A stretch of DNA of 64,000 nt, from the NCBI GenBank assembly GCA_020543525.1, contig JAHYIO010000004.1, positions 2,108,001 to 2,172,000 of the forward strand. The letters are read 5' to 3'. Shown here piece after piece: positions 1 to 64,000 of this stretch. A program made the position numbers and the translations under genes. Every line of letters begins with the position of its first letter. The first letter of the stretch is position 1. Source of the DNA: Coriolopsis trogii. Its lineage: Eukaryota; Basidiomycota; Agaricomycetes; Polyporales; Polyporaceae. The notes beneath the pieces were generated by a model, which made no database searches, had not been told where the DNA came from, and saw nothing but the letters and a program-made list of their open reading frames with translations.

Positions 1-330
1 GGTGGGAATATCTCAAAGGGAGAGGTGTATGGAACGCTTAGAGCTCGCCGCAGGGACTGTTGAGGTACGGAGGGTGAGCGTCGGGAGCGGAAGGCCGGAT
101 TGGTGGCAGGTTGGGGACCAAGACCGAGTGAGAGAAAGGAGAACGTACCGTCTCTTGCGACGAAGATGAGTCCGTCCGAGCTCATACGCGTGAGCTTGAT
201 GTCCCTCCAAGAGGTCGTGCTCCATGTTACGGGGCTGACAGCGTTGTTTGACCGCTGGATTCACTACCCAGGCACAGAAAGCATGAAGTAGGCTGTGAGG
301 GCAAATCGTGGAGAGAGTCTGGCATACCGT
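1..330 (-). pseudogene. Kre9/Knh1-like GPI-protein relic, copy 1
   Basis: Partial copy running off the left edge. Reading the minus strand, a hydrophobic leader-like stretch (about 280-330) is followed by a part resembling the Ig-like domain of Kre9/Knh1-type cell-wall proteins, ending MSSDGLIFVARDG near 165-200, then a GT donor. The leader and Ig parts lie in different frames and a stop separates them, so it is broken. Family identity rests on the better preserved copy at 15.5-16.0 kb, which has the GDDYYLLFLNST core. Confidence 0.45.
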
Positions 331-2844
331 AACTCGGATCTTCAGAGCTGCACTGACAGTTTGCATCAGCTAACGGGGGAAGGTACCACGCGAAGAACAG
401 CGTGATAAGGCTACTAGGGATGTAGGAGAGCATGCTGGATGAAGTGGATAGTTTCGTCTGCGGTCTCGATTGTATTGCGAGAATGAGCGACCAGCAAGAC
501 ATTGTTCGTGACAAAGGAAGGCGAATACGGCGGATGGCAGCGCAAGGGATGTCGAGAGGACCAGCGAGAGGAGGAACAGAGGAGAGTGAGCCGATGTCGA
601 CCGGTCCGGGTCGTGCCGGCAATGCCCGGAAGCGATAGCAAACGCCCAGCAACGCTCTCTCCCGAGTCTCTAGTCTGTCGCTCGTGCTCGACGGCCCAAC
701 AAGCTTGACTGCCTGTACTCGTCTCCTCGCTTTCTCTGTTGCCTGTCTGTCTCTGCACGTCCTGGGTGTCACTACAACTCGCTTTCTTGGCTTCTTCACT
801 GGAACAGAGCACGCTATCGCCTCTTCGACGTTCGGCTCCCCACCACGATCCGGCCCCAAGCCGATGCGCACCTGCACGTCCCGGGAATGCATGGTCCGTC
901 GCACAGCTGGCTCGGGTGGGAGGACGGGTGGGCTATCTGCGTGGATACTACCAGGCTTTGGTGAGTCGGCACTCGTCTTCGCCTTGCCGGGTCCTACTCC
1001 GCACACTGGCATCCGTCTCAACTCATCCCACTGCATACTCCATATCTACTTGTTCGGTACACGCGCTCAAGGTCTTGTAGACTCCACCCAGTAGGTAGCG
1101 GCCTGTGCAGTAGTACTTCTCGGACATGCGATCCATGCGTATGCTAGGACACCGCCGGCATCCAGGCACCGACCGAACTCCCGAGGACCAGCATCCTCCG
1201 CTCGCCTTTCTATGAATTCACGTGAGCTTCCGACCCCATTCTGGGGTGTCGCCTCCTTCCACGCCCTGGACATAGGTAAAGGCCAGCCCTGTTGAACGTT
1301 GCTCATCGCCTCGTACGTATGCGAGCTCTTCGATGTTTGTCGTCCACTCGCGTCCTCTCTGGTGCTCATTTCACACGAGATGCTTCCAGGTGGTTACACG
1401 GACGAGGACAATCGTACCGCCACCCATGGGCTCTGCAGAAATACCAACGCTGCTTCTGCATGTGGAGCCCACTAGCATCGTGGGACCGCTCGCGCGAGAC
1501 GAGCTTGTGGTACGCATGGCTCACTAGGACTTCGACGAGATACACGCCTTGTTCCAACGTAAGTTCCATTGTTTGCCTCTTCATGCGTAATATCGCTGCA
1601 CTCAGGAAAAGCCTCGTACACGCCAAACTTCGTCTGGTGCGAGTCTGCCGGTCGACACGAACTTAATCTCGGCCATGGTCCACTTGCCGCCCCCCATCCG
1701 TCCCAGCAATCATTCGATGCCGCCTCCTTGCTCCCGGCGTCACTATCTCTCGTTTCTGTTGACCACGGCGACCTCGCGCCACTCCTTCAACATCCTCCTG
1801 CTGGCTTTCCAGTGTCCAGAGCCTTATACGCACGCGCAGAAAGTCCAGACCCCGGCCACGCAGCTGAGCGTGGATCCGTTCGCTGCTCCTGCTTGCCCTC
1901 TCGGCCCTGCCGAGGCGGTCGCCAGCAGAGAACGCATGGGATCGTGTCGCGCCGCGCCGCGATGTCACGCTCTCGCAGGTACGACGTCTACATACGGACC
2001 CTTCCTCGCTATTGCGGCCATGAAGCGAGGACAACAGCTCACAGTTCGCCCGAGCGAGCCCAGGCCAAGTAGCAGCGTCCGATGCGCATCGAATGCGTTT
2101 GCTGTTTCTCCTGCCTCGTGACTGGTGTTCGAGCAGTGGGTCTCCTGCTCGCTCTTTAACACATCAGCAGATTCTAGAGGGCAGCTCAGACGGTCTCTCG
2201 TACCGTCCCGCTTACGGCCGACATTCCTCGCTATGGCAACTTCGGATGTGGCTCACGATACGACGCGGTCGCGCACACGGCTAGCAAAAGCACCCGGCAG
2301 GCGGGTGACGGACGTGCAGATGGTCCGGACGTACAATGAGCCATGCAGCGAGCGCGTCCCGCATAGGTTTGTAGCACTTCATCTGTGGAGTGCACGTCAT
2401 TAGTGTGTCTGAGTAGTGGGACTCTGCCGGCTCCCGTTGCTGGTGTCGCAGGTGAGCTACCGTGTATTTCATACGGAGACGGGTACATATGGTGCAGTGC
2501 GGGAGAGTGGCGAGTGGGGAAAGTACACGGGCGTTCCGTTCAGAAGGATAGGTTCGGGACAGGGTAAGCATATGTATCGAAAAACCATGCTCCAGGCATG
2601 ATAGGGCGATGAAATATGGATGAGAGAGCGAGATGGGACAGACACGAGATGAGACGCGACCGGGACGGGATACAGTTACAGGGACGAGAGAAAGCATATG
2701 CAGGTACATAAGCACATGGAACCAGTACCGTAACCATTCGCAAAGACATGGGGGAGGACAGCGTGAACTCAGGAGTAGGGCTCGTAATGAAGAGATGTAA
2801 TGCAAACCGAGCCTTGGATTGCGAATGCGGGATACGACGACGAA
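331..2844. other. Decayed repeat segment without an intact gene
   Basis: No ORF here is conserved in frame between the three copies (A: 331-2810, B: 9550-11960, C: 16030-16413 plus 20277-22190). Short stretches such as the minus-strand peptide around 1250-1330 (TYEAMSNVQ) and its match near 10440 (TYKAMGNVQ) suggest old exons. Consensus-like splice sites are also present, but the frames break within about 100 bp. I see no tRNA or rRNA. Confidence 0.5.
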
Positions 2845-5800
2845 TCAGGATCCGGATGCATGACGTTCATCGGAGGTCCCCGCATGGTCGCGAGGATCTC
2901 CAACCGACGGCCCACCCGCGTCAGCGTTGACATGGGCACCGGGAGGTGCGCTAGGTGCGACGCCATCACAAGCTACACTCCGAGTTGCGGGATCGCGAGC
3001 GAGTACAGCGGCGAGTAATCCGCCATCCGACTCCGACGCAGACGCGGACTCAGCCTCGCGCTCGCTACCGCCTGCAGTCTCTGGCATTGCTGCAGGATTG
3101 CGAGCCTCAGAGGACGCAGTGACGTGCGATCCGGTCGTGTCCGTGCCTTGAGGGGGTGTTGGGCTGCTCCCGGCATCCGCAGTCACTTCGGCGACAGGTG
3201 GATTCCCTGCGTCGGGCGCGACACCCTCAGGGGTCCGGTGTAAGCCTCCGCCGGACGGCCTATGAGCATCTGACTCGTTCGAGCCATCAGCTCCAACGCG
3301 AGGTTCACCAGACAACATCGTTTCGGGTGCATTGCATTCGGCTGGGCTCAGAGCGAGCCTGGGATGTTCGTCAGCGTTGGATGGGGCGTGCGGTGTCTGC
3401 GATATAGCCTGAGGAATATGTGCGCCGGCGGACTCGGATGAGGCTCGAACAGGAGTACTACCGAGCGGGAGAGAGACATGTGGATCGGCAGTGTCAGAGG
3501 ATGTTGGTGGAGATTCCTCGACAATTTCCGGGACGCGAGGTGGAACATGATGAAGTGACTCGTCGACGTTCGTGTGCTGAGGGGATGTCGAAGACAGTTG
3601 ACTGTATCCGGATGCGAGCTGAGCAGTCTCGGCTAGGACCGGTAGTATGTCTTCTGGCCCGGATGCACGTCCATCCACAGGCTTAGGTTCAGAGGACGAT
3701 CCACCATAGTCGCCAGGCTGTCTAGCCACGGATGAAGCATCTGTGTCGCTGTTCAGCGAGGGCTCGGTCGCACGAGAATGGTCAGCAATAGCTGAGTCAC
3801 TCGACCCTCGCTCGACGGATACAGATGTCAGGTGCAAGACTGGGGCTGGAGTCACGACATCCAACGGCGCATCCCCGGCCTCGCTCCCAGCCTGAGTACT
3901 GAGCGATGTTGCAGCATGGTCGTCTTGACCAGACCCCTCGGACGGCATGGCTGCATCCGACACATTTCCTGTTTCTTGTACCTGTCCTACATCCTGTGTT
4001 CCATTCCCGATTGTAAGGCCAGATCACAATATAGCCAGAGTAACAAATTCGCACCTGCTGAGGCGGTACGAGACCGAGTTCACTGCGCCGCATCCCTCCC
4101 ATCCATTCCTTGTTTTCGTCCGAAATCCAAAATGGAAGGTCCGGCCCATCCCCTTCATATGCATCGAGTAGTCGACTCAAGCCCTTGACAAGTTCCCGGG
4201 TGAGTACTCCACATCCGCTTCCATGTCTGCGCACCCTGTCCAGGAGGGTATCCACTGCATATTCGTTTCCTGTATATGCTGTCCACTGCCGCAAGAACAG
4301 AGCATTCCCAAAATCCATGAAGGCATGGCGTGTGTAGGCGCGAATGATGTCGACCGTCTTCGATTCCTCGGGATCGACTTCTTCCTTGGCCTGCGTCGGG
4401 ATGCACGTCATCAGGAGAATATCTAGAGCACGAACGTAGACTACCGTGATCGAGGGATTGGGCGTCGAATGGTGATGGGATATGAGACGGCTGGCGGCGA
4501 GAGCAACTGTGAGATAATTGGCATGTGAGTGTTGAGAGCTACGATAGATTGTATGTGCAGCTCACGAAATCGGCGTGTCATGATGTTCAGCGGGAGCTTG
4601 CGGTCTTGCATCTCCCACAGCTGAAAGCGCGCTTCAAACAGAATATCTGACTGATATTCTTCCTCTGACGGCCAAGCGGGATGCTCAGTGGTTTTACCCA
4701 GCATGACTGCCGAAGTCGTCAACGCAAGATTGGCACTTGACGGATCAGGCGGTAGTCTTGATCCCTTGAGATATGGCTTAACGAAACCTCTCAAGCTGGG
4801 GTCGGGATACAAACATGATATAAGTAACATGGCGGTACCGAAGGCGGCAGATGTCTGATACGTCCAATGCCACTCATCGTCGTTCCCGGCCCCACCTCGA
4901 TGGTGCACATTCTCCTTCTCAATCTGAAGGAAGCACTGAATTGCGTCATCCTTTAGTTCCAAGATGCACGGAGTGGCAGTATTGAGGTAGGAAACGTCCA
5001 TCGTGGTCGTGTAGGCGGTAACAATGGTGGCCACATCTAGCTTTCGCTGCGTGTCCTCGAGCAGCTTCCGTTCGCGTGCACTCCATGCTAGACCCTCCAC
5101 AAAGTCCGTAGCAACACGAGCTAGGCGTGCGCAGATTAAGCCCAGTCTTGGACGAGTATTTCTCAACGCCTGGGAGAGGCTTTTGAGGTACTCTGGGAGT
5201 CGATGCGATGAAGCGGCAATTGGCCGAGTACCAATGCGGATCATCTCAAAAACAGCCCGTGATGCCGGTGACACATACGAGCAGCCATAGACAATGGACG
5301 GAAGGACGGTCGTCGCGATAGTGAAGAGAAGTAGGATGCCAATGAAGATTGACGCTATGGAGGCGACCGTATGGTTCAAGTGCCACAGAAGAACGAGGAG
5401 GCCAGCAAAGAATAGGACCGATGCGACCTGCAGCAAGACTGGGAGGAAGGCAACAATCGCCTCAACGCGCCATTTGATCAAGTTGTTGAGGCGGTGTTGT
5501 CGGAGGCGGGCAGTTTGGCGTGAATTGCCGGACAAGCCGGAGCTATATTCGTTCAACCATTGCTTGACAAGGATGCCGACGGAGGCAGCTGAGAGACTGA
5601 AGATGAGGCTTGAGAACCAGAGTGCGTTCAACCAGACGGCCCAGTTGGGGACTGTGGGGGAAGGAGGGGGCATGGCAGCACGAGTCGTGGCAGGAAGGGT
5701 GGAGTTGACGAAGCGTTCGTTCACGGTGAAGCTGCCCAACTGAGCGGAAATCCGCTCGAGTGCGTCAAGGACGGGGTCGGGGGCTTGAGGTGTGAGCATA

Positions 5801-6339
5801 GCGTAGGATTGGACGTTGAATGCGGTTAGGATTGCTGAGAATAGACCGGCCTGTTGTGTTCCAGTTGTCGTAAGATGGAGAGCACACGCAAAGTGTAGGC
5901 GACCTACATAGACGAGTAGCGTATCAATCTCACCGTTCCATCTCTTGACGTTTTCATCACTGTAGCTCTTGACCGCATCTGCCAGTTTTGTCCATGCTTT
6001 CGCTCTATCATCCTCGTTACACCCAGGCTTCACAATATCCACATCGTACGAATAGTCCTACAACACGACGGGTTTGTTAACCGTGCAAACATGTTGCACA
6101 ACAGAGAATACTCACATAAGCGGAGGGCAAAGACCACGGTAGGTCGGGTATGTCCTGAAGCACGGTTGAAGTCGTCAATAAGGTCGGATGAATCCATAAC
6201 TCACACGGGGCATTGAGGAACCCGCATTCTCATGCCTGGCCTCAACTTCTGGGACTGCATCTTCAGGCGAGTTGGCCCCGGCATTGTTCTCCGGCAAAAG
6301 TGAGTTGGGATGGGCAGTAGGGTGCAAAGTAGTCGACAT
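2845..6339 (-). CDS. DUF6535 domain membrane protein, unit A
   Basis: Multi-exon gene. The start chosen is the ATG at 6339. Exon 1 ends in CCCCGT before GTGAGT at 6204; a short exon encodes DIPDLPWSLPSAY; the main exon runs from about 6054 to 4570; another exon starts near 4510 after a 59-nt GTGAGC...CAG intron. The main exon matches the DUF6535 pattern: AGLFSAILTAFNVQSY as first membrane segment, then WLNALWFSSLIFSLSAASVG, and two more hydrophobic segments near FLPVLLQVASVLFFAGLLV and IFIGILLLFTIATTV. A further GTGCGA...ACAG intron near 4020-4080 joins a long Ser/Pro/Asp-rich low-complexity tail ending at 2845. Known: a large basidiomycete family of unknown function, predicted membrane-bound. 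Inferred: the gene is intact; the tail exon could be misjoined. Its near copy is at 22198-25710. Confidence 0.75.
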
Positions 6340-6944
6340 GGAGGGTGAGGACAGGAGGGCAGCGATGGGACGATGGCCACCTGTGGGCTGTGGACGAGTG
6401 CAGCGTGGCCAGAGTGCGGCCTTGACTTGAGTCATGCTTCTATTCCCATCCGAAGATGACCAGTGCCACCTCGCCGGGATTCGGGCCGTGTTGCCGTCGA
6501 GCTCCTCGTCTGTCCCTGGGGCCTTCGAGACAGACGGCCCCCTCGCACTTCAGCCCTTCCTTCCCGCTCTGTTTGCGACATGAGCTCAGACGTACGCGGA
6601 AGCCTTGGCCTACGGCGGCGCTCGCCCCAGGTCACGCTCACTACCACGCCGGCTGTCATCCGATCAGGTTCCATTCATGGCAGAGTGTCAGCTTCACCGC
6701 GCACGGTCATGCCAGTCTTGGTACGCATTTCTGAGCGTATCACCTATGTCCTCTCGGTATCTAGTGAGCATACACCGCAAAGCCTCTCACCAGCGTGCGC
6801 CTCGAGCTCGTTCCGTCCTATCATCAAGATCTGAACGTCCCCTCCTCCTCGGATGCTCTTCGATACTCACCTATTGTACATCAAGCACGACAGTCCAAGG
6901 CAGCCAGACTTCCATGCATCGAAACACGTTGGCAAATTTACTAT
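6340..6944. other. Upstream region of DUF6535 gene A
   Basis: About 600 bp upstream of the minus-strand gene, conserved with 25711-26320 in unit C at nucleotide level. Open frames here shift between the two copies, so I treat it as promoter and spacer DNA. No TATA-like element stands out. Confidence 0.4.
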
Positions 6945-7480
6945 ACCTGCCTTCGCTGCAGGCATTCTGTCATGCTCGAGCGCGCGCATCCACGTACTCT
7001 CCAGACTTCCAATCTTACGGTACATCGAAGCCGCAGTCCGGGTACCACAGCACCTCCTCCCGCAGTACCAGAAGCTCATCATCGTCTCCCTCCCTTCGTC
7101 GACGCCGAGATCTATGAGAAGCGCGGTGTACACTAGCAACGCACCCAGGCAGTCCCCTGGCAAGGTGCGAAACGAGCGACAGAGAGAAGGGCAGGAAATG
7201 GTCATGGAGGCGGTGAGCGTACCTCCAAGGGCGCGGCGACGTCTCTGCCACGAGGAGTTGTGGCCAGGGCAACGTGCAAAACGCGAGCAACTAGAGCAAC
7301 TAGATAGATTCGATCTCAGTGAGAAAAAACGGATGCACATGGCGAAGAGGCATGATATATTGTCGACGACCTCTTGGAAGACGACAGCTTCATATCGTCC
7401 AGGGAGGCGACGGCCATCTGTCGTCCTCGTTCCGGCATTCAGAGAAGGCGGATATCGTGAGGAGTTCCCGGAGCGCAAGT
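6945..7480 (-). pseudogene. Importin-13-like karyopherin fragment (A, first)
   Basis: Minus-strand reading gives LVDNISCLFAMCI-like and ALLVYTALLIDLGVDEGRE-like peptides in changing frames. These recall the fungal karyopherin/importin-13 pattern in which YTALPGYYGVDEEESE precedes a SFWYLFQEA motif, also seen at 8600-8850. Frameshifts and loss of the glycine-tyrosine core show it is a relic. The same block is inverted in unit C (26325-26826, plus strand). The family call is from motif memory, not a search. Confidence 0.35.
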
Positions 7481-7539
7481 ATCAGGCTGGAAGCGTGCTC
7501 GTCGTATTGAGGTGAAGGTGACTATGTGATCAGAGAGCA

Positions 7540-8500
7540 GGAGTGGGATCAAAGGAGCGCAGTCGCCCTTGTCATGAGACAGTCGGTGACGGTCTTGGCG
7601 ACTATACGGTAGCTCTAATGGATGCGGGACTTACGGTGTACAGACATGATCGATCAGCCGGCATCAGGAGCAGAACAACTAGTTCACTGTCCGGCGCACT
7701 CGCAGGAGCACTCACCTGGAGGGCATGGGATCATACACGTCCTGTTCTGACTCGCTTTGCCCCTGGACACTAGCGTGCCACCGCCTCCAGGTTCCTACGG
7801 GTCCTCAAAAGGGGCATGAGCAGCAGCTCGCTCGTCTCGCGTGCAAAGCGCTGCGTTGCGAGGCCCGCGCTCACAATTATATGCTTCGCTCCCATCTCAG
7901 CACGGAGTGGGCGAGCGTCATGACTGTGTTGCGGGTCGAGACAGTGGACAGGGTGTAGAACAGGATGGAGTCTAGGACGTGTGCGGATCTCCTGCCAGGG
8001 CTTCAACTGCTCTGGATAAGCGGAGAGAAGAGCGCACGTACCTGCTGTGGCGAGGACGCCCGGTATGACAGGAGTTTCGTCGTCAGCCTTGGCCTCCTGT
8101 GCTGTGGTGTAGTCGTTGGACATGCGGCTGCAGTGGGCAGAGTAGAGCATGGCGGCTTTGCGGCTAGCTCGATAGTCCGGCTTGCTCGCGCCGTTCCGCA
8201 TCGGAGTAGATGAAGGCAAGGTGCTCGGCGCTGTACTCCGCGCGCCGCTCGAACATACCAAGCATGGTCAAGTCGATTAGCAACCACGGAGTTTGCTTCG
8301 TGCAGAGGGTTTCTTATGTTGCACATGAAGGGCGCTCGTAACAGGATACGGTCGCAAAGGGTCCCTTCGAGTAAGCAGAGAACCCTGAACATAGCTACAG
8401 TAGATGCGGATCGCGAGGGTAGAGTCCGGGGTATGTTTTGACAGCATCGCACCCTATGTGGGGACGTAGAGGTGGAGACTGTTATGCTCATCACCTGAAG
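7540..8500 (-). pseudogene. Unrecognised exon relic (SNDYTTAQEAKADDE)
   Basis: The minus strand carries an open stretch with AMLYSAHCSRMSNDYTTAQE, repeated in unit C (27367-27945) with upstream residues LGMFERRAEYSPEHLAFVYS. Conservation of these peptides between copies suggests a former exon. The surrounding frame is interrupted and I do not recognise the family. It may belong to the same former gene as the karyopherin-like blocks on both sides. Confidence 0.3.
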
Positions 8501-8599
8501 TAGAGCAACACAAGCAGGACAGACGTCGCAACGAAGAGAGGCCGCTACAGCGAAGGGTCAAGCGCAGCAGCAAAGAGGTCACGCAGACTGGAGAGGCGG

Positions 8600-8950
8600 T
8601 CCACATACTACACGGCATCCACATCCTCCACGACATCAAAGCCGTAGTTCGAGTTCCATGCCGCTTCTTGGAACAAGTACCCAAAGCTGAGCGTCGTCTC
8701 GTTCTCATCTTCGTTGATCCCGTAGTCCCCAGGAAGAGCGGTGTATGCCAGCAACAGCCTCAAGTAGTCCCGCTCCAGATGCGACACGAGAGGCAGAGGA
8801 GAGGGGAGAGAAAACGGGATTGGAGCTGCTGGTGTACTTATGAGCACGCGACGATGTCGTTCGTGAGGTACATCGCGGAGTGGTCACCGAGCGCGACGAG
8901 CGCATCTTACCATGCGGACGAGATATCTCGCTGACGAATCTCTATGGAAT
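8600..8950 (-). pseudogene. Importin-13-like karyopherin fragment (A, second)
   Basis: The minus-strand ORF contains LLLAYTALPGDYGINEDENE followed by TTLSFGYLFQEAAWNSNYG, resembling the fungal importin-13-type (karyopherin beta) segment that ends in an FWYLFQEALW-like motif. Only this exon-sized piece is recognisable. The equivalent in unit C (27990-28260) reads LAYTALPGYYG... then ALSFWYLYKEAAG. Either two diverged copies of one exon, or exons of a gene duplicated internally, are retained per unit. Confidence 0.4.
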
Positions 8951-9120
8951 ATGTGATAGTAAGAGATGGATAGAATTGCATGGGACCGGGATGGGCATAC
9001 CGTGTATGGTCTCTTGCGTGAGTCGAGCAGCAGGGGCTCTGCGGTGGTCCACATTCCGGTACAGGGAAGGTGATTGAGAAACAGACTATGGGTTTGGGGA
9101 GCCTGGAACGGTAGGTTTCG

Positions 9121-9420
9121 TCAGACCTGCGGCAGAGGGTGTCGCGTCGAGGAAGAGGAGGGAGTAGTCGTCGCAGGTGGGAATTTCTCAAAGGGAGAGG
9201 TGTATGGAACGCTCAGAGCTCGCCGCAGGGACTGTTGATGGGTGGAGGGTGAGCGTCGGGAGCGGAAGGCCGGATTGGCGACAGGTTGGGGACCAAGACC
9301 AAGTGAGAGAAAGGAGGACGTACCGTCTCTTGCGACAAAGACGAGTCCGTCCGAGCTCATACGCGTGAGCTCAATGTCCCTCCAAGAGGTTGTGCTTCAT
9401 GTTACAGGATTGACAGCGTG
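9121..9420 (-). pseudogene. Kre9/Knh1-like GPI-protein relic, copy 2
   Basis: Minus-strand frame reading EIPTCDDYSLLFLDATPSAA near 9130-9190 corresponds to the IPTGDDYYLLFLNSTH core of copy 3. Upstream, MSSDGLVFVARDGT precedes a GTACGT donor near 9318. The core glycine has become cysteine and the frame around it is interrupted, so this is a relic. It marks the start of unit B. Confidence 0.45.
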
Positions 9421-9549
9421 GCTTGGGCACTGGACTCCCTTGGCGGCTCAGAGATCAGGAAGTAGGCTGTGGCCTCGATTAATGATGAGGGTCCGGGTTA
9501 TCGCGACTCGGACTTCCGCATTTCAGGTTCGCACTCACAGTGTGCACAA

Positions 9550-11982
9550 GCGTATGGGAGAAGGTACCACGGGCGTCCGGGGATGTGGGAGAGAGTATGC
9601 TGGTAGAGGTGGCGCTGGTTTCGACTGCGGTCTCGATTGTATTGCGAAAATGAGCGACCAGCAAGACGTTGTTCGTGACAAAGGAAGGCGAATACGCCGT
9701 ACGGCAGCGCAAGGGATGTTGGAAGGAGGAAGCGAGAGGAGGAGAGTGAGCCGATGTCGACCGGTCCGGGTCGTGCCGGCAATACCCGAGAGCAAACGCC
9801 CAGCAACGCTCTCCCCAGTCTCTCGCTCATGGCCCAACAAGCTTGACTGTCTGCGCTCGTCTCCTCGCTTTCTCCGCTGCTTGTCTCTCTGCACGTCCTG
9901 GGTGTCACTTCAACTCGCTTTCTCGGCTTCTCTACTGGAACAGAGCACGTCATGACGCTCCCACCACGATCCGGCCCCAAGCTGATGCGGACCTGCACTT
10001 CCCGGGAATGCGTGGCCCCTTGCGCAACTTGCCCGGGTGGGAGGACGGGTGGGCTGTCTGCGTCTGTATCGCGATTCTTCGGTGAGTCGGCACCCGTCGC
10101 CGCCTTGCCGGGTCCTACTCCGCACACTGGTGTCCGTCTCAACTCATCCGACTGCACACTTCCTGCCCACTCGCTGTCTCTGACACACTGTCAAGGAAAC
10201 CTCTGGCGCGCTTCGTATACACTCGGTGGTGCAAGTAGCCGCCAACGATTTGATACTCCTCGGACACAACGTATCCATGTATATGCTTGAACACCAGCCG
10301 GCATCCAGGCGTAGACCGAACCTCTGAGAACCGTCATTTAGCGACCTGAACTCTGCTGAGATTCCGACCTCGGGCTGGGCCATCGACTCATTCCACGCCC
10401 TGGACATAGGCATAGGGCAGTCCTTCTGAACATTGCCCATCGCCTTGTACGTATGGTACTCGCGCCCTGATATCCGTGTCAACTTGCACTCTCTCACGAC
10501 AGTGACTATGGCAGACCAAATGCTTCCAGGCGGTCGGAAGGATGAAGACAATCGTACCGTCACCCATGGGCTAGGCAGGTGAGTCCCAACGCTGCTTCTG
10601 CATGTGGAGCTCACCAGCGTCGTCGAACCACTGGCACTCGGGCGAGGTCAAGTCTGCGGAGCTTGTGCTCGGTATATGAGGATGAGGATGGCGCAACAGG
10701 AGCTCGACAAGATACCCGCATTTTCCTAACGTAAGTTTCATTGTTTGCCCTTTTCACGTGTAATATCGCTGGACTGAGGCAAGGCCTCGTATATGCCATA
10801 CTTTATCCCAGTGGGTGTTCACCGACCGACACGCCCGCTTATGGCGTCACTATCTCTGGTCTTTGTGGACCACGGCGACCTTCGCTCCTAGTTATGATCA
10901 TCCTGCGGGCTATCCAAGTCTACGAGGGGCATACGCATGCACAGAAATCTCAGAGTCCTGGCGGCGCGCGTGGACAAGCATGGAGAAATTAGATGCTCGC
11001 TCCGGTTCCTTGCCCTCGCGGTCCGCCTGAGGTCGCTCCAACTGACAACACCTGGTATCGTGTCGTGCAGCCGCGCAACGTCGCGCTCTCGCCGTAACCA
11101 CGTCTACATGCGGTCCCTTCCTTGCTATTGCGGCCACGAAGCGAGACCGACGATTCACAATCCGCCCGAGCCCAGGCCAAGTAACGGGGTCCGGTGCGCA
11201 TTGAATGCATTCACTCTTTTTTCTCCCTCATGACTGGTTCTCGAGCAGGCCAAGACTGCCTGCTCGCTCTTCGGCATGTCGGCGGCTCCGACCGCCTCTC
11301 GTACTGTGCCGCTTACAGCCTGGATTCCTCGCTATGGCGACTCGGAAGTGGCTCGCGATACGAGGCAGTCGCGCGCACGACGTAGGAAAAGCACCCGGCA
11401 GGCGGATGAGGGACAATGCATACGATGACCCACACGGCGCGCAGAGCGGTATCCGCCGGCGAGCGCGTCCTGCATGTCTTTGGAAGCACTTCGTCTGTCG
11501 AGTGCCCGTCACAAGTGTGTATGAGTAATGTGATCCTGTGCCGGCTCCCGTTGCAGGTGTCGCAGGTGAGTTATCGTGTATTTCATACGGAGACGGGTAC
11601 ATATGGTAGAGCGCGGGAGAGTGGTGAATGGCGAGAGGCGAGATTACATGGGCATTTCGGTTCAGGAGCATGGGTCCGGGACAGGGTAAGCATACGTATC
11701 GAACAACCATGCTCTAGGCATGTTAGAGCGACGAGATATGGACGACAGAGCGAGACGAGACAGAGACGAGACGAGACACGACCGGGACGGATACACTTAC
11801 ACGGACGAGAGAAAGCACATATGGGTATGTAAGTACATGGAAACCAATACCGTAACTACTGCACACACAGAGGGGATAAAGTGAACTCGGGAGTAGGGCC
11901 CGTAGCAAAGAGAGATGTTCAAGCCGAGCCTTGGATTGCATACGCGGGATACGACGAGGAATCACGATCTGGAAGTATGACG
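9550..11982. other. Decayed repeat segment of unit B
   Basis: Second copy of the segment at 331-2810. The longest frames (9498-10157 and 10144-10614 on minus, 9242-9955 on plus) do not keep the same reading frame as their equivalents in units A and C. I do not call a gene. Confidence 0.5.
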
Positions 11983-13539
11983 TTAATCTGAAGTCTCCGC
12001 ATGGCCGCGAGGATCTCCAACCATGGACGACGGCCCACCCGCGTCAGCGTTGACATAGGCACCGGGAGGTGCGCTAGGTGCGACGCCATCACGAGCTGCA
12101 CTCCGAGTCGCGCGATCGCGAGCTAGTCCAGCGGCGAGTGGTCCGCCATCCGACTCGGACGCATACGCGGACTCCTCGCTACCGCCTGCAGTCTCTGGCG
12201 CTGCTGTAGAGTCGCGAGCCTCAGAGGACACAGCGACGTGCGATCCGGCCGCGTCCGTGCCTCGGTGGGGTGCTGACGTGCTCCGTCCGGCGACTCTCGT
12301 CTCAGCGGTCACTTCGGAGACAGCTGGATCTCCGGTGTCGTGCGTGACGCCCTCGAGGGTTCCATGCAAGCCTCCGCCAGACCGCCTAAGAGCATCCGGG
12401 TCGTTCGAGCCATCAGCTCCAATGCGAGGTTCACCAGGCAACATCGTCTCGGGTGGAATGGATCCGGCTGGGCTCAGAGCGAGCCTGGGATGTTTGCGAG
12501 CGTCGGATGGGGTGTGCGGTGTCTGTGATGTGGCCTGAGGGATATGGACCCCGGCAGACTCGGAGAAGGTTCGAACAGGAGTACCTCCAAGCGGGAGAGA
12601 GACGTATGGATCGGCAGTGTGAGAGGATGTTGGTGGAGGTTCCTCGACAATTTCCGGAACGTGAGGTGGAACATGATGAAGTGACTTGTCGACGTTCGTG
12701 TGCTGAGGGGATGCCGAAGACGGTTGACTGGATCCGGATGCGAGCTGAGCAGTCTCGGCTAGGACCGGTAGTATGTCTTCGGGCCCGGATGCACATCCAT
12801 CCACAGGCTTAGGTTCGGAGGATGATCCGCCATAGTCGCCAGGCTGTCCAGCCACGGATGAAGCATCTGCGTCGCTGTTCAGCGAGGGCTCGGCCGCAGG
12901 AGAAGGGTCAACAACAGCCGAGTCGCTTGACCCTCGCTCGACAGCGGCGGATGTCACGCATCACAGGCGTCACTCGTTGGAGGAGTGAGTAGCAAGTATG
13001 ACTGTACGTTGAATGCTGTTAGGATCGCAGAGAAGAGGCCCGCCTGTTTCACCGTAAGCAAAAGACTGGGGAGCCGACATCCAGGACGTACGTAGACGAG
13101 AAGAGTGTCAATTTCGCTGTTCAATTTCTGCCAAATTTCTGCACTGTCTCATCGCTGTAGTTCTCTACGACATCGGTCAACTTGGTCTAAGCCTCTTTCG
13201 TCTCCTCTTCATTGAATGTCTTCTTCGCTTCTCGACAATGCTCCTAAGCCATCAATCAAGTCGATGAGTATGATCGTGGTTAATCGCTCCCGGAGACACC
13301 ATTCTCTACCTGGAGGTCTGGTAGGCTCCAGCTCGGAGGTATATAGGTGGCATGCTAGTGAGAATCTCTTAAGGTAAGAGCGGGATGGCAATCTGTTGGC
13401 GTCACATACTGTCGAAGAGGCTGTCGTGTTCTCTGGCGCAACTCTCTCGCTAGGAACGACATTCACACCAGTCGTCGGAGGGTTGATGCTGGAAGAAGGG
13501 TCTGAAGGAGCAGATAGCTTAGGTACGGAAGTCGACATG
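11983..13539 (-). pseudogene. DUF6535 gene with the core deleted (unit B)
   Basis: The Ser/Pro/Glu-rich C-terminal tail (11983-12957) is fused to an N-terminal piece. Minus-strand residues around 13050-12990 read KQAGLFSAILTAFNVQSY-like, the first membrane segment. The ATG at 13539 (MSTSVPKLSAPSD) matches the MSTT/MSTS starts of the two full genes. Membrane segments 2-4 and the middle of the protein are missing, and the junction near 12957-12970 shifts frame. It is a deletion derivative and unlikely to be functional. Confidence 0.65.
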
Positions 13540-13866
13540 GTAGTGAGGAGAGACCTGCCGAGTACTGTGTGGCGCATTTGTTGACCAAAAACAAACACAG
13601 CGCTAGACATGGCCTGGGCGGCCCGACTTCTCCGGAAGATGCTGAGAGGTTGAGATCCGGATCTACGGTGTTGAGTCGCCCGTCTCATCCCTGCTTGCGT
13701 TCGACTCATAGTGGCCCTTCTGGCACCTTTGCTTCAAGTCATACACAAGAGCTCGAGGCCCAAAAGACACAAGATCAGATAGCTGACGACGCTCATTCAA
13801 GCGTTCAAGAGTACGATATACATTACGCAGATAGCCCTGTCGAGTCCAACGAGTACAGAACGTGCA
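13540..13866. other. Spacer between DUF6535 relic and F-box-like relic
   Basis: About 330 bp with a plus-strand open frame that has no counterpart in the other units and no motif I recognise. No gene called. Confidence 0.3.
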
Positions 13867-15430
13867 TCACCAGCCCGAGAAATGCTGATCCTCTCCGTCA
13901 GGCACCCTGACCCGACTCATCCGACACGGAAACCTCGTATGGATATTCAGACCTCTTCCGGTCAGTGGCCCACGGAAGAACTGCTCGGTCTTCAGCACAT
14001 CCGCTGCTAGCACCTCGGCGGCGATCGGGCCACGGCCAGCGCTGTTCGGTAAGGCAACCCCTCGCTGCAGTCGCTGTCCCTGATCTAAATGGCACGCTCT
14101 CGGATGAACGTCAAACACCAGAAAATCCCGGGTGTGGAAGCCAACCACACAGCGTGAGCCGGACACGTCGAGGCTGAGATTCGTCGTGTGCCCTTCATTG
14201 GAGCGGGACGCGATCTGCACGACATGCGACCTGTTTGGTCCCCACTACTCCCAGCGATACCTCACGGTATAGGGGCGGATAGTTGCGGCTTGCCAGTATC
14301 CGTCCGGGAGATAGCGGCGTATAGTGGAGAGCGGGACGAGGAAAAGGAGGGTGTCGCGCTTGGGATGGGGCTTGTCGAGTTGGACTGTCATCGCGACTAC
14401 GAGGAGTTGGCGCGCTGGGTCTGCATAGAAGAGGGGTCGGTCGTCAGGATGGAGCTGAGGCCTGGATAGAAACACCTTCACGCGCCGTGCCCACGGATGG
14501 ATGGTGGGCTTGATGATGGGAAATGGCATGCAAAGTGCCTCTTGCTCCTCTCCGCACGTGCCTGAAGCTATGTCGAGGTCGAATTTAAAGACACGGATGG
14601 CCACGCAGCTAATCACTATGATGTGTGATTCATCCAGGATTTGGCACAATACCGTAGAGAGAGACATGTAACGCTGTAGGAGGCATGAGATACGCTTTCC
14701 AAGAGTTAGGCCAGACATACCCAGACGACAGCCCCAGTCCGCCAATTGACCACCTGGATCAGGGTATCGATGATATTATGCGCCGACAGCAGCTCATCCC
14801 TCCCATACTCGGATACAAACTGTTCGACGAGTAAATCGTGAAAGACTGTGAGTTCGGAATGTTCTACGAATACTTCATCGGCGGAGGCTCTCGGGCCTCT
14901 GAGATGGTGCGAGAGGAATTTGCCGTTCTGTGCTGCATCGGGATGGGGGAAGGAGTTTGTGGACAAGGAGAACAGATGGTGTTCGTATGTGAGAATCCTG
15001 CACGTTAGATCAGTCAACGTTCCCTGACATGCTGGTGACGAAAGCTTACGACTCCGTCGGTTAGTATGAGCAGGTCTTGGCCAAGATCGACAGTATAGTG
15101 CAGGTCCTCCAGCAAAGTGGTATACCGTATCGAGCATAGACATGCGGACTCCCAAGATGGACGGTAGAGCTCGAGTTCGTCGCGGTGTTCTGTGGTGTAG
15201 ACGAGCACCCCGCCGGTATGCACCAGCAGCACTCTCTGTGGTGGAGGCTTCGAAAGCCTAAGCAAGGGCAAGGTGCCCTCTTCAGGGCTAACCTTCAAGA
15301 TAGCGTCTAACCGTTTGACTGGTGTGAGCTCGTCAGCAATCAGCCATGGACCATGCCGCTGACGGCAAGCTGGAGACGATATCGCAGGTGTATGTCGTTT
15401 TTGATGAATGTGGCGAACGTACGACAGGTC
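13867..15430 (-). pseudogene. F-box/propeller-type protein relic
   Basis: Consecutive minus-strand exons give the feel of agaricomycete F-box proteins with a C-terminal beta-propeller-like region. RYRLQLAVSGMVHG (near 15390-15350) recalls the conserved YRIELAVAGMVDG motif that follows the F-box. It is then broken by a stop before LIADELTPVKRLDAIL. Downstream pieces include VLLVHTGGVLVYTTEH, ILTYEHHLFSLSTNSF (after a short GTAAGC...GCAG intron) and PIIKPTIHPWARRVKVF. Blocks continue to about 13867. No F-box helices are visible upstream because the Kre9/Knh1-like relic starts at once. Probably a 5'-truncated pseudogene; the family call is from motif memory. Confidence 0.45.
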
Positions 15431-15465
15431 GGTCTGGGGACGTCAGTGCTTTCCGCTGAGTGACT

Positions 15466-16030
15466 CTATACGACTATAGCAGCGACCACCCACCGCCAAG
15501 GATGGACACAGCCATCACGCTCGCAAGCACAAGGAAATGCATCCGTGCGCCCTCCACAGCACTGGTCGCGCTCACGCCGTTGGTGGGCGGAGGGAAGGTA
15601 GTTGCGAAGCCGACTGTAGGGTTGGGCCTGACAGAGACCGTGACCGTTGACGCACATGAGGCGGGAGGTATGGTGCCGTCTCCGGCGTCCAAAACGGCGA
15701 AGCGCTGGGAGGCGCCGTATCGTGTGTTGAGTTGAGGAAGAGGAGGTAGTAGTCATCGCCGGTGGGGATGTCCTGAATGAGAGGTTGATGGCACCCTTGT
15801 AGCTCGCCGCGGGTACTGTTGACGGGTGGAGGATGAGCGTAGGGAACGGAAGGCGCGTTTGGCGGCAAGTTGGGGACCAAGAGGGAATTGAGGACGTACC
15901 GTTTCTTGCAACAAAGATGAGTACTTCCGCTCGAGCTCATACATGCAAGCTCAATGTCAACGCCTGTAACTCCATTTAAAGGGCCCTTTGTCCATGTGAC
16001 GGGAGTAACAGTCCGCTGGATTCCCTACGC
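15466..16030 (-). pseudogene. Kre9/Knh1-like GPI-anchored protein, copy 3
   Basis: Best preserved copy. Minus-strand reading: an Ig-like part, then VPNLPPNAP, LIQDIPTGDDYYLLFLNST (about 15775-15730), a linker, TVTVSVRPNPTVGFATTFPP, and a C-terminal hydrophobic run MHFLVLASVMAVSILGGGW expected of a GPI-anchor signal, ending at about 15474. Known: Kre9/Knh1-like N-terminal domain proteins are secreted, Ser/Thr-rich, cell-wall or membrane anchored. A frameshift just after LNSTHDT (around 15715-15725) separates the two frames, since ASQRFAVLDAG lies in the downstream frame. This copy also serves as the empty-site reference for the 34.5-kb insertion. Confidence 0.6.
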
Positions 16031-16413
16031 AGGCTAAGAAACCACGAAGTAGTCTGTGGACTCTTATCATCATGATGGTCCTGCCATAGTGACGAGGAGC
16101 AGGCGAATGAGAGTGCAGAGGTTCATGTCGGAAGGACGAGGAGGCAACGGTTCGACCGGTCCGCAATACTGGTGAGCGCGCTTACGAGGGCAAACGCCCA
16201 GCGACTCTCTCCGCTCCTCCAGTCTCTCTTGCTCACGCTCTACAGTGCAACAAGCTCGACTGTCTGCCCGTGCCCCCTCGTCTTCTCTCAACACACTTGC
16301 TCCGTGTCGCTTGTACTCGCTCTCTCAGCCTCTCTACTGGGACAGAGCACGTCATGGCAGCTATGGCCTCTTCGAAGTTTGGCTCCCCTCCACGATCCGA
16401 CGCCCTGGTCGCT
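16031..16413. other. Unit C sequence left of the MULE
   Basis: Matches roughly 400-880 of unit A in shortened form, including the CTGGAACAGAGCACG-like stretch. No gene seen. Confidence 0.4.
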
Positions 16414-16422
16414 GGGATTCCA
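16414..16422. repeat. 9-bp target site duplication, left of MULE
   Basis: GGGATTCCA, repeated exactly at 20268-20276. Nine base pairs is the usual length for Mutator-like elements. Confidence 0.9.
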
Positions 16423-16696
16423 GGAAGGTGAGCACAACCACCCACTTTCCTGATCAGGAATAGTCCCATCAGCTTATCTCACCCCAACGTCAATCCCCTT
16501 CCTGCCTTATACAGTATCATCCCGCCGCCCATCCCGCCCATCCCGCCCTCCCCTTCCTGCTCGTCGCACTCCATCATTATCGCGCGCGCGGGCGGCGTTT
16601 CGCTCGCAATCAATAGAAAACATGTATAATCAAGCTTTTGTACCATATTACTGAGGCTTTCATAGCAAATACTATGGGAATCATGCACCTCTGGGG
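16423..16696 (+). repeat. MULE left terminal inverted repeat
   Basis: Reverse complement of 19995-20267 with few differences. Similarity fades after the CATAGCAAATACTATGGGAA region. Confidence 0.85.
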
Positions 16697-16966
16697 CTCC
16701 TTGGCTGCGGGCAGCACTATCAGGCGGCAAGGGCATGCTGCTGGTCTGATGTCACTGTACCTGTGAGAGCATTGTGAGTGTGCAACATAGAAGACATGCA
16801 CAAACATGAAAATATGGGGAGAGGGGGTAGTAAGGTCATGATAATAAAGAGATGCAAGGTGTTACAATATGGGTTTTGCAGCCGCATTGAGCATATGCCA
16901 AGCCCTGGGGCCCCTGATTTTCTTGCACTACTTCACCGTCCCCTCGTCTGCATCCTCTGCATATCT

Positions 16967-19900
16967 ATGGGGTCAACACGCACCCCGAAGGTGAATTCCG
17001 CGGCAGGCGGATTCCTAAAATGGGTACATGTCAGCCACAAGGAAGCAAACAAGGAGAACGTAGCTGTCAAAGCGCGCCGCAAAGCTTCGAACGTCTACCT
17101 CCACAAGCTATGGCTCACTCCCGACCAGATGACAAGACTGCAAGTGCTGTATCAGACAAACGCTATTGAGAAGCATGAATATGACCCACGTCAAGATGCA
17201 GACCAAGTCGCAGCTGCGGCTCTTCTTGCAACGATTGGCTTAGACCTTGATGCTCGCCAGAGCCTCGGCAACCGGTGGAGTGTTCGGTGGGGAAAGTCGT
17301 CTGAAAAAGGAGAAGCTGAGGGCTGGGGCCAAGAGGAGACCTGTCGAACACTATATCAGTGGTGCGTAGAACTGTCCTGGGACTGTAAAGCTTGTGCGGT
17401 AACCCAATTACCTTCTACAGCGACTGCGGCTATGATCACACTGTCCGCAAGTTTAAGACTCGTCGGAATCCAGTTGATTTCACAGGCTGCCTTGCCCATG
17501 TTGAGGTGCTCTATCAGGTCAAGACAAGCAAGGTTCTACTTATACGCGGTCATTTTGAGCACAACGACGCGTGTAAATCAGCTTTCACGGCACGTATCCC
17601 TACCTTCCCACTCCATCCCTCAGTATTCGCGGCCGCACTCGAACAGCTCCAGCTTGGGGCGCAGCTTTCAGAGATACAAGAGACGAACAGAAACCTTATC
17701 AGACAATGTGGCTATCCTGAGCAGCCGAGAGACTTACGTTCATCCCAATTCCGGTGGTTATTACGGAAATCTGACACCCGCTCCCTCTACTGTCAATTCA
17801 ATCGGCTCCGCGGCATCCGTACCTCGGTTCCACCTCATGTCAACGTGCACGAGTGGCTGGACCCAACATCACCTGCATACATCCAGGCCTTTGCCGATGC
17901 TGTCTTCCACTATTCGGCGTGCGCCGAGAAGGAGGATCGTTTCGAGGTCTGTATCGCAACGGACGACATGCGTCATTCAACATGGCAATATGCGCACGAC
18001 TCACAGCTCATCCTGGACGGGACTTTTGGTGTCTGTGACCGGAAGGTCCTGCTCTTCATCGCCATGGGCGTTGATGAACACAACCGGGGAGTGCCTCTGG
18101 CGTTCTTCTTCTTCTCTGCCCCTTCTGGAAACCAGCAGACATCAGCAGGCTACAACACTGAGATCCTCACAAAATTACTCAAGCAATGGAAAGAAGACCT
18201 CAAACGCATCAAAGGCATCAGCTTCCAACCCAAAGTCGCCATCACTGACACGGACCTGAAAGAACACGGTGCCCTGTTGGCTGTCTTCCCTGGCATCTGG
18301 CTACTCATCTGTCTGTTCCATCTCCGTCAGTCATGGCGCAACCATCGGACACGTGTACTCAAGGGAGCATCCGCTACTCACAATCAGTTGTGCGCTCGTC
18401 TTCGACGCCTTGAAGAGGTGCTGATTGCGTCCACGGACCATGCTGCTGCTATGCATCTACTCAGCGTCGAGTCACTGGTCATACAAGCAATGCCCAATGG
18501 CTCTGCACGTACCGGAGCTGAGGAGCACGTTGCGTATCTCAAAGCCTACTGGATGTCGGAGCCGTTGTGGGAGGGCTGGTCTACCTTTGCGCGCCAGCGA
18601 GCAGCCGAGATTCTCAAGTGCAAGATCACTGGCGTCCTGCCCACAACCAATCATCTCGAGGGGTTCAATGGCGTACTCAAGCGCAAGCATCTTCGTCGGT
18701 GGCAGAGAGGGGGTCGACGGCTGCGCGTGGATGTGCTCCTTCATCTCCTGGTCTTCTCCATCCTTCCTTCCATATTTCAGGCACGTGCACTTGAGAAGGA
18801 GGAGAACGCACGCCTCAGGAGCCAGCTGCACGCATTGCCGGGCGGGGAAGCACTTGTCAAACAACACATAGAACGACATGACGGTGCACGCTACTCGCGG
18901 AAACAGTACCCCCCTCCCATTGTCTATACCACTCTCACCGTCGACCCGGAGCGTGACATGCAGGCAGTGGATCTCGAGCAGCATGGCCAAATTGGCGTGC
19001 CCACGTTTGACGATCGAACTCGCACCTTCGAGTTTGACTGCTTCTCATCCGCCGCCCTTGCCTCAGATGTCTTGCCAACACGCTATACAATCTCACTCGG
19101 ACTGGATGGATCAGCCGGATGCTCGTGTCCTGACTACCTCTACAGAGGGCATGCATGCAAGCACATCCGTGCCGCGCTCCTCCGGCTCCAGTCGCTGCGC
19201 TTGCGCGGCCTTGCCATACCTGTGATTGACATACCTTGCACCGAGGACGAGGCACGTATCCGCTTTCTCAAGACACCACCCCTCGTAAAGCCCCTCACCA
19301 CCAACATCCCTCCCTCATCTCCTGCTACCAGTGATCCTGAACCTTCTAGTAGCCTCCCGATGTCCCCCGCCGAACTGCTGAGGCAACGCGCAGCCCAGGT
19401 TGTTGAGGATGTGGTGAGGGAGCCGGGTGACGTCTTCCAGTTCCGGAGAGATGAGTTGTTCTTGCAGACGAAGGCGGGCTCTGTCCAAGACGATGATGTG
19501 GTTGGAGAGAACGATGAAGAGCGTGATGAAGAGGACAGCGAAGATGACACGGACGACGAAGACGAGGGCAACATGGCCGGAATGGAAGGCAGGAAGGAAG
19601 CAGTGCAAGGGAGCGCGCATGCAGGTCTCAACCGACAAGTGGTGGGACGCGTTCTGTATGAACTTGACGTGATTGGACCGCAGTTGGGCGAGTTGTCGCG
19701 CCTCCTGCATGGCGCCTCTTTATCCGAGGCAGACGTTGATCGAACCTTGACTGCGAAGACTTATATGGACGAACTCTCCGCTCAACTCTCGCGGATGCTT
19801 TCTGACGTTGATGCCGAGAATTCCAGCGGCAGGTCGTCTCACGCGGTCCAAATGCCCTCTGCTCTCTTTCCTTCATCCGCATATCTCCACACAATCCCGC

Positions 19901-20028
19901 CGCTTCGACCATGCACCCCTCCCTCCATTAGTACTGCAAAACAGAACCAAGAGCGTATCCTTGCCGCCATCCTGCCGCCTTCACCCGAGAAGACCCAGAG
20001 GCGCCATGATTCTCATAGTATACACTAG
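16967..20028 (+). CDS. MULE transposase with SWIM zinc finger
   Basis: Cut-and-paste transposase. Exon 1 is 16967-17361 and exon 2 is 17421-20028. The 59-nt GT-AG intron restores frame, giving TLYQ-C-DCGYDHTVRKF and a product of 1000 residues. The MULE DDE core is visible: LILDGTFGV (first Asp at about 18016), KVAITDTDLKEHGALLAVF (second Asp, about 18247), a CLFHLRQSW C-x2-H motif, and TTNHLEGFNGVLKRKH (Glu at about 18658). A SWIM finger follows at 19120-19165 (CSCPDYLYRGHACKHI), then an acidic stretch (DDDVVGENDEERDEEDSEDD) near the C-terminus. The start is uncertain: the frame is open back to 16778. All catalytic residues I can check are present. Confidence 0.88.
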
Positions 20029-20267
20029 AAGAGCCTCTCTAATATGGTACAAAAGCTTGGTTATGCATGTTTTCTATCGATTGCGAGCAAAACGCCGCCC
20101 GCGCGCGCGATAATGATGGAGTGCGACGAGCAGGAAGGGGAGGGCGGGATGGGCGGGATGGGCGGCGGGATGATACTGTATAAGGCAGGAAGGGGATTGA
20201 CGCTGGGGTGAGATAAGCTGATGGGACTATTCCTGATCAGGAAAGTGGGTAGTCGTGCTCACCTTCC
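19995..20267 (-). repeat. MULE right terminal inverted repeat
   Basis: Reverse complement of 16423-16696. Overlaps the last codons of the transposase gene, as often in compact elements. Confidence 0.85.
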
Positions 20268-20276
20268 GGGATTCCA
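20268..20276. repeat. 9-bp target site duplication, right of MULE
   Basis: GGGATTCCA, identical to 16414-16422. Confidence 0.9.
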
Positions 20277-22197
20277 TGCCGCGCACCTGCGCGTTCCGGT
20301 AACGCAGGGCCCTAGCACAGCTTACTCTGGTGGGAGAAAGAGAGGGCTATCTGCCCCGGTATCGTCAGTCTACGGTGAGTCAACAGTCGTCTTCACCCTG
20401 TCCAGTCCTAGTACCCCGCACACCGGCATCCGTCTCAACTTATCTGGCTGCACATTGCATGTGTAATCGCTGGTTCAGACGCACACTCAAGGTAACGTCG
20501 GATGCCGTTCTTGCGTATTCGGTAATGCAGGTAGCCGCCTTCAATGTATTCCTCTTGGAACATGCTTCGCCAACGCGCCGTCGGCCTCTAGGCGTCGACG
20601 AAACTGCTCAGGACTATCGATGGTGACTCCGACCTTAGACGGGACGCCCAGTTTCACCACGTCCTGGCTATAGGCACTCCCGAATATCGAATATCATCCA
20701 TCAGCCCGTACGTATATCATCCACGCATATATCTCGTCTTGCTGCACCACTCGCGCTGTTTCTCATGAGGAGCACTATGTCAGACCAAGTCCTTCTAAGC
20801 GCTTGGACCGACGAGTACGATCGTACCGTCATCCATGGGCTCTGCAGGTGAGTACCAACGCTAATTCTGCATGTGGGGCTCACTAGCGTCGACGACCAAC
20901 TAGTCCTCCGACGAGGCAAAATCTTCAAAGCTTGTGCGAGGAGTGATGATCCCGATGATCCCGCAGGACCTCCTGGAGACGGACGCCTGATCTCAACGCT
21001 AGTTCCTTGGGCTACGTCTCCTGCATCAACACGCTGAGCTCTGCAGGCAACGCTTCATAGCTCCGCATTCGTTGGTCAGTCTTTCTTCTCATTCTGACAA
21101 CGACGCATATCCATATTCACTCTGATCTCTTTTGACCACGATGACCACACACCACCCCTGTCGTGTCCTCCTGCAGGCCCCTCAACGTCTACGAGGCTGT
21201 ACGCTTGTACGGACAACCTAGTCTGGGCCGCGCTAGCCAGGAATGAGCCTGAATAAGCTCGCTGCGCCCACTTGCCCTCACCCTCCGGCCAAGGAATCGT
21301 GATCACCAATAGTTTACGCATCGTGCTCCTACCTGTAAGTACTACATCTTCATGCGGACTCGCACCCGTGATGAAACCTTGCTATTGGGGCCGCGAAACG
21401 AGGACGACGATTCAATATCCGCCCGGCCCCAGGCCATGTAACGGGGACCGGTGTGCATGCAATGCGTTCATTGTCTCTCCTCCCTCATGGCTGGTGTCCG
21501 AGCAGGGTGCGGCGCCCTGCTTGCTCTCCAAGGTGTTAGCAGCTTCTGGACGGCCTCTTGTACCGTCACGCTTACGGCCGAAACGCCTTGCTATGACGAC
21601 TCAGAGGTGGCTTGTGATACGACACCGTCGCACACACGACGTAGCAAGTGCACCTGGCAGGCGAGCGACGCTCTGGATAGTCTGTACATACGGTGGTCAA
21701 AGAGTCGTTCGCGTACTGTACGTACCAACGCGCGCATCCCGTATGAGGGTTGACTACCGTGGCTGTAGAAAGTTTGTAACGTGCATTCTGTGCGGGATCT
21801 CACTGACGACACTGTGAACGATCTATTGTGTATCTCGTGCGGGTACGGGTTTTCGTGAGTACGGGAGTTGTCCAGGACGCGTGTCTCGAGCGGTGAGTGG
21901 CGAGTACGTGGGTGAATCGGAAGAACGGGTCTGGGACTGTATCAGCATACATGGCACAAACAACTATGCTCCAGACGTTGTGAGACGAGACAGAGATCAG
22001 ACAGGAACGAAACGGAGATAAGACAGAGACGGAACAAAGCGTATCAGGGCACGTAAGTTAACAGTATTGTCAAGCGTGCCAGCAACATAGGCATGACGGA
22101 GGAGAGAGCGAATACGAAAGGATGACCCACAACAAGAAATACTACTCGAAAGACGAACAGGAATGAGGAGATAGGTACAGAATGCGGATGTATGGCA
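20277..22197. other. Decayed repeat segment of unit C
   Basis: Third copy of the 900-2810 segment of unit A, the most diverged. No frame is conserved and no gene is called. Confidence 0.5.
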
Positions 22198-25100
22198 TTA
22201 CTTCGTTGTGGTCCCACGGCGAGGAGATCCAACCACGGACGACGGCCCCCCCGTGTCAGCGTCGACCTGGGCACCAGGAGATGCGCTAGGTGCGACACCA
22301 TCACGAGCTGCACTCCGAGTCGCGGGATCGCCACCGAGTAGTACAGCGGCGATTGAGCCGCCATCCGACTCGGGCGCAGACGCGGACTCGGACTCGGACT
22401 CGCGCTCGCTACCGCCTGCAGTCTCTGGCACCGCTGCAAGGTCGCGAGCATCAGAGTATGCAGCGACGTGCGATCCAGCCGTGTCCGTGCCTCGGCGGGG
22501 TGCTGACGTGCTCCGTCTGGCAACTCTCGTCTTAGCAGTCACTTCAGCGACAGCTGGATCTCCTGCGTCGGGCGCGAGACCCTTGCTGAGGGTCGGATGC
22601 AAGCCTCTGCCGGATGGCCTAAGAGCATCCGGCTCGTTCGAGCCATCACCTCCAATGCAAGGTGTACCAGACAGCATCGTTTCGGGTGGGATGGACTTGG
22701 TTGTGCTCAGAGCGAGCCCTGGATGGTCGCGGGTGTTGGACGGGGAGGGAGACGTTTGCGATGTAGCCTGGGGAATATGGGCGCCGGGGGACTCGGAGTA
22801 GGCTCGAACAGGAGTACCTCCGAGCGGGAGAGAGACGTATGGATCGGCAGTGTCAGAGAATGTTGGTGGAGATTCCTCGACAATTTCCGGGATGTGAGTT
22901 GGAACCTCATGAAGTGACTCGTCGACGATCTCGTGCTGAAGGGGTGTCGAAGACGGTCGATTGGATCCAGATGCGAGTTGAACAGTCGCGGCTAGGACCG
23001 GTGGCCTACTATCATCGGCCCCGGATATACATCTATCCAAAGGGTGAGGTTGGGAGGACGACACGCCGTATACACCAGGCTGTCCAGCCACGGACAAAGC
23101 ATCTGCGTCGTTGTTCAGCGAGAGCTCTGTCGCACGCGTAGGGTCAGCAGCAGCTAAGTCGCTCGACCCTCGCTCGACGGATACAGATGTCAGGCACAAG
23201 ACTGGGGCTGGAGTCTCACGGACGTCCGACGGTGCATCTCGGGCCTCGCTCCCAGTGTGAGTACTGAGCAATGTTGCATCGTGGCCGTCTTGACCAGACC
23301 CCTCGGACGGCATGGCTGCATCCGACAGAGTTCGTGTTGCTTGTACCTGTCCTACGTCCTGTGTTCCATGCACGATTGTAAGGCCAGAACACAATACAGC
23401 CAGAGTAACAAATTCGCACCTGCTGAGGCGGTACGAGACCGAGTTCACTGCGCCGCATCCCTCCCATCCATTCCTTGTTTTCGTCCGAAATCCAAAATGG
23501 AAGGCCCAGCCCATCCCCTTCACATGCATCGAGTAGTCGAGTCAAGCCCTTGACAAGCTCCCGGGAAAGTACTCCCCATCCGCTTCCATGAATGCGCAGC
23601 GTGTTCAGGAGATTATTTACTGCAGTTTGATATTTGTTTCCTGCATATGCTGTCCACTGCCGCAAGAACAGAGCATTCCCGAAGTCCATGAAGGCATGGC
23701 GTGTGTAGGCGCGAATGGTGTCGACCGTCTTCGTTTCCTCGAGATCCGCTTCTTCCTTGGCCTGCGTCGGGATGCACATCATCAGGAGAATATCTAGAGC
23801 ACGAACGTAGACTCCCGTGATGGAGGGATTGGGCGTCGAATGGTGATGGGATATGAGACGGCTGGCGGCGAGAGCAACTGTGAGATAATGGACTTGTGAG
23901 TGCTGCGAGCTGCGATGAATTGTATGTGCAGCTCACGAAATCGGCGCGTCATGATGTTCAGCGGGTGATTGCAGTTTTTCATCTCCCACAGCTGAAAGCG
24001 CGCTTCAATAAGAATATCTGACTGATATTCTTTTGCTGATGGCCAATCTGGATGTGCGAGTTGCCCGTACAAGACCGCCAAAGTCATCAATGCAAGATTG
24101 GCACTTTGCAGATCAGGTGGTGCAGTGGATTTTTTGAGATATGGCTTGGCGACATTTTCCAAGTCGGCGTTGTATTCAACATATAGTAGAAGTACCATTG
24201 CAGTACTAAAGGCGGCAGATGTGGCGTATGTCCAATGCTGGACATCGTTGTTCTCAGCATCCCCTCGAAGGTGCGCATTCTCCACATTGATTTGCAGGAA
24301 GCACCGGATTGCATTTGTAGCGCCAAGTTTCAAGATGCACGGAGTAGCAGCATTGAGATATGAGACATCCATCGTGGTCGTGTAGGCAGTAACAATGGTG
24401 GCCACATCTAGCTTCTCCCGTGTTTGCTCGAGCATCTTCCGTTCGCGTGCACTCCATGTAAGTCTTGTACCTTCAACAAAGCGCCTGGCGGCTCTAGATA
24501 GCCGTATGTGCCACCATCTGATATCAGACAGGGCAGACCACAACTTCCCTGAGAACATCTTGAGATACTCGACAGTTGGCTGACGAGACGCACCAGTTAG
24601 AAGCAGTGTGCTGAGGCGTACAAATTCGAAGACAGCACGTGATGTCGGTGATAGATATGAGCAGCCGTGGACAATGGACGGAAGGACAGTTGTCATGATA
24701 GTGAAGACGAGTAGGACACCAACGGAGAATGATGCTATGGAGGCGACCGTGGTGTTCAAGTGCCAGAGAAGAACGAGGAGGCCAGCAAAGAATAGGACTG
24801 ATGCGACCTGCAGCAAGACTGGGAGGAAGGCAACAATCGCCTCGACGCGCCATTTGATGAGGTTGTTGAGGCGGTATTGTCGGAGGCGGGCAGTCTGGCG
24901 TGAATTGCCAGACAAGCCGGAGCTGTATTCGTTCAACCATTGCTTGACGAGGATTCCGACGGAGGCGGCTGAGAGACTGAAAATGAGGCTGGAGAACCAG
25001 AGTGCGTTCAACCAGACGGCCCAGTTGGGGACTGAGGGGGGAGGAGAGGGCACGGCAGCCCGAGTCGTGGCAGGAAGGGTGGAGTTGACGAAGCGATCAT

Positions 25101-25710
25101 TCACCGTGAAGCTGCCCAACTGAGCGGAAATCCGCTCCAGTGCGTCAAGCACAGGGTCAGGGGATTGAGGTGTGAGCATAGAGTAGGATTGGACATTGAA
25201 TGCGGTTAGGATGGCTGAGAACAGACCGGCCTGTTGTGTTGTTGTAAGACGGAGAGTACGTGCAAAGAGCTGGCGACCCACGTAGACGAGTAGCGTATCG
25301 ATCTCGCCATTCCATCTCTTGACATTTTCGTCGCTGTGGCTCTTGACCGCATCTGCCAGTTTTGTCCATGCTTTCGCTCTATCATCCTCGTTACACCCAG
25401 GCCTCGCATCATTATCCATCCAATATCCCTGAAACGCGACGGGTTTGTTGACCGTGCAAACATGTTGCACATCAGGAAATACTCACCAAAGTGGAGGGCA
25501 ACGACCACGGTAGGTCGGGTATGTCCTGAAGCGCGGTTGAAGTCGTCAATAAGGTGGTATGAATCCATAACTCACATCGGGCATTGAGGAACCCGCATTC
25601 TCATGCCCGGCCTCAACTTGTGGGACTGCATCTTCAGGCGAGTTGGCCCCGGCCTTGTTCTCCACCGAAAGTGAGTCGGGATTGGCAGCAGGGTGCGAAC
25701 TAGTCGACAT
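22198..25710 (-). CDS. DUF6535 domain membrane protein, unit C
   Basis: Close paralogue of the gene at 2845-6339 with the same exon plan. The ATG at 25710 (MSTSSHPAANPDSL) is followed by the short exon DIPDLPWSLPST, the main exon (about 25430-23990), an exon from about 23890 coding LLMMCIPTQAKEE...GNALFLRQWTAY, and a Ser/Pro/Thr-rich tail ending at 22198. Four hydrophobic segments are conserved (AGLFSAILTAFNVQSY; NALWFSSLIFSLSAASVG; FLPVLLQVASVLFFAGLLV; FSVGVLLVFTIMTTVLPSI). It has diverged from copy A mostly outside the membrane part, notably in the region after RAVFEFVRL. The function of the family is unknown. Confidence 0.75.
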
Positions 25711-26324
25711 GGGGGGTGAGGGCAGGAGGACAGCGATGGGACGATGGCCACCCGTGGGCTGTGGATGAGTGCCGCGTGGTCAGAGTGCGGCCTTGACTTG
25801 AGGCATGTATCTATTCGGATCCGAAGACACGGCATGATCATACAGGTGCCACCTCGCCGGGACAGCCGTGTTGCCGTCGAGCTTCTCGTCTCTCCCTGGG
25901 GCCTTTGAGACAAACGGTCCCCTCGCACTTCAGCCTTTCATTCCCGCTCTGTTTGCAACATGAGCTCAGACGTACGGTGAAGCCTTGGCCTACGGCGGCG
26001 CTCGCCCCAGGTCACGCTCACTACCACGCCTGTCATCCGATCAGGTTCCATTCATGGCATTGTACGCACGAGTGTCGGCTTCACCGCGCACGGTCATGCC
26101 ATTCTGCGTACGCATTTCTGAGCGTATCACCCATGTCGTCTCGGTATCCAGCGAGCATACACCACAAAGCCCTCACCAGCGTGCGCCCCGAGCTCGTTCC
26201 GTCTATCATCAAGATCTGAACGTCCCCTCCTCCTCGGATGCTCTTCGATACTCACCTATTGCACATCAAGCACGACAGCCCAGGGCAGCCAGACTTCCAT
26301 GCATCAAAGCACACTGACAAAGCT
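25711..26324. other. Upstream region of DUF6535 gene C
   Basis: Conserved with 6340-6944 at the nucleotide level. No conserved frame, treated as promoter and spacer. Confidence 0.4.
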
Positions 26325-26826
26325 CTTCACAATATCCGCCTTTTCGGAGTGCCGGAACGAGGACAACAGATGGCCTTCGCCTCCCCGGCCGAATCGTCTT
26401 CCTAGAGCTCGTCGACAATATCTCATGCCTCTTCGCCATGCGCATCTGTTTTTTCTTACTAAGTTCGAGTCTATCTAGTCGCATGCGTTTTTCAAGTTGC
26501 CCTGGCCACAACTCCTCGTGGCAGATACGTCGCCGCGCCCTCGGAGGTACGCCAACCGCCTCCATGACCATTTCCTGCCCTTCTCTCTGCCGTTCGTGTC
26601 GCACCTGGTGCAGGACTGCCTGGGCGCGTTGCTAGCGTACACCGCGCTTCTCATAGATCTCGGTGTGGACGAAGGGAGGGCGACGATGATGAGCTTCCGA
26701 TACTTCACAGGAGGCGCTCTGGTACCCGGACTGCGGCTTCGATGTACCGTAAGATTGGAAGTCTGGAGAGTACGTGGACGCGCGCGCCCGAGCATGACAG
26801 AACGCCTGCAGCGAAGGCGGATATAG
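26325..26826 (+). pseudogene. Inverted karyopherin-like fragment (unit C)
   Basis: Reverse complement of 6950-7460 in unit A. Here the reading ALLAYTALLIDLGVDEGRA lies on the plus strand, opposite to the rest of the unit. The block is bordered by ATATCCGCCTT on the left and AAGGCGGATAT on the right, short inverted repeats that may have mediated the flip. Confidence 0.4.
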
Positions 26827-27139
26827 TAGGCTCCCGGAGCGCAAGTAGCAGACTGAAAGTGTGCTCGTCATATTGGGATGAAGGCAACTCCGCAATCAGA
26901 GGCTTGAGAGAGAGCAGGAGTGGGATCAAAGGAGGGCAGTCGCCCTTGTCAAAGACAGTTGGTGACGGTCCTGAGGCTATACAGTAGCCCTAGCGAATCC
27001 GGGAACTACGATGTACAGACATGATCGATTAGGGACGACATCAGGAGCAGAACAACTAGTTCACTGTCCGGCGCACTCGCAGGAGCACTCACCTGGAGGG
27101 TATGGGGTCATACACGACCTGTTCTGACTCGCTTCGCCC

Positions 27140-27950
27140 CTGGGCACTAGCGCGCCACCGCCTCTAGGTTCCTACGGGTCCTCAAAAGGGGCATGGGCAG
27201 CAAGCTCGTGCGTGTGGGCGCGAGGCGCTGCGTTGCAAGGTCCGCACTCACGAATATCTGCTTCGCTCCCATCTCAGCACGGAGTGGGCGAGCGTCATGA
27301 CTGTGTGGCGGGTCGAGACAGTGGACAGGGTGTAGAACAGGATGGAGTCTAGGACGTGTGGAGGTTTCAGCTGCTCTGGAGAAGCGGAGAGAAGAGTGCG
27401 TACGTACCTGCTGTGGCGAGACCCGGTATGACAAGAGTTTCGTCGTCGCCCTTCGCCTCCTGCGCTGTGGTGTAGTCGTTGGACATGCCGCTGTAGTGGG
27501 CAGAGTAGAGTGTGGCAGCTTCGCGGCTAGCACGATGGACCTCCGGTAAGTAATGGGCTTGCTCGCGCCGTTCCGCATCGGAGTAGACGAAGGCAAGGTG
27601 CTCGGGACTGTACTCCGCGCGCCGCTCGAACATACCAAGCATGGTCAAGTCGATTCCGAGCTCCGGGTGCCTGACAGTTTCGCTAGTCGCGCCCCGGCCC
27701 TGCACCGTGAATGCAGTTACATCGAGCTGGAGCCACCGCGGAGCTTTCTCCTTGCGGAGACTTTCTCTGTTACACATGAAGGGCGCTCGTAACAGGATAT
27801 GGTCGCAAAGGGTCCCTTCGAGTAAGCAGAGCACAATCCATAGCGCTACAGCATATGCGGACCGCAAGCGCAGAGTCCGAGATCTATTTCGACAGCATCG
27901 CAACCTATGCGGGGACGTAGAGGTGGAGACCGTTGTTTCCATCATGTCTG
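27140..27950 (-). pseudogene. Unrecognised exon relic, unit C copy
   Basis: Minus-strand peptide LGMFERRAEYSPEHLAFVYS followed by SREAATLYSAHYSGMSNDYT, matching 7770-8260 of unit A. The frame is interrupted at both ends. Family unknown. Confidence 0.3.
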
Positions 27951-27989
27951 AAGTAGAGCGACACGAGCAGGGTCAAGCGCAGCAGCACA

Positions 27990-28330
27990 CAGGTCATGCA
28001 AACAGGAGAGGCGACATCCCTATCCTCCGCTGCATCAAAGCCGTAGTCCGAGTTCCCCGCCGCCTCCTTATACAGGTACCAGAAGCTGAGTGCCATCTCG
28101 CTCTCCTCTTCGTCGCTTCCATAGTACCCAGGAAGAGCGGTGTACGCCGGGAGCAGCGCCAGGTACTGCTACACCGAATGCACCACGAGCGACAGAGGAG
28201 AGGGGAGAGAAACGGGGATCGGGGCTACTGGTGTACTTGTGAGCGCACGGCGATATTGTTCGTGAGGTACATCGCGGAGTCGTTGCCGAGGGCGACGAGC
28301 GCATCTTACCATGCGGTTGAGATATCTCGC
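27990..28330 (-). pseudogene. Importin-13-like karyopherin fragment (unit C)
   Basis: Minus-strand frame reads LAYTALPGYYGSDEEESEMA then LSFWYLYKEAAGNSDYG, the best match in the window to the karyopherin motif (GYYGVDEEESE, FWYLFQEALW). Only one exon-sized piece remains. Probably a duplicate of a host gene exon carried along in the unit. Confidence 0.42.
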
Positions 28331-28658
28331 TGACGAAGCTCTCTGAAATATGGATTAGTGTGATGTGGGTAGTGCATGGGACCGGGATGGGCATACCGTG
28401 AAGGTCTCTTGCGTGATGCATATCAATCGAGCCAGAGCAGCAGGGGCTCTGCGGCGGTCGACATTCCGGTACTGTCCGAGACGGCGGACTTCGCAAGGAG
28501 TTCGTATAGCTTGTGAGGAGCCGGCTAAAAGCTCGCTCGTTGTGTCACGGAGTATGCGATTCCGCGATCGGAACTATGAGTGAGAGAGCGGGAGTGGGAG
28601 TGGGACTGGAGGGGTGAGGTCGCTGTTGCCATGACACAGTGGGTGCGTCTGCTTCAGG
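28331..28658. other. Spacer at the end of unit C
   Basis: Similar to 8960-9120 of unit A. No gene seen. Confidence 0.35.
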
Positions 28659-28659
28659 T

Positions 28660-28865
28660 GCACAAAAAGGCCAGCGACTGATATGGGACAGGCATTCCAT
28701 TGTGCGCCAGGACGTACACAGTCATATCGCTTGCGAGCACAACGGACTGTGTCCGTGTGCCCTCACAGGCACCGGTCGCGCCCAAGTCCTTCGCGCGCGG
28801 AGGGAAGGCGGATGCAAAACCGACTGTGGCCTTATATGTTGGCTTTCGATGCACCTGCGGCGAAG
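28660..28865 (-). pseudogene. Kre9/Knh1-like relic copy 4, C-terminal half
   Basis: Minus-strand reading ATVGFASAFPPRAKDLGATG and SVVLASDMTVYVLAHNG lines up with the C-terminal end of copy 3 (TVGFATTFPPPTNG, VLASVMAVSILGG). The upstream half lies 34.5 kb away at 63352-63700 because a large element was inserted between them. Confidence 0.6.
28859..28865. repeat. Target site duplication, left of outer element
   Basis: GGCGAAG, repeated at 63352-63358. The uninterrupted copy 3 has a single GGCGAAG at the aligned position (about 15695), which confirms the site. KDZ-type elements usually give 8 bp; the eighth base differs here. Confidence 0.8.
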
Positions 28866-29805
28866 CAGCCCATTCAGTAAGAATATACTGTATGCTGTGT
28901 CCCTCGGCGGTGCAAATGCACTGTGTGGGCGTGGCACGCGGCGCCGCGCGGTCGGGTCGTGGGAACCTGGGGGGTGTTCCGCGCGGGTGGTCGGCCGGGA
29001 GGCATAATGGTGAGCCGCGCGGACCGGGTATGGGTGAGTGATCGGGTGGTGGTCCGGGGTAGGGGGACCGTGTTATGAGCGATCTGGACGCGTTCTGTGG
29101 TCGTAGACTGTCTGTATTTGCCTGCATAGTCCCTGTAGGCACTGTGAGTGACAATGCAACGTTTACCGGGCGTATTAAAGCAACACGAGGGGTGAAACGG
29201 TGAGTTGGAGCGGTCCGGGCAGGGGGACCGGGTGGCGGCTTGTGGGCCGGGAGGCAGGTGGATGGGTCCGGACGCCTTGGGCGAGTTATGGAGGCTACTC
29301 CCATGCTGGGAGGTGTGGTTTAGAGGGCATATGGGGCCTGTGCAAGGCGGTGTGGGCGGTGGGGGATGGGGGTAAGGGGTCGGGTTGCGGTTCGCCAGCC
29401 GGCTACATTGGCGGCTCGGACGGACGGCCTGTGTTCGTCGGAGCATATGGGTCCTGGCATAGCGTTTGGGACCTGTAGAAGCGGGTGTTGAGTGGGAAAT
29501 AATATACAGCTATGGTCAGGATGGTGAACCGAGCGGCATTGGAGATGGTGGTCCGGTGACCCGCGCGGAGTTGGCCATGTGGTGCGATGAGTACCGCGCG
29601 GCCCGACGGCAAGCTCGATATGGTGTTCCGCGCGGGCTTCACCCTGACTTTGGTTGTCCAAGCCGCGCGGTCGGTGTCATCTCTGGGATTGGTGCGCCGC
29701 GCGGCTCGGTATAAAGCAGTGCACTGCGTTCCGCGCGGCCGCCTGCCCACTGCACCAACCGAACCGCGGGTGCACCAGCCGACCCGGATGCGATCCCACA
29801 CTCCC
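28866..29805 (+). repeat. Outer element left terminal inverted repeat
   Basis: Reverse complement of 62412-63351. The stretch 28900-29480 is essentially identical to its partner, and a few substitutions appear toward 29500-29800. Similarity ends near CACACTCC. The outermost 40 bp (ATTCAGTAAGAATATACTG against the partner's ATTCAATAGAAATACTCTG) are the least conserved. ORFs of up to 216 codons here are mirrored at the other end and look like TIR by-products. Confidence 0.85.
29561..29738. repeat. CCGCGCGG array 1 (6 sites, ~34-bp period)
   Basis: Octamers start at 29561, 29594, 29628, 29663, 29697 and 29731: steps of 33-35 bp. The 26-bp spacers differ in sequence, so spacing is conserved more than content. 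Mirrored in the right terminal repeat. Confidence 0.85.
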
Positions 29806-29972
29806 TCTACGGGCTTCTTTGGCGGCTTAAACGGTCCACTGGTATTGTACCAAAACCGGGAGGGTTGGTGTAGTGTTATAGACCTCTAGAGAGGTATGTC
29901 AAAGCTGGGAAAAGATCCAGCCATAGTCAGGTCAGTGAACCGAGCGGCATTGGAAGATGGTTATTCAATGAG

Positions 29973-30151
29973 CCGCGCGGGGGTTGGCCGGATGGTAGTC
30001 ACAGTACCGCGCGGTGGGCTGGTGAGACCGCACCGATGATCCGCGCGGGATGCACAAAAACCCTTTGTCGCTGTGCCGCGCGGATGTCGCACATCCTGGT
30101 TATTCTGTCCCGCGCGGTCCTACATAATACACTGCAATGCGGTCCGCGCGG
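29973..30151. repeat. CCGCGCGG array 2 (6 sites, ~34-bp period)
   Basis: Octamers start at 29973, 30007, 30041, 30076, 30110 and 30144. The flanking sequence partly resembles array 1, suggesting duplication of a block of the terminal repeat. Confidence 0.85.
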
Positions 30152-31087
30152 CCGTCGGGCGTGTATCTACCTAGGCTAGGTTGTAAAGTCTCAATCCCGT
30201 AAGCTGCCATTGATTGACCTTTCCTCTGTATTTAAACCGGGTCAAGCGACCATCCATGTGGCGCGGCTCGCCCGGTTGGTACAAAAACCTAATCGGCTGG
30301 GATATGCCACTTTCCGTCCCCTTAGACACCCTCTCTCATGCGCGACTCTCCCGCTGGCCCGAGGCGATAGATTGGACCGAAGCCCAGCCCACTGAAGCAT
30401 GGCTTATAACTCAATTTACCTTGTCTCAGGGTAGAGGGCACCTCATTCCAAACCAAAGCCAGCGGCGGTCAGGCCAAGCTGGGCCGAGCACAATACTGTT
30501 GTCGGCAGTGCGACAAGTAAATGCGACCCGACCCGGGAATACATTTGTGTGCCGCGCGGTCGTTCAACATAAACCGGCTGCCTGTACCGCACGGAGGTTG
30601 GCTGCAAATCTTTACATTGAAACGCGCGGCCGGGTGTGGCTACTATGTGACCGATCCGCGCGGCCTCCCATGGGTCATGTCCATCCGTACCGCGCGGTCC
30701 GCTCACACTGTTCCAGCCCTGCTTTGTCAGACTGAGCTCGCCGGCCTCCATCTCAGTCATCAAGGAGCCCCTGGGAGTGTGAGTTCAGGTGGTACTCACT
30801 ACCAAACTGCTGACGAGCATGACGACCTGTAGAACCGGCTGAACGGCATCCTGGCAGGAGGCTTCTCATCCGAGCCGAGCGGTGCTCCCCTGGGCCTCAA
30901 ATTCCCCCTGAGCATACGCAGCCACCAGCCCGTGCGTTGGGTGCGAATTACAATGATTTGGAGGTGTGGGTATTCTGGCGTTCAAATATCGTCAAGTTAT
31001 TGCCGATCAAAAGCAAGATCTGTCATTGAGCCCGAAGTATGTACACAAGTGGGCCGCGCGTCCCTCTGAACATGTCTGCGCAAAGTC
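30152..31087. other. Subterminal spacer with scattered octamers
   Basis: No gene recognised. Isolated CCGCGCGG sites occur near 30551, 30657 and 30690. Confidence 0.4.
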
Positions 31088-31301
31088 CCGCGCGGTGCCA
31101 TAAGTGGTACTCTAAATTGTGCACCGCGCGGTAATAGCGGGGTTCTGGTTTGCTGCACCGCGCGGTCGCCACACCCCTACAGTCATATGCACCGCGCGGT
31201 CTCCAGAATGCTACAATCACATGGACCGCGCGGTCTCCACAGTGACACAGTCACATGGACCGCGCGGTCTTCACGATGGTACAATCACATGGACCGCGCG
31301 G
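31088..31301. repeat. CCGCGCGG array 3 (7 sites, 34-bp period)
   Basis: Octamers start at 31088, 31124, 31158, 31192, 31226, 31260 and 31294. The last four lie in imperfect tandem repeats (about 34 bp, containing CACATGGACCGCGCGGTCT), so here the spacer is repeated too. Confidence 0.85.
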
Positions 31302-31799
31302 TGACCCATCTGTTGCAGTCATAGTGCGGTGGCATGACTGTCAATGCTGCTTGCATGCAACATTCCTATATCAACTCTCACCTCGAACGTATGCTAGCCT
31401 TGGTAAATTAATCACTGTGCTCTCCTCCATGTGTTCAATGGTAACTTGCACGGCTGGGCTATGAGCCCTGGTGAAGTGTGCACCGAGCCGAATGTGAGCC
31501 GAGCCGGAATGCAGCACCTCGCGGCCTGGCGATTTGAGTCCACAAGAGGATCTCTCTGTCAAAGACGAGCATTGCAGACAAAGACCCTCAGCAGCATGCT
31601 ATTGCTCTGTTCTGGCAATTCTGTCTGCTTGCTGAGATCCCTGCTCATCAGCTCGAAAACCCTCGAGCTAGCCGAGGCTTGCCGCTGATGCCATGTGAAA
31701 TTCAGAGGTCCCGCTAAGGAGGAGCCTACAGAATTGAGCAGCCCTATTGCTTCGGGCTTTGGAAGCTGCGCGGTCCACCTCCCTTGAGCCATGGAAAGG
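31302..31799. other. Subterminal spacer
   Basis: No gene recognised. One GCGCGG half-site near 31768. Confidence 0.35.
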
Positions 31800-32012
31800 C
31801 CGCGCGGATTAGTCTGCAGCCCTCACGCAGCGGCCGCGCGGTATAGCAAATAAGTTATCCGACGATGGACCGCGCGGTGCAGTATCTAGACTCCCACAAC
31901 GCACCGCGCGGTGCAGTATCTGGACTCCCGCAACGCACCGCGCGGTACACCATCTAGACCCCCGCATCACACCGCGCGGGGCGCAATTTCCTTGCCACTG
32001 ACTCCCGCGCGG
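31800..32012. repeat. CCGCGCGG array 4 (7 sites, ~34-bp period)
   Basis: Octamers start at 31800, 31834, 31870, 31904, 31938, 31972 and 32005. Spacers contain GCAGTATCTAGACTCCC-like repeats. Confidence 0.85.
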
Positions 32013-32277
32013 CGTACTAATCAGGAACTGCAGTTGGTAGCGGGTCAGCTGAGCCGGGCCGATTTGGCAGCCGGGCCGGACACTCATCTTGGCCGATTTT
32101 CGGTTCATATGGGTGCCCAGTCCGGTGTGGACAAGCAGTATGGCGTCCACAATCCAGCCATGACTAACAATAAGCAATTCCAATCTGTGAAGATTCTAGG
32201 TGTGCAGGTGTTGCCCATTGGGCAAGAAAACAAGATATTTACAACGTCCTATGTGATGTACACTTTTGCGCGATCGT

Positions 32278-33239
32278 CTAGTCTGATGAATTCTCCCATC
32301 CCAGCCGCCTATGCACCTCCTCGAGGACGTGATCCCAATGATTACCGTAGCCCTCATTTGCGTCTTGCATCAGCGCGCGGGATTGAACCTGGCCGACAAG
32401 TTGTCGGATGTAGTGGCAATGCCTAACCTCGGCGTCGACGTACCTCATGACGAGCTCCGTGACGGACATTGTTGCCGAGGCGTTCACGTTGTTCTCAGAC
32501 TCCTCCTGTGCAGGGATTGAGCGGAGATTTGGGGACGAACAAGGGCGCAGGATGGGGTCAGCGTCCAGGCGTACCTCAAGGGCTCCAGATGCTGCTGGGC
32601 CGGGTTGATCGCCGAAGAATGTATCGACAAGCATTTCGTCAGGCCCTTCAGGAGCCTCCTCACCAGCAAAGAACTGGGCGGAAAAAAACATGGGGCCCCC
32701 GGGAAAGGGCTGCTGGGCCGGCTGAGGAAATGAGTGGCCCAACTGGTGCTCGGCCACAAAGAGGGAGGCGTCGGCATCTTGGTGGACCTCGCTCGGTTCA
32801 GGAGATGCGTCGCCGAACCGGTGCTCAGCGACAAAGGAGCCGTCGACGTCCTGGTGAGCCTCGCCTGGTTCGGGAGATTCGTCGCCGAACCGGTGCTCGG
32901 CGACGAAGAGGGAGGCGTCGGCGTCCTGGTGAGCCTCACCCGGTTCAAGAGATTCGTCGCCGAACCGGTGCTCGGCGACGAGAAGAGAGGCGTTACCGGC
33001 TACATTGTCCTCTTCGGGTGGAGGAAACGAGATGTCTGTCTCCAGCCCAACCGCTGGGAGGTCAGGCGTTTCGTCGCCAAAAAAACCCTCGGCTCGGAGG
33101 AGCGAGGCACTGGCCTCTTCCATTTGTGGAGCCGGCTCGGGGGATGCATCGGAAAAGAAGTCGTTGGCAATAAGTGGGCTTACTTGACTTGCGTCTGTGT
33201 GCGTCGCCCCTTGCTCGCTGGTATCCGTGCTGGTTGGGA
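32278..33239 (-). pseudogene. Acidic repeat protein of outer element, split (3' part)
   Basis: The frame is open from the insertion boundary at 33239 to the stop at 32278. It encodes a strongly acidic protein with four imperfect 24-residue repeats of the type SLFVAEHRFGDESPEPGEAH (about 33000-32740). A linker with an FFAGEEAPEGPDEMLVDTFFGD variant follows, then a predicted helical C-terminus (VTELVMRYVDAEVRHCHYIR...WDHVLEEVHRRLGW). Joining the flanks of the inner element puts an ATG at 47014 in frame with this ORF, so the native protein of about 330 residues was cut after some ten codons. An internal ATG at 33123 could still start a shortened protein. Function and family unknown. Confidence 0.65.
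33233..33239. repeat. Target site duplication, left of inner element
   Basis: GTTGGGA, repeated at 46977-46983. With the preceding G on both sides it can be read as 8 bp (GGTTGGGA), since the element ends in a G/C that makes the boundary ambiguous by one base. Confidence 0.88.
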
Positions 33240-33670
33240 CAGCAGCTGTTGTAGCTTTGATGTATCACGAACAGGTAAATACTGTGCGCTGTTTTACAAT
33301 AGGAATAGGCAGGGGTTATGATGTATCATGACGTCTTCCCTAAAGGAGAGGATGCTCTAGCGGCCCTTCGGCTCCCTCCTCGGCTCCTCGGCACACTGCC
33401 TAATAGGGTAGCTGCAACACAAATACAGCGCCTCTGTAGCTAAATGTCTCCCCCGAGCGTTTACATGCCCAAATCCGGTACATATACATTGGGAGGGTGC
33501 GCTCAAGCGCCTACACTACCAAATCAAGCAGACACAGCGCCTAGTATACATCAGGGACCCTTGGGGCCTACTCCTGGCGGCTTACGGCGCTAGCACGGGT
33601 GGCTCTGCTCATCAGGGACCCTTGGGGCCTGCTCCTGGCGGCTTACAGCGCTAGCACGGGCGGCTCTGCT
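33240..33670 (+). repeat. Inner element left terminal inverted repeat
   Basis: Matches the reverse complement of 46546-46976. Contains two 61-bp tandem copies at its inner end. Confidence 0.88.
33549..33670. repeat. 61-bp subterminal tandem repeat, 2 copies
   Basis: Copies at 33549-33609 and 33610-33670, each starting CATCAGGGACCCTTGGGGCC and holding a GCTAGC core. The right end has three copies. Confidence 0.85.
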
Positions 33671-33761
33671 CCTCTCAGGGAAAGGTCTTGGATGTATCTG
33701 CCTGAGTAGGATGTAAGAGGGGGCATCTGTGCCCTGTACGCGTACCACGGAGTTCAAGATG

Positions 33762-36700
33762 CTATAACATAGACATATCATTCAAATCCTCACCCGGCAG
33801 CTCGTACATCATGCTACTGTCCAACTCCTGATCAGCATCTATCATATCAATGAGATCTTCTCCGTCTGCAACCTCCTTCCACTCCGCATCCTCGCACCAC
33901 TGAGCGCCAGTCTCCGCACGCGCATCTTGAATACATACAAGACGGAATACCTGGCGCATCCGCCGCCGGATGTAAGCTTGTTCAATCGCGTACGCTACGA
34001 GACCCTCCTGAAGCACAGGATCATCTGACGCGCAGTTCCTGGACAGCTCCAGCCAACGCTCCTCACCGTACTTGTGGAAGGCAAGCACTCGACGCATCTC
34101 CTCGAGGAGGATCTTGATCTCCTCCTGCCAACGCATGGTCCGCGCCCTTGCCTTTAGCCACTCAACCCGAAGGGAGTCCACCATGGCCTCAGAACCATGG
34201 AGATGAGAGGATCGCCAGATCCAGGACAGCTGGCGTCGACCTTCTGCGGGCCCAGACTCATTGACGCGTTGTTTGCGCTTGCGATTGTTGACATTCGCTG
34301 GCTCGTCATCCTGCAGGCCTCGGATATCGTCGTCCTCCAGCTCACGCAGCTCGCGCTCCCAGTCGCCACGTCCAGACAAGCGGAGCTTGGCACGCCAAGC
34401 CCTGCGGTACTTCGCAACTGCACGTGCTTTCCGAGTGTCCTGGGTCGTAATCTCACCGCGCGTTCGCGTGTTTGCTCCCTGGTGCCGGACGTGAGTTTTC
34501 TTGTATAGGAAAAGCTGGTCGATAGTGTGAAGTTGGTTCCTGAGATCCTGGAGTGAGTCGCGACATTGTGCTTCGCGCAGGCGAGCCTCGATCTCTTGAA
34601 CGCGTGGTGAGCAAATGATGTCGCGGCGCGAGACACTGATCTCGGAGGGGAGGCCGAGGCGAATGTCCTCGATGAGCTCAATGTCCGTCCGACACAAAGG
34701 ATCGCCTGTCAGCAGCTGCACCGCGCGGGGCATATAGATCGCCTGAAGCTCGCGGAACTTTTGGATTCTCCGCCGCAGTGACGTTCGGCGCTCGAAGAGA
34801 GCTGCCTGTTTGCTATTGGTGGCTGTCTTCGCGTCCTGCTTTAAGCGTATCCTGATGTCTAGTCAGCTTTATTTTCCTCACAAAATCACAAAGCTCACTT
34901 ACTTCGCGTGCTCAAGCTCAAGGCCCATTGTGACGAACCCTACTATGCTGACCTCGTGCAGTGCGATAAAGCCGGGGACTGCACTGGCCCTCTGCTCTTC
35001 GTCGGCGAGGATACGCAGGGTCTCGGCTTCGGTCAGACCTAAGAGCACAGGCCAAAGTTAATGTGCTATTCAAGTTGATCGCCCACATCCAGTGATGACC
35101 CACCTTCCAGAATCGTCATGTAGGGATCATCGTGTTTGAAGGGCTCTTTCTCCCATGCAAGGATTGACGCCTCCCACTTCAACAGGTCACCGGCATGTTG
35201 ACGGCGCAGTGACGCAGTGATTTCCTCGAATTGCTTGTTTTGTTCCTTGTAAGCCTCTCGTGCAAGTCGGAGGCGATCGCGCAATGTCCATGCTAAGGAA
35301 TATGGTGATCAGAGCACAGCGTAAGACTAGCAGCATGGGGCAGTTACTCACGCATGTCAACTGTCTTCCTCCAGTTAGAATACCCAAGCTGATCCTCCAG
35401 CATCCCTTGACGAGAGCCAGGACCCATGACCCTTGTACTGTTCGCTGTGGGCTGCAGCCACCACCACCGCCGTTCGGGTCCCTCGCCGTCTGTACGCCCG
35501 ACGCCAACGCGATAGTTGAGGGAGTAAGGCGAGTGCCCCTCGCGCTTGTGGCTTCCGAAATGCAGTTTTGGAATGACGTACATCAGTGAGCTCTCTGGCA
35601 CCTCGATCTTGAGGTGCGAGGGGAAGGCAGCGATGCGTTCGAGGAGATGCTTGGACCACTGGCAGGCAATATCGTAGCTTACAAGCTTGTTGAGGACGAG
35701 GTACTCCTTCATCGCGCAGACGAAGATATAGTCCATGTTGATGTACCTACATCGGGATCAGTCCGAGGCATTTCTCAGTGAGGAGCGCGTCACGTACTTC
35801 TCGCCTTTTTGGATATCGGCAATGCCATGTGCGAGCCAAAACTCATGGCGCGCGCATATAACCGCTCCCACTCCTGTAGCAGCATATCCCCTCGAGAACT
35901 TTGTATTCGCATGGTCTACTGCCGAGAGACCGGTGCAAGTTGATATCTAAAGTGGTATGAGTCGTAAGGTGCCAGTGAGTATTGTCACATGCGTGACTGT
36001 GTATCGCTGCCACGCACCTCTTCCTGGTCGCCATACGCAGCCAACACCTCCTTATAACCTGAGTCCTCGACAAAGTACGCCCATCCACTCCCAAGTATTG
36101 GATCCTTCTTCTCGTCGGAGACAGCGTAACGCTTCAGTCGGAAGCACGCGTCAATAGCCACAGTCATCATGTAGAGAAACCTGCCGGTGGTTTTGAGTTT
36201 CAGAAACGATGCATTCATGCAGGAGAGAGTGCGACTCACTTCAGATCATCGGAGACGCTACCCCAGTTCAATGGTAGGTTGATGTCAGGATGAGGGCAAG
36301 CCGGGCACCTCACCGCAAGTTCCCCCTGTCGCGTCCCTCCAACACCGCTCGCGCTGTGTCCCCGACCCGCACGCTTGAGCAACTTGAGATGGCGCCATTG
36401 AGCCACCACGCGCATGAAAGCTTTGTACCTGTCCTGCGCTTTTCGCGTGCCCGTGTTGTCCGTTAAGCGTTCGACCGATGTGTAGTAATCATACATTGAG
36501 ATCTTGCCCTGCAGGCTTTGGATGTGGTAGTGCTCGAGCAGCTCGAACGTGAAGCTGGTGTTGGGCTCAGTGCCTGTTGCAGGCCAGAGGTCGTAGCGCA
36601 TGAGCTGTTGGACGAGGTTACCTGCAGTCCCCGCGCGATCGCATCCACAGAAGTCCACCGCGAGGAGGTGGCGACCGTTGACGTGAACAACAGAGAAGTC

Positions 36701-37503
36701 GTTCTTAGCAGGAATCGGATTCGAGCATGGCGTACGGTCGTGCTGATGTCCGAGCTGGATTCTAAGGCCTAGTGTCTTGAGCGTTGTATCCTCGAATGTT
36801 CGTCCAGTCCAAGTCTATTTCTATATTTAAAGCGCGTCCTCGGTATAAAAAAAGGCGACATACCTTCACGCGATGGTATGGCATGTGTGCGTGATTGCGC
36901 ACCGTGCAGTTGGCACAGCGCAGTGGTCCTGGTGCACAGGAAGTGCATCGGATCGTCGGGGCTCCCCCGGGTGCAAGGGCTGGGCAGTCTACGCAGCGCG
37001 GCTTGGGAATGTGGCCGCGGCCCTCGCGTCTAAGCATCTCTTGCAGATACTCGTCGCGTCGCGGTAGAAAAAGCTGCATAGGCTCATCCTGGCCGGAAGG
37101 CGTTGGTTAACCACTACTTGACGCGCCCGTGAGGTGTGACAATACGTACCGAGCTCAGATATCGCACGGGGCGTTCCTCCTGGACCTTGAGTGGAATTTC
37201 TTCGTTGCCTGGTAATTCGTCGTATTCCGCCTCGAAGAGCGAGTCCCACTCGGCCAATGAGGCGTTCCAAAGGCCCTCAGCGCCAACGCACTCGGGAGCA
37301 ATAGAGGGTGCGGGGGAAGCTGAATGTGAGGGGAGTGGAATGGAGTGACGGCCGATGCGACGCCGGTCTTCAGAGACGTTGTCGACGGAGAATGACGGCC
37401 CATCATGGACAGGTATGCGCACGTCCGCGGTAGCGATGTCGAAGTCCGCGGTGAGGGTACTGTCCAAGGGCGGCTTGCGGGCGCGTTTCGTGCTTCTCGA
37501 CAT
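33762..37503 (-). CDS. KDZ transposase with CxC2 cysteine cluster (inner)
   Basis: Multi-exon gene starting at the ATG at 37503 (MSRSTKRARKPPL). Domain order: a Ser-rich N-terminus; a CxC2-type cluster (RCVDCPALAP..IRCTSCAPGP..CANCTVRNHAHMPYHRV, about 36990-36865); a second part of the cluster (QLGH...LLAVDFCGCDRAG); then the KDZ core with AIDACFRLKRY (about 36150), VSYDIACQW (Asp at about 35672), and TDGEGPERRWWWLQP (Glu at about 35483). These are the expected D-D-E acids. A long helical, basic C-terminus (RARTMRWQEEIKILLEEMRRV) ends at 33762. Known: KDZ transposases move large DNA elements in fungi. Exon joints were placed by GT-AG sites between open blocks; no stop or frameshift was noticed in the blocks. 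Confidence 0.85.
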
Positions 37504-37662
37504 TCTCCTTGACGTGACTCGGTCCCGAACAGTGAATGGGGAAGCAGGGATGCTTATCACAGGAAGTCCAACAGAACCTTAAGTCAAATTTGACACGTCC
37601 CTGCCCGTATGAGGGGTTGCGCGCTTAGCGCCCTTTTGCCCGTCCGACTCCCCCGGCCCCCT

Positions 37663-37730
<68 letters not shown>

Positions 37731-37747
37731 TCCCCTTTCTTTGCGAG
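37504..37747. promoter_or_regulatory. Divergent promoter with (CT)n tract
   Basis: Only 244 bp separate the start codons of the transposase (minus) and dioxygenase (plus). It contains about 60 bp of uninterrupted CT dinucleotides (37666-37725). Pyrimidine tracts are common in fungal promoters; the shared position suggests co-expression, which is inference. Confidence 0.6.
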
Positions 37748-39655
37748 ATGGGACCTACTATCAGAAAATTTCGAGGTGAGCGTACCTTTCGACTCTTCGA
37801 CTCGCGATGGCCTCGCGTGCGTCTCCGCCCCTGGAGCCCGGAGGGTCACCATCGCGTGCCGGAGCGTCGCTCGCCCTGATTGTCCTGGATACTGACCCCA
37901 TGCCATCCCAGGGCTTTTCACCCCCGAGCTGTCCTCCTTCCGCAGAGTACGTTATCTCATTCTCCCTCACTTCCAACACTTAACCACCCCTATCAAGAAG
38001 ACGCGTTCAGGGCAAGACTTCTCTCCATGGTCGAAGAATCTTGGGCCTCCTCTTTACGCACCTACAGACTTCGACCTCGATGGACGCATCAGAGCCCAGC
38101 TCGACGGATCGAAGGCCGGTGGGGACGAGGAAGACCTCGACGATCCGGTGGTCACCACCCGCCTTGGAGACATGGGCCCTTTCTCTGGGTACGCCCTTCC
38201 GCCGGCCGATTTTCTGTTCACCGACTTCGACACTATCCGCCCACCCGCCTTCTGCCCCACTCCCATCCTCTCCCGAGACGACGCAATCTCCTCCAAAGTT
38301 TTTCAAGCCCGGGAACACGGAAAGGAGCGTCGCCGTCGGCAGCGAGCAGAGCGGGCGCAGTGCGATGCCACGGGTAAGCCTATTAAAGGCGTGGCCCTCA
38401 AGCACCTACAAGAGGCCGCGCTTCTGTATTCTCCCAGCGGACTCGACGCCTCGCTCGCGCTGGACGACATGTCGAGCGCCGGGGTGGCCGATGCCACCAT
38501 GCTCCCAACCGACTTGTCCCTTGACATGTCCGACCTCCCCGTCGCCTCATCTGCTTTCGTTGCCCGCCGCATGGTCCAAAAGGCCGCGGACAGACGTCCC
38601 ATCACCGCGGATGAGCTGAGGTCGCGTCCGGGCTGGCAGTATGTGGCCTGGAATGGCATGTAAGCTGCATCACATATGTGCGCCCGGTCCGATGAATGAC
38701 CTGTTCACAGCGATGTCCGTGCCCTCGTGGATCCCAAGCAGACGGTGTTCGGCCTGCTCGCGGGACGGCCCGTCAATCCAGACTTCGACAACGTCAATCG
38801 GCAGCTCATGTCCATCTTCGACATCACGAGCTCGGCTTACCACTTCGACCGCAAGACAACAGGCCGTCGCGGCAATTTTTCAACAATATCTTGCAGCATC
38901 TCATACGGAGGCGGGCAGCAGGTGCGTCTCCACTCCCTCTCTATTGTCCGTCCATTGCGCTCATTGCCTTGCAGCGCGTCGGAAATTTCGCGCACACTCC
39001 GCACAACCGCGCCGTATGGGACACACTGCTCAGCCTCAAAGCCATCCGCCGAGTGGCAAACTTTGCTAATAGTGAGTCTCATGATTGCTCTAGTTCGCTA
39101 GACACCAATACTTTCTCAGACTCTATGCGCATGTTTTCCCCCCGCTTGCACGACTTCTATGAAGCGGCGCTCGCCTCTGTATGCGAGCATGATCCGTCGC
39201 TGCGCCGCAACATCGATGACAACGTATTTGCGGCAATGTCAATCAACTTAGGGCCTCAGGCTGTTTCTTTTGTCCATACCGACCACCTCAATCTCGCGTA
39301 CGGCCTGTGTGCTATCACTGCCATTGGCGACTACGACCATACCAAAGGGGGTCACCTCGTGTTGTGGGACCTGCGCATGGTGATAGAATTTCCCCCGGGT
39401 AGCACTATCCTCATTCCTTCCGCCATTCTCCGTCATTCAAACACTGCGCTATCATCGCCGCATGAACGTCGGTATGCATTTCTTCAGTATTCTGCAGGTG
39501 GCATCTTCCGGTGGGTGGAGTGCGAGCATCGCTCTCAAAAGAGCTTCCTCGCGGCGGGGAGGAGATTCAAGCAGACAGCACAGGAGAGATGGAAGCGGGG
39601 CGTCGCTTTATTCAGTAACTGGTCAGAGCTGCAGAAGCGAGTAGGCAAGGTGTAG
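37748..39655 (+). CDS. TET/JBP-like 2OG-Fe(II) dioxygenase (inner)
   Basis: Predicted to oxidise 5-methylcytosine or thymine in DNA. Start at 37748 (MGPTIRKFR, 28-nt exon 1). Exon 2 starts after CCCAG and codes LFTPELSSFRR; exon 3 continues KTRSGQDFSPWSKNLGPP. Phases agree at each joint. Downstream an ATG-TAAGC donor near 38660 leads to DVRALVDPKQTVFGLLAGRP, then RRGNFSTISCSISYGGGQQ. The catalytic double-stranded beta-helix has QAVSFVHTDHLNLAYGLC (His at 39275 and Asp two residues on), GGHLVLWDLRMVIEFPPGST, and ILRHSN (distal His at about 39434), plus an Arg in ERRYAF. This is the pattern of the fungal TET/JBP family, known to travel with KDZ transposons. It appears intact. Confidence 0.87.
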
Positions 39656-39699
39656 AGCGATATCGTATGTACATGTTTGTGCCATCTGGTACTACAGAA

Positions 39700-40253
39700 G
39701 ACTATCCCGCGCGTTTTCCACTGCATGCCGCACATACATGTAGAGCCGAGGGCTCGTGAGTGCTGGTGCTCGTAGCGGGAGTGGAAGAATATATGCTTCG
39801 GAGTGCGCAGAGAGACAGAGGCCCGGCTGACGAAGCGAAATGGCGATCTTGGGTCGCATTTGTAGCCCGGCTAGTGAGAGGTCGACAGAGACCTGCGGGA
39901 CAGGGTGTAGCGGACGCCAGAGTCATCAGAGACAGTATTGTCGCCTTGTCCGCCCTCGTCAAGTCGACTGAGATGCTGCTTGAAAGACAGCTCCGTGAGG
40001 TAGGTGCTGAAAGACGTCTCAGAGGGGTTTGTGAGATAGGCGATTCCAATTTGTTGCCGAGGATGGAGACTTTGTGCGGACGAGGCAGCCGTCACGTCAA
40101 CGGAAGGGGAGGCTTTGGCAGCCCTAGAGAATCCGAGATGACATTCCGAGAGCAGTCGAGTGGTATGGGAGGGGCGATATGGCGATGCGCGCGGGTGGGT
40201 GAGTGCATGGTCGAAGGCGTTTCGCGCTCGAATGGTGTGTGGCGACTAACGTC
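39700..40253 (-). CDS. Small unknown KDZ-neighbour protein, probably partial
   Basis: The minus-strand frame reads IRARNAFDHALTH, then IAYLTNPSETSFSTYLTELS with SFKQHLSRLDE, and GVRYTLSRRSLSTS. After a likely intron (GTTGAC...CAAG) it gives FRFVSRASVSLRTPKHIF. It has the look of a small protein family I recall near such elements in Agaricomycetes, but I can name no domain. The C-terminal end is unclear and overlaps the dioxygenase tail region. The start exon is not resolved, since a stop lies just upstream of 40253. Could be a decayed gene. Confidence 0.4.
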
Positions 40254-40423
40254 TTAGGTGACCTTAAGACGCTTGCAAGCTGCTTGCGCGCAGCGCTAGG
40301 TCGGAGCAGACGCCGTCTTAATCGCGCGTCCCAAAGTCCGGGTCGACATCATCGAACGCTCTCTCAGGCTGACCACTGTCTGCTCGTGCTTCTATCTCTC
40401 ACCACTTCCACCCTCGGTTCACT

Positions 40424-41194
40424 ATGTCGACACTCCCTGTATCGCCAACAGCCCGGTTCGAGGAGCCGGAAGTCGATGGACTCGAGGGAGAGGAGCGGAA
40501 GAGGCTCCTCCGAAGGGCCCGCAACCAGCGGTATTACCAGAAGAAAAAAATTAAGCAGTATGTTCTGAGCCTGTTATTCGAGTTCATTAGACTCACATAT
40601 GTTACACTTCGGGAACGGAAGGACCTCTATTTCCGTGCATGCAGACGAAACAGCATCCCGGCACTTGGAACACGACACAACTCAGGGATCGGACGACAGC
40701 ACGAAGCCTGAAGCTACTTCGGCGAAATGCAGGTGAAAATCTCAGTATCTCTCATATATCTCCATCTTGTCTAATTGCATTGTAGTCTGGATGGCAAGGT
40801 TCTCGGCGGGCACCCCATATGGATTTTTGCAACGTCCCAAGTTGCATACAAACAGGCTGTCCTGGAGCTCAATCACGACCTGCTTGCATGGGGCTACACC
40901 GAGTACCTGGACACGTTTGATGCTTGGATGAAGGAGGAGATTCGGCGGGCACGCTTGATGGATGCCTCGACGCGCGAATCCTGGGTGCGCGAGCAGGAGG
41001 ACTTCGCGCTAGACGGGAATGATCTAGTCGATAGGATCCAAAACCTCATATCCTCGAAGGAGCTGAGTGATCTGTTTGCTGACGAGACTCTCTCTTCTGT
41101 CCTCACAAATCTCACATATGTCATGTACAAAGTAATGTATATGATGGCGGCTGTTGAAGCGCGTGTGGAGGTTCTCTTTGAGAGCATGGACTAG
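40424..41194 (+). CDS. Small basic-helix protein of inner element
   Basis: The ATG at 40424 opens MSTLPVSPTARFEEPEVDG, then a strongly basic stretch KRLLRRARNQRYYQKKKIK that resembles a DNA-contacting basic helix. After one or more introns (last acceptor ATTGTAG near 40785) the final exon encodes a helical, acidic segment: YKQAVLELNHDLLAWGYTEY, WMKEEIRRARLMDASTRESW, ending VEARVEVLFESMD at 41194. Middle exon borders are uncertain. I know no named domain; the position between transposon genes suggests an accessory role. Confidence 0.6.
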
Positions 41195-41649
41195 GGGTAG
41201 CATACAATGTAGGCCTTATATTGGATAATGATGAGCTAATCAAGATGCCCGGAACATACATGCTAGTACTCTGCTACTACACGACGTGGCCTACCTACTT
41301 TGCCGAGCATGCATTGCTGGACAAAGTACACGCATGCGCCATTTGAAGAAAGTTGCACCGCTAGTAGCTTCAGACTTCCAGCTTTGGTGCCAAGCATGGC
41401 GACTGCAATGTCCCTGACAAGTAGATGAGCTGAATACATCCTGTCGCATCTCGTCCCATGCCTGCATCATACATCCTGTCACATCGCATGCCACACCTGC
41501 GTCCAACCCGTGAAGCGAGCAGAAAAGGCGGCTACATCACCACCCGTCCTTTTGCCACGTGTGCAGGCCTGGAGCGGCCGGGTGTCGAGCCAGCGCTGAC
41601 AAGCTTGCAGCCTGGTCGAAGCAGCCAAGAGTAGATCACATTGTTGGAC
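41195..41649. other. Convergent intergenic region
   Basis: About 455 bp between two gene 3' ends. No gene seen, and presumably holds both polyadenylation regions. Confidence 0.4.
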
Positions 41650-42655
41650 TCACAAATCTTCGTAAACTCCAGGCCAGTCTCCTCGAACCACCACAAAAAC
41701 CTGGGTGCTACCTCCTGCGGTCGGGACACGGGGAGCATATGGGGCCGACGCGTGCTGCCTGCCGTTGATCGGGTGATAGGTGGCCGCTCGGGGTTGGGCC
41801 GCGTGTCGACCGGAATCTCCTGCCAGTGCTTGTGTCTGTCTCTGTCCGACCTGTGCAGAGATGCGCTCCGCGCGTGAGGCTTCCTGGGACTCGCTGAGGG
41901 ATGCGCGCAGAGACGCTTGTGAAGCGTTATCTTCGCCGGCTCGCATAGGTTGATTCTGAGCCCAAGTTGTGAGAGTGTGAGCGCAGCGCATACATGTGAC
42001 GTACCTTGACAGTAGTATCTGAACTCTGTGATCCAGAGTCACTCCTCCCGGATTCGTCGTCATCTGACTCGTCTGACCCTGAGTACTCGCTGCTAGGCGG
42101 AATTTGCTTCTCGTCGTTCGTATAATCTGGGGATAGAAAGACCTGCGAGGTTTGAAACGGAGAGGGGGAGGGCTACAAAAGGTGTTGGCTTGAATCGACT
42201 CCAGCAACAAGATAGGAGCACGTTGAGAGAGTATATTTCTTACTTACAATGATAGAAGAAGGCGAACGGATGGCGAGGCGAGCTCGTGGTGTAAGCCATG
42301 GATTCTCTTCGCCGTTGGGGCCGTAGTCCCAAGCATGTCTTGCTGCCCCGAGGGTTTCGAAGCGCTGATGTATCTCACCCTCGAAGTCGCAGATCATCGC
42401 GTGCGTGAGGCCCCTACATAAGAGCATGAACATCAGCGTTGGCTTGGAGGATGGGAGGATAGGAGGGAGAACGTACCAATTCCGAAAGATACCCATACAT
42501 CGCCCATGAAAGACCACGTAGTACCGCTTCGGTTCTTCATGCTGACCGATGGGCACAACGAGGCCAAGCTCGTCGTGTCGCGGCATCAGTCCAAGTGCGG
42601 TTGCTGTGTCATCCCAGCCAGAGATTACTTCGGCCGGGAACTTGAAGGCTGGCAT
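41650..42655 (-). CDS. RNase H1 N-terminal (Caulimo-VI-like) domain protein
   Basis: The ATG at 42655 begins MPAFKFPAEVISGWDD. The RNase H1 N-terminal hybrid-binding domain follows: KRYYVVFHGRCMGIFRNW, then after an intron (42414-42476, GTACGT...ATGTAG; the Trp codon is split) GLTHAMICDFEGEIHQRFET. This matches the family pattern YYVVxxGRxxGIxxxW...GxxxxxFxTxxEA. No RNase H catalytic domain follows. Later exons are acidic/Ser-rich (SEYSGSDESDDDESG) and Gln/Ala-rich. The end, QVFVVVRGDWPGVYEDL, looks like the first strand of a second copy of the same domain, cut short by the stop. The known domain binds RNA-DNA hybrids or dsRNA; the role in the element is unknown. Confidence 0.75.
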
Positions 42656-42906
42656 TCAAGTTTGTAAAGCGAGATTGAAGCTTTGAAGTGGGACTAGAAG
42701 AGGGCGCGGGTGGCGTTGAGACAGTGAGGGAGGAGGATATAGTACGCGTGGCTAGCGTTGGTATAGTACCCGCTATCTCAACCTTCTCGGTTAGTAAGTG
42801 ATGGGTGACTCACGAATGTGACATCATCGAAGTGACCGTAGTCACACACCACGGACGCGACCACGAGACCTATCCCACCCAGTCGCGATACGCGTCTTGT
42901 CATAGC
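42656..42906. promoter_or_regulatory. Divergent promoter region
   Basis: 251 bp between the start codons of the RNase-H1-N gene (minus) and the proline-rich gene (plus). It has a palindromic-looking CACGAATGTGAC stretch near 42810 but no element I can name. Confidence 0.4.
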
Positions 42907-44469
42907 ATGTCCTCTTCTGCCCTCGACCTCGAATTCGTCCTCGTTGACGCGCCTTCTAAGCCGCCTGGCGCGTCAAAAGCCGCCCGGAGCCGTCACAAAA
43001 GCAAGAAGGCCAAGAAGGGCGGCAAGCCCGGCAACGCGAGCAATTTTCAAGGCGCAAGGTCCCAGTTTCTCCTAAGCTATCTCGACGAGTTCGAAGCCCT
43101 CCATCACAGTGACAGGCCCTCTCAGGCGGCATTCTGGGCCAAGGTCTTCAAGAAATACTGGGAGCGGTTCCCCTGGTACTACGATGTCACTCAAGATCCC
43201 GAGGAGGTCACTGTGGACCCTCCGGACGAGACGGATCCGGAAGTCTTCAAGCAAAAGGCTGATTGTGTAGCAAAGACCCACAAGGTACGCCGCGCACTAA
43301 TCTGTACCCTAGTGCCCTCACACTGAAAGCTTCTTAGCGTATCCAAGCGCACCTACGCTACGTCCGTAGTGCCAAGCTCCAGCGAACTCAAAATCCCTGG
43401 TCCCCGTTTTTTGCGGAACTTGCGGAACGAGCTCACCCATCCCCTCTCCCTCGTCAGCTCGCGCCATGGCAGCTCTATATGGCGAAAAAGCGCGACGAAA
43501 TCGACAAGATGTTCCACACGAAGTGGCCGATGGCTGGGCTGGACACGAAGCATCGCCTCGCCTTCCGTGGCTCTATTGCGCGCGAACTATATGCCTTGGA
43601 GTCAGAAGAGTATCAGCAGCAGATTCAAGTGGAGGTCCAGGAATTACACGCTGCAGATGTCGAGTTTGCGAAGGCAGCGCCCCCTCAGGTGGAGATGGGT
43701 GTGAGCGATGCAGACCAGCGTGCCATGTGAGTATTCTGAACTCTTATCGTGGTTTTCTACTTGTTCACGAGTTGTAGAGCGCGCGAAGGACTCGCTGCCA
43801 TTGTCCAACCTCTTCTGGATATCATTAAGGAGAAGACTGGTTACTATCTGACTCTTGTTGCCGGTACTCCCCTGCTCGATGGGCCACGCGAGTACTCCTT
43901 GAAGATGTAAGCATCTATATATATCGGCCTTGCCTTCAACTGACATGGTGCGTAGAATCACTGCGGGGAAAACAGACGGTCCAGAGCCTGTCCCATGGCA
44001 TCTGGCGGAGCCATCACGGTTTGTCACCGATGTTATGGGATCCTTTACACGCTTCTTGTCGCAGACACCCGGTATGTGGCATACATTCTGATATCTTCTA
44101 CTATCACTTATATCATGCACAGAATATAAAGAACGAGTCGCGCGGGGTGGTCAATCCTTGGCGTCTGGCAGATCTACTCCCAGAGCATCATCACAACCAA
44201 TGTCCTCGTCCATGGCCGCGCCTCCGCCTACTGCATTGGGCACGTCCAATAACACCGCGGGCAGCAGTCGGGGTTCTACGAGCTCGCATCAGCCATCTCA
44301 GCGATCTGTGCGGGCTAGCGCGGCAGCAAAGGGCAAGCGTCGGGCGGAGGACAACGCCTGGACTTCAGACTCGAGTTCGGACTCTAGTTCAGAAGATGAG
44401 CAGCCACTTGCAGCTGGCCTTCATCGTCGTCGTCAGAGCGCTGCGAGCCAAGAAGAACCCAGCGTCGAA

Positions 44470-44504
<35 letters not shown>

Positions 44505-46217
44505 AGATGAAGGCAAGGGTGAAGATGATTTCAGAATCCCTTCCCCAGGCATCGAGGTTCCGGAGGACGCCGTCCTTCCGGATCTCAACTCCATGAATCT
44601 TGACGACCGACTCGCTGATTACCTCCGTACGCTGAGTGCCGACGACCTCCGCTACCGCCTGTACTGCTGGCAGATAGGCGAAACCCCATTCATTCGCAAG
44701 CTGACGGAGGCCATGTGGACAAAGGAGATCAACGATCTAGAGCGCACGGCCAAGACGAGCAACAGTGCTCAGAAGACCAGCCACGAGGAGGCTTTGCAGT
44801 CTCATCAGCCTCGAAAGTCGCCGCCGGCCTACGAACCTCAGCCTCGAGCATTGCCTCCGGCCGACACATCTCATCGTCGAGTGTCGCCGCCGGTGGATGC
44901 CCCTCAACGTCAAGCCACACCGCCGGCTGACGCACCTCCCCCTTGGACGTCGCGGCCGGCTGACGCACCTCAACGTCGAGTGTCGCCGCCGCCGGATATC
45001 CCTCAACATCAAGCATCACCACCGGCTGACGCACCTCCCCCTTGGACGTCGCGGCCGGCTGACGCACCTCAACGTCGAACGTCACCGCCGGCCGATACCT
45101 CTCAACGTCAAGTGTCACTGCCAGCTGATGCCCCGCCCCCTTGGACGTTGCCACCGGCCGACGCACCTCAACGTCGAACGTCGCCGCCGGCCAATGAACA
45201 TCAGCGTCGAGCATCACCGCCCACCGACACATCTCAGTGTCAATTTTTGTCACCGGCCGACGCACCTCAACACCAAGTGTCGCCGCTAGCCGCTCCGCAT
45301 CAGGCTGGAGCCTTGCCTCTGCGCAGCCCTCCGCCCATCAGCCCGCACGCTGCATCCGAAACTGCACAGGCCCAGATGCCAGAGCCGACGTCGATCATTC
45401 TGCAAGACGAGGATTGGCCGGACTGGATTCGGGCGCCGTTTGACTTTCTTGAGGCGAAAAACATGGGCGACATGTTCATGCGTGCACTGGAGTGGTGGAC
45501 GGTACTTGAGAGGTCGTATAAGTGGGAAACCTCAGTAAGTCATATGTGGATATCTCTGATCAGGGTCTCAATTGCTATCTCAGTCCCAGGGTTTCTCTAC
45601 TGTCAACCGTCCAAAACAAGTTGTAGTCTGGACGCGTGAGAAGAGGCGCGACTTGGAGAAGTCGCCAGAGATCTCTGATGAGACCGTCTACGCTGAACAG
45701 TGGTGGCGTTGGTGGACAGGCTTACAGCCTGACTGGCGCGCGCGCGATGAAGATTCGGGCCAGCTGCTCATAGGAGGGACTGGCAAGTGGGATGCTTTGA
45801 AGAACCCGGGCAAGAATGGGTTTCTTATCGTATTACTATCGCTTTACTGGTGGAGATCCGTGATGACAGAGGTGACCGCATCTCAGTGGCGCAGAGCAGT
45901 CGCCGATGTAGCATGGGTCATTGGAAGCATGGCCGAGAACGCTCTTCATGCCTCTGACAGGTGCGCACAGCTATGATATCATATATTGCAGCTTTGGCTG
46001 ATGCTTCTGCAGGGAAGAAGAGAGTGACGAGGATATAGGATCTAGTACTGGTCGCAAGCGCACGGCAGGACCACAAACTGCCAAGAAGACTTGGGGCAGA
46101 GGTCGCAGGCCGGATGCAGTATTGTCTACGCTGCCGAGGACCCGTGGCCGACGCGTGCGTGAGGAGAGTCTTCCGACGACTGAGCAGCAGCTGCGCAAGC
46201 GTTTGCGGCAGCGATAA
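42907..46217 (+). CDS. Large proline-rich protein of inner element
   Basis: Multi-exon gene from the ATG at 42907 (MSSSALDLEFVLVDAPSKPP). Blocks in order: basic KSKKAKKGGKPG; SYLDEFEALHHSDRP and FWAKVFKKYWERFPWYYDV; after an intron at 43284, PWQLYMAKKRDEIDKMFHTK with FRGSIARELYALESEEYQQQ; then IVQPLLDIIKEKTGYYLTLV; a Ser-rich linker; a nine-fold ED run (44470-44505); a Pro-rich repeat array (44870-45290); and a C-terminal block WPDWIRAPFDFLEAK...RPKQVVVWTREKRR...QWWRWWTGLQPDWRA, ending with basic residues at 46217. I recognise the N- and C-terminal blocks as recurring in Agaricomycetes proteins without an assigned function. Likely nuclear; involvement in transposition is inference. Confidence 0.7.
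44870..45290 (+). repeat. Proline-rich coding minisatellite
   Basis: About 20 imperfect repeats of roughly 18-21 nt/6-7 codons, organised as alternating PPADAPQRRVS and PPADAPPPWTS units, inside the large protein at 42907-46217. Confidence 0.7.
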
Positions 46218-46484
46218 TGTTGTCATCATAATTTAGTTGCTTTATATATGTTTGGATCCAGAGTGCCAGGGTTGTGAGCATCTGTTGAGGGAGGATGAGC
46301 AACATCAGTTCCCAATGGGGCCAGAGTACCATGGTGTCCAAATTTGGCATTGTAGACGCCCAATGACTCCTCTAGAACTGGGCATAAAGCGGATATAGCC
46401 CGATAGAAGACAAACAGTGCATTGTTTTGTACATACAAGAAAATGTGCTGTGTGGGGGAAATAGCGCTGTAAGCAATAGAGAGG

Positions 46485-46667
46485 AGCAGAGCCGCCCGCG
46501 CTAGCGCTGTCAGCCGCCAGGAGTAGGCCCCAAGGGTCCCTGATGAGCAGAGCCGCCCGCGCTAGCGCTGTAAGCCGCCAGGAGCAGGCCCCAAGGGTCC
46601 CTGATGAGCAGAGCCGCCCGTGCTAGCGCCGTAAGCCGCCAGGAGTAGGCCCCAAGGGTCCCTGATG
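46485..46667. repeat. 61-bp subterminal tandem repeat, 3 copies
   Basis: Copies at 46485-46545, 46546-46606 and 46607-46667, inverted relative to the two copies at 33549-33670. Confidence 0.85.
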
Positions 46668-46976
46668 TATACTAGGCGCTGTGTCTGCTTGATTTGGTAG
46701 TGTAGGCGCTTGAGCGCACCCTCCCAATGTATATGTACCGGATTTGGGCATGTAAACGCTCGGGGGAGACATTTAGCTACAGAGGCGCTGTATTTGTGTT
46801 GCAGCTACCCTATTAGGCAGTGTGCCGAGGAGCCGAGGAGGGAGCCGAAGGGCCGCTAGAGCATCCTCTCCTTTAGGGAAGACGTCATGATACATCATAA
46901 CCCCTGCCTATTCCTATTGTAAAACAGCGCACAGTATTTACCTGTTCGTGATACATCAAAGCTACAACAGCTGCTG
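46546..46976 (-). repeat. Inner element right terminal inverted repeat
   Basis: Reverse complement of 33240-33670, ends GCTACAACAGCTGCTG. Confidence 0.88.
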
Positions 46977-46983
46977 GTTGGGA
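46977..46983. repeat. Target site duplication, right of inner element
   Basis: GTTGGGA, identical to 33233-33239. Confidence 0.88.
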
Positions 46984-47014
46984 TAGGCGACCCGGAAACC
47001 TGAACCTCCTGCAT
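46984..47014 (-). pseudogene. Acidic repeat protein, split 5' part
   Basis: The ATG at 47014 opens MQEVQVSGSP and runs in frame into the codons that resume at 33239 once the inner element and one duplication copy are ignored. This is the short first part of the gene interrupted by the nested insertion. Confidence 0.6.
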
Positions 47015-47660
47015 ACCCTGTCAAGCGTCAGGTAGTCAGTTAGTGGTTCGGCGTGATGCCAAGCTTATAGCTCACTGCAGCAACCATCTTTTCTCGCCAA
47101 TTCATGATAGGGGACGTTGGAAAGGTACGGGCAATTGACGGGCGGTGTCCGGGCGGCGAGCGACCCGGTTGTGTAGCGCCAGTGAGCAGGTCGCTGAACC
47201 AGGGCTCCATCCGAGGAGTTGAGAGACGGCTGCCCGTCGTAAATTCACCGGGAAAATTGACGGCGTTATTTTCACTCTGGGGGTTGATTGTCGCTCCTTC
47301 ACGGGACGGTGGTGGCTGGAAATTGATGAACATGAATATTTGCGGCTCGGCTGAGAGAATAGCGCTTGGGAAGACAAACCTGGGACATGTTTGGCGACGG
47401 GATGCTGCTGGTCGGTCAATGGGCTGAACGAGCCTGAGTTTTTGTCCTCTGAAGAACCATGAAATTTGAACAATGGACGTGGAAGCCTTGGTCCGTGCGT
47501 GAACTTTATTGTCCGGGCCGGGCCGAGGATACGAAATGGGCGTCTATTGGCATTATAGAGGTCTTCGGACGGAGACAACTGTCGCAACACAACGACTCCC
47601 ATTTTTTCCCTCTCTTCTGCAGTGCTCTGCTTTCAATCTGCTCTCTGTCTTGCTGCACTC
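47015..47660. promoter_or_regulatory. Divergent upstream region in outer element
   Basis: 646 bp between the start of the split acidic-repeat gene (minus) and the Zn2Cys6 gene (plus). Open frames here have no recognisable content. A purine/pyrimidine-rich TTTTTCCCTCTCTTCTG stretch lies just before the plus start. Confidence 0.4.
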
Positions 47661-50116
47661 ATGGCCTCCCGCAACGCTGCTCTCAACGAACTCGCTTTCC
47701 AGTGCCTTTGCGCCTGGAGGGAGCGTCCGGCATCCACCGACCCGGACCGGGCGCAATGGGCTGTGCAATTTTCCAAATTGCTCAAATCGCTCCTAACCGC
47801 CCTTAAGGGCATCACGGCCCCAACCCTCGTGCCTCCTTTTGTCAACGCGGTCGTCCATCAGAACAACGCCGCCTTTCAACAGCCTGGACGCCAAATAGAT
47901 ATCGACGCGATCAATCTGGAGACGGCCCCGGTCCGCATCGGGAAATGGTTCATTTTGGACCAGGAGTATCGCGAGCCGCCAACCGTCCAGGGCTGGTGGA
48001 CACGGCCAGGCAAGTAGAACATTTATGTTATCTTTGAGGCATGGCCAAAAAGAATGGGCGAGCCTTTTGTGGGTTTTGCTGATTGCATGGCCGCTTTTCA
48101 GCCGTGGCGCAACCTGCTCTCGCCGCTGCCTCGTCCTCCACGGCTCGGCCACCGGATGTCGGTTCGGCCTCCGTCTCCACCATGACGGCCGGGCCGAGTT
48201 TTCCCCATCCGCAAGCCGGTTCAAAGCGGCTGGACATTCTGAATGTCACACCGCCCAGCCGACGGGTCTCATCCTCCATGGAGCTGTCCGACAAGTCGGT
48301 TCGGTTCGCGGCGACGCCCGATCCGAACGCACCACCCCCTCCTCCCCACCAACCCACTCCTACCGCATCTCAAGGCGGCCCGTCCACCACCGGCGTGACG
48401 AAATTGATCTTAAAACTCCCGGGTCCAGTGGAACCTCTCCCCACTGTGGACATGCCGTCAACGCCGACTCCCAGCCGACGGCGACGTGCGAGCTCCCGGG
48501 CGGCCGCGGGCCGGGCCGATGAAAGTGATGCCCCGACGTCAGCATCACAGGCCCCGGCTCCCGACCCGGCCAGCGCATCGGCATCCACTGGGATGAGGAC
48601 GAGGTCACGAGCAGCGTCCTCCGCGGGCGCAGCACGCTCCTCGTCCTCGACAATGAGCAAGAAAGGCAGATCCCAGCGGTCCGCGACAGGAGCCGCCCAC
48701 CGGTACCAGGAGGTCGACCTCCAGAAGCCGCTAGTAAACGAGTGGCGTCGTCCGGTGAGTGTTTTTTTCCTTTAGCTCTATCTTTTAACTGAGGTCTTTC
48801 CAGCCAATCAAATGTTCTCGTTGCGAACGCCGCAACCTCCTCTGCCTCGTCAACCTCGCCAACCGCTCAACATGCAACTGCTGCACCCAGGGGAAGACGT
48901 CTTGTTCTTTCGCGCCGCAGCTACGCAAGGGGTCGAAAAAGTCAACATACCGACTGTATCGCTGGTTCAAGGACAAGTCCCTCCAACACCAGCATCCGAA
49001 GGAATACTCTGCGGATAGCGAGTTCTCAACGGCCCCTGTCCCTGAGTGGTGGGAGAAGAGGTTTTGGAAGCTGTACGAGACAAACGCCAACGTTCCCGGG
49101 AGAGAGGTGGGCGAGCCGAAACTGCCCTCCACGAACACCTCGAGCAAAAAGCGGAAGAAATCCGGCTCGGTCTCGAGCGCGGTGAGCCAGGAGAGCCCAT
49201 CCGTATGTGTTTTTTTTGGGCTCCATTTCCCGTTGTTAACCAGTTCATAGTCGTCCAAGATAGGCCCCGGCCCGGCCAAGCGTGCTCGTCCGACCCGGGA
49301 GATCACGGCGGTCGAGCCCGACGACCGTAAGTTTTCGTCCGGTCCACTGTTTTTTTGTTTTGTTCACTGTTATTGCCCGCAGGTGAATGGGACGACATCC
49401 CGGCCGTCGAGGATATGCACCCCCCTCCCCAGTCGCGCACAAGACGCGCCAAGGCAGCCGCGACCTCCGTCAACGTCGGGAAGGGCTCGTCGTCTGCCGT
49501 CGCTGGCCCGTCCACGGCCCACGAGGACGTTGAGGGTGAGGCTGCCGGGTCGGACGTCGATACCGAGCCGGACAATGTGTGGCGCCGCATCATGCGGCTG
49601 GAGGACGTGTCGACCTCGCTGCTCACCCAGGTCCTTCAACTCGAGGACAGGGTTAAGGCGCTGGAGGCCGAGAAAGTCGCCATGGAGACGCGGATTGTGG
49701 AGGAGCAGAAGCATCAGTCGAGCGCCATGGACGTGCTCATGGCACGTATTCTGGACCTGGAGGAGGGCCTCCCCACAACCTCTGCCGCTGTCAGCAGGCG
49801 CGCCCCCAGATCCTCCTTGCTGCATCCGTCCACTCCCGTCACGGCTTATGTCCCCTCCGACCCCTCGTCATCCCCTAGCCCGCAATCCAGGAAGGCGCGC
49901 CGCCACGCGAAGAAGAACAAGGGAAAACAGCGGGCCCGTGCTTCCCAGAGCCTGTCCCCGGAGCCAGAGGAGGGGGTGGACGAGGAGTACGACATGACGG
50001 GGGTGCCTGAGCCCCAGCCGGACTCCGGCCCGGATGACGAGGAGCTGATGCAAGTCGATCGCGACGAGGACGGGCAAGGCGAAGAGGCGACAACTGCCCA
50101 ATATGATCGTAAGTGA
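47661..50116 (+). CDS. Zn2Cys6 coiled-coil protein of outer element
   Basis: Likely DNA-binding regulator. The start at 47661 (MASRNAALNELAFQC) has a helical N-terminal domain ending near WTRP. Intron 1 (48010-48101) uses a GC donor (CAG|GCAAGT) and TTTTCAG acceptor; only this choice keeps the frame into AVAQPALAAASSS. A Ser/Pro-rich exon runs to 48754. The next exon holds KCSRCERRNLLC and CNCCTQGKTSC, spacing C-x2-C-x6-C-x9-C-x2-C-x6-C, the exact fungal Zn2Cys6 binuclear cluster. Basic residues KGSKKSTYRLYRWFK follow. The last exon has a heptad-like coiled coil LTQVLQLEDRVKALEAEKVA (about 49620-49690), a basic KARRHAKKNKGKQRAR stretch and an acidic tail. Unlike host factors, the cluster is internal rather than N-terminal. 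Confidence 0.8.
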
Positions 50117-51324
50117 ATGTTTTCTTGTTATACTCGCGAACTACCTGACCAAAGAGTCTTAGAATGATTGCCATCCTTGTGCGACGTAGGGGTTCGGATA
50201 AGTTCGGGTGAGCACTCGGACCGGTTATTTCTTGGATCTTCTTGTTGCATGCTTCCCGGCTCCGTATTTTGTTTGTATCGTGTAATATATTGCAATTTTT
50301 CTTGTATGTTTATGCGAGTATAAGACCCACCTACACTCTGAGTGCAAATGAACACGCCTTCGGTTCACGAAAACCGAGCCGAAGGGCGAGCCGCAGATTG
50401 ACCTCACCGCCTCTCAATACTCAAAACCATGGCAATTCATTCACTATCCCATGGAACCGTATGCGGTCCAGCGTTTTCACAGGCACTCCTCGCATTCCGG
50501 CTTCTTCTCCGTGGCTATGCGGCTCTGTGGCCTCTCGTCGCGGCCCGGCTCGGCTATCGGGTCGGTATGTCCATAAACCATCTCCCAGGCTTCGAAAGTC
50601 TTGTGTAACGTCGCGAACACTTTGCAATGAGAAACGTTGACATCCAGTGGGACTGCATGTTTGATATTGGGCATGTACGAAGGTTACCATTGATATTCAG
50701 TGCTTGATGCCTGAAGTTTGTGGTAGGCATGTCAAGGTCACGGAGCCCTTGGCAAGATTCATAAACAACTTGAAGATGATGGTGCTGTAGACACAGTCAA
50801 ATTTGCCAACAAGGTCAGCAGAGCTCTCTGGCATCTGAACTGACGATGGGTAGTCCTGCGAACAGGCAGCGGAAGTCCCGCCTTCCGATGCTGAAATTCG
50901 AGTTGATTTTGGCACTCCGGATCCAAACGGTGACGTTTCCAGCCCCTGCGTCAATGACACTCAATGGCCGGCTCCCCTCTCCACCGCTATGCACTCCTGT
51001 CGTCTCGCCGGTCCGAGCCGGTACCGGAGAGCATCGGGATAACGATTGTGCCACCACCGCAATCACTCGACGTTACAGTACAACAGCAATAGCTGAAGCA
51101 AATGTTTTGTTTGCAGAAGCATCCGCCATGTATATCAGAATAGCAGCCGAAGATCGGGCCAAGCCAGTCGGGCCGGCCTTCGGGTCATGTACTCAAAGAC
51201 ATTCCGACAGGTGTCCGTGGAAGACACAATGAGAGTACCACATTTGTGAGGGATAATGCATGGAAATACACGGACAGATACCACATTGGACGAAGATGCA
51301 GCCACTATCCCTTCGGCACACGTT
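50117..51324. other. Convergent intergenic region, 1.2 kb
   Basis: No gene is supported. On the minus strand around 50960-50830, IDAGAGNVTVWIRSAK with FRCLFAGLPIVSSDARE faintly recalls the DAGGGT...ECLFAGSVFV pattern of fungal Hsp70/Hsp12A-like proteins, with frame breaks on both sides. It could be a captured host fragment or chance. Confidence 0.3.
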
Positions 51325-54300
51325 CTACACCCTCTTGGCCTTACGGGCCGACCGACGCACGGGCTGATGGCTCTCCCCCTCAGATGCTCCCCCACGCCTT
51401 GCCTTCTTCTTGCCTGTCTTACCCTTCGCTGCGCCACCAGCATCCTCAGTGATGTCATTGCCGGTAGGTGTCTCGTCGCTCGGGGCATCAATTGCGGGGT
51501 CGGGTACCTGCGCGCCTACATTTGATGATCCGGGGAAGGATGATGGTCCAGGTCCATCCATGGCAGGAGCCAATGAGGATGTCGCCGGGATCGTCGGATC
51601 CCCATCCGAGCCGCCGGCTGGTCGAGGATCCTCAGGCACGGCCGTGATCCGCGCCGGCTGTTTACCTTTAGACTTCCCCGATGGTCCCCCTGATCAATGA
51701 TGTCAGCGGGGAAAGTGCATCTGCCGTTATCATGGAAAACTCACTTTTAGGTCTGTTAGCCCGTTGTCCACCGGTGGACGACAGATCCGCGTCGTCGTCA
51801 CCCATAACCGCATTCTCGACCTCACCAGCCGATATCCCTTCGGACTCCACGTCATCGACAGACATGGGGTTTGGCAAAGAGGCACCTGCGTTATCACCTG
51901 TGGCGTTGGCCGTTGCACCCTGCCGCCTGGCCGACCTGGGCAGGACACCGGGACCAAAGTCTTCGCCATCCGGGCCGCGGTACACGGCCATCTTGCAAGC
52001 CGGAGCGAGGATGCTTTGGAGGTGAGTCCAGTCCGCTTGGCTGCGGCGTATATATTCGGGTCCGTCGTAGGCTACTGGTTCCGACTCGTCGTTCTCGGTG
52101 TCGTTGACCCGGAACAAGTCGCGGATGGATAGCGCCACAGCGAGGAGCCATCGCTGGAGCTCACCGGCCGACGATCGTGACGTTGGGACCCGGTCTCTCA
52201 GATGTTCCATCAGCTCGGTCCAGCTGCTCAGGCTCTGGTGAAACCGTGCCGGGACCGCATTGACGTCGTCCTGCCAGCTGACCCACCCGAGCATCCGGTC
52301 TTCTGGATTGGAAATGACAGTCGCACACCTGGTAAGCTGAGCATTACAGGTCAGGTTCAACGTGTCGCGCTGGATGCCACTCCGATTTGCTCACCATATG
52401 CCGCCAAGACTCGAGCACTTGGTGGAACTCGGGGAGGTTGCCCAGGCTGTAGAGGTAAGCGCATGGGTCCTCCATGTCGACGGCCCACATGGTCCCCTCG
52501 CATCGGGCTTGCGCAACCAACTCCGGGTCGGGAGGGAAAGGAACAGTCGAAGCAAGGGACGGGTCTGCGTTCGCGGCACCATGGTTAGCGGTCCTGGCTC
52601 GAGCTGCGCGAGCAGGGAGGCGACGGGTTGGACCCGGGGCAGTCGACGGTGCTGCAGCCGAACCACCCAGCATCTCGTCCGGGGTGTCGTCGCCGCTTGA
52701 GCCCCGGGTGGAGAAATGCCCCTCATCGGCCGAGCTATCGTCCACAACGTCCTTGGCTGGTCGCTTGCCCGAGCGACTCCGCCCACCCACCGCACCCTTG
52801 CCTTTCTTTCTTTTGGACCCGGCATGAGGCGCCTGCGGCAGTTCATCAGCAGCACCCGCAGCACCATCGGCAGGCACCCCCGATGGGTCGGCGCCATCTG
52901 CAGCACCCTTTGCGGTAACTGCAGCAGCGGCGGCAGCGGCTGCGGCCTTTGCAGCTTTCGGGGCTAAGCTCTTCATAGCACCTGCCTTCTTTGCGGCCCG
53001 GGATCCTTGAGGCCCTTGAGGTGGAGGTTGAGCGTCCTGGCCATACGTCGCTTCGATGAGCTCCGCTGATGAACCGACGGCGTAGTGAGTGAACCGAAAC
53101 TTTCGTGCCTCCTCCCCAGGGAGCTTCTGACGAGCCTGAATCTCCGTCCACAACCTCGCAGACGTACGCGGCATATGCGGGGGGTCAGTGAATGTTTCCC
53201 CCAGGTCTAAAGGCACGAGACCCGGTTCAAAGAACTTGTTCGGATCCTTGCCGATGAGTTTCCACGGGACCTGGGGGTCGCTGCCCCGAGGGTAACCTTT
53301 GGCCAAACCTAGCATGCAAATCCAATTCAATGCGTGGAGCGACTGGGGGAAGATATGGCAGGCTCACCATACAAGGCCTTAAAGTACGCGAGGAGGTATT
53401 TCTTCTTGATCTCCGACCCGACGATGGGCCGGCCCGTGACCGGGTCGGTCTCGGGCAGGATAGGCCAGCCGTCCTCGGTGTAGGGGATCTTTCCGATGGG
53501 CGGCGGGTCGGGTTGATCGTCCCCTTCGGCAGGGATGTCTTCGTACAAAAGTCTCATGTATTGGACGCACTTATCAGCCGGACCCTCAAACCAGCCGGGA
53601 TACTTTGCACCGAAGGGCGGCAGATCGTTCTCCTTCAGAATCTGGCTGGTGTCCGATCTATGGGTCGGCTCGGGTGAGCTGCAATCGTAGGGAACGTAAA
53701 GTTTGCACATACTGCATGGTATGCGGGATCCCCTTGTCGTCGTTGTATGTCAGGACAACGGTGCCAAAACACTTCGTCTGGTCCCACAGCATTTTGAGGA
53801 AGCCGTGCACCCAATGTGGTAGTCGCTTCTTGATTAACCTGAGCAACATAAAATATGAGCTTGCCACGATTCTGCCCACGCGTCGAGCACAACTTACAGG
53901 AGCCGAACATTGTCCGGCGGCCCTTGGAGAGTCCAAGTACGAGCAATGTCCTCGTACCTGGTTTGCTCGGCCGGTGGTAACGCCCGCCACAGCGCGCTTC
54001 TTGCCTGGTTGAAGGCCGCCAATTCCTTCCCCCGTTTATGACCCGCATCGAGGACGACGGCCGGGTCTCTCCCGGCTTCCTCTTTGGCGAGAATCGCGTC
54101 GCGTTCGGCAACGATAGCCTCGTACTCAAGCTCTTTGTGCACCTCCCACCCGCTCCAGGTAATCTTCAGCTCCTTCGGCACCCGGTTGGCCCCAGTGTTC
54201 AGGTTCAGTTGGAACCAGGAGTTGATTTTCTTAAGGATCGGGTCGGTCGACGGCCCGGCCCGACGCATGCAAGAGCACTCACCGACTGAATGAAGCTACG

Positions 54301-54471
54301 CGCATATGGATCGTTGGCATCGCGCTCCCGCCCCTCAAGAATTTTTGTGGTCAGGGCGTTTTTCACCAAGGTCTTCTCGTTCTTAGACATGGTGAGCCAC
54401 GACTCAAGGTGCTCCTTGAGATACTTCTGTTCCTTCTCGGTGAGCCCTAGGTCTTCAGCCACGGCGGCCAT
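51325..54471 (-). CDS. Large nuclear-type protein of outer element
   Basis: Multi-exon gene from the ATG at 54471 (MAAVAEDLGLTEKEQKYLK). Blocks: KEHLESWLTMSKNEKTLVKN; after intron 1, KINSWFQLNLNTGANRVPKE and AFNQARSALWRALPPAEQTR with RYEDIARTWTLQGPP, a helix pattern loosely like an HMG-box; IKKRLPHWVHGFLKMLWDQT; a 71-nt intron (GTATGT...GCCAG) to LKENDLPPFGAKYPGWFEGP; then KKYLLAYFKALYG. A following long exon includes FRFTHYAVGSSAELIEATYG, an Ala/Lys-rich stretch and LYSLGNLPEFHQVLESWRHM. The last exons are acidic, ending basic (RRSARKAKRV). The overall architecture parallels the large protein of the inner element. No enzymatic motif is visible. Probably a DNA- or chromatin-associated accessory protein, by inference. 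Confidence 0.65.
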
Positions 54472-54775
54472 TGTGGTGGATTGTGCAGCAAAAAGGCGTA
54501 TAAACAAAACAAAGCAATGATAATACCTGGCCCGGTCGTAGCCCTCGTCCTGATACTAAGTCATCCGGGCAGTGGGGCAGCTCGCGGGTCGTTGCCCGGA
54601 TGAGGCTTTCGGGTCGGATGGGACCGGTCCGGCCATCGATACGGGCGGCAGAACAATGCGGCGATCCTCTCCTCCCGCCTCGCGCCAAGTAGGCACGCTG
54701 ATTGCGCATCAAACTCTCCACACGACACCTTATCACGCCACAGACTTGACGTGTGACCCTTGACCCTGCTCCGCC
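54472..54775. promoter_or_regulatory. Divergent promoter region of outer TET/JBP gene
   Basis: 304 bp between the start codons of the minus-strand large protein and the plus-strand dioxygenase. Unlike the inner element, no long CT tract is present. Confidence 0.4.
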
Positions 54776-56075
54776 ATGGATGCATATCCCGCTGACTCTG
54801 GCGCGTTTCACGACCGTGTCTCTGCTCATCTCAGAGACCTGGTACTTGCGCAAATCTGCGTAGTATCCAGTCCAACAGCTACCACAGGCATTGGCATATC
54901 AGACTGGACCGATGGACTGGAGGCCGATCTCCAACGGGCGGCAGATGTGATTTCATCCGCGTGGAGCTACCCGGGTAGATATTTGATCGAGACTGCGGAC
55001 GGCTCACAATCGCTGACCATCTCCCCGATAGTTCCAGTGCCCTGGAATGCTCAAGATCTTGCAGACCAACTCTCCAAGCGCCCAAGCGGCTTGTGCATGG
55101 CCCTTGAGGACGCTTTGCTAGACACGTTCCCGCCCATGTGTGGTATTGAAGCTGTGCTTCAGAATAACTTTCCGCTCTTACGGCGGCCGGCCGTACTTGT
55201 CGACCCGCAGAATCGCATCCTGCTTTGGTACCTGCCAGGGGTGTTAAGCTCTGAGCGTCAGGTGAAGCGAGCTGATTTGCAATAGCGCTGATGACAAATT
55301 AATCTTGAGTTCCAGGACGCCATGCTGCACGCTACAGATGCGATCAAGGCTCAGTTTACTATTGGCCCGCCCACACACGATCCCGCGGTTAAGTGGCGGT
55401 CGGCTCCTACCTTTTACGGCCCGGGTCACATATGGCAGTCCGGCCAGTGGCTCGGCAGTCCAGTCCAGTATCCGTGCGGGCACCAGGTGAGCCGCAATGA
55501 ATATTTGACCGGACGACCATTCAAACGCGTGAATACTGCTGCAGGGCAAAGCCACCAAGCCAGGGCCATCTAAACAGCTTAATACGCCTGCCGGAGCTGT
55601 ATGGTGCGACCGTATGAAGGAATCAGGCGCGCTGTGCAGCGCTCTGCTGTTTGTGACTCATCCGGCCCTGTACCGCGCGGCCCGGGTCACGATGGCCCGA
55701 GCCGCAGACGCAGCATCAACCGCGGTAGGAGAACATCACAGGCTGTGGCCTTCGGTATGGCACAGTACCCAAGTAATCATAAACCGCGAGACTCCCTTTC
55801 ATCGAGACACCTCTGGCAAAGACACATGGTACGAGCTCCTCATGTCACTCGGAACGTGTTCCAAGGCAGCACTGGTCCTCCGGAACATCGGAATACAAGT
55901 CGGATACCTTCCGGGAACGGCGGTGTTGATGTCCAGCCGGCTTATCCACCATGGGGTAGCCAAAGTTGAGCCGGACCGTATATGCTACACTTGGTACATG
56001 TCCGCTTCCTTACATAACAATTTCTCTGGCGAGGATGTGCCTTGGGTTACGCGGGACGAGCTATCCGGACCATAG
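54776..56075 (+). CDS. TET/JBP-like 2OG-Fe(II) dioxygenase (outer)
   Basis: Second member of the DNA-base dioxygenase family, of a different subtype from the one at 37748. Start at 54776 (MDAYPADSGAFHDRVSAHL). Exon 1 contains FPLLRRPAVLVDPQNRILLW and ends at SSERQ; after an intron the next exon starts DAMLHATDAIKAQF and includes KWRSAPTFYGPGHIWQSG. The last exon carries the catalytic fold: KPGPSKQLNTPAGAVWCDRM, VIINRETPFHRDTSGKDTWY (His at 55800, Asp at 55806), VGYLPGTAVLMSSRLIHHGV (distal His at about 55950) and DRICYTWYMSAS with the 2OG-binding Arg. All metal and cosubstrate ligands I can check are kept. It sits 62 bp upstream of the KDZ transposase start, on the same strand. Confidence 0.85.
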
Positions 56076-56136
56076 TATACTCAACGCCGCGCTTAAATCG
56101 TCCTCTGTACTTGTAACGCCTTTGCATAACTCTATC

Positions 56137-59100
56137 ATGACGCGTCGTCCTCGTGCTACACCACATCCCGCATATCAGACTCTGACTATCGCCACCAAGA
56201 CAACGAAAAGAGGCACCCAGCGTGTATGGACAGCCAGTGCAGCGGGAGCACCATCGGGGGCCCAGCGACGGGTGAGGAAGCCCAGGGAGCCCAAAGAGGT
56301 ATTGCCTACTTCGAACAACCCCGACTTTCTGGAGATGTCGGTTGGGGAATTCACCTTTGTAGGCCCACAGGTACGTTGGTGTAATTGGGGATCCAAATGG
56401 GAGGTTGACGGGCCGGACCGCTGGAATAGAAGCCCAATGAGTACCAGCTTCTATGGCTGAGAGAATTCCGAGCCACGTACCTCCGCGAGCTGTACGAGAG
56501 GGAGGCCCAGCCTGAGGAAGACGACGTCATGTGCGGGTGTGGGGGACCAGCACTTTGGCGTTGCCTCGACTGCTCTAGCCAACGGCCGCAGTGTAGGAGG
56601 TGCTGCAAAGAGGCCCACTTTCGACATCCCTATCATCGCGTTGAGCAGTGGACTGGTACTCACTACCAAAAGTCAAGTCTTCGGTCCATGGGCGTCCGTA
56701 TCTACCTCGGTCACGGAGGAGAAGTCTGTCCGAGTCTCAGATGGACGGATGACACGAGCTGGAGACAACCGCACTCAACCGCACCCAGTGAACCTCCCGA
56801 GGTATGCATCCGTAATACTTGGGAGTGGCTCAAGCTCATCACTCTGTTAGCACGACGACAATCGCGCATCGTCGCCCATCTCTGAACCGGGGCATGAATA
56901 TCACTCCGAACCAGGGACGCCACCACCACCCTCATCTCCATTGCCCGCCTCCTCTACGCCATCTAGTCCAGTGCTATCGTTAAGGTCTACTGCGAGAAAC
57001 ACACCTGTCAGAAGTTTGCCGAGACGTCTCCCCAGGCGCCCATATTCCGGCCCACGGGTCGGGCCATCGGCCGGCCCGAGCATCACCCCCATGAAACGTT
57101 CCCAGCCAGAGGACTCCGACTCTGAGTCAGAAGACGACGCCAACGTTCGTATGACAAGACAACGTCTGGAAGGGCCAGATGTAGAGGTTCCGGAGGAAAA
57201 TATCCAGGACATACTGGAGGCCGAAGAAGACAATCCGGACGATGCCTACGGTGTGAAGTCGGACGACGCGGCTCACATGCCCGGCTCGGGTGGGGCACCG
57301 CCCGATGGGTTGAACCGAGTTTTCTCGGACATGGAAGGCGACTACACCAAGGTAATGGTAGTTGTGGATACCTCAGGGGTGCACGAACTTCCAGTAGTAT
57401 CCTGTGCGTGCCACGACTCCCCTCCGCTCGACATTCAGCTGTTACGGCTCGGCCTGTATCCGGCCACCACCGCAAGGCCCAAGACACTTTTCACGTTTCG
57501 GGTCCTGGACGACGTGCTGCTAACAACAAAAGAGTGCAAGACCTCGATACAAAACTACTACAACAAGCTGCGACGTGTCACCGACGATCTCTTCCCACAT
57601 TCCGTCCCGGTACGGCTGCCTTCCGGCTGACACATGCACCGACCCCACTTCTAACGTCTCAATTTCAGAATCGATACAGAGAGTTGCTACGTGTTTCACG
57701 ACAGTGGAGAAACTTGAAGTCATGGAAAACGAGTGGGGTTGGATATGAGGATCTGCTCCAGCCAGGGCGAGGGCAGTTCATCTTCCGGTGCCCGGCTTGT
57801 CCATGGCCGAACCGGAACATGAGGGACGGATGGAAGACCGACAAACGTTGGTAAGTTCGTCAGTGCTTATTCCGATGTTCATACTGTACATTGGAACATA
57901 CGGTGCAGGTGGAAGCATGCCGGGTCATGCATGCTCGATGGCAACTTCGCTGCACAACATCAGCTTCAGAAGTATCCACAACTAGACGTGCGGTTCGCCG
58001 ACGGGCATGGCTGCGCGGTTGCAGTTTCTCCCTTCAAGGAGCACCTGAAAACTGCTTTCCGAGTTCGACAGGTCAGTTGAGCCGGCCCGAAATCAGTCGG
58101 ACCAATAGATGCTGATCGAGCCTGGCAGAAACTGGAATGCCATGAGCATCGTGCAGTCCTCGGATCGTCCACGGAGCGTGCCAAGCTGGCTGCAACTGGA
58201 ATAGGGGCGGCAGTTTGCAGTCGTCATGGATTCTTCTATCCCCACTCATGTGTGGATTTTGACGCAGGCGAAGGGTCAGTGTGTTGACGTCAAGCATGAC
58301 AGCCCGCCACTGACAGAGCACACAGTCAACGACATATGGACTATGTCCTCAGCGAGGCCATGTCGTTCCTGGCCGGGCTGACGTTCCTCCTTGTGTTCTA
58401 CGACATATGGTGCTTCTACTCCGTTCATCTGCTCACCCGAATGGAGAAGAGCCCTGGCATATCAATTCCGGAGGGCCTCGTCGTTTCGGGTGGTATTGAT
58501 CAGTTTCACGTCCATGGTCATAAGCGGGAATGCTACCCGCGGTACTCACCTCACTTTGTACCCGGAGCCGGAGTCCAAACCGGGGACATCATCGAAACGC
58601 TCTGGGCTCCTCTGAACAAAATCAGCGATAGCACACGTGGCATGTCGGCTGCGCACCGTCAAGAGTTCAATGACGATTTCATGAACGATTCCAATTGGAA
58701 CAAGCTCACCCGCCTAAGTAAGCATGCGCCCCCCACCCGAAAAATGTTCCGGCTAACGGTCTGCAAGCCGCATCTCTCGTGAAGAAGTGGCGAAATGCCG
58801 CAGAGGAGACACCGGGTGCCCAAGAGGGATTTCACTCCATCACGGCCACATCTGACCCAAATGACGTGCGTGTATGGTCGCGGATGGCGAAGGAAGCGGC
58901 CGAGCAACGAAGACAGAACATCAAAGTCATGGACATATACGACATGTCAGAAGACAGCCGTAAGTACTCTCCCCCTCTATTGCACGACGTGTCTTCACTG
59001 AGTCTTGGAGACAGTGCCCACAAGAAAAGAGATCGCTCTGGAGCTGACGAAAGAGGAGACCAAACACCCCTCTAAGCTGCGTGGAGCGGTTGCCTGGTTA

Positions 59101-60437
59101 CAGACAGGCCTCAAGATTGAGGAGAAACGGTACGAACGGTGATCTCATGGAGGTTATATAGCTGTATCTAACGAGAACTTGCACTGCAGTCTCGAAATAG
59201 CAGCCACCGCCCGAAAACTTCGGTCTACCTCGCCCACCAAGGACCATCTGGCTCTCGAGCAGATGCGCGTGAGGCTGCTAAGGGACATAGAGAAGTTCCA
59301 TAAGGAGGCCAGCCGGTTTCTGCCAGCTGCAGCTCTCTCAACGGCATTATTCCTTCCGCCATCCACGAAATCACCGGGCGCCGGCTGGGATACGCTCAAG
59401 CCATCCGAGCCGGGGTCCGGCTCGGCGGATGCTGAACCGGTCGACAATCATAGCGATGACGAGGACGAAGATCCACTCCCACAATCCAACCTGGAGTCCC
59501 ATGCTGCTTCCAGCGCTGAGAACCAGCCGAGAACAGTGGGCGAATCTTCGTCTGCCACCACTGCACCTAATGCCACATCCACCCCTCGAAAGTCGACCGG
59601 TCCGGTACAGCCGTCGGAACGGATCACTATCGGCCTGCCCTCGAATCTCGGACCCGCGTTGTGCGCTATGCATGGGCTAAAAGACCTCGTTGTCAAAGAG
59701 CGGCGCCTTCGCGTGGGGCAGATGAACGACGCCCTGCACGCAGTTCGCGTGGGCGTCGCCTACAAGTCTTTCCTCTACCGATCGTCTGTCCGACGGGCCA
59801 CTTCGTACCGCGCACGCCTCCGAAGTTTTGACGAGGTGCATAACTCCAATCAAGACACGTTGGCACATGCCCGTCTGTATATGTGTGCTCGAACCTCCCT
59901 CATGAGTCTCTATGACGACAGCATTCCGGCGGATGCTAAGCTGAAGGAGGAGATGCTGGCTAAATATCGGGTCCTGGAGAAATCAGACCTCAAGGCCAAC
60001 ACAACCCTAATCGAACACGACGTCCGCGGTGTCTCGCACAAGCACCTCCCCTGGTTTTGGTCTCTTGACGTCAATATGGAAACAAAGGGCAGCGCCTGGA
60101 TGGCAGAATGTGAGTAGCCATCGTCTCTCTAGCATCCCGCAGCTCTGACCCGGGCCGGCTGACCACAGTGTACCGAGTTCTCTGGCTGAGAGCCCATGCG
60201 AGAAAGACGCGATGGGAGGAGGAGGTAGACATTGTGAGCGAAGAGTTTTTCCGGACGGAGACCTCCTTCCAAAAAAATCGGGACGAGTGGCTGCAGCGCA
60301 AAGATTCATCGCTCGGCCGCGGTTATCGTGCCTGGGCATGCCGGCAGGCTGCTCTTTGGGATTCCCTGGCAATTCATGCCTCCAGAGAGTTTTCCGAGGC
60401 ACAGCGTATTTGGAAAGCCCCCACTGTATCCTTATAG
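56137..60437 (+). CDS. KDZ transposase with cysteine cluster (outer)
   Basis: Start at 56137 (MTRRPRATPHPAYQ). After an intron at about 56371-56430 comes KPNEYQLLWLREF and the cysteine cluster MCGCGGPALWRCLDCSSQRP and QCRRCCKEAHFRHPYHRV (56530-56640). A Ser/acidic linker precedes VMVVVDTSGVHELPVVSCAC and the fold part LGLYPATTARPKTLFTF. The catalytic core shows SCMLDGNFAAQH (Asp at 57937), TGIGAAVCSRHGFFYP, VFYDIWCFYSVHL (Asp at 58402) and GDIIETLWAPLN (Glu at 58594), then FMNDSNWNKLTRL. The C-terminal helical exons run from 59190 with VRLLRDIEKFHKEASRFLP to the stop at 60437. Sequence is clearly different from the inner transposase, so the two elements belong to different KDZ lineages. Exon joints are inferred from GT-AG sites. 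Confidence 0.85.
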
Positions 60438-60599
60438 TTCACTTTAGTATGTACGTTCTGAGTTACTCGGTTGAATTGCGGCTCGGATGGCGGCCCGGGC
60501 CACGGCCGGCGTTTACTTCGTTGGCCCGGCGCGCTGGTGACAAAGGCTACAGCTTCCGAAAGCTTATCCGCCCCATCTTGCCCTCCTACAATCATACCA

Positions 60600-61435
60600 A
60601 TGCCTCCACTCGCCGCCGATATTATGCTCTCGGAGTGCGGAAGGTTCGAACTCGAATGGATCGCCAACAAGATCGCTACCGCCTTCAAGGCCTATCCCGA
60701 ACACCCGTCGCAGATAACCAAACAGCGATGGGGAACAGGCCTCGCAATAGAATGCGTAGGTCCCAAGATTCACCACTACTCAAGCGCGCCGTCACTAATT
60801 GTTTACTTTTACCAGTGGGACGCCATAGCGGCCTACGGAATTCACTGTACCGGCAAAGCACTATCGCCTGCAGTGCCCACCGGGGCGACCCAGTCGGCTG
60901 ATCCGGTGTTGCCAGCAATCATCACAGAGCTCCTACGTCATGCCGCATGGCGAGGACTCTCCATGTCAATCGCAATGGATGACCTGAACCTGGCGGCTTT
61001 CAAACAACTGGCTGAAGACGTCCCCGAGATGAATGTTGAAATTCCTATGGTCCGAAGGTGGTGGGAGTGGCCCGAAGACGCCCAGAATGTTCAAATTGTG
61101 GAGGGTCATAGCTGGTGGCTGTCTCCTCCCGAATTTGTGGTGAGTTCTGATTTCTTGTTGGGGTACAGTTCGAGCTCATAGCCTTGTATACTCAGCCGCA
61201 GCCATTGCAAGGATATGCCTGGGATGTTGTTGATATAAACGTCCACCTCGATGCCATCACCCAAGCAACCGAGTCCATGTTTGACAATTACGACACCCTT
61301 GTTCACGACCTCGCGATCATCACCGGCGAGGGCGCAGATGACAGCGAGGCCTCCCGGCTCGGAGACAGGATGGAGGCACAACAGGCGGAAGGGCACATGG
61401 AGGGCGCTGACGAGAACATCCAAACCCTAAACTAG
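60600..61435 (+). CDS. Unknown protein downstream of KDZ transposase
   Basis: The ATG at 60600 (MPPLAADIMLSECGRFELEW) opens 163 bp after the transposase stop. Residues include IANKIATAFKAYPEHPSQIT, SSAPSLIVYFYQWDAIAAYG, MSIAMDDLNLAAFKQLAEDV and VRRWWEWPEDAQNVQIVEGH, ending LSPPEFV at about 61140. A second block, ALYTQPQPLQGYAWDVVDIN to HMEGADENIQTLN (stop at 61435), stays in frame if a very short intron (about 29-32 nt, ending GTACAG) is removed. I cannot confirm that intron. No family recognised. The mixed alpha/beta composition suggests a globular protein. Confidence 0.55.
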
Positions 61436-61667
61436 CACAGTGCCCATGTAACCGCATAGTACAACCATGGAAGTGACCACCGGAGTTGCCCAGCCGCACC
61501 AGGATGTGTCCGGCATACAGCCAATTCTGTCAAACCCACTCTGCGGCACATACCGCGCCCTCTAGGGGGGTCAGCCCACAGGGTCAGTCCGAGACAGGGC
61601 GCCAGCGGTCCGTCACATCCGGGTCGGCTGGTGTACCCGCGGTTCGGTTGGTGCGGTGGGCAGGCAG
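61436..61667. other. Spacer before the right subterminal arrays
   Basis: No gene seen. The sequence near 61615-61665 (GGGTCGGCTGGTG) starts a direct duplicate of 62425-62480. Confidence 0.35.
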
Positions 61668-61878
61668 CCGCGCGGAACGCAGTGCACTGCTTTATACCGA
61701 GCCGCGCGGAATGCAGTGCACTGCTTTATGCCGCGCCGCGCGGCGCACTGACACTGGAAGCGGCACCGACCGCGCGGCTCGGAAACCAAAGTCTTTGTAC
61801 AGCCCGCGCGGGACACCCTCCCAGCGTCATCCCACGCCCGCGCGGTACTTTGCCCAGCACCTTGCCAGCTCCGCGCGG
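61668..61878. repeat. CCGCGCGG array 5 (7 sites, 34-bp period)
   Basis: Octamers start at 61668, 61702, 61736, 61770, 61804, 61838 and 61871. The block is an imperfect direct duplicate of array 6. Confidence 0.85.
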
Positions 61879-62411
61879 ATCACTGGATCACCGCGGTCCA
61901 AAACGTATCTTCCACCAGGAGCATAGCATGCCTGACCTACAAGTCGCTCCAGCAGCGTCGTCCGTGAAAGACTGCCAAGTCGGCGTCCATGGCGGCGGGG
62001 TAGATCCTCGTTCAGGAAGCTAAATTTGGATCACATGTCAATGCCATTGCTAGCGAGTATGGCCCAGACTTCCCTTTTAACCTCGCTCTTGCCATTGTGA
62101 GCGCATGACAATGTGAATCATGATGTGCACTTGGCACGGTAAACGGCGAGGATAATTTGAACACCATATGGACCGGAAACATAGAACAGATGGCCGCCCG
62201 GCTCAAGCCATCCGAGCGGTTGTGCTCTCCGCGCGGCTCGGTCAACGACTTGGCGCCAGCGGTCCGCGCGGTTCGGGCGCACGGGAGGTCCAGAGTTTCC
62301 GCGCGGTACGAAGTCATACCATTGAAGCACAGTTTGTTAGAGGCGCAATAAATGATGATTGCACAAGGGCAGCCCTGGGATACAAGGCGGACCATACCAG
62401 AACCTCATAGG
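61879..62411. other. Right subterminal spacer
   Basis: No gene seen. Three more octamers near 62229, 62263 and 62299 keep a 34-36-bp step. Confidence 0.4.
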
Positions 62412-63351
62412 AGGAGTGTGGGGTCGCATCCGGGTCGGCTGGTGCACCCGCGGTTCGGTTGGTGCAGTGGGCAGGCGGCCGCGCGGAACGCCTTGCACTG
62501 CTTTATACCGAGCCGCGCGGCGCACCAATACCAGAGATGACACCGACCGCGCGGCTCGGAAAACCAAAATCATGGTGAAGCCCGCGCGGAACACCATATC
62601 GAGCTTGCCGTCGGGCCGCGCGGTACTCATCGCACCACATGGCCAACTCCGCGCGGGTCACCGGACCACCATCTCCAATGCCGCTCGGTTCACCATCCTG
62701 ACCATAGCTGTATATTATTTCCCACTCAACACCCGCTTCTACAGGTCCCAAACGCTATGCCAGGACCCATATGCTCCGACGAACACAGGCCGTCCGTCCG
62801 AGCCGCCAATGTAGCCGGCTGGCGAACCGCAACCCGACCCCTTACCCCCATCCCCCACCGCCCACACCGCCTTGCACAGGCCCCATATGCCCTCTAAACC
62901 ACACCTCCCAGCATGGGAGTAGCCTCCATAACTCGCCCAAGGCGTCCGGACCCATCCACCTGCCTCCCGGCCCACAAGCCGCCACCCGGTCCCCCTGCCC
63001 GGACCGCTCCAACTCACCGTTTCACCCCTCGTGTTGCTTTAATACGCCCGGTAAACGTTGCATTGTCACTCACAGTGCCTACAGGGACTATGCAGGCAAA
63101 TACAGACAGTCTACGACCACAGAACGCGTCCAGATCGCTCATAACACGGTCCCCCTACCCCGGACCACCACCCGATCACTCACCCATACCCGGTCCGCGC
63201 GGCTCACCATTATGCCTCCCGGCCGACCACCCGCGCGGAACACCCCCCAGGTTCCCACGACCCGACCGCGCGGCGCCGCGTGCCACGCCCACACAGTGCA
63301 TTTGCACCGCCGAGGGACACAGTATACAGAGTATTTCTATTGAATCCAGTG
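62412..63351 (-). repeat. Outer element right terminal inverted repeat
   Basis: Reverse complement of 28866-29805 without indels. The ORFs of 156-190 codons here mirror those of the left repeat and are not called as genes. Confidence 0.85.
62479..62656. repeat. CCGCGCGG array 6 (6 sites, mirror of array 1)
   Basis: Octamers start at 62479, 62513, 62547, 62582, 62616 and 62649, the reverse-complement positions of array 1. Confidence 0.85.
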
Positions 63352-63358
63352 GGCGAAG
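63352..63358. repeat. Target site duplication, right of outer element
   Basis: GGCGAAG, identical to 28859-28865. Confidence 0.8.
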
Positions 63359-63750
63359 GGTGTCATACAGTCGCCGTAGATGAGATGGTGTGTCGCATTG
63401 AGGAAGAGGAGGTAGTAGTCGTCGCCGGCGGGGATGTCTCAAGTAGAGTAAATCGCAGCCTTGAAGCTCATCGCGAGCACTGTGGACGGGTGGAGATGGG
63501 CGTCGGGAGCGGAGGGGCGGATTGGCGGCAGGTCGGGGACCAAGACTGAGTGAGAGAATGTCAGGACGTACCATAATGCAATGAAGACGAGTCCGTCTGA
63601 GCTCATACGTGCGAGCTTGATGTCAACGCCCATGACTCCGTCCAAGAGGCCCTTCGTCCATGTTATGGGGTTGACAGAACGCACGGACTCCCTACGCATG
63701 ATCGGAAAGCACGAAGTAGGCTGTGAGGTTAAATCGTGATGAGAGTCTGG
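63352..63750 (-). pseudogene. Kre9/Knh1-like relic copy 4, N-terminal half
   Basis: Minus-strand reading NPITWTKGLLDGVMGVDIKL and ARMSSDGLVFIALWY (63690-63560) is the Ig-like strand pattern of the family. After a splice-like break, AGDDYYLLFLNATHHLIYG (63440-63385) matches the core of copy 3, then the insertion site. A stop just before the core and frame changes show it was already a relic, or has decayed since. Confidence 0.55.
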
Positions 63751-64000
63751 CGTATCGGGGCTCAGACATGAAAGCTGCAGAACGTGTACTCACAGTTTAG
63801 ATGAACTAATGGGGGAAGGTACCACGCGAAGAACAGCGTGATAGGGCAGCCGGGGGTGTAGGAGAGCATGCTGGGTGTCGACTGTGAGTTCGAATGAATC
63901 AAGGCAAGAAGTGACCAGCAAGATGTTGTTCGTGACGTGGAATACGCAACCTGGTGGCGCAAAGGATGTCGGAGGAACCGGCAAGAGCAGGAGAACGACT
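63751..64000. repeat. Start of tandem unit D
   Basis: 63800-63880 (GGGGGAAGGTACCACGCGAAG) matches 375-440 of unit A, so the array continues past the right edge. Confidence 0.65.

Follow-up and report, generated by a model that had tools for sequence, protein, structure and literature searches.

What is the function of the regularly spaced octamers that occupy both ends of a KDZ transposon in the 64-kb stretch of DNA analyzed here (the window)? The octamer CCGCGCGG, whose every site holds three CpGs, recurs near the termini of an outer element that contains a nested 13.7-kb element and whose inverted repeat begins at element base 7 (Table 1). We propose with moderate confidence, from sequence comparison, that the arrays, which belong to a Kyakuja-like DNA transposon family, act in cis as subterminal platforms for the binding of a protein that the element encodes. 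The more general view that the arrays in this KDZ/TET element are functional and protein-binding-like is supported.

Table 1. Features of the outer element (window positions; arrays are numbered from each terminus)
Feature	Position	Strand	Remarks
Whole outer element	28866..63351	.	34.5 kb; CA..TG termini; KDZ + TET/JBP; Kyakuja-like
Left target-site duplication GGCGAAG	28859..28865	.
Right target-site duplication GGCGAAG	63352..63358	.
Left arm, 947-bp subterminal inverted repeat	28872..29818	+	98%
Right arm, 947-bp subterminal inverted repeat	62399..63345	-
Array L1	28944..29022	+	3 octamers; steps 35, 36 bp
Array L2	29529..29738	+	7 sites; CCGAGCGG first
Array L3	29940..30151	+	7 sites; CCGAGCGG first
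Array L4	30552..30697	+	5 sites; two one-mismatch, in phase
Array L5	31054..31301	+	8 sites, one one-mismatch; unit duplications in part
Array L6	31766..32012	+	8 sites, one one-mismatch; G at -3 in only 3/7 exact sites
Predicted Zn2Cys6-like gene	47661..50113	+	likely coiled coil; candidate array binder
Cysteine cluster CX2CX6CX9CX2CX6C of Zn2Cys6-like protein	48813..48905	+
TET/JBP dioxygenase domain	55608..56000	+	PF12851, E 6.8e-11
CxC2 cysteine cluster upstream of KDZ domain	57346..57588	+	PF18803
KDZ transposase domain	57928..58695	+	PF18758, E 5.2e-31
Conserved ORF	59143..60117	+	no Pfam match; listed homologs in 7 gene-bearing family elements and C8 relative
Array R4	61668..61878	-	7 octamers
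Array R3	62194..62306	-	4 sites; CCGCCCGG first
Array R2	62479..62688	-	7 sites; CCGCTCGG last; mirrors L2
Array R1	63195..63273	-	3 octamers; mirrors L1

Phasing and orientation of the octamer sites

Exact copies of CCGCGCGG number 53 in the window, and 51 of them fall in ten arrays at the element ends, 32 at the left (28944-32005) and 19 at the right (61668-63266). The two others are isolated (34721 and 55673), and the rest of the window contains none. The original prediction had anticipated about 30 copies on the left and 20 on the right, in at least six arrays with a step of 33-36 bp that is nearly always 34 bp, and the count agrees with it: 40 steps between neighboring exact octamers measure 33-36 bp (25/31 on the left and 15/18 on the right), 25 of them are 34 bp, and its six example positions (61668-61838) are all exact. 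When the octamers were placed at random in 20,000 runs, such steps averaged 1.0 on the left and 0.6 on the right, with maxima of 7 and 5, and first-order Markov versions of the same ends (1000 each) held on average ~0.19 and ~0.20 octamers, with maxima of 3 and 2. Eight one-base variants also lie in phase (29529, 29940, 30587, 30622, 31054, 31766, 62194 and 62681), two of which sit 32 bp from a neighbor, and exact and one-mismatch octamers together amount to 59 sites in the ten arrays. Separate arrays do not follow a consistent common register and are set apart by gaps of 546, 242, 408, 358 and 180 bp.

The octamer had been described as self-complementary, which is true of the octamer itself; the full site, however, is asymmetric. 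A G at -3 gives the site an orientation that is inward at both ends, with the mostly inward-pointing consensus YGNNCCGCGCGG. This polarity is found in the window (36/42 versus 14/42) and in an old relative of the element (27/34 versus 10/34), and array L6 lacks it. Register positions that are skipped between exact sites carry an octamer with one or two mismatches in 44/44 cases; control positions shifted by 17 bp gave 0/44. CpG transitions make up 40 of the 50 changes in these skipped sites. Because such transitions dominate the decay, an action of CpG methylation on the arrays is supported indirectly. The 34-bp step, previously noted to be slightly over three helical turns, corresponds to 3.24 turns at 10.5 bp; neighboring sites would therefore be rotated by ~86 degrees, and classic same-face cooperativity is thus not what the spacing suggests. 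Site orientation, the recognition of skipped sites as one- or two-mismatch remnants that arose mostly by CpG transition, and the co-occurrence of the arrays with a Zn2Cys6-like gene are new in this analysis.

Duplication, selection and decay across the family

Are the octamers maintained by selection, or were they spread with the DNA around them? L1-L2 and R1-R2 are copies of each other through the inverted repeat, and R4 is partially related to L2. With the octamers masked, L1, L2, L4, L5, L6 and R3 are six blocks without detectable relation to one another, in which the steps between exact sites are 33 bp (two), 34 bp (13), 35 bp (four), 36 bp (three) and a single 104 bp that spans two one-mismatch sites. 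Two points on which the original prediction had staked itself come out in its favor, in that the 34-bp excess outlasts the control for block duplication and sister copies of the element do carry arrays.

Throughout the 38.8-Mb genome, exact phased pairs (198/198) and triples (122/122) are confined to 14 family stretches, and the reversed-motif control yielded no phased pair and no triple. Single octamers are more widespread, with 335 of 1465 inside the family stretches. The ~1130 outside them would allow for a host reader, such as a DNA-binding or chromatin protein of the host that occupies the sites and may, for instance, silence or insulate the transposon. However, the octamer outside the family is about as frequent as its reversed form (1008) and never forms an exact phased pair, and an element lineage that goes on transposing would hardly be expected to preserve a platform through which the host silences it; a host reader is therefore very unlikely. 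Phased triples were also found in 13 stretches of viral contigs, none of which is similar to the element (blastn, 1e-5), and they were taken as chance.

Family copies differ in gene content. Seven elements bear genes, and all seven contain CxC2 and a TET/JBP exon, which has a stop in one of them. A short subfamily, in which no element genes were detected, still has arrays 1 and 2 on either side. The junctions are CA on the left and TG on the right in 10/10 copies compared, and C4b has two right-type ends. An exact 7-bp duplication flanks seven of these ten, including three of the five short copies; C30 has one mismatch, C4d has no duplication, C4b has inverted flanks, and a search for the duplication in the old relative found none. 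Coding capacity of the terminal inverted repeat was considered and rejected, given that differences between copies W and C25 are spread evenly over codon positions (49, 45 and 41 of 135) and that no frame in the 11 termini examined runs through their first 650 bp without a stop. A-type ends retain one 211-aa open frame; in B, L678 and the old relative this frame is interrupted.

Comparison of array 2 between two subfamilies reveals identity at 55/56 octamer positions and 81/184 other positions. The old relative, whose protein segments are 39-74% identical, retains 49/56 octamer bases in this array, and its site-by-site spacer identity is 0.30-0.58, compared with 0.41-0.47 for shuffled spacers; a gap-rich pairwise alignment gives 48/55 octamer bases versus 118/189 (62%) other positions. 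Among adjacent spacer pairs, 22/30 are within the 95% limit of shuffled spacers, and the eight above it look like recent unit duplications. These eight pairs are what passive tandem repeats would leave, if 34-bp units had spread by slippage or unequal exchange with a functionless octamer. Array 2 of the short subfamily likewise resembles recent 34-bp unit copies (C5 has one additional unit), and between W and C4c the rate of difference is equal for octamers (3/304) and spacers (10/838). In a neutral unit, however, octamer and spacer should both erode, the CpG-rich octamers faster, contrary to the subfamily comparison of array 2; moreover, one orientation is common to most arrays. Purely passive spread is hence highly improbable, and selection on the octamers is strongly indicated. 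Differing spacers at a constant step had earlier been taken to point to selection on spacing; such selection is likely, although hard to separate cleanly from duplication of 34-bp units and from the scarcity of indels across the whole terminal region.

CpG changes between autonomous-type ends affect octamer CpGs in 17/672 cases and other CpGs in 95/1584 (p 4e-4, with rows that are not independent), as if octamer CpGs were shielded from decay. Such shielding is absent from the short subfamily (48/540 versus 72/721) and from the private changes of C30 (11/211 versus 10/273). Since octamer CpGs in this single copy decay much like other CpGs, they bear no sign of special unmethylated upkeep.

Candidate binders and a proposed mechanism

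Which protein would bind the arrays? As predicted, the element carries a TET/JBP enzyme, and a six-frame Pfam scan of 46977-61519 at E ≤ 0.01 detected only Tet_JBP, KDZ and CxC2. Of the three binders originally suggested, the Zn2Cys6-like protein is favored by its co-occurrence with the arrays: its exon is present in 7/7 gene-bearing array elements, and one negative contrast is provided by the TET+CxC2 relative C8, in which the exon has no match at E ≤ 0.001 and the 9.4 kb flanking the genes, at a locus whose element ends were not located, contains no phased octamers. The six CxC2 loci listed in the genome besides those of the gene-bearing copies contribute none of the exact phased pairs, and the idea that KDZ elements of this genome generally carry arrays was rejected, as none occur in the scanned parts of the nested element, in the C8 flanks or anywhere else outside the family stretches.

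Gal4-type Zn2Cys6 clusters follow the pattern CX2CX6CX5-12CX2CX6-8C, and CCG/CGG half-sites are of the kind that Zn2Cys6 dimers read. The predicted cluster, in a gene whose exons and coiled coil were read by eye, fits the six-cysteine pattern, and all six cysteines are also present in the old relative; its loop lacks one of the basic residues with which Gal4 contacts CGG. Compared with the diverged copies C36 and C4a, the exon has pN/pS values of 0.19-0.30; values among close copies are scattered (0.13-0.97) with few changes, and the C2 copy contains a stop. No Pfam match was obtained up to E 10 and no relative at E ≤ 0.001 among 7990 scored candidates, the predicted structure of the cysteine-cluster exon has a pLDDT of 46, and a sequence search of solved structures returned 12 matches, all photosystem I subunits, which were taken as chance. 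The assignment rests on cysteine spacing. The octamer CCGCGCGG forms an everted CCG-N2-CGG pair, and the gene tracks the arrays; on these grounds we infer that the Zn2Cys6-like protein is the most likely binder.

Alternatively, the KDZ transposase itself may bind the sites via its CxC2 cluster, with another role left to the Zn2Cys6-like protein. CxC2, upstream of KDZ in the window element, accompanies the arrays in every gene-bearing copy, and the arrays retained in the short copies are 1 and 2, at the left and the right end, as expected for transposase-binding sites. However, direct binding by the transposase is rather unlikely in view of the other CxC2 loci, which are without a phased pair while all 198 lie in family stretches, and of the array-free C8 flanks; furthermore, 38 sites at the left end looks like a high number for a transposase.

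Another possibility is that the arrays serve expression and not end recognition, as a VANDAL/VANC-like anti-silencing platform whose bound protein recruits TET/JBP to demethylate the element. The constant presence of the TET/JBP exon in gene-bearing copies and a decay that suggests methylation are consistent with such a platform, and VANC21 has its 9-base binding motif in noncoding tandem repeats of its own TE family (PMC5735166). Nonetheless, arrays are also kept in copies without TET, octamer CpGs of the single copy C30 decay like other CpGs, and the motif, unlike VANC targets, does not vary among diverged elements; in addition, Kojima speculates that enzymes of the AG type have no target specificity (PMC12730594). 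An exclusive role in anti-silencing is thus unlikely.

Returning to the binding platform with an element-encoded binder, we envisage that the protein would coat the arrays as a nucleoprotein complex, which would mark and pair the ends for the KDZ transposase. Given three CpGs per site and an element-encoded TET/JBP dioxygenase, the platform would be blocked by host methylation and reopened with the aid of the dioxygenase. A more ambitious and quite tentative version is a self-contained epigenetic switch, in which the Zn2Cys6 factor would read the oriented three-CpG sites, arranged in a 34-bp spiral along both ends, exclusively in their unmethylated state and recruit the element's own TET/JBP so that they stay open, and the same filament would pair the ends for KDZ. 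If so, one array would couple methylation escape to mobility. The arrays bear on the targeting of transposon-borne TET/JBP enzymes and on whether KDZ transposases use accessory end-binding proteins, and both questions become testable with the defined DNA site, register, orientation, candidate binder and natural short derivatives that the arrays supply.

Comparison with known transposons

KDZ transposase and a CxC cluster are shared with Cryptococcus KDZ1-KDZ3, for which movement has been shown; as described in the text available, these are ~9-11 kb long, with terminal repeats of 139-241 bp, duplications of 4-8 bp and CxC1, and 'subterminal' does not occur in that text (PMC12810828). The TET+ Kyakuja transposons have in common with the present element the KDZ transposase, the TET/JBP gene, the 7-bp duplication and CA..TG termini (Kojima 2025, PMC12730594). 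Two Laccaria bicolor Kyakuja families are stated to lack terminal inverted repeats, and the accessible text has no occurrence of 'subterminal', 'tandem repeat' or 'CpG' (PMC12730594), whereas the element here has a 947-bp inverted repeat, phased CpG arrays and a Zn2Cys6-like gene. The subgroup name is based on the duplication, the termini and the TET gene, and it is given as 'Kyakuja-like' because the inverted repeat sets the element apart from those two families.

En/Spm (CACTA) transposons are distinguished by CACTA ends, a 3-bp duplication and a Tnp2-type transposase, and VANDALs by a Mutator-type transposase; we know of no TET enzyme in VANDALs. The element belongs to neither group, since it ends in CAGCC, has a 7-bp duplication and a KDZ transposase, and gave no Pfam domain beyond the three named above. 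Nevertheless, En/Spm-type CACTA elements with TNPA similarly have many short repeats at both ends, a GC-rich motif open to methylation and a DNA-binding protein encoded beside the transposase, of which the Zn2Cys6-like protein is a candidate counterpart, and their short copies are mobilized in trans (PMC2613891, in the text available). The En-1 motif is 12 bp, with no fixed spacing or TET enzyme mentioned in that text (PMC2613891), in contrast to an octamer at 33-36 bp here. The VANDAL/VANC systems, as far as the available texts describe them, also combine family-specific short motifs in noncoding tandem arrays with an element-encoded factor, which is a candidate here; motif binding is demonstrated there and predicted for the arrays here, and VANC targets differ considerably between related elements (PMC5735166, PMC10398659). 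Thus, the arrays are best read as analogous to the TNPA sites of En/Spm or the VANC sites of VANDALs, and if this reading holds, En/Spm-like subterminal platforms would exist in an unrelated transposase superfamily as well.

Octamer arrays at the element ends

The outer element is bounded by the junctions GGCGAAG|CA on the left and TG|GGCGAAG on the right. The self-complementary octamer CCGCGCGG occurs 53 times in the window, and 51 of these exact sites lie within 28944-32005 and 61668-63266, compared with an expectation of approximately 0.2 per end in first-order Markov sequences. Arrays are thus located at both ends, as originally predicted; the predicted number of at least six becomes ten, comprising 59 sites (3, 7, 7, 5, 8 and 8 on the left; 7, 4, 7 and 3 on the right) when the window's eight in-phase one-mismatch sites are included. 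Steps between exact neighbors within 33-36 bp number 4, 25, 7 and 4 for 33, 34, 35 and 36 bp, respectively, and random placement generates a mean of one or fewer such steps per end. The predominance of the 34-bp step also agrees with the prediction, and the excess is maintained among six blocks that display no detectable relation after octamer masking (33 bp twice, 34 bp 13 times, 35 bp four times, 36 bp three times and a lone 104-bp step that spans two one-mismatch sites).

The nested element occupies 13.7 kb of the 34.5-kb outer element, and the portions of it that were scanned lack phased octamers. Both of its arms contain tandem units of 61 bp. It also carries a (TC)32 run (37666-37729) and a minus-strand CxC2 match of its own at 36449-36781, equalled in score by a match at C6:737930. 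A six-frame scan of 46977-61519 found no Pfam families beyond Tet_JBP, CxC2 and KDZ. At 55673, the TET exon contains one isolated exact octamer preceded by G at -3. The five other mapped copies with genes, in which this exon is nearly identical, have one at the corresponding position.

Features of the window's element and its family copies in the genome
Feature	Position or copy	Remark
Outer element (W)	28866-63351	7-bp duplication
Nested element	33240-46976	435-bp inverted repeat, 33240-33674/46542-46976, 99%
Tet_JBP	55608-56000	Pfam
CxC2	57346-57588	Pfam
KDZ	57928-58695	Pfam
Copies with both ends and genes	W, C36, C4c, C30, C4a	20-34 kb
Right end with genes	C2	
Left end (L678)	C4:678567	
Short copies	C25, C5, C4b, C9, C4d	4-6 kb
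Partial terminus	C4:1411841	
Left end of dv, an old relative	C4:1390552	

Family copies and octamer conservation

A 195-bp terminal probe has 24 genome matches, which resolve into the family copies and ends tabulated above, and family stretches elsewhere in the genome, including dv, carry phased octamers, in line with the arrays sought in sister copies. Genome-wide, octamers number 1465 versus 1008 in the reversed control, and exact phased pairs and triples number 198 and 122 versus 0 and 0. Fourteen family stretches hold 335 octamers, 122 triples and all 198 pairs; exact phased pairs are therefore absent elsewhere in 38.8 Mb. Isolated phased triples also occur in 13 viral stretches (L052-L064), apparently by chance in GC-rich DNA.

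Target duplications are exact in seven of ten copies compared, including the short C25, C5 and C9; that of C30 has one mismatch, C4d has none and the C4b flanks are inverted. A dv duplication was sought and not found. The array stretch at C4:1433512-1434879 looks like the other end of dv. Among the matches listed, the short copies have none to the Zn2Cys6-like, TET, CxC2 or 59143 (conserved ORF) proteins. L043 (C4:1413164-1417981) is a short copy resembling an inverted duplication, with two right-hand-type ends, mutually reverse-complementary flanks and dv Zn2Cys6-like gene exons on either side. Compared with C36 and C4a, identity is 80-90% in the ORF at 32278-33264 and in the Zn2Cys6-like gene but 98.6-99.6% in the KDZ and TET exons; the copies are mosaic, as if element haplotypes recombine.

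We aligned 23 termini (12 autonomous-type, group A; 10 short-copy, group B; one dv). In array 2 (offset 640-880), the A and B consensus sequences agree at 55/56 octamer positions versus 81/184 others, and none of 119 non-octamer eight-column windows matches fully, with two reaching 7/8. Likewise, dv agrees with W at 49/56 octamer positions versus 83/184 others (48/55 and 118/189 in a gap-rich pairwise alignment), and its per-site spacer identity of 0.30-0.58 compares with 0.41-0.47 for shuffles. Three terminal dv sites lie within 1 bp of the W offsets, and dv has four more left arrays; identity of its protein segments is 39-65% for Zn2Cys6-like, 52-65% for CxC2/KDZ, 71% for 59143 and 74% for TET. 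At the autonomous left ends, W differs from C36 and C4a at 1.8-2.0% of octamer bases versus 5.2-5.8% of spacer bases (p 0.015 and 0.010, guides only because aligned rows share ancestry), and no difference is found against C4c (1.0% versus 1.2%). The decayed copies exhibit the reverse pattern (C30, 3.9% versus 1.2%) or no difference (L678, 12.2% versus 11.5%), indicating that octamers decay after insertion. Approximately 200 bp from the terminus, A/B consensus identity declines sharply, from 97% to about 68%, a pattern resembling the outcome of conversion or exchange close to the terminus.

Orientation, spacing and CpG decay

Read inward, G occupies -3 at 36/42 window sites versus 14/42 at the mirror position, excluding arrays R1 and R2 because they are duplicates, and at 27/34 versus 10/34 in dv, which played no part in detecting this polarity. 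Thus, the full site is YGNNCCGCGCGG, mostly inward-facing at both ends, with array L6 as an exception (3/7). We claim selection for the octamers and their orientation. The original prediction also proposed selection on spacing. Indeed, the 33-36 bp distance is maintained despite spacer change, and all 44 skipped positions between exact sites carry a decayed octamer. However, such selection is only probable, because arrays also grow through 34-bp unit copies and A- and B-type ends align ungapped over 616 bp (blastn). At 3.24 turns per 34 bp, the sites would follow a spiral around the DNA instead of lying on one face.

CpG transitions constitute 40/50 changes at skipped positions (6/24 by chance) and, in group A outside octamers, affect 95/1584 CpG bases versus 90/4991 other G/C. 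Private changes in C30 affect 11/211 octamer CpGs, 10/273 other CpGs and 7/2337 non-CpG positions outside octamers. These counts argue that octamer CpGs have no special protection in silent copies, and the dominance of CpG transitions suggests that the arrays were probably methylated there.

A candidate binder and known systems

The predicted gene at 47661-50113 encodes a CX2CX6CX9CX2CX6C cluster with a likely coiled coil downstream (read by eye), and the six cysteines are retained in dv. Its pN/pS is 0.19-0.30 against C36 and C4a and scattered against close copies. The exon is present in all seven gene-bearing array elements (duplicated in dv, with one stop in C2), and none was found elsewhere in the genome at E<=0.001. 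A C8 relative, searched with TET, the 59143 ORF and CxC2 and matching all three, lacks phased octamers in the 9.4 kb beside its genes. CCG-N2-CGG is an everted half-site pair of the kind read by Zn2Cys6-type proteins. We propose the Zn2Cys6-like protein as a candidate array binder; its lack of a Pfam match, poor structure model and atypical loop count against this role.

In the open-access literature searched, no paper pairs Kyakuja with subterminal, and none of the titles or abstract openings listed describes phased arrays in KDZ elements. As Kojima 2025 (PMC12730594) describes them, Kyakuja TET+ transposons share their duplication and termini with W; they are said to be without terminal inverted repeats, whereas W has one of 947 bp.
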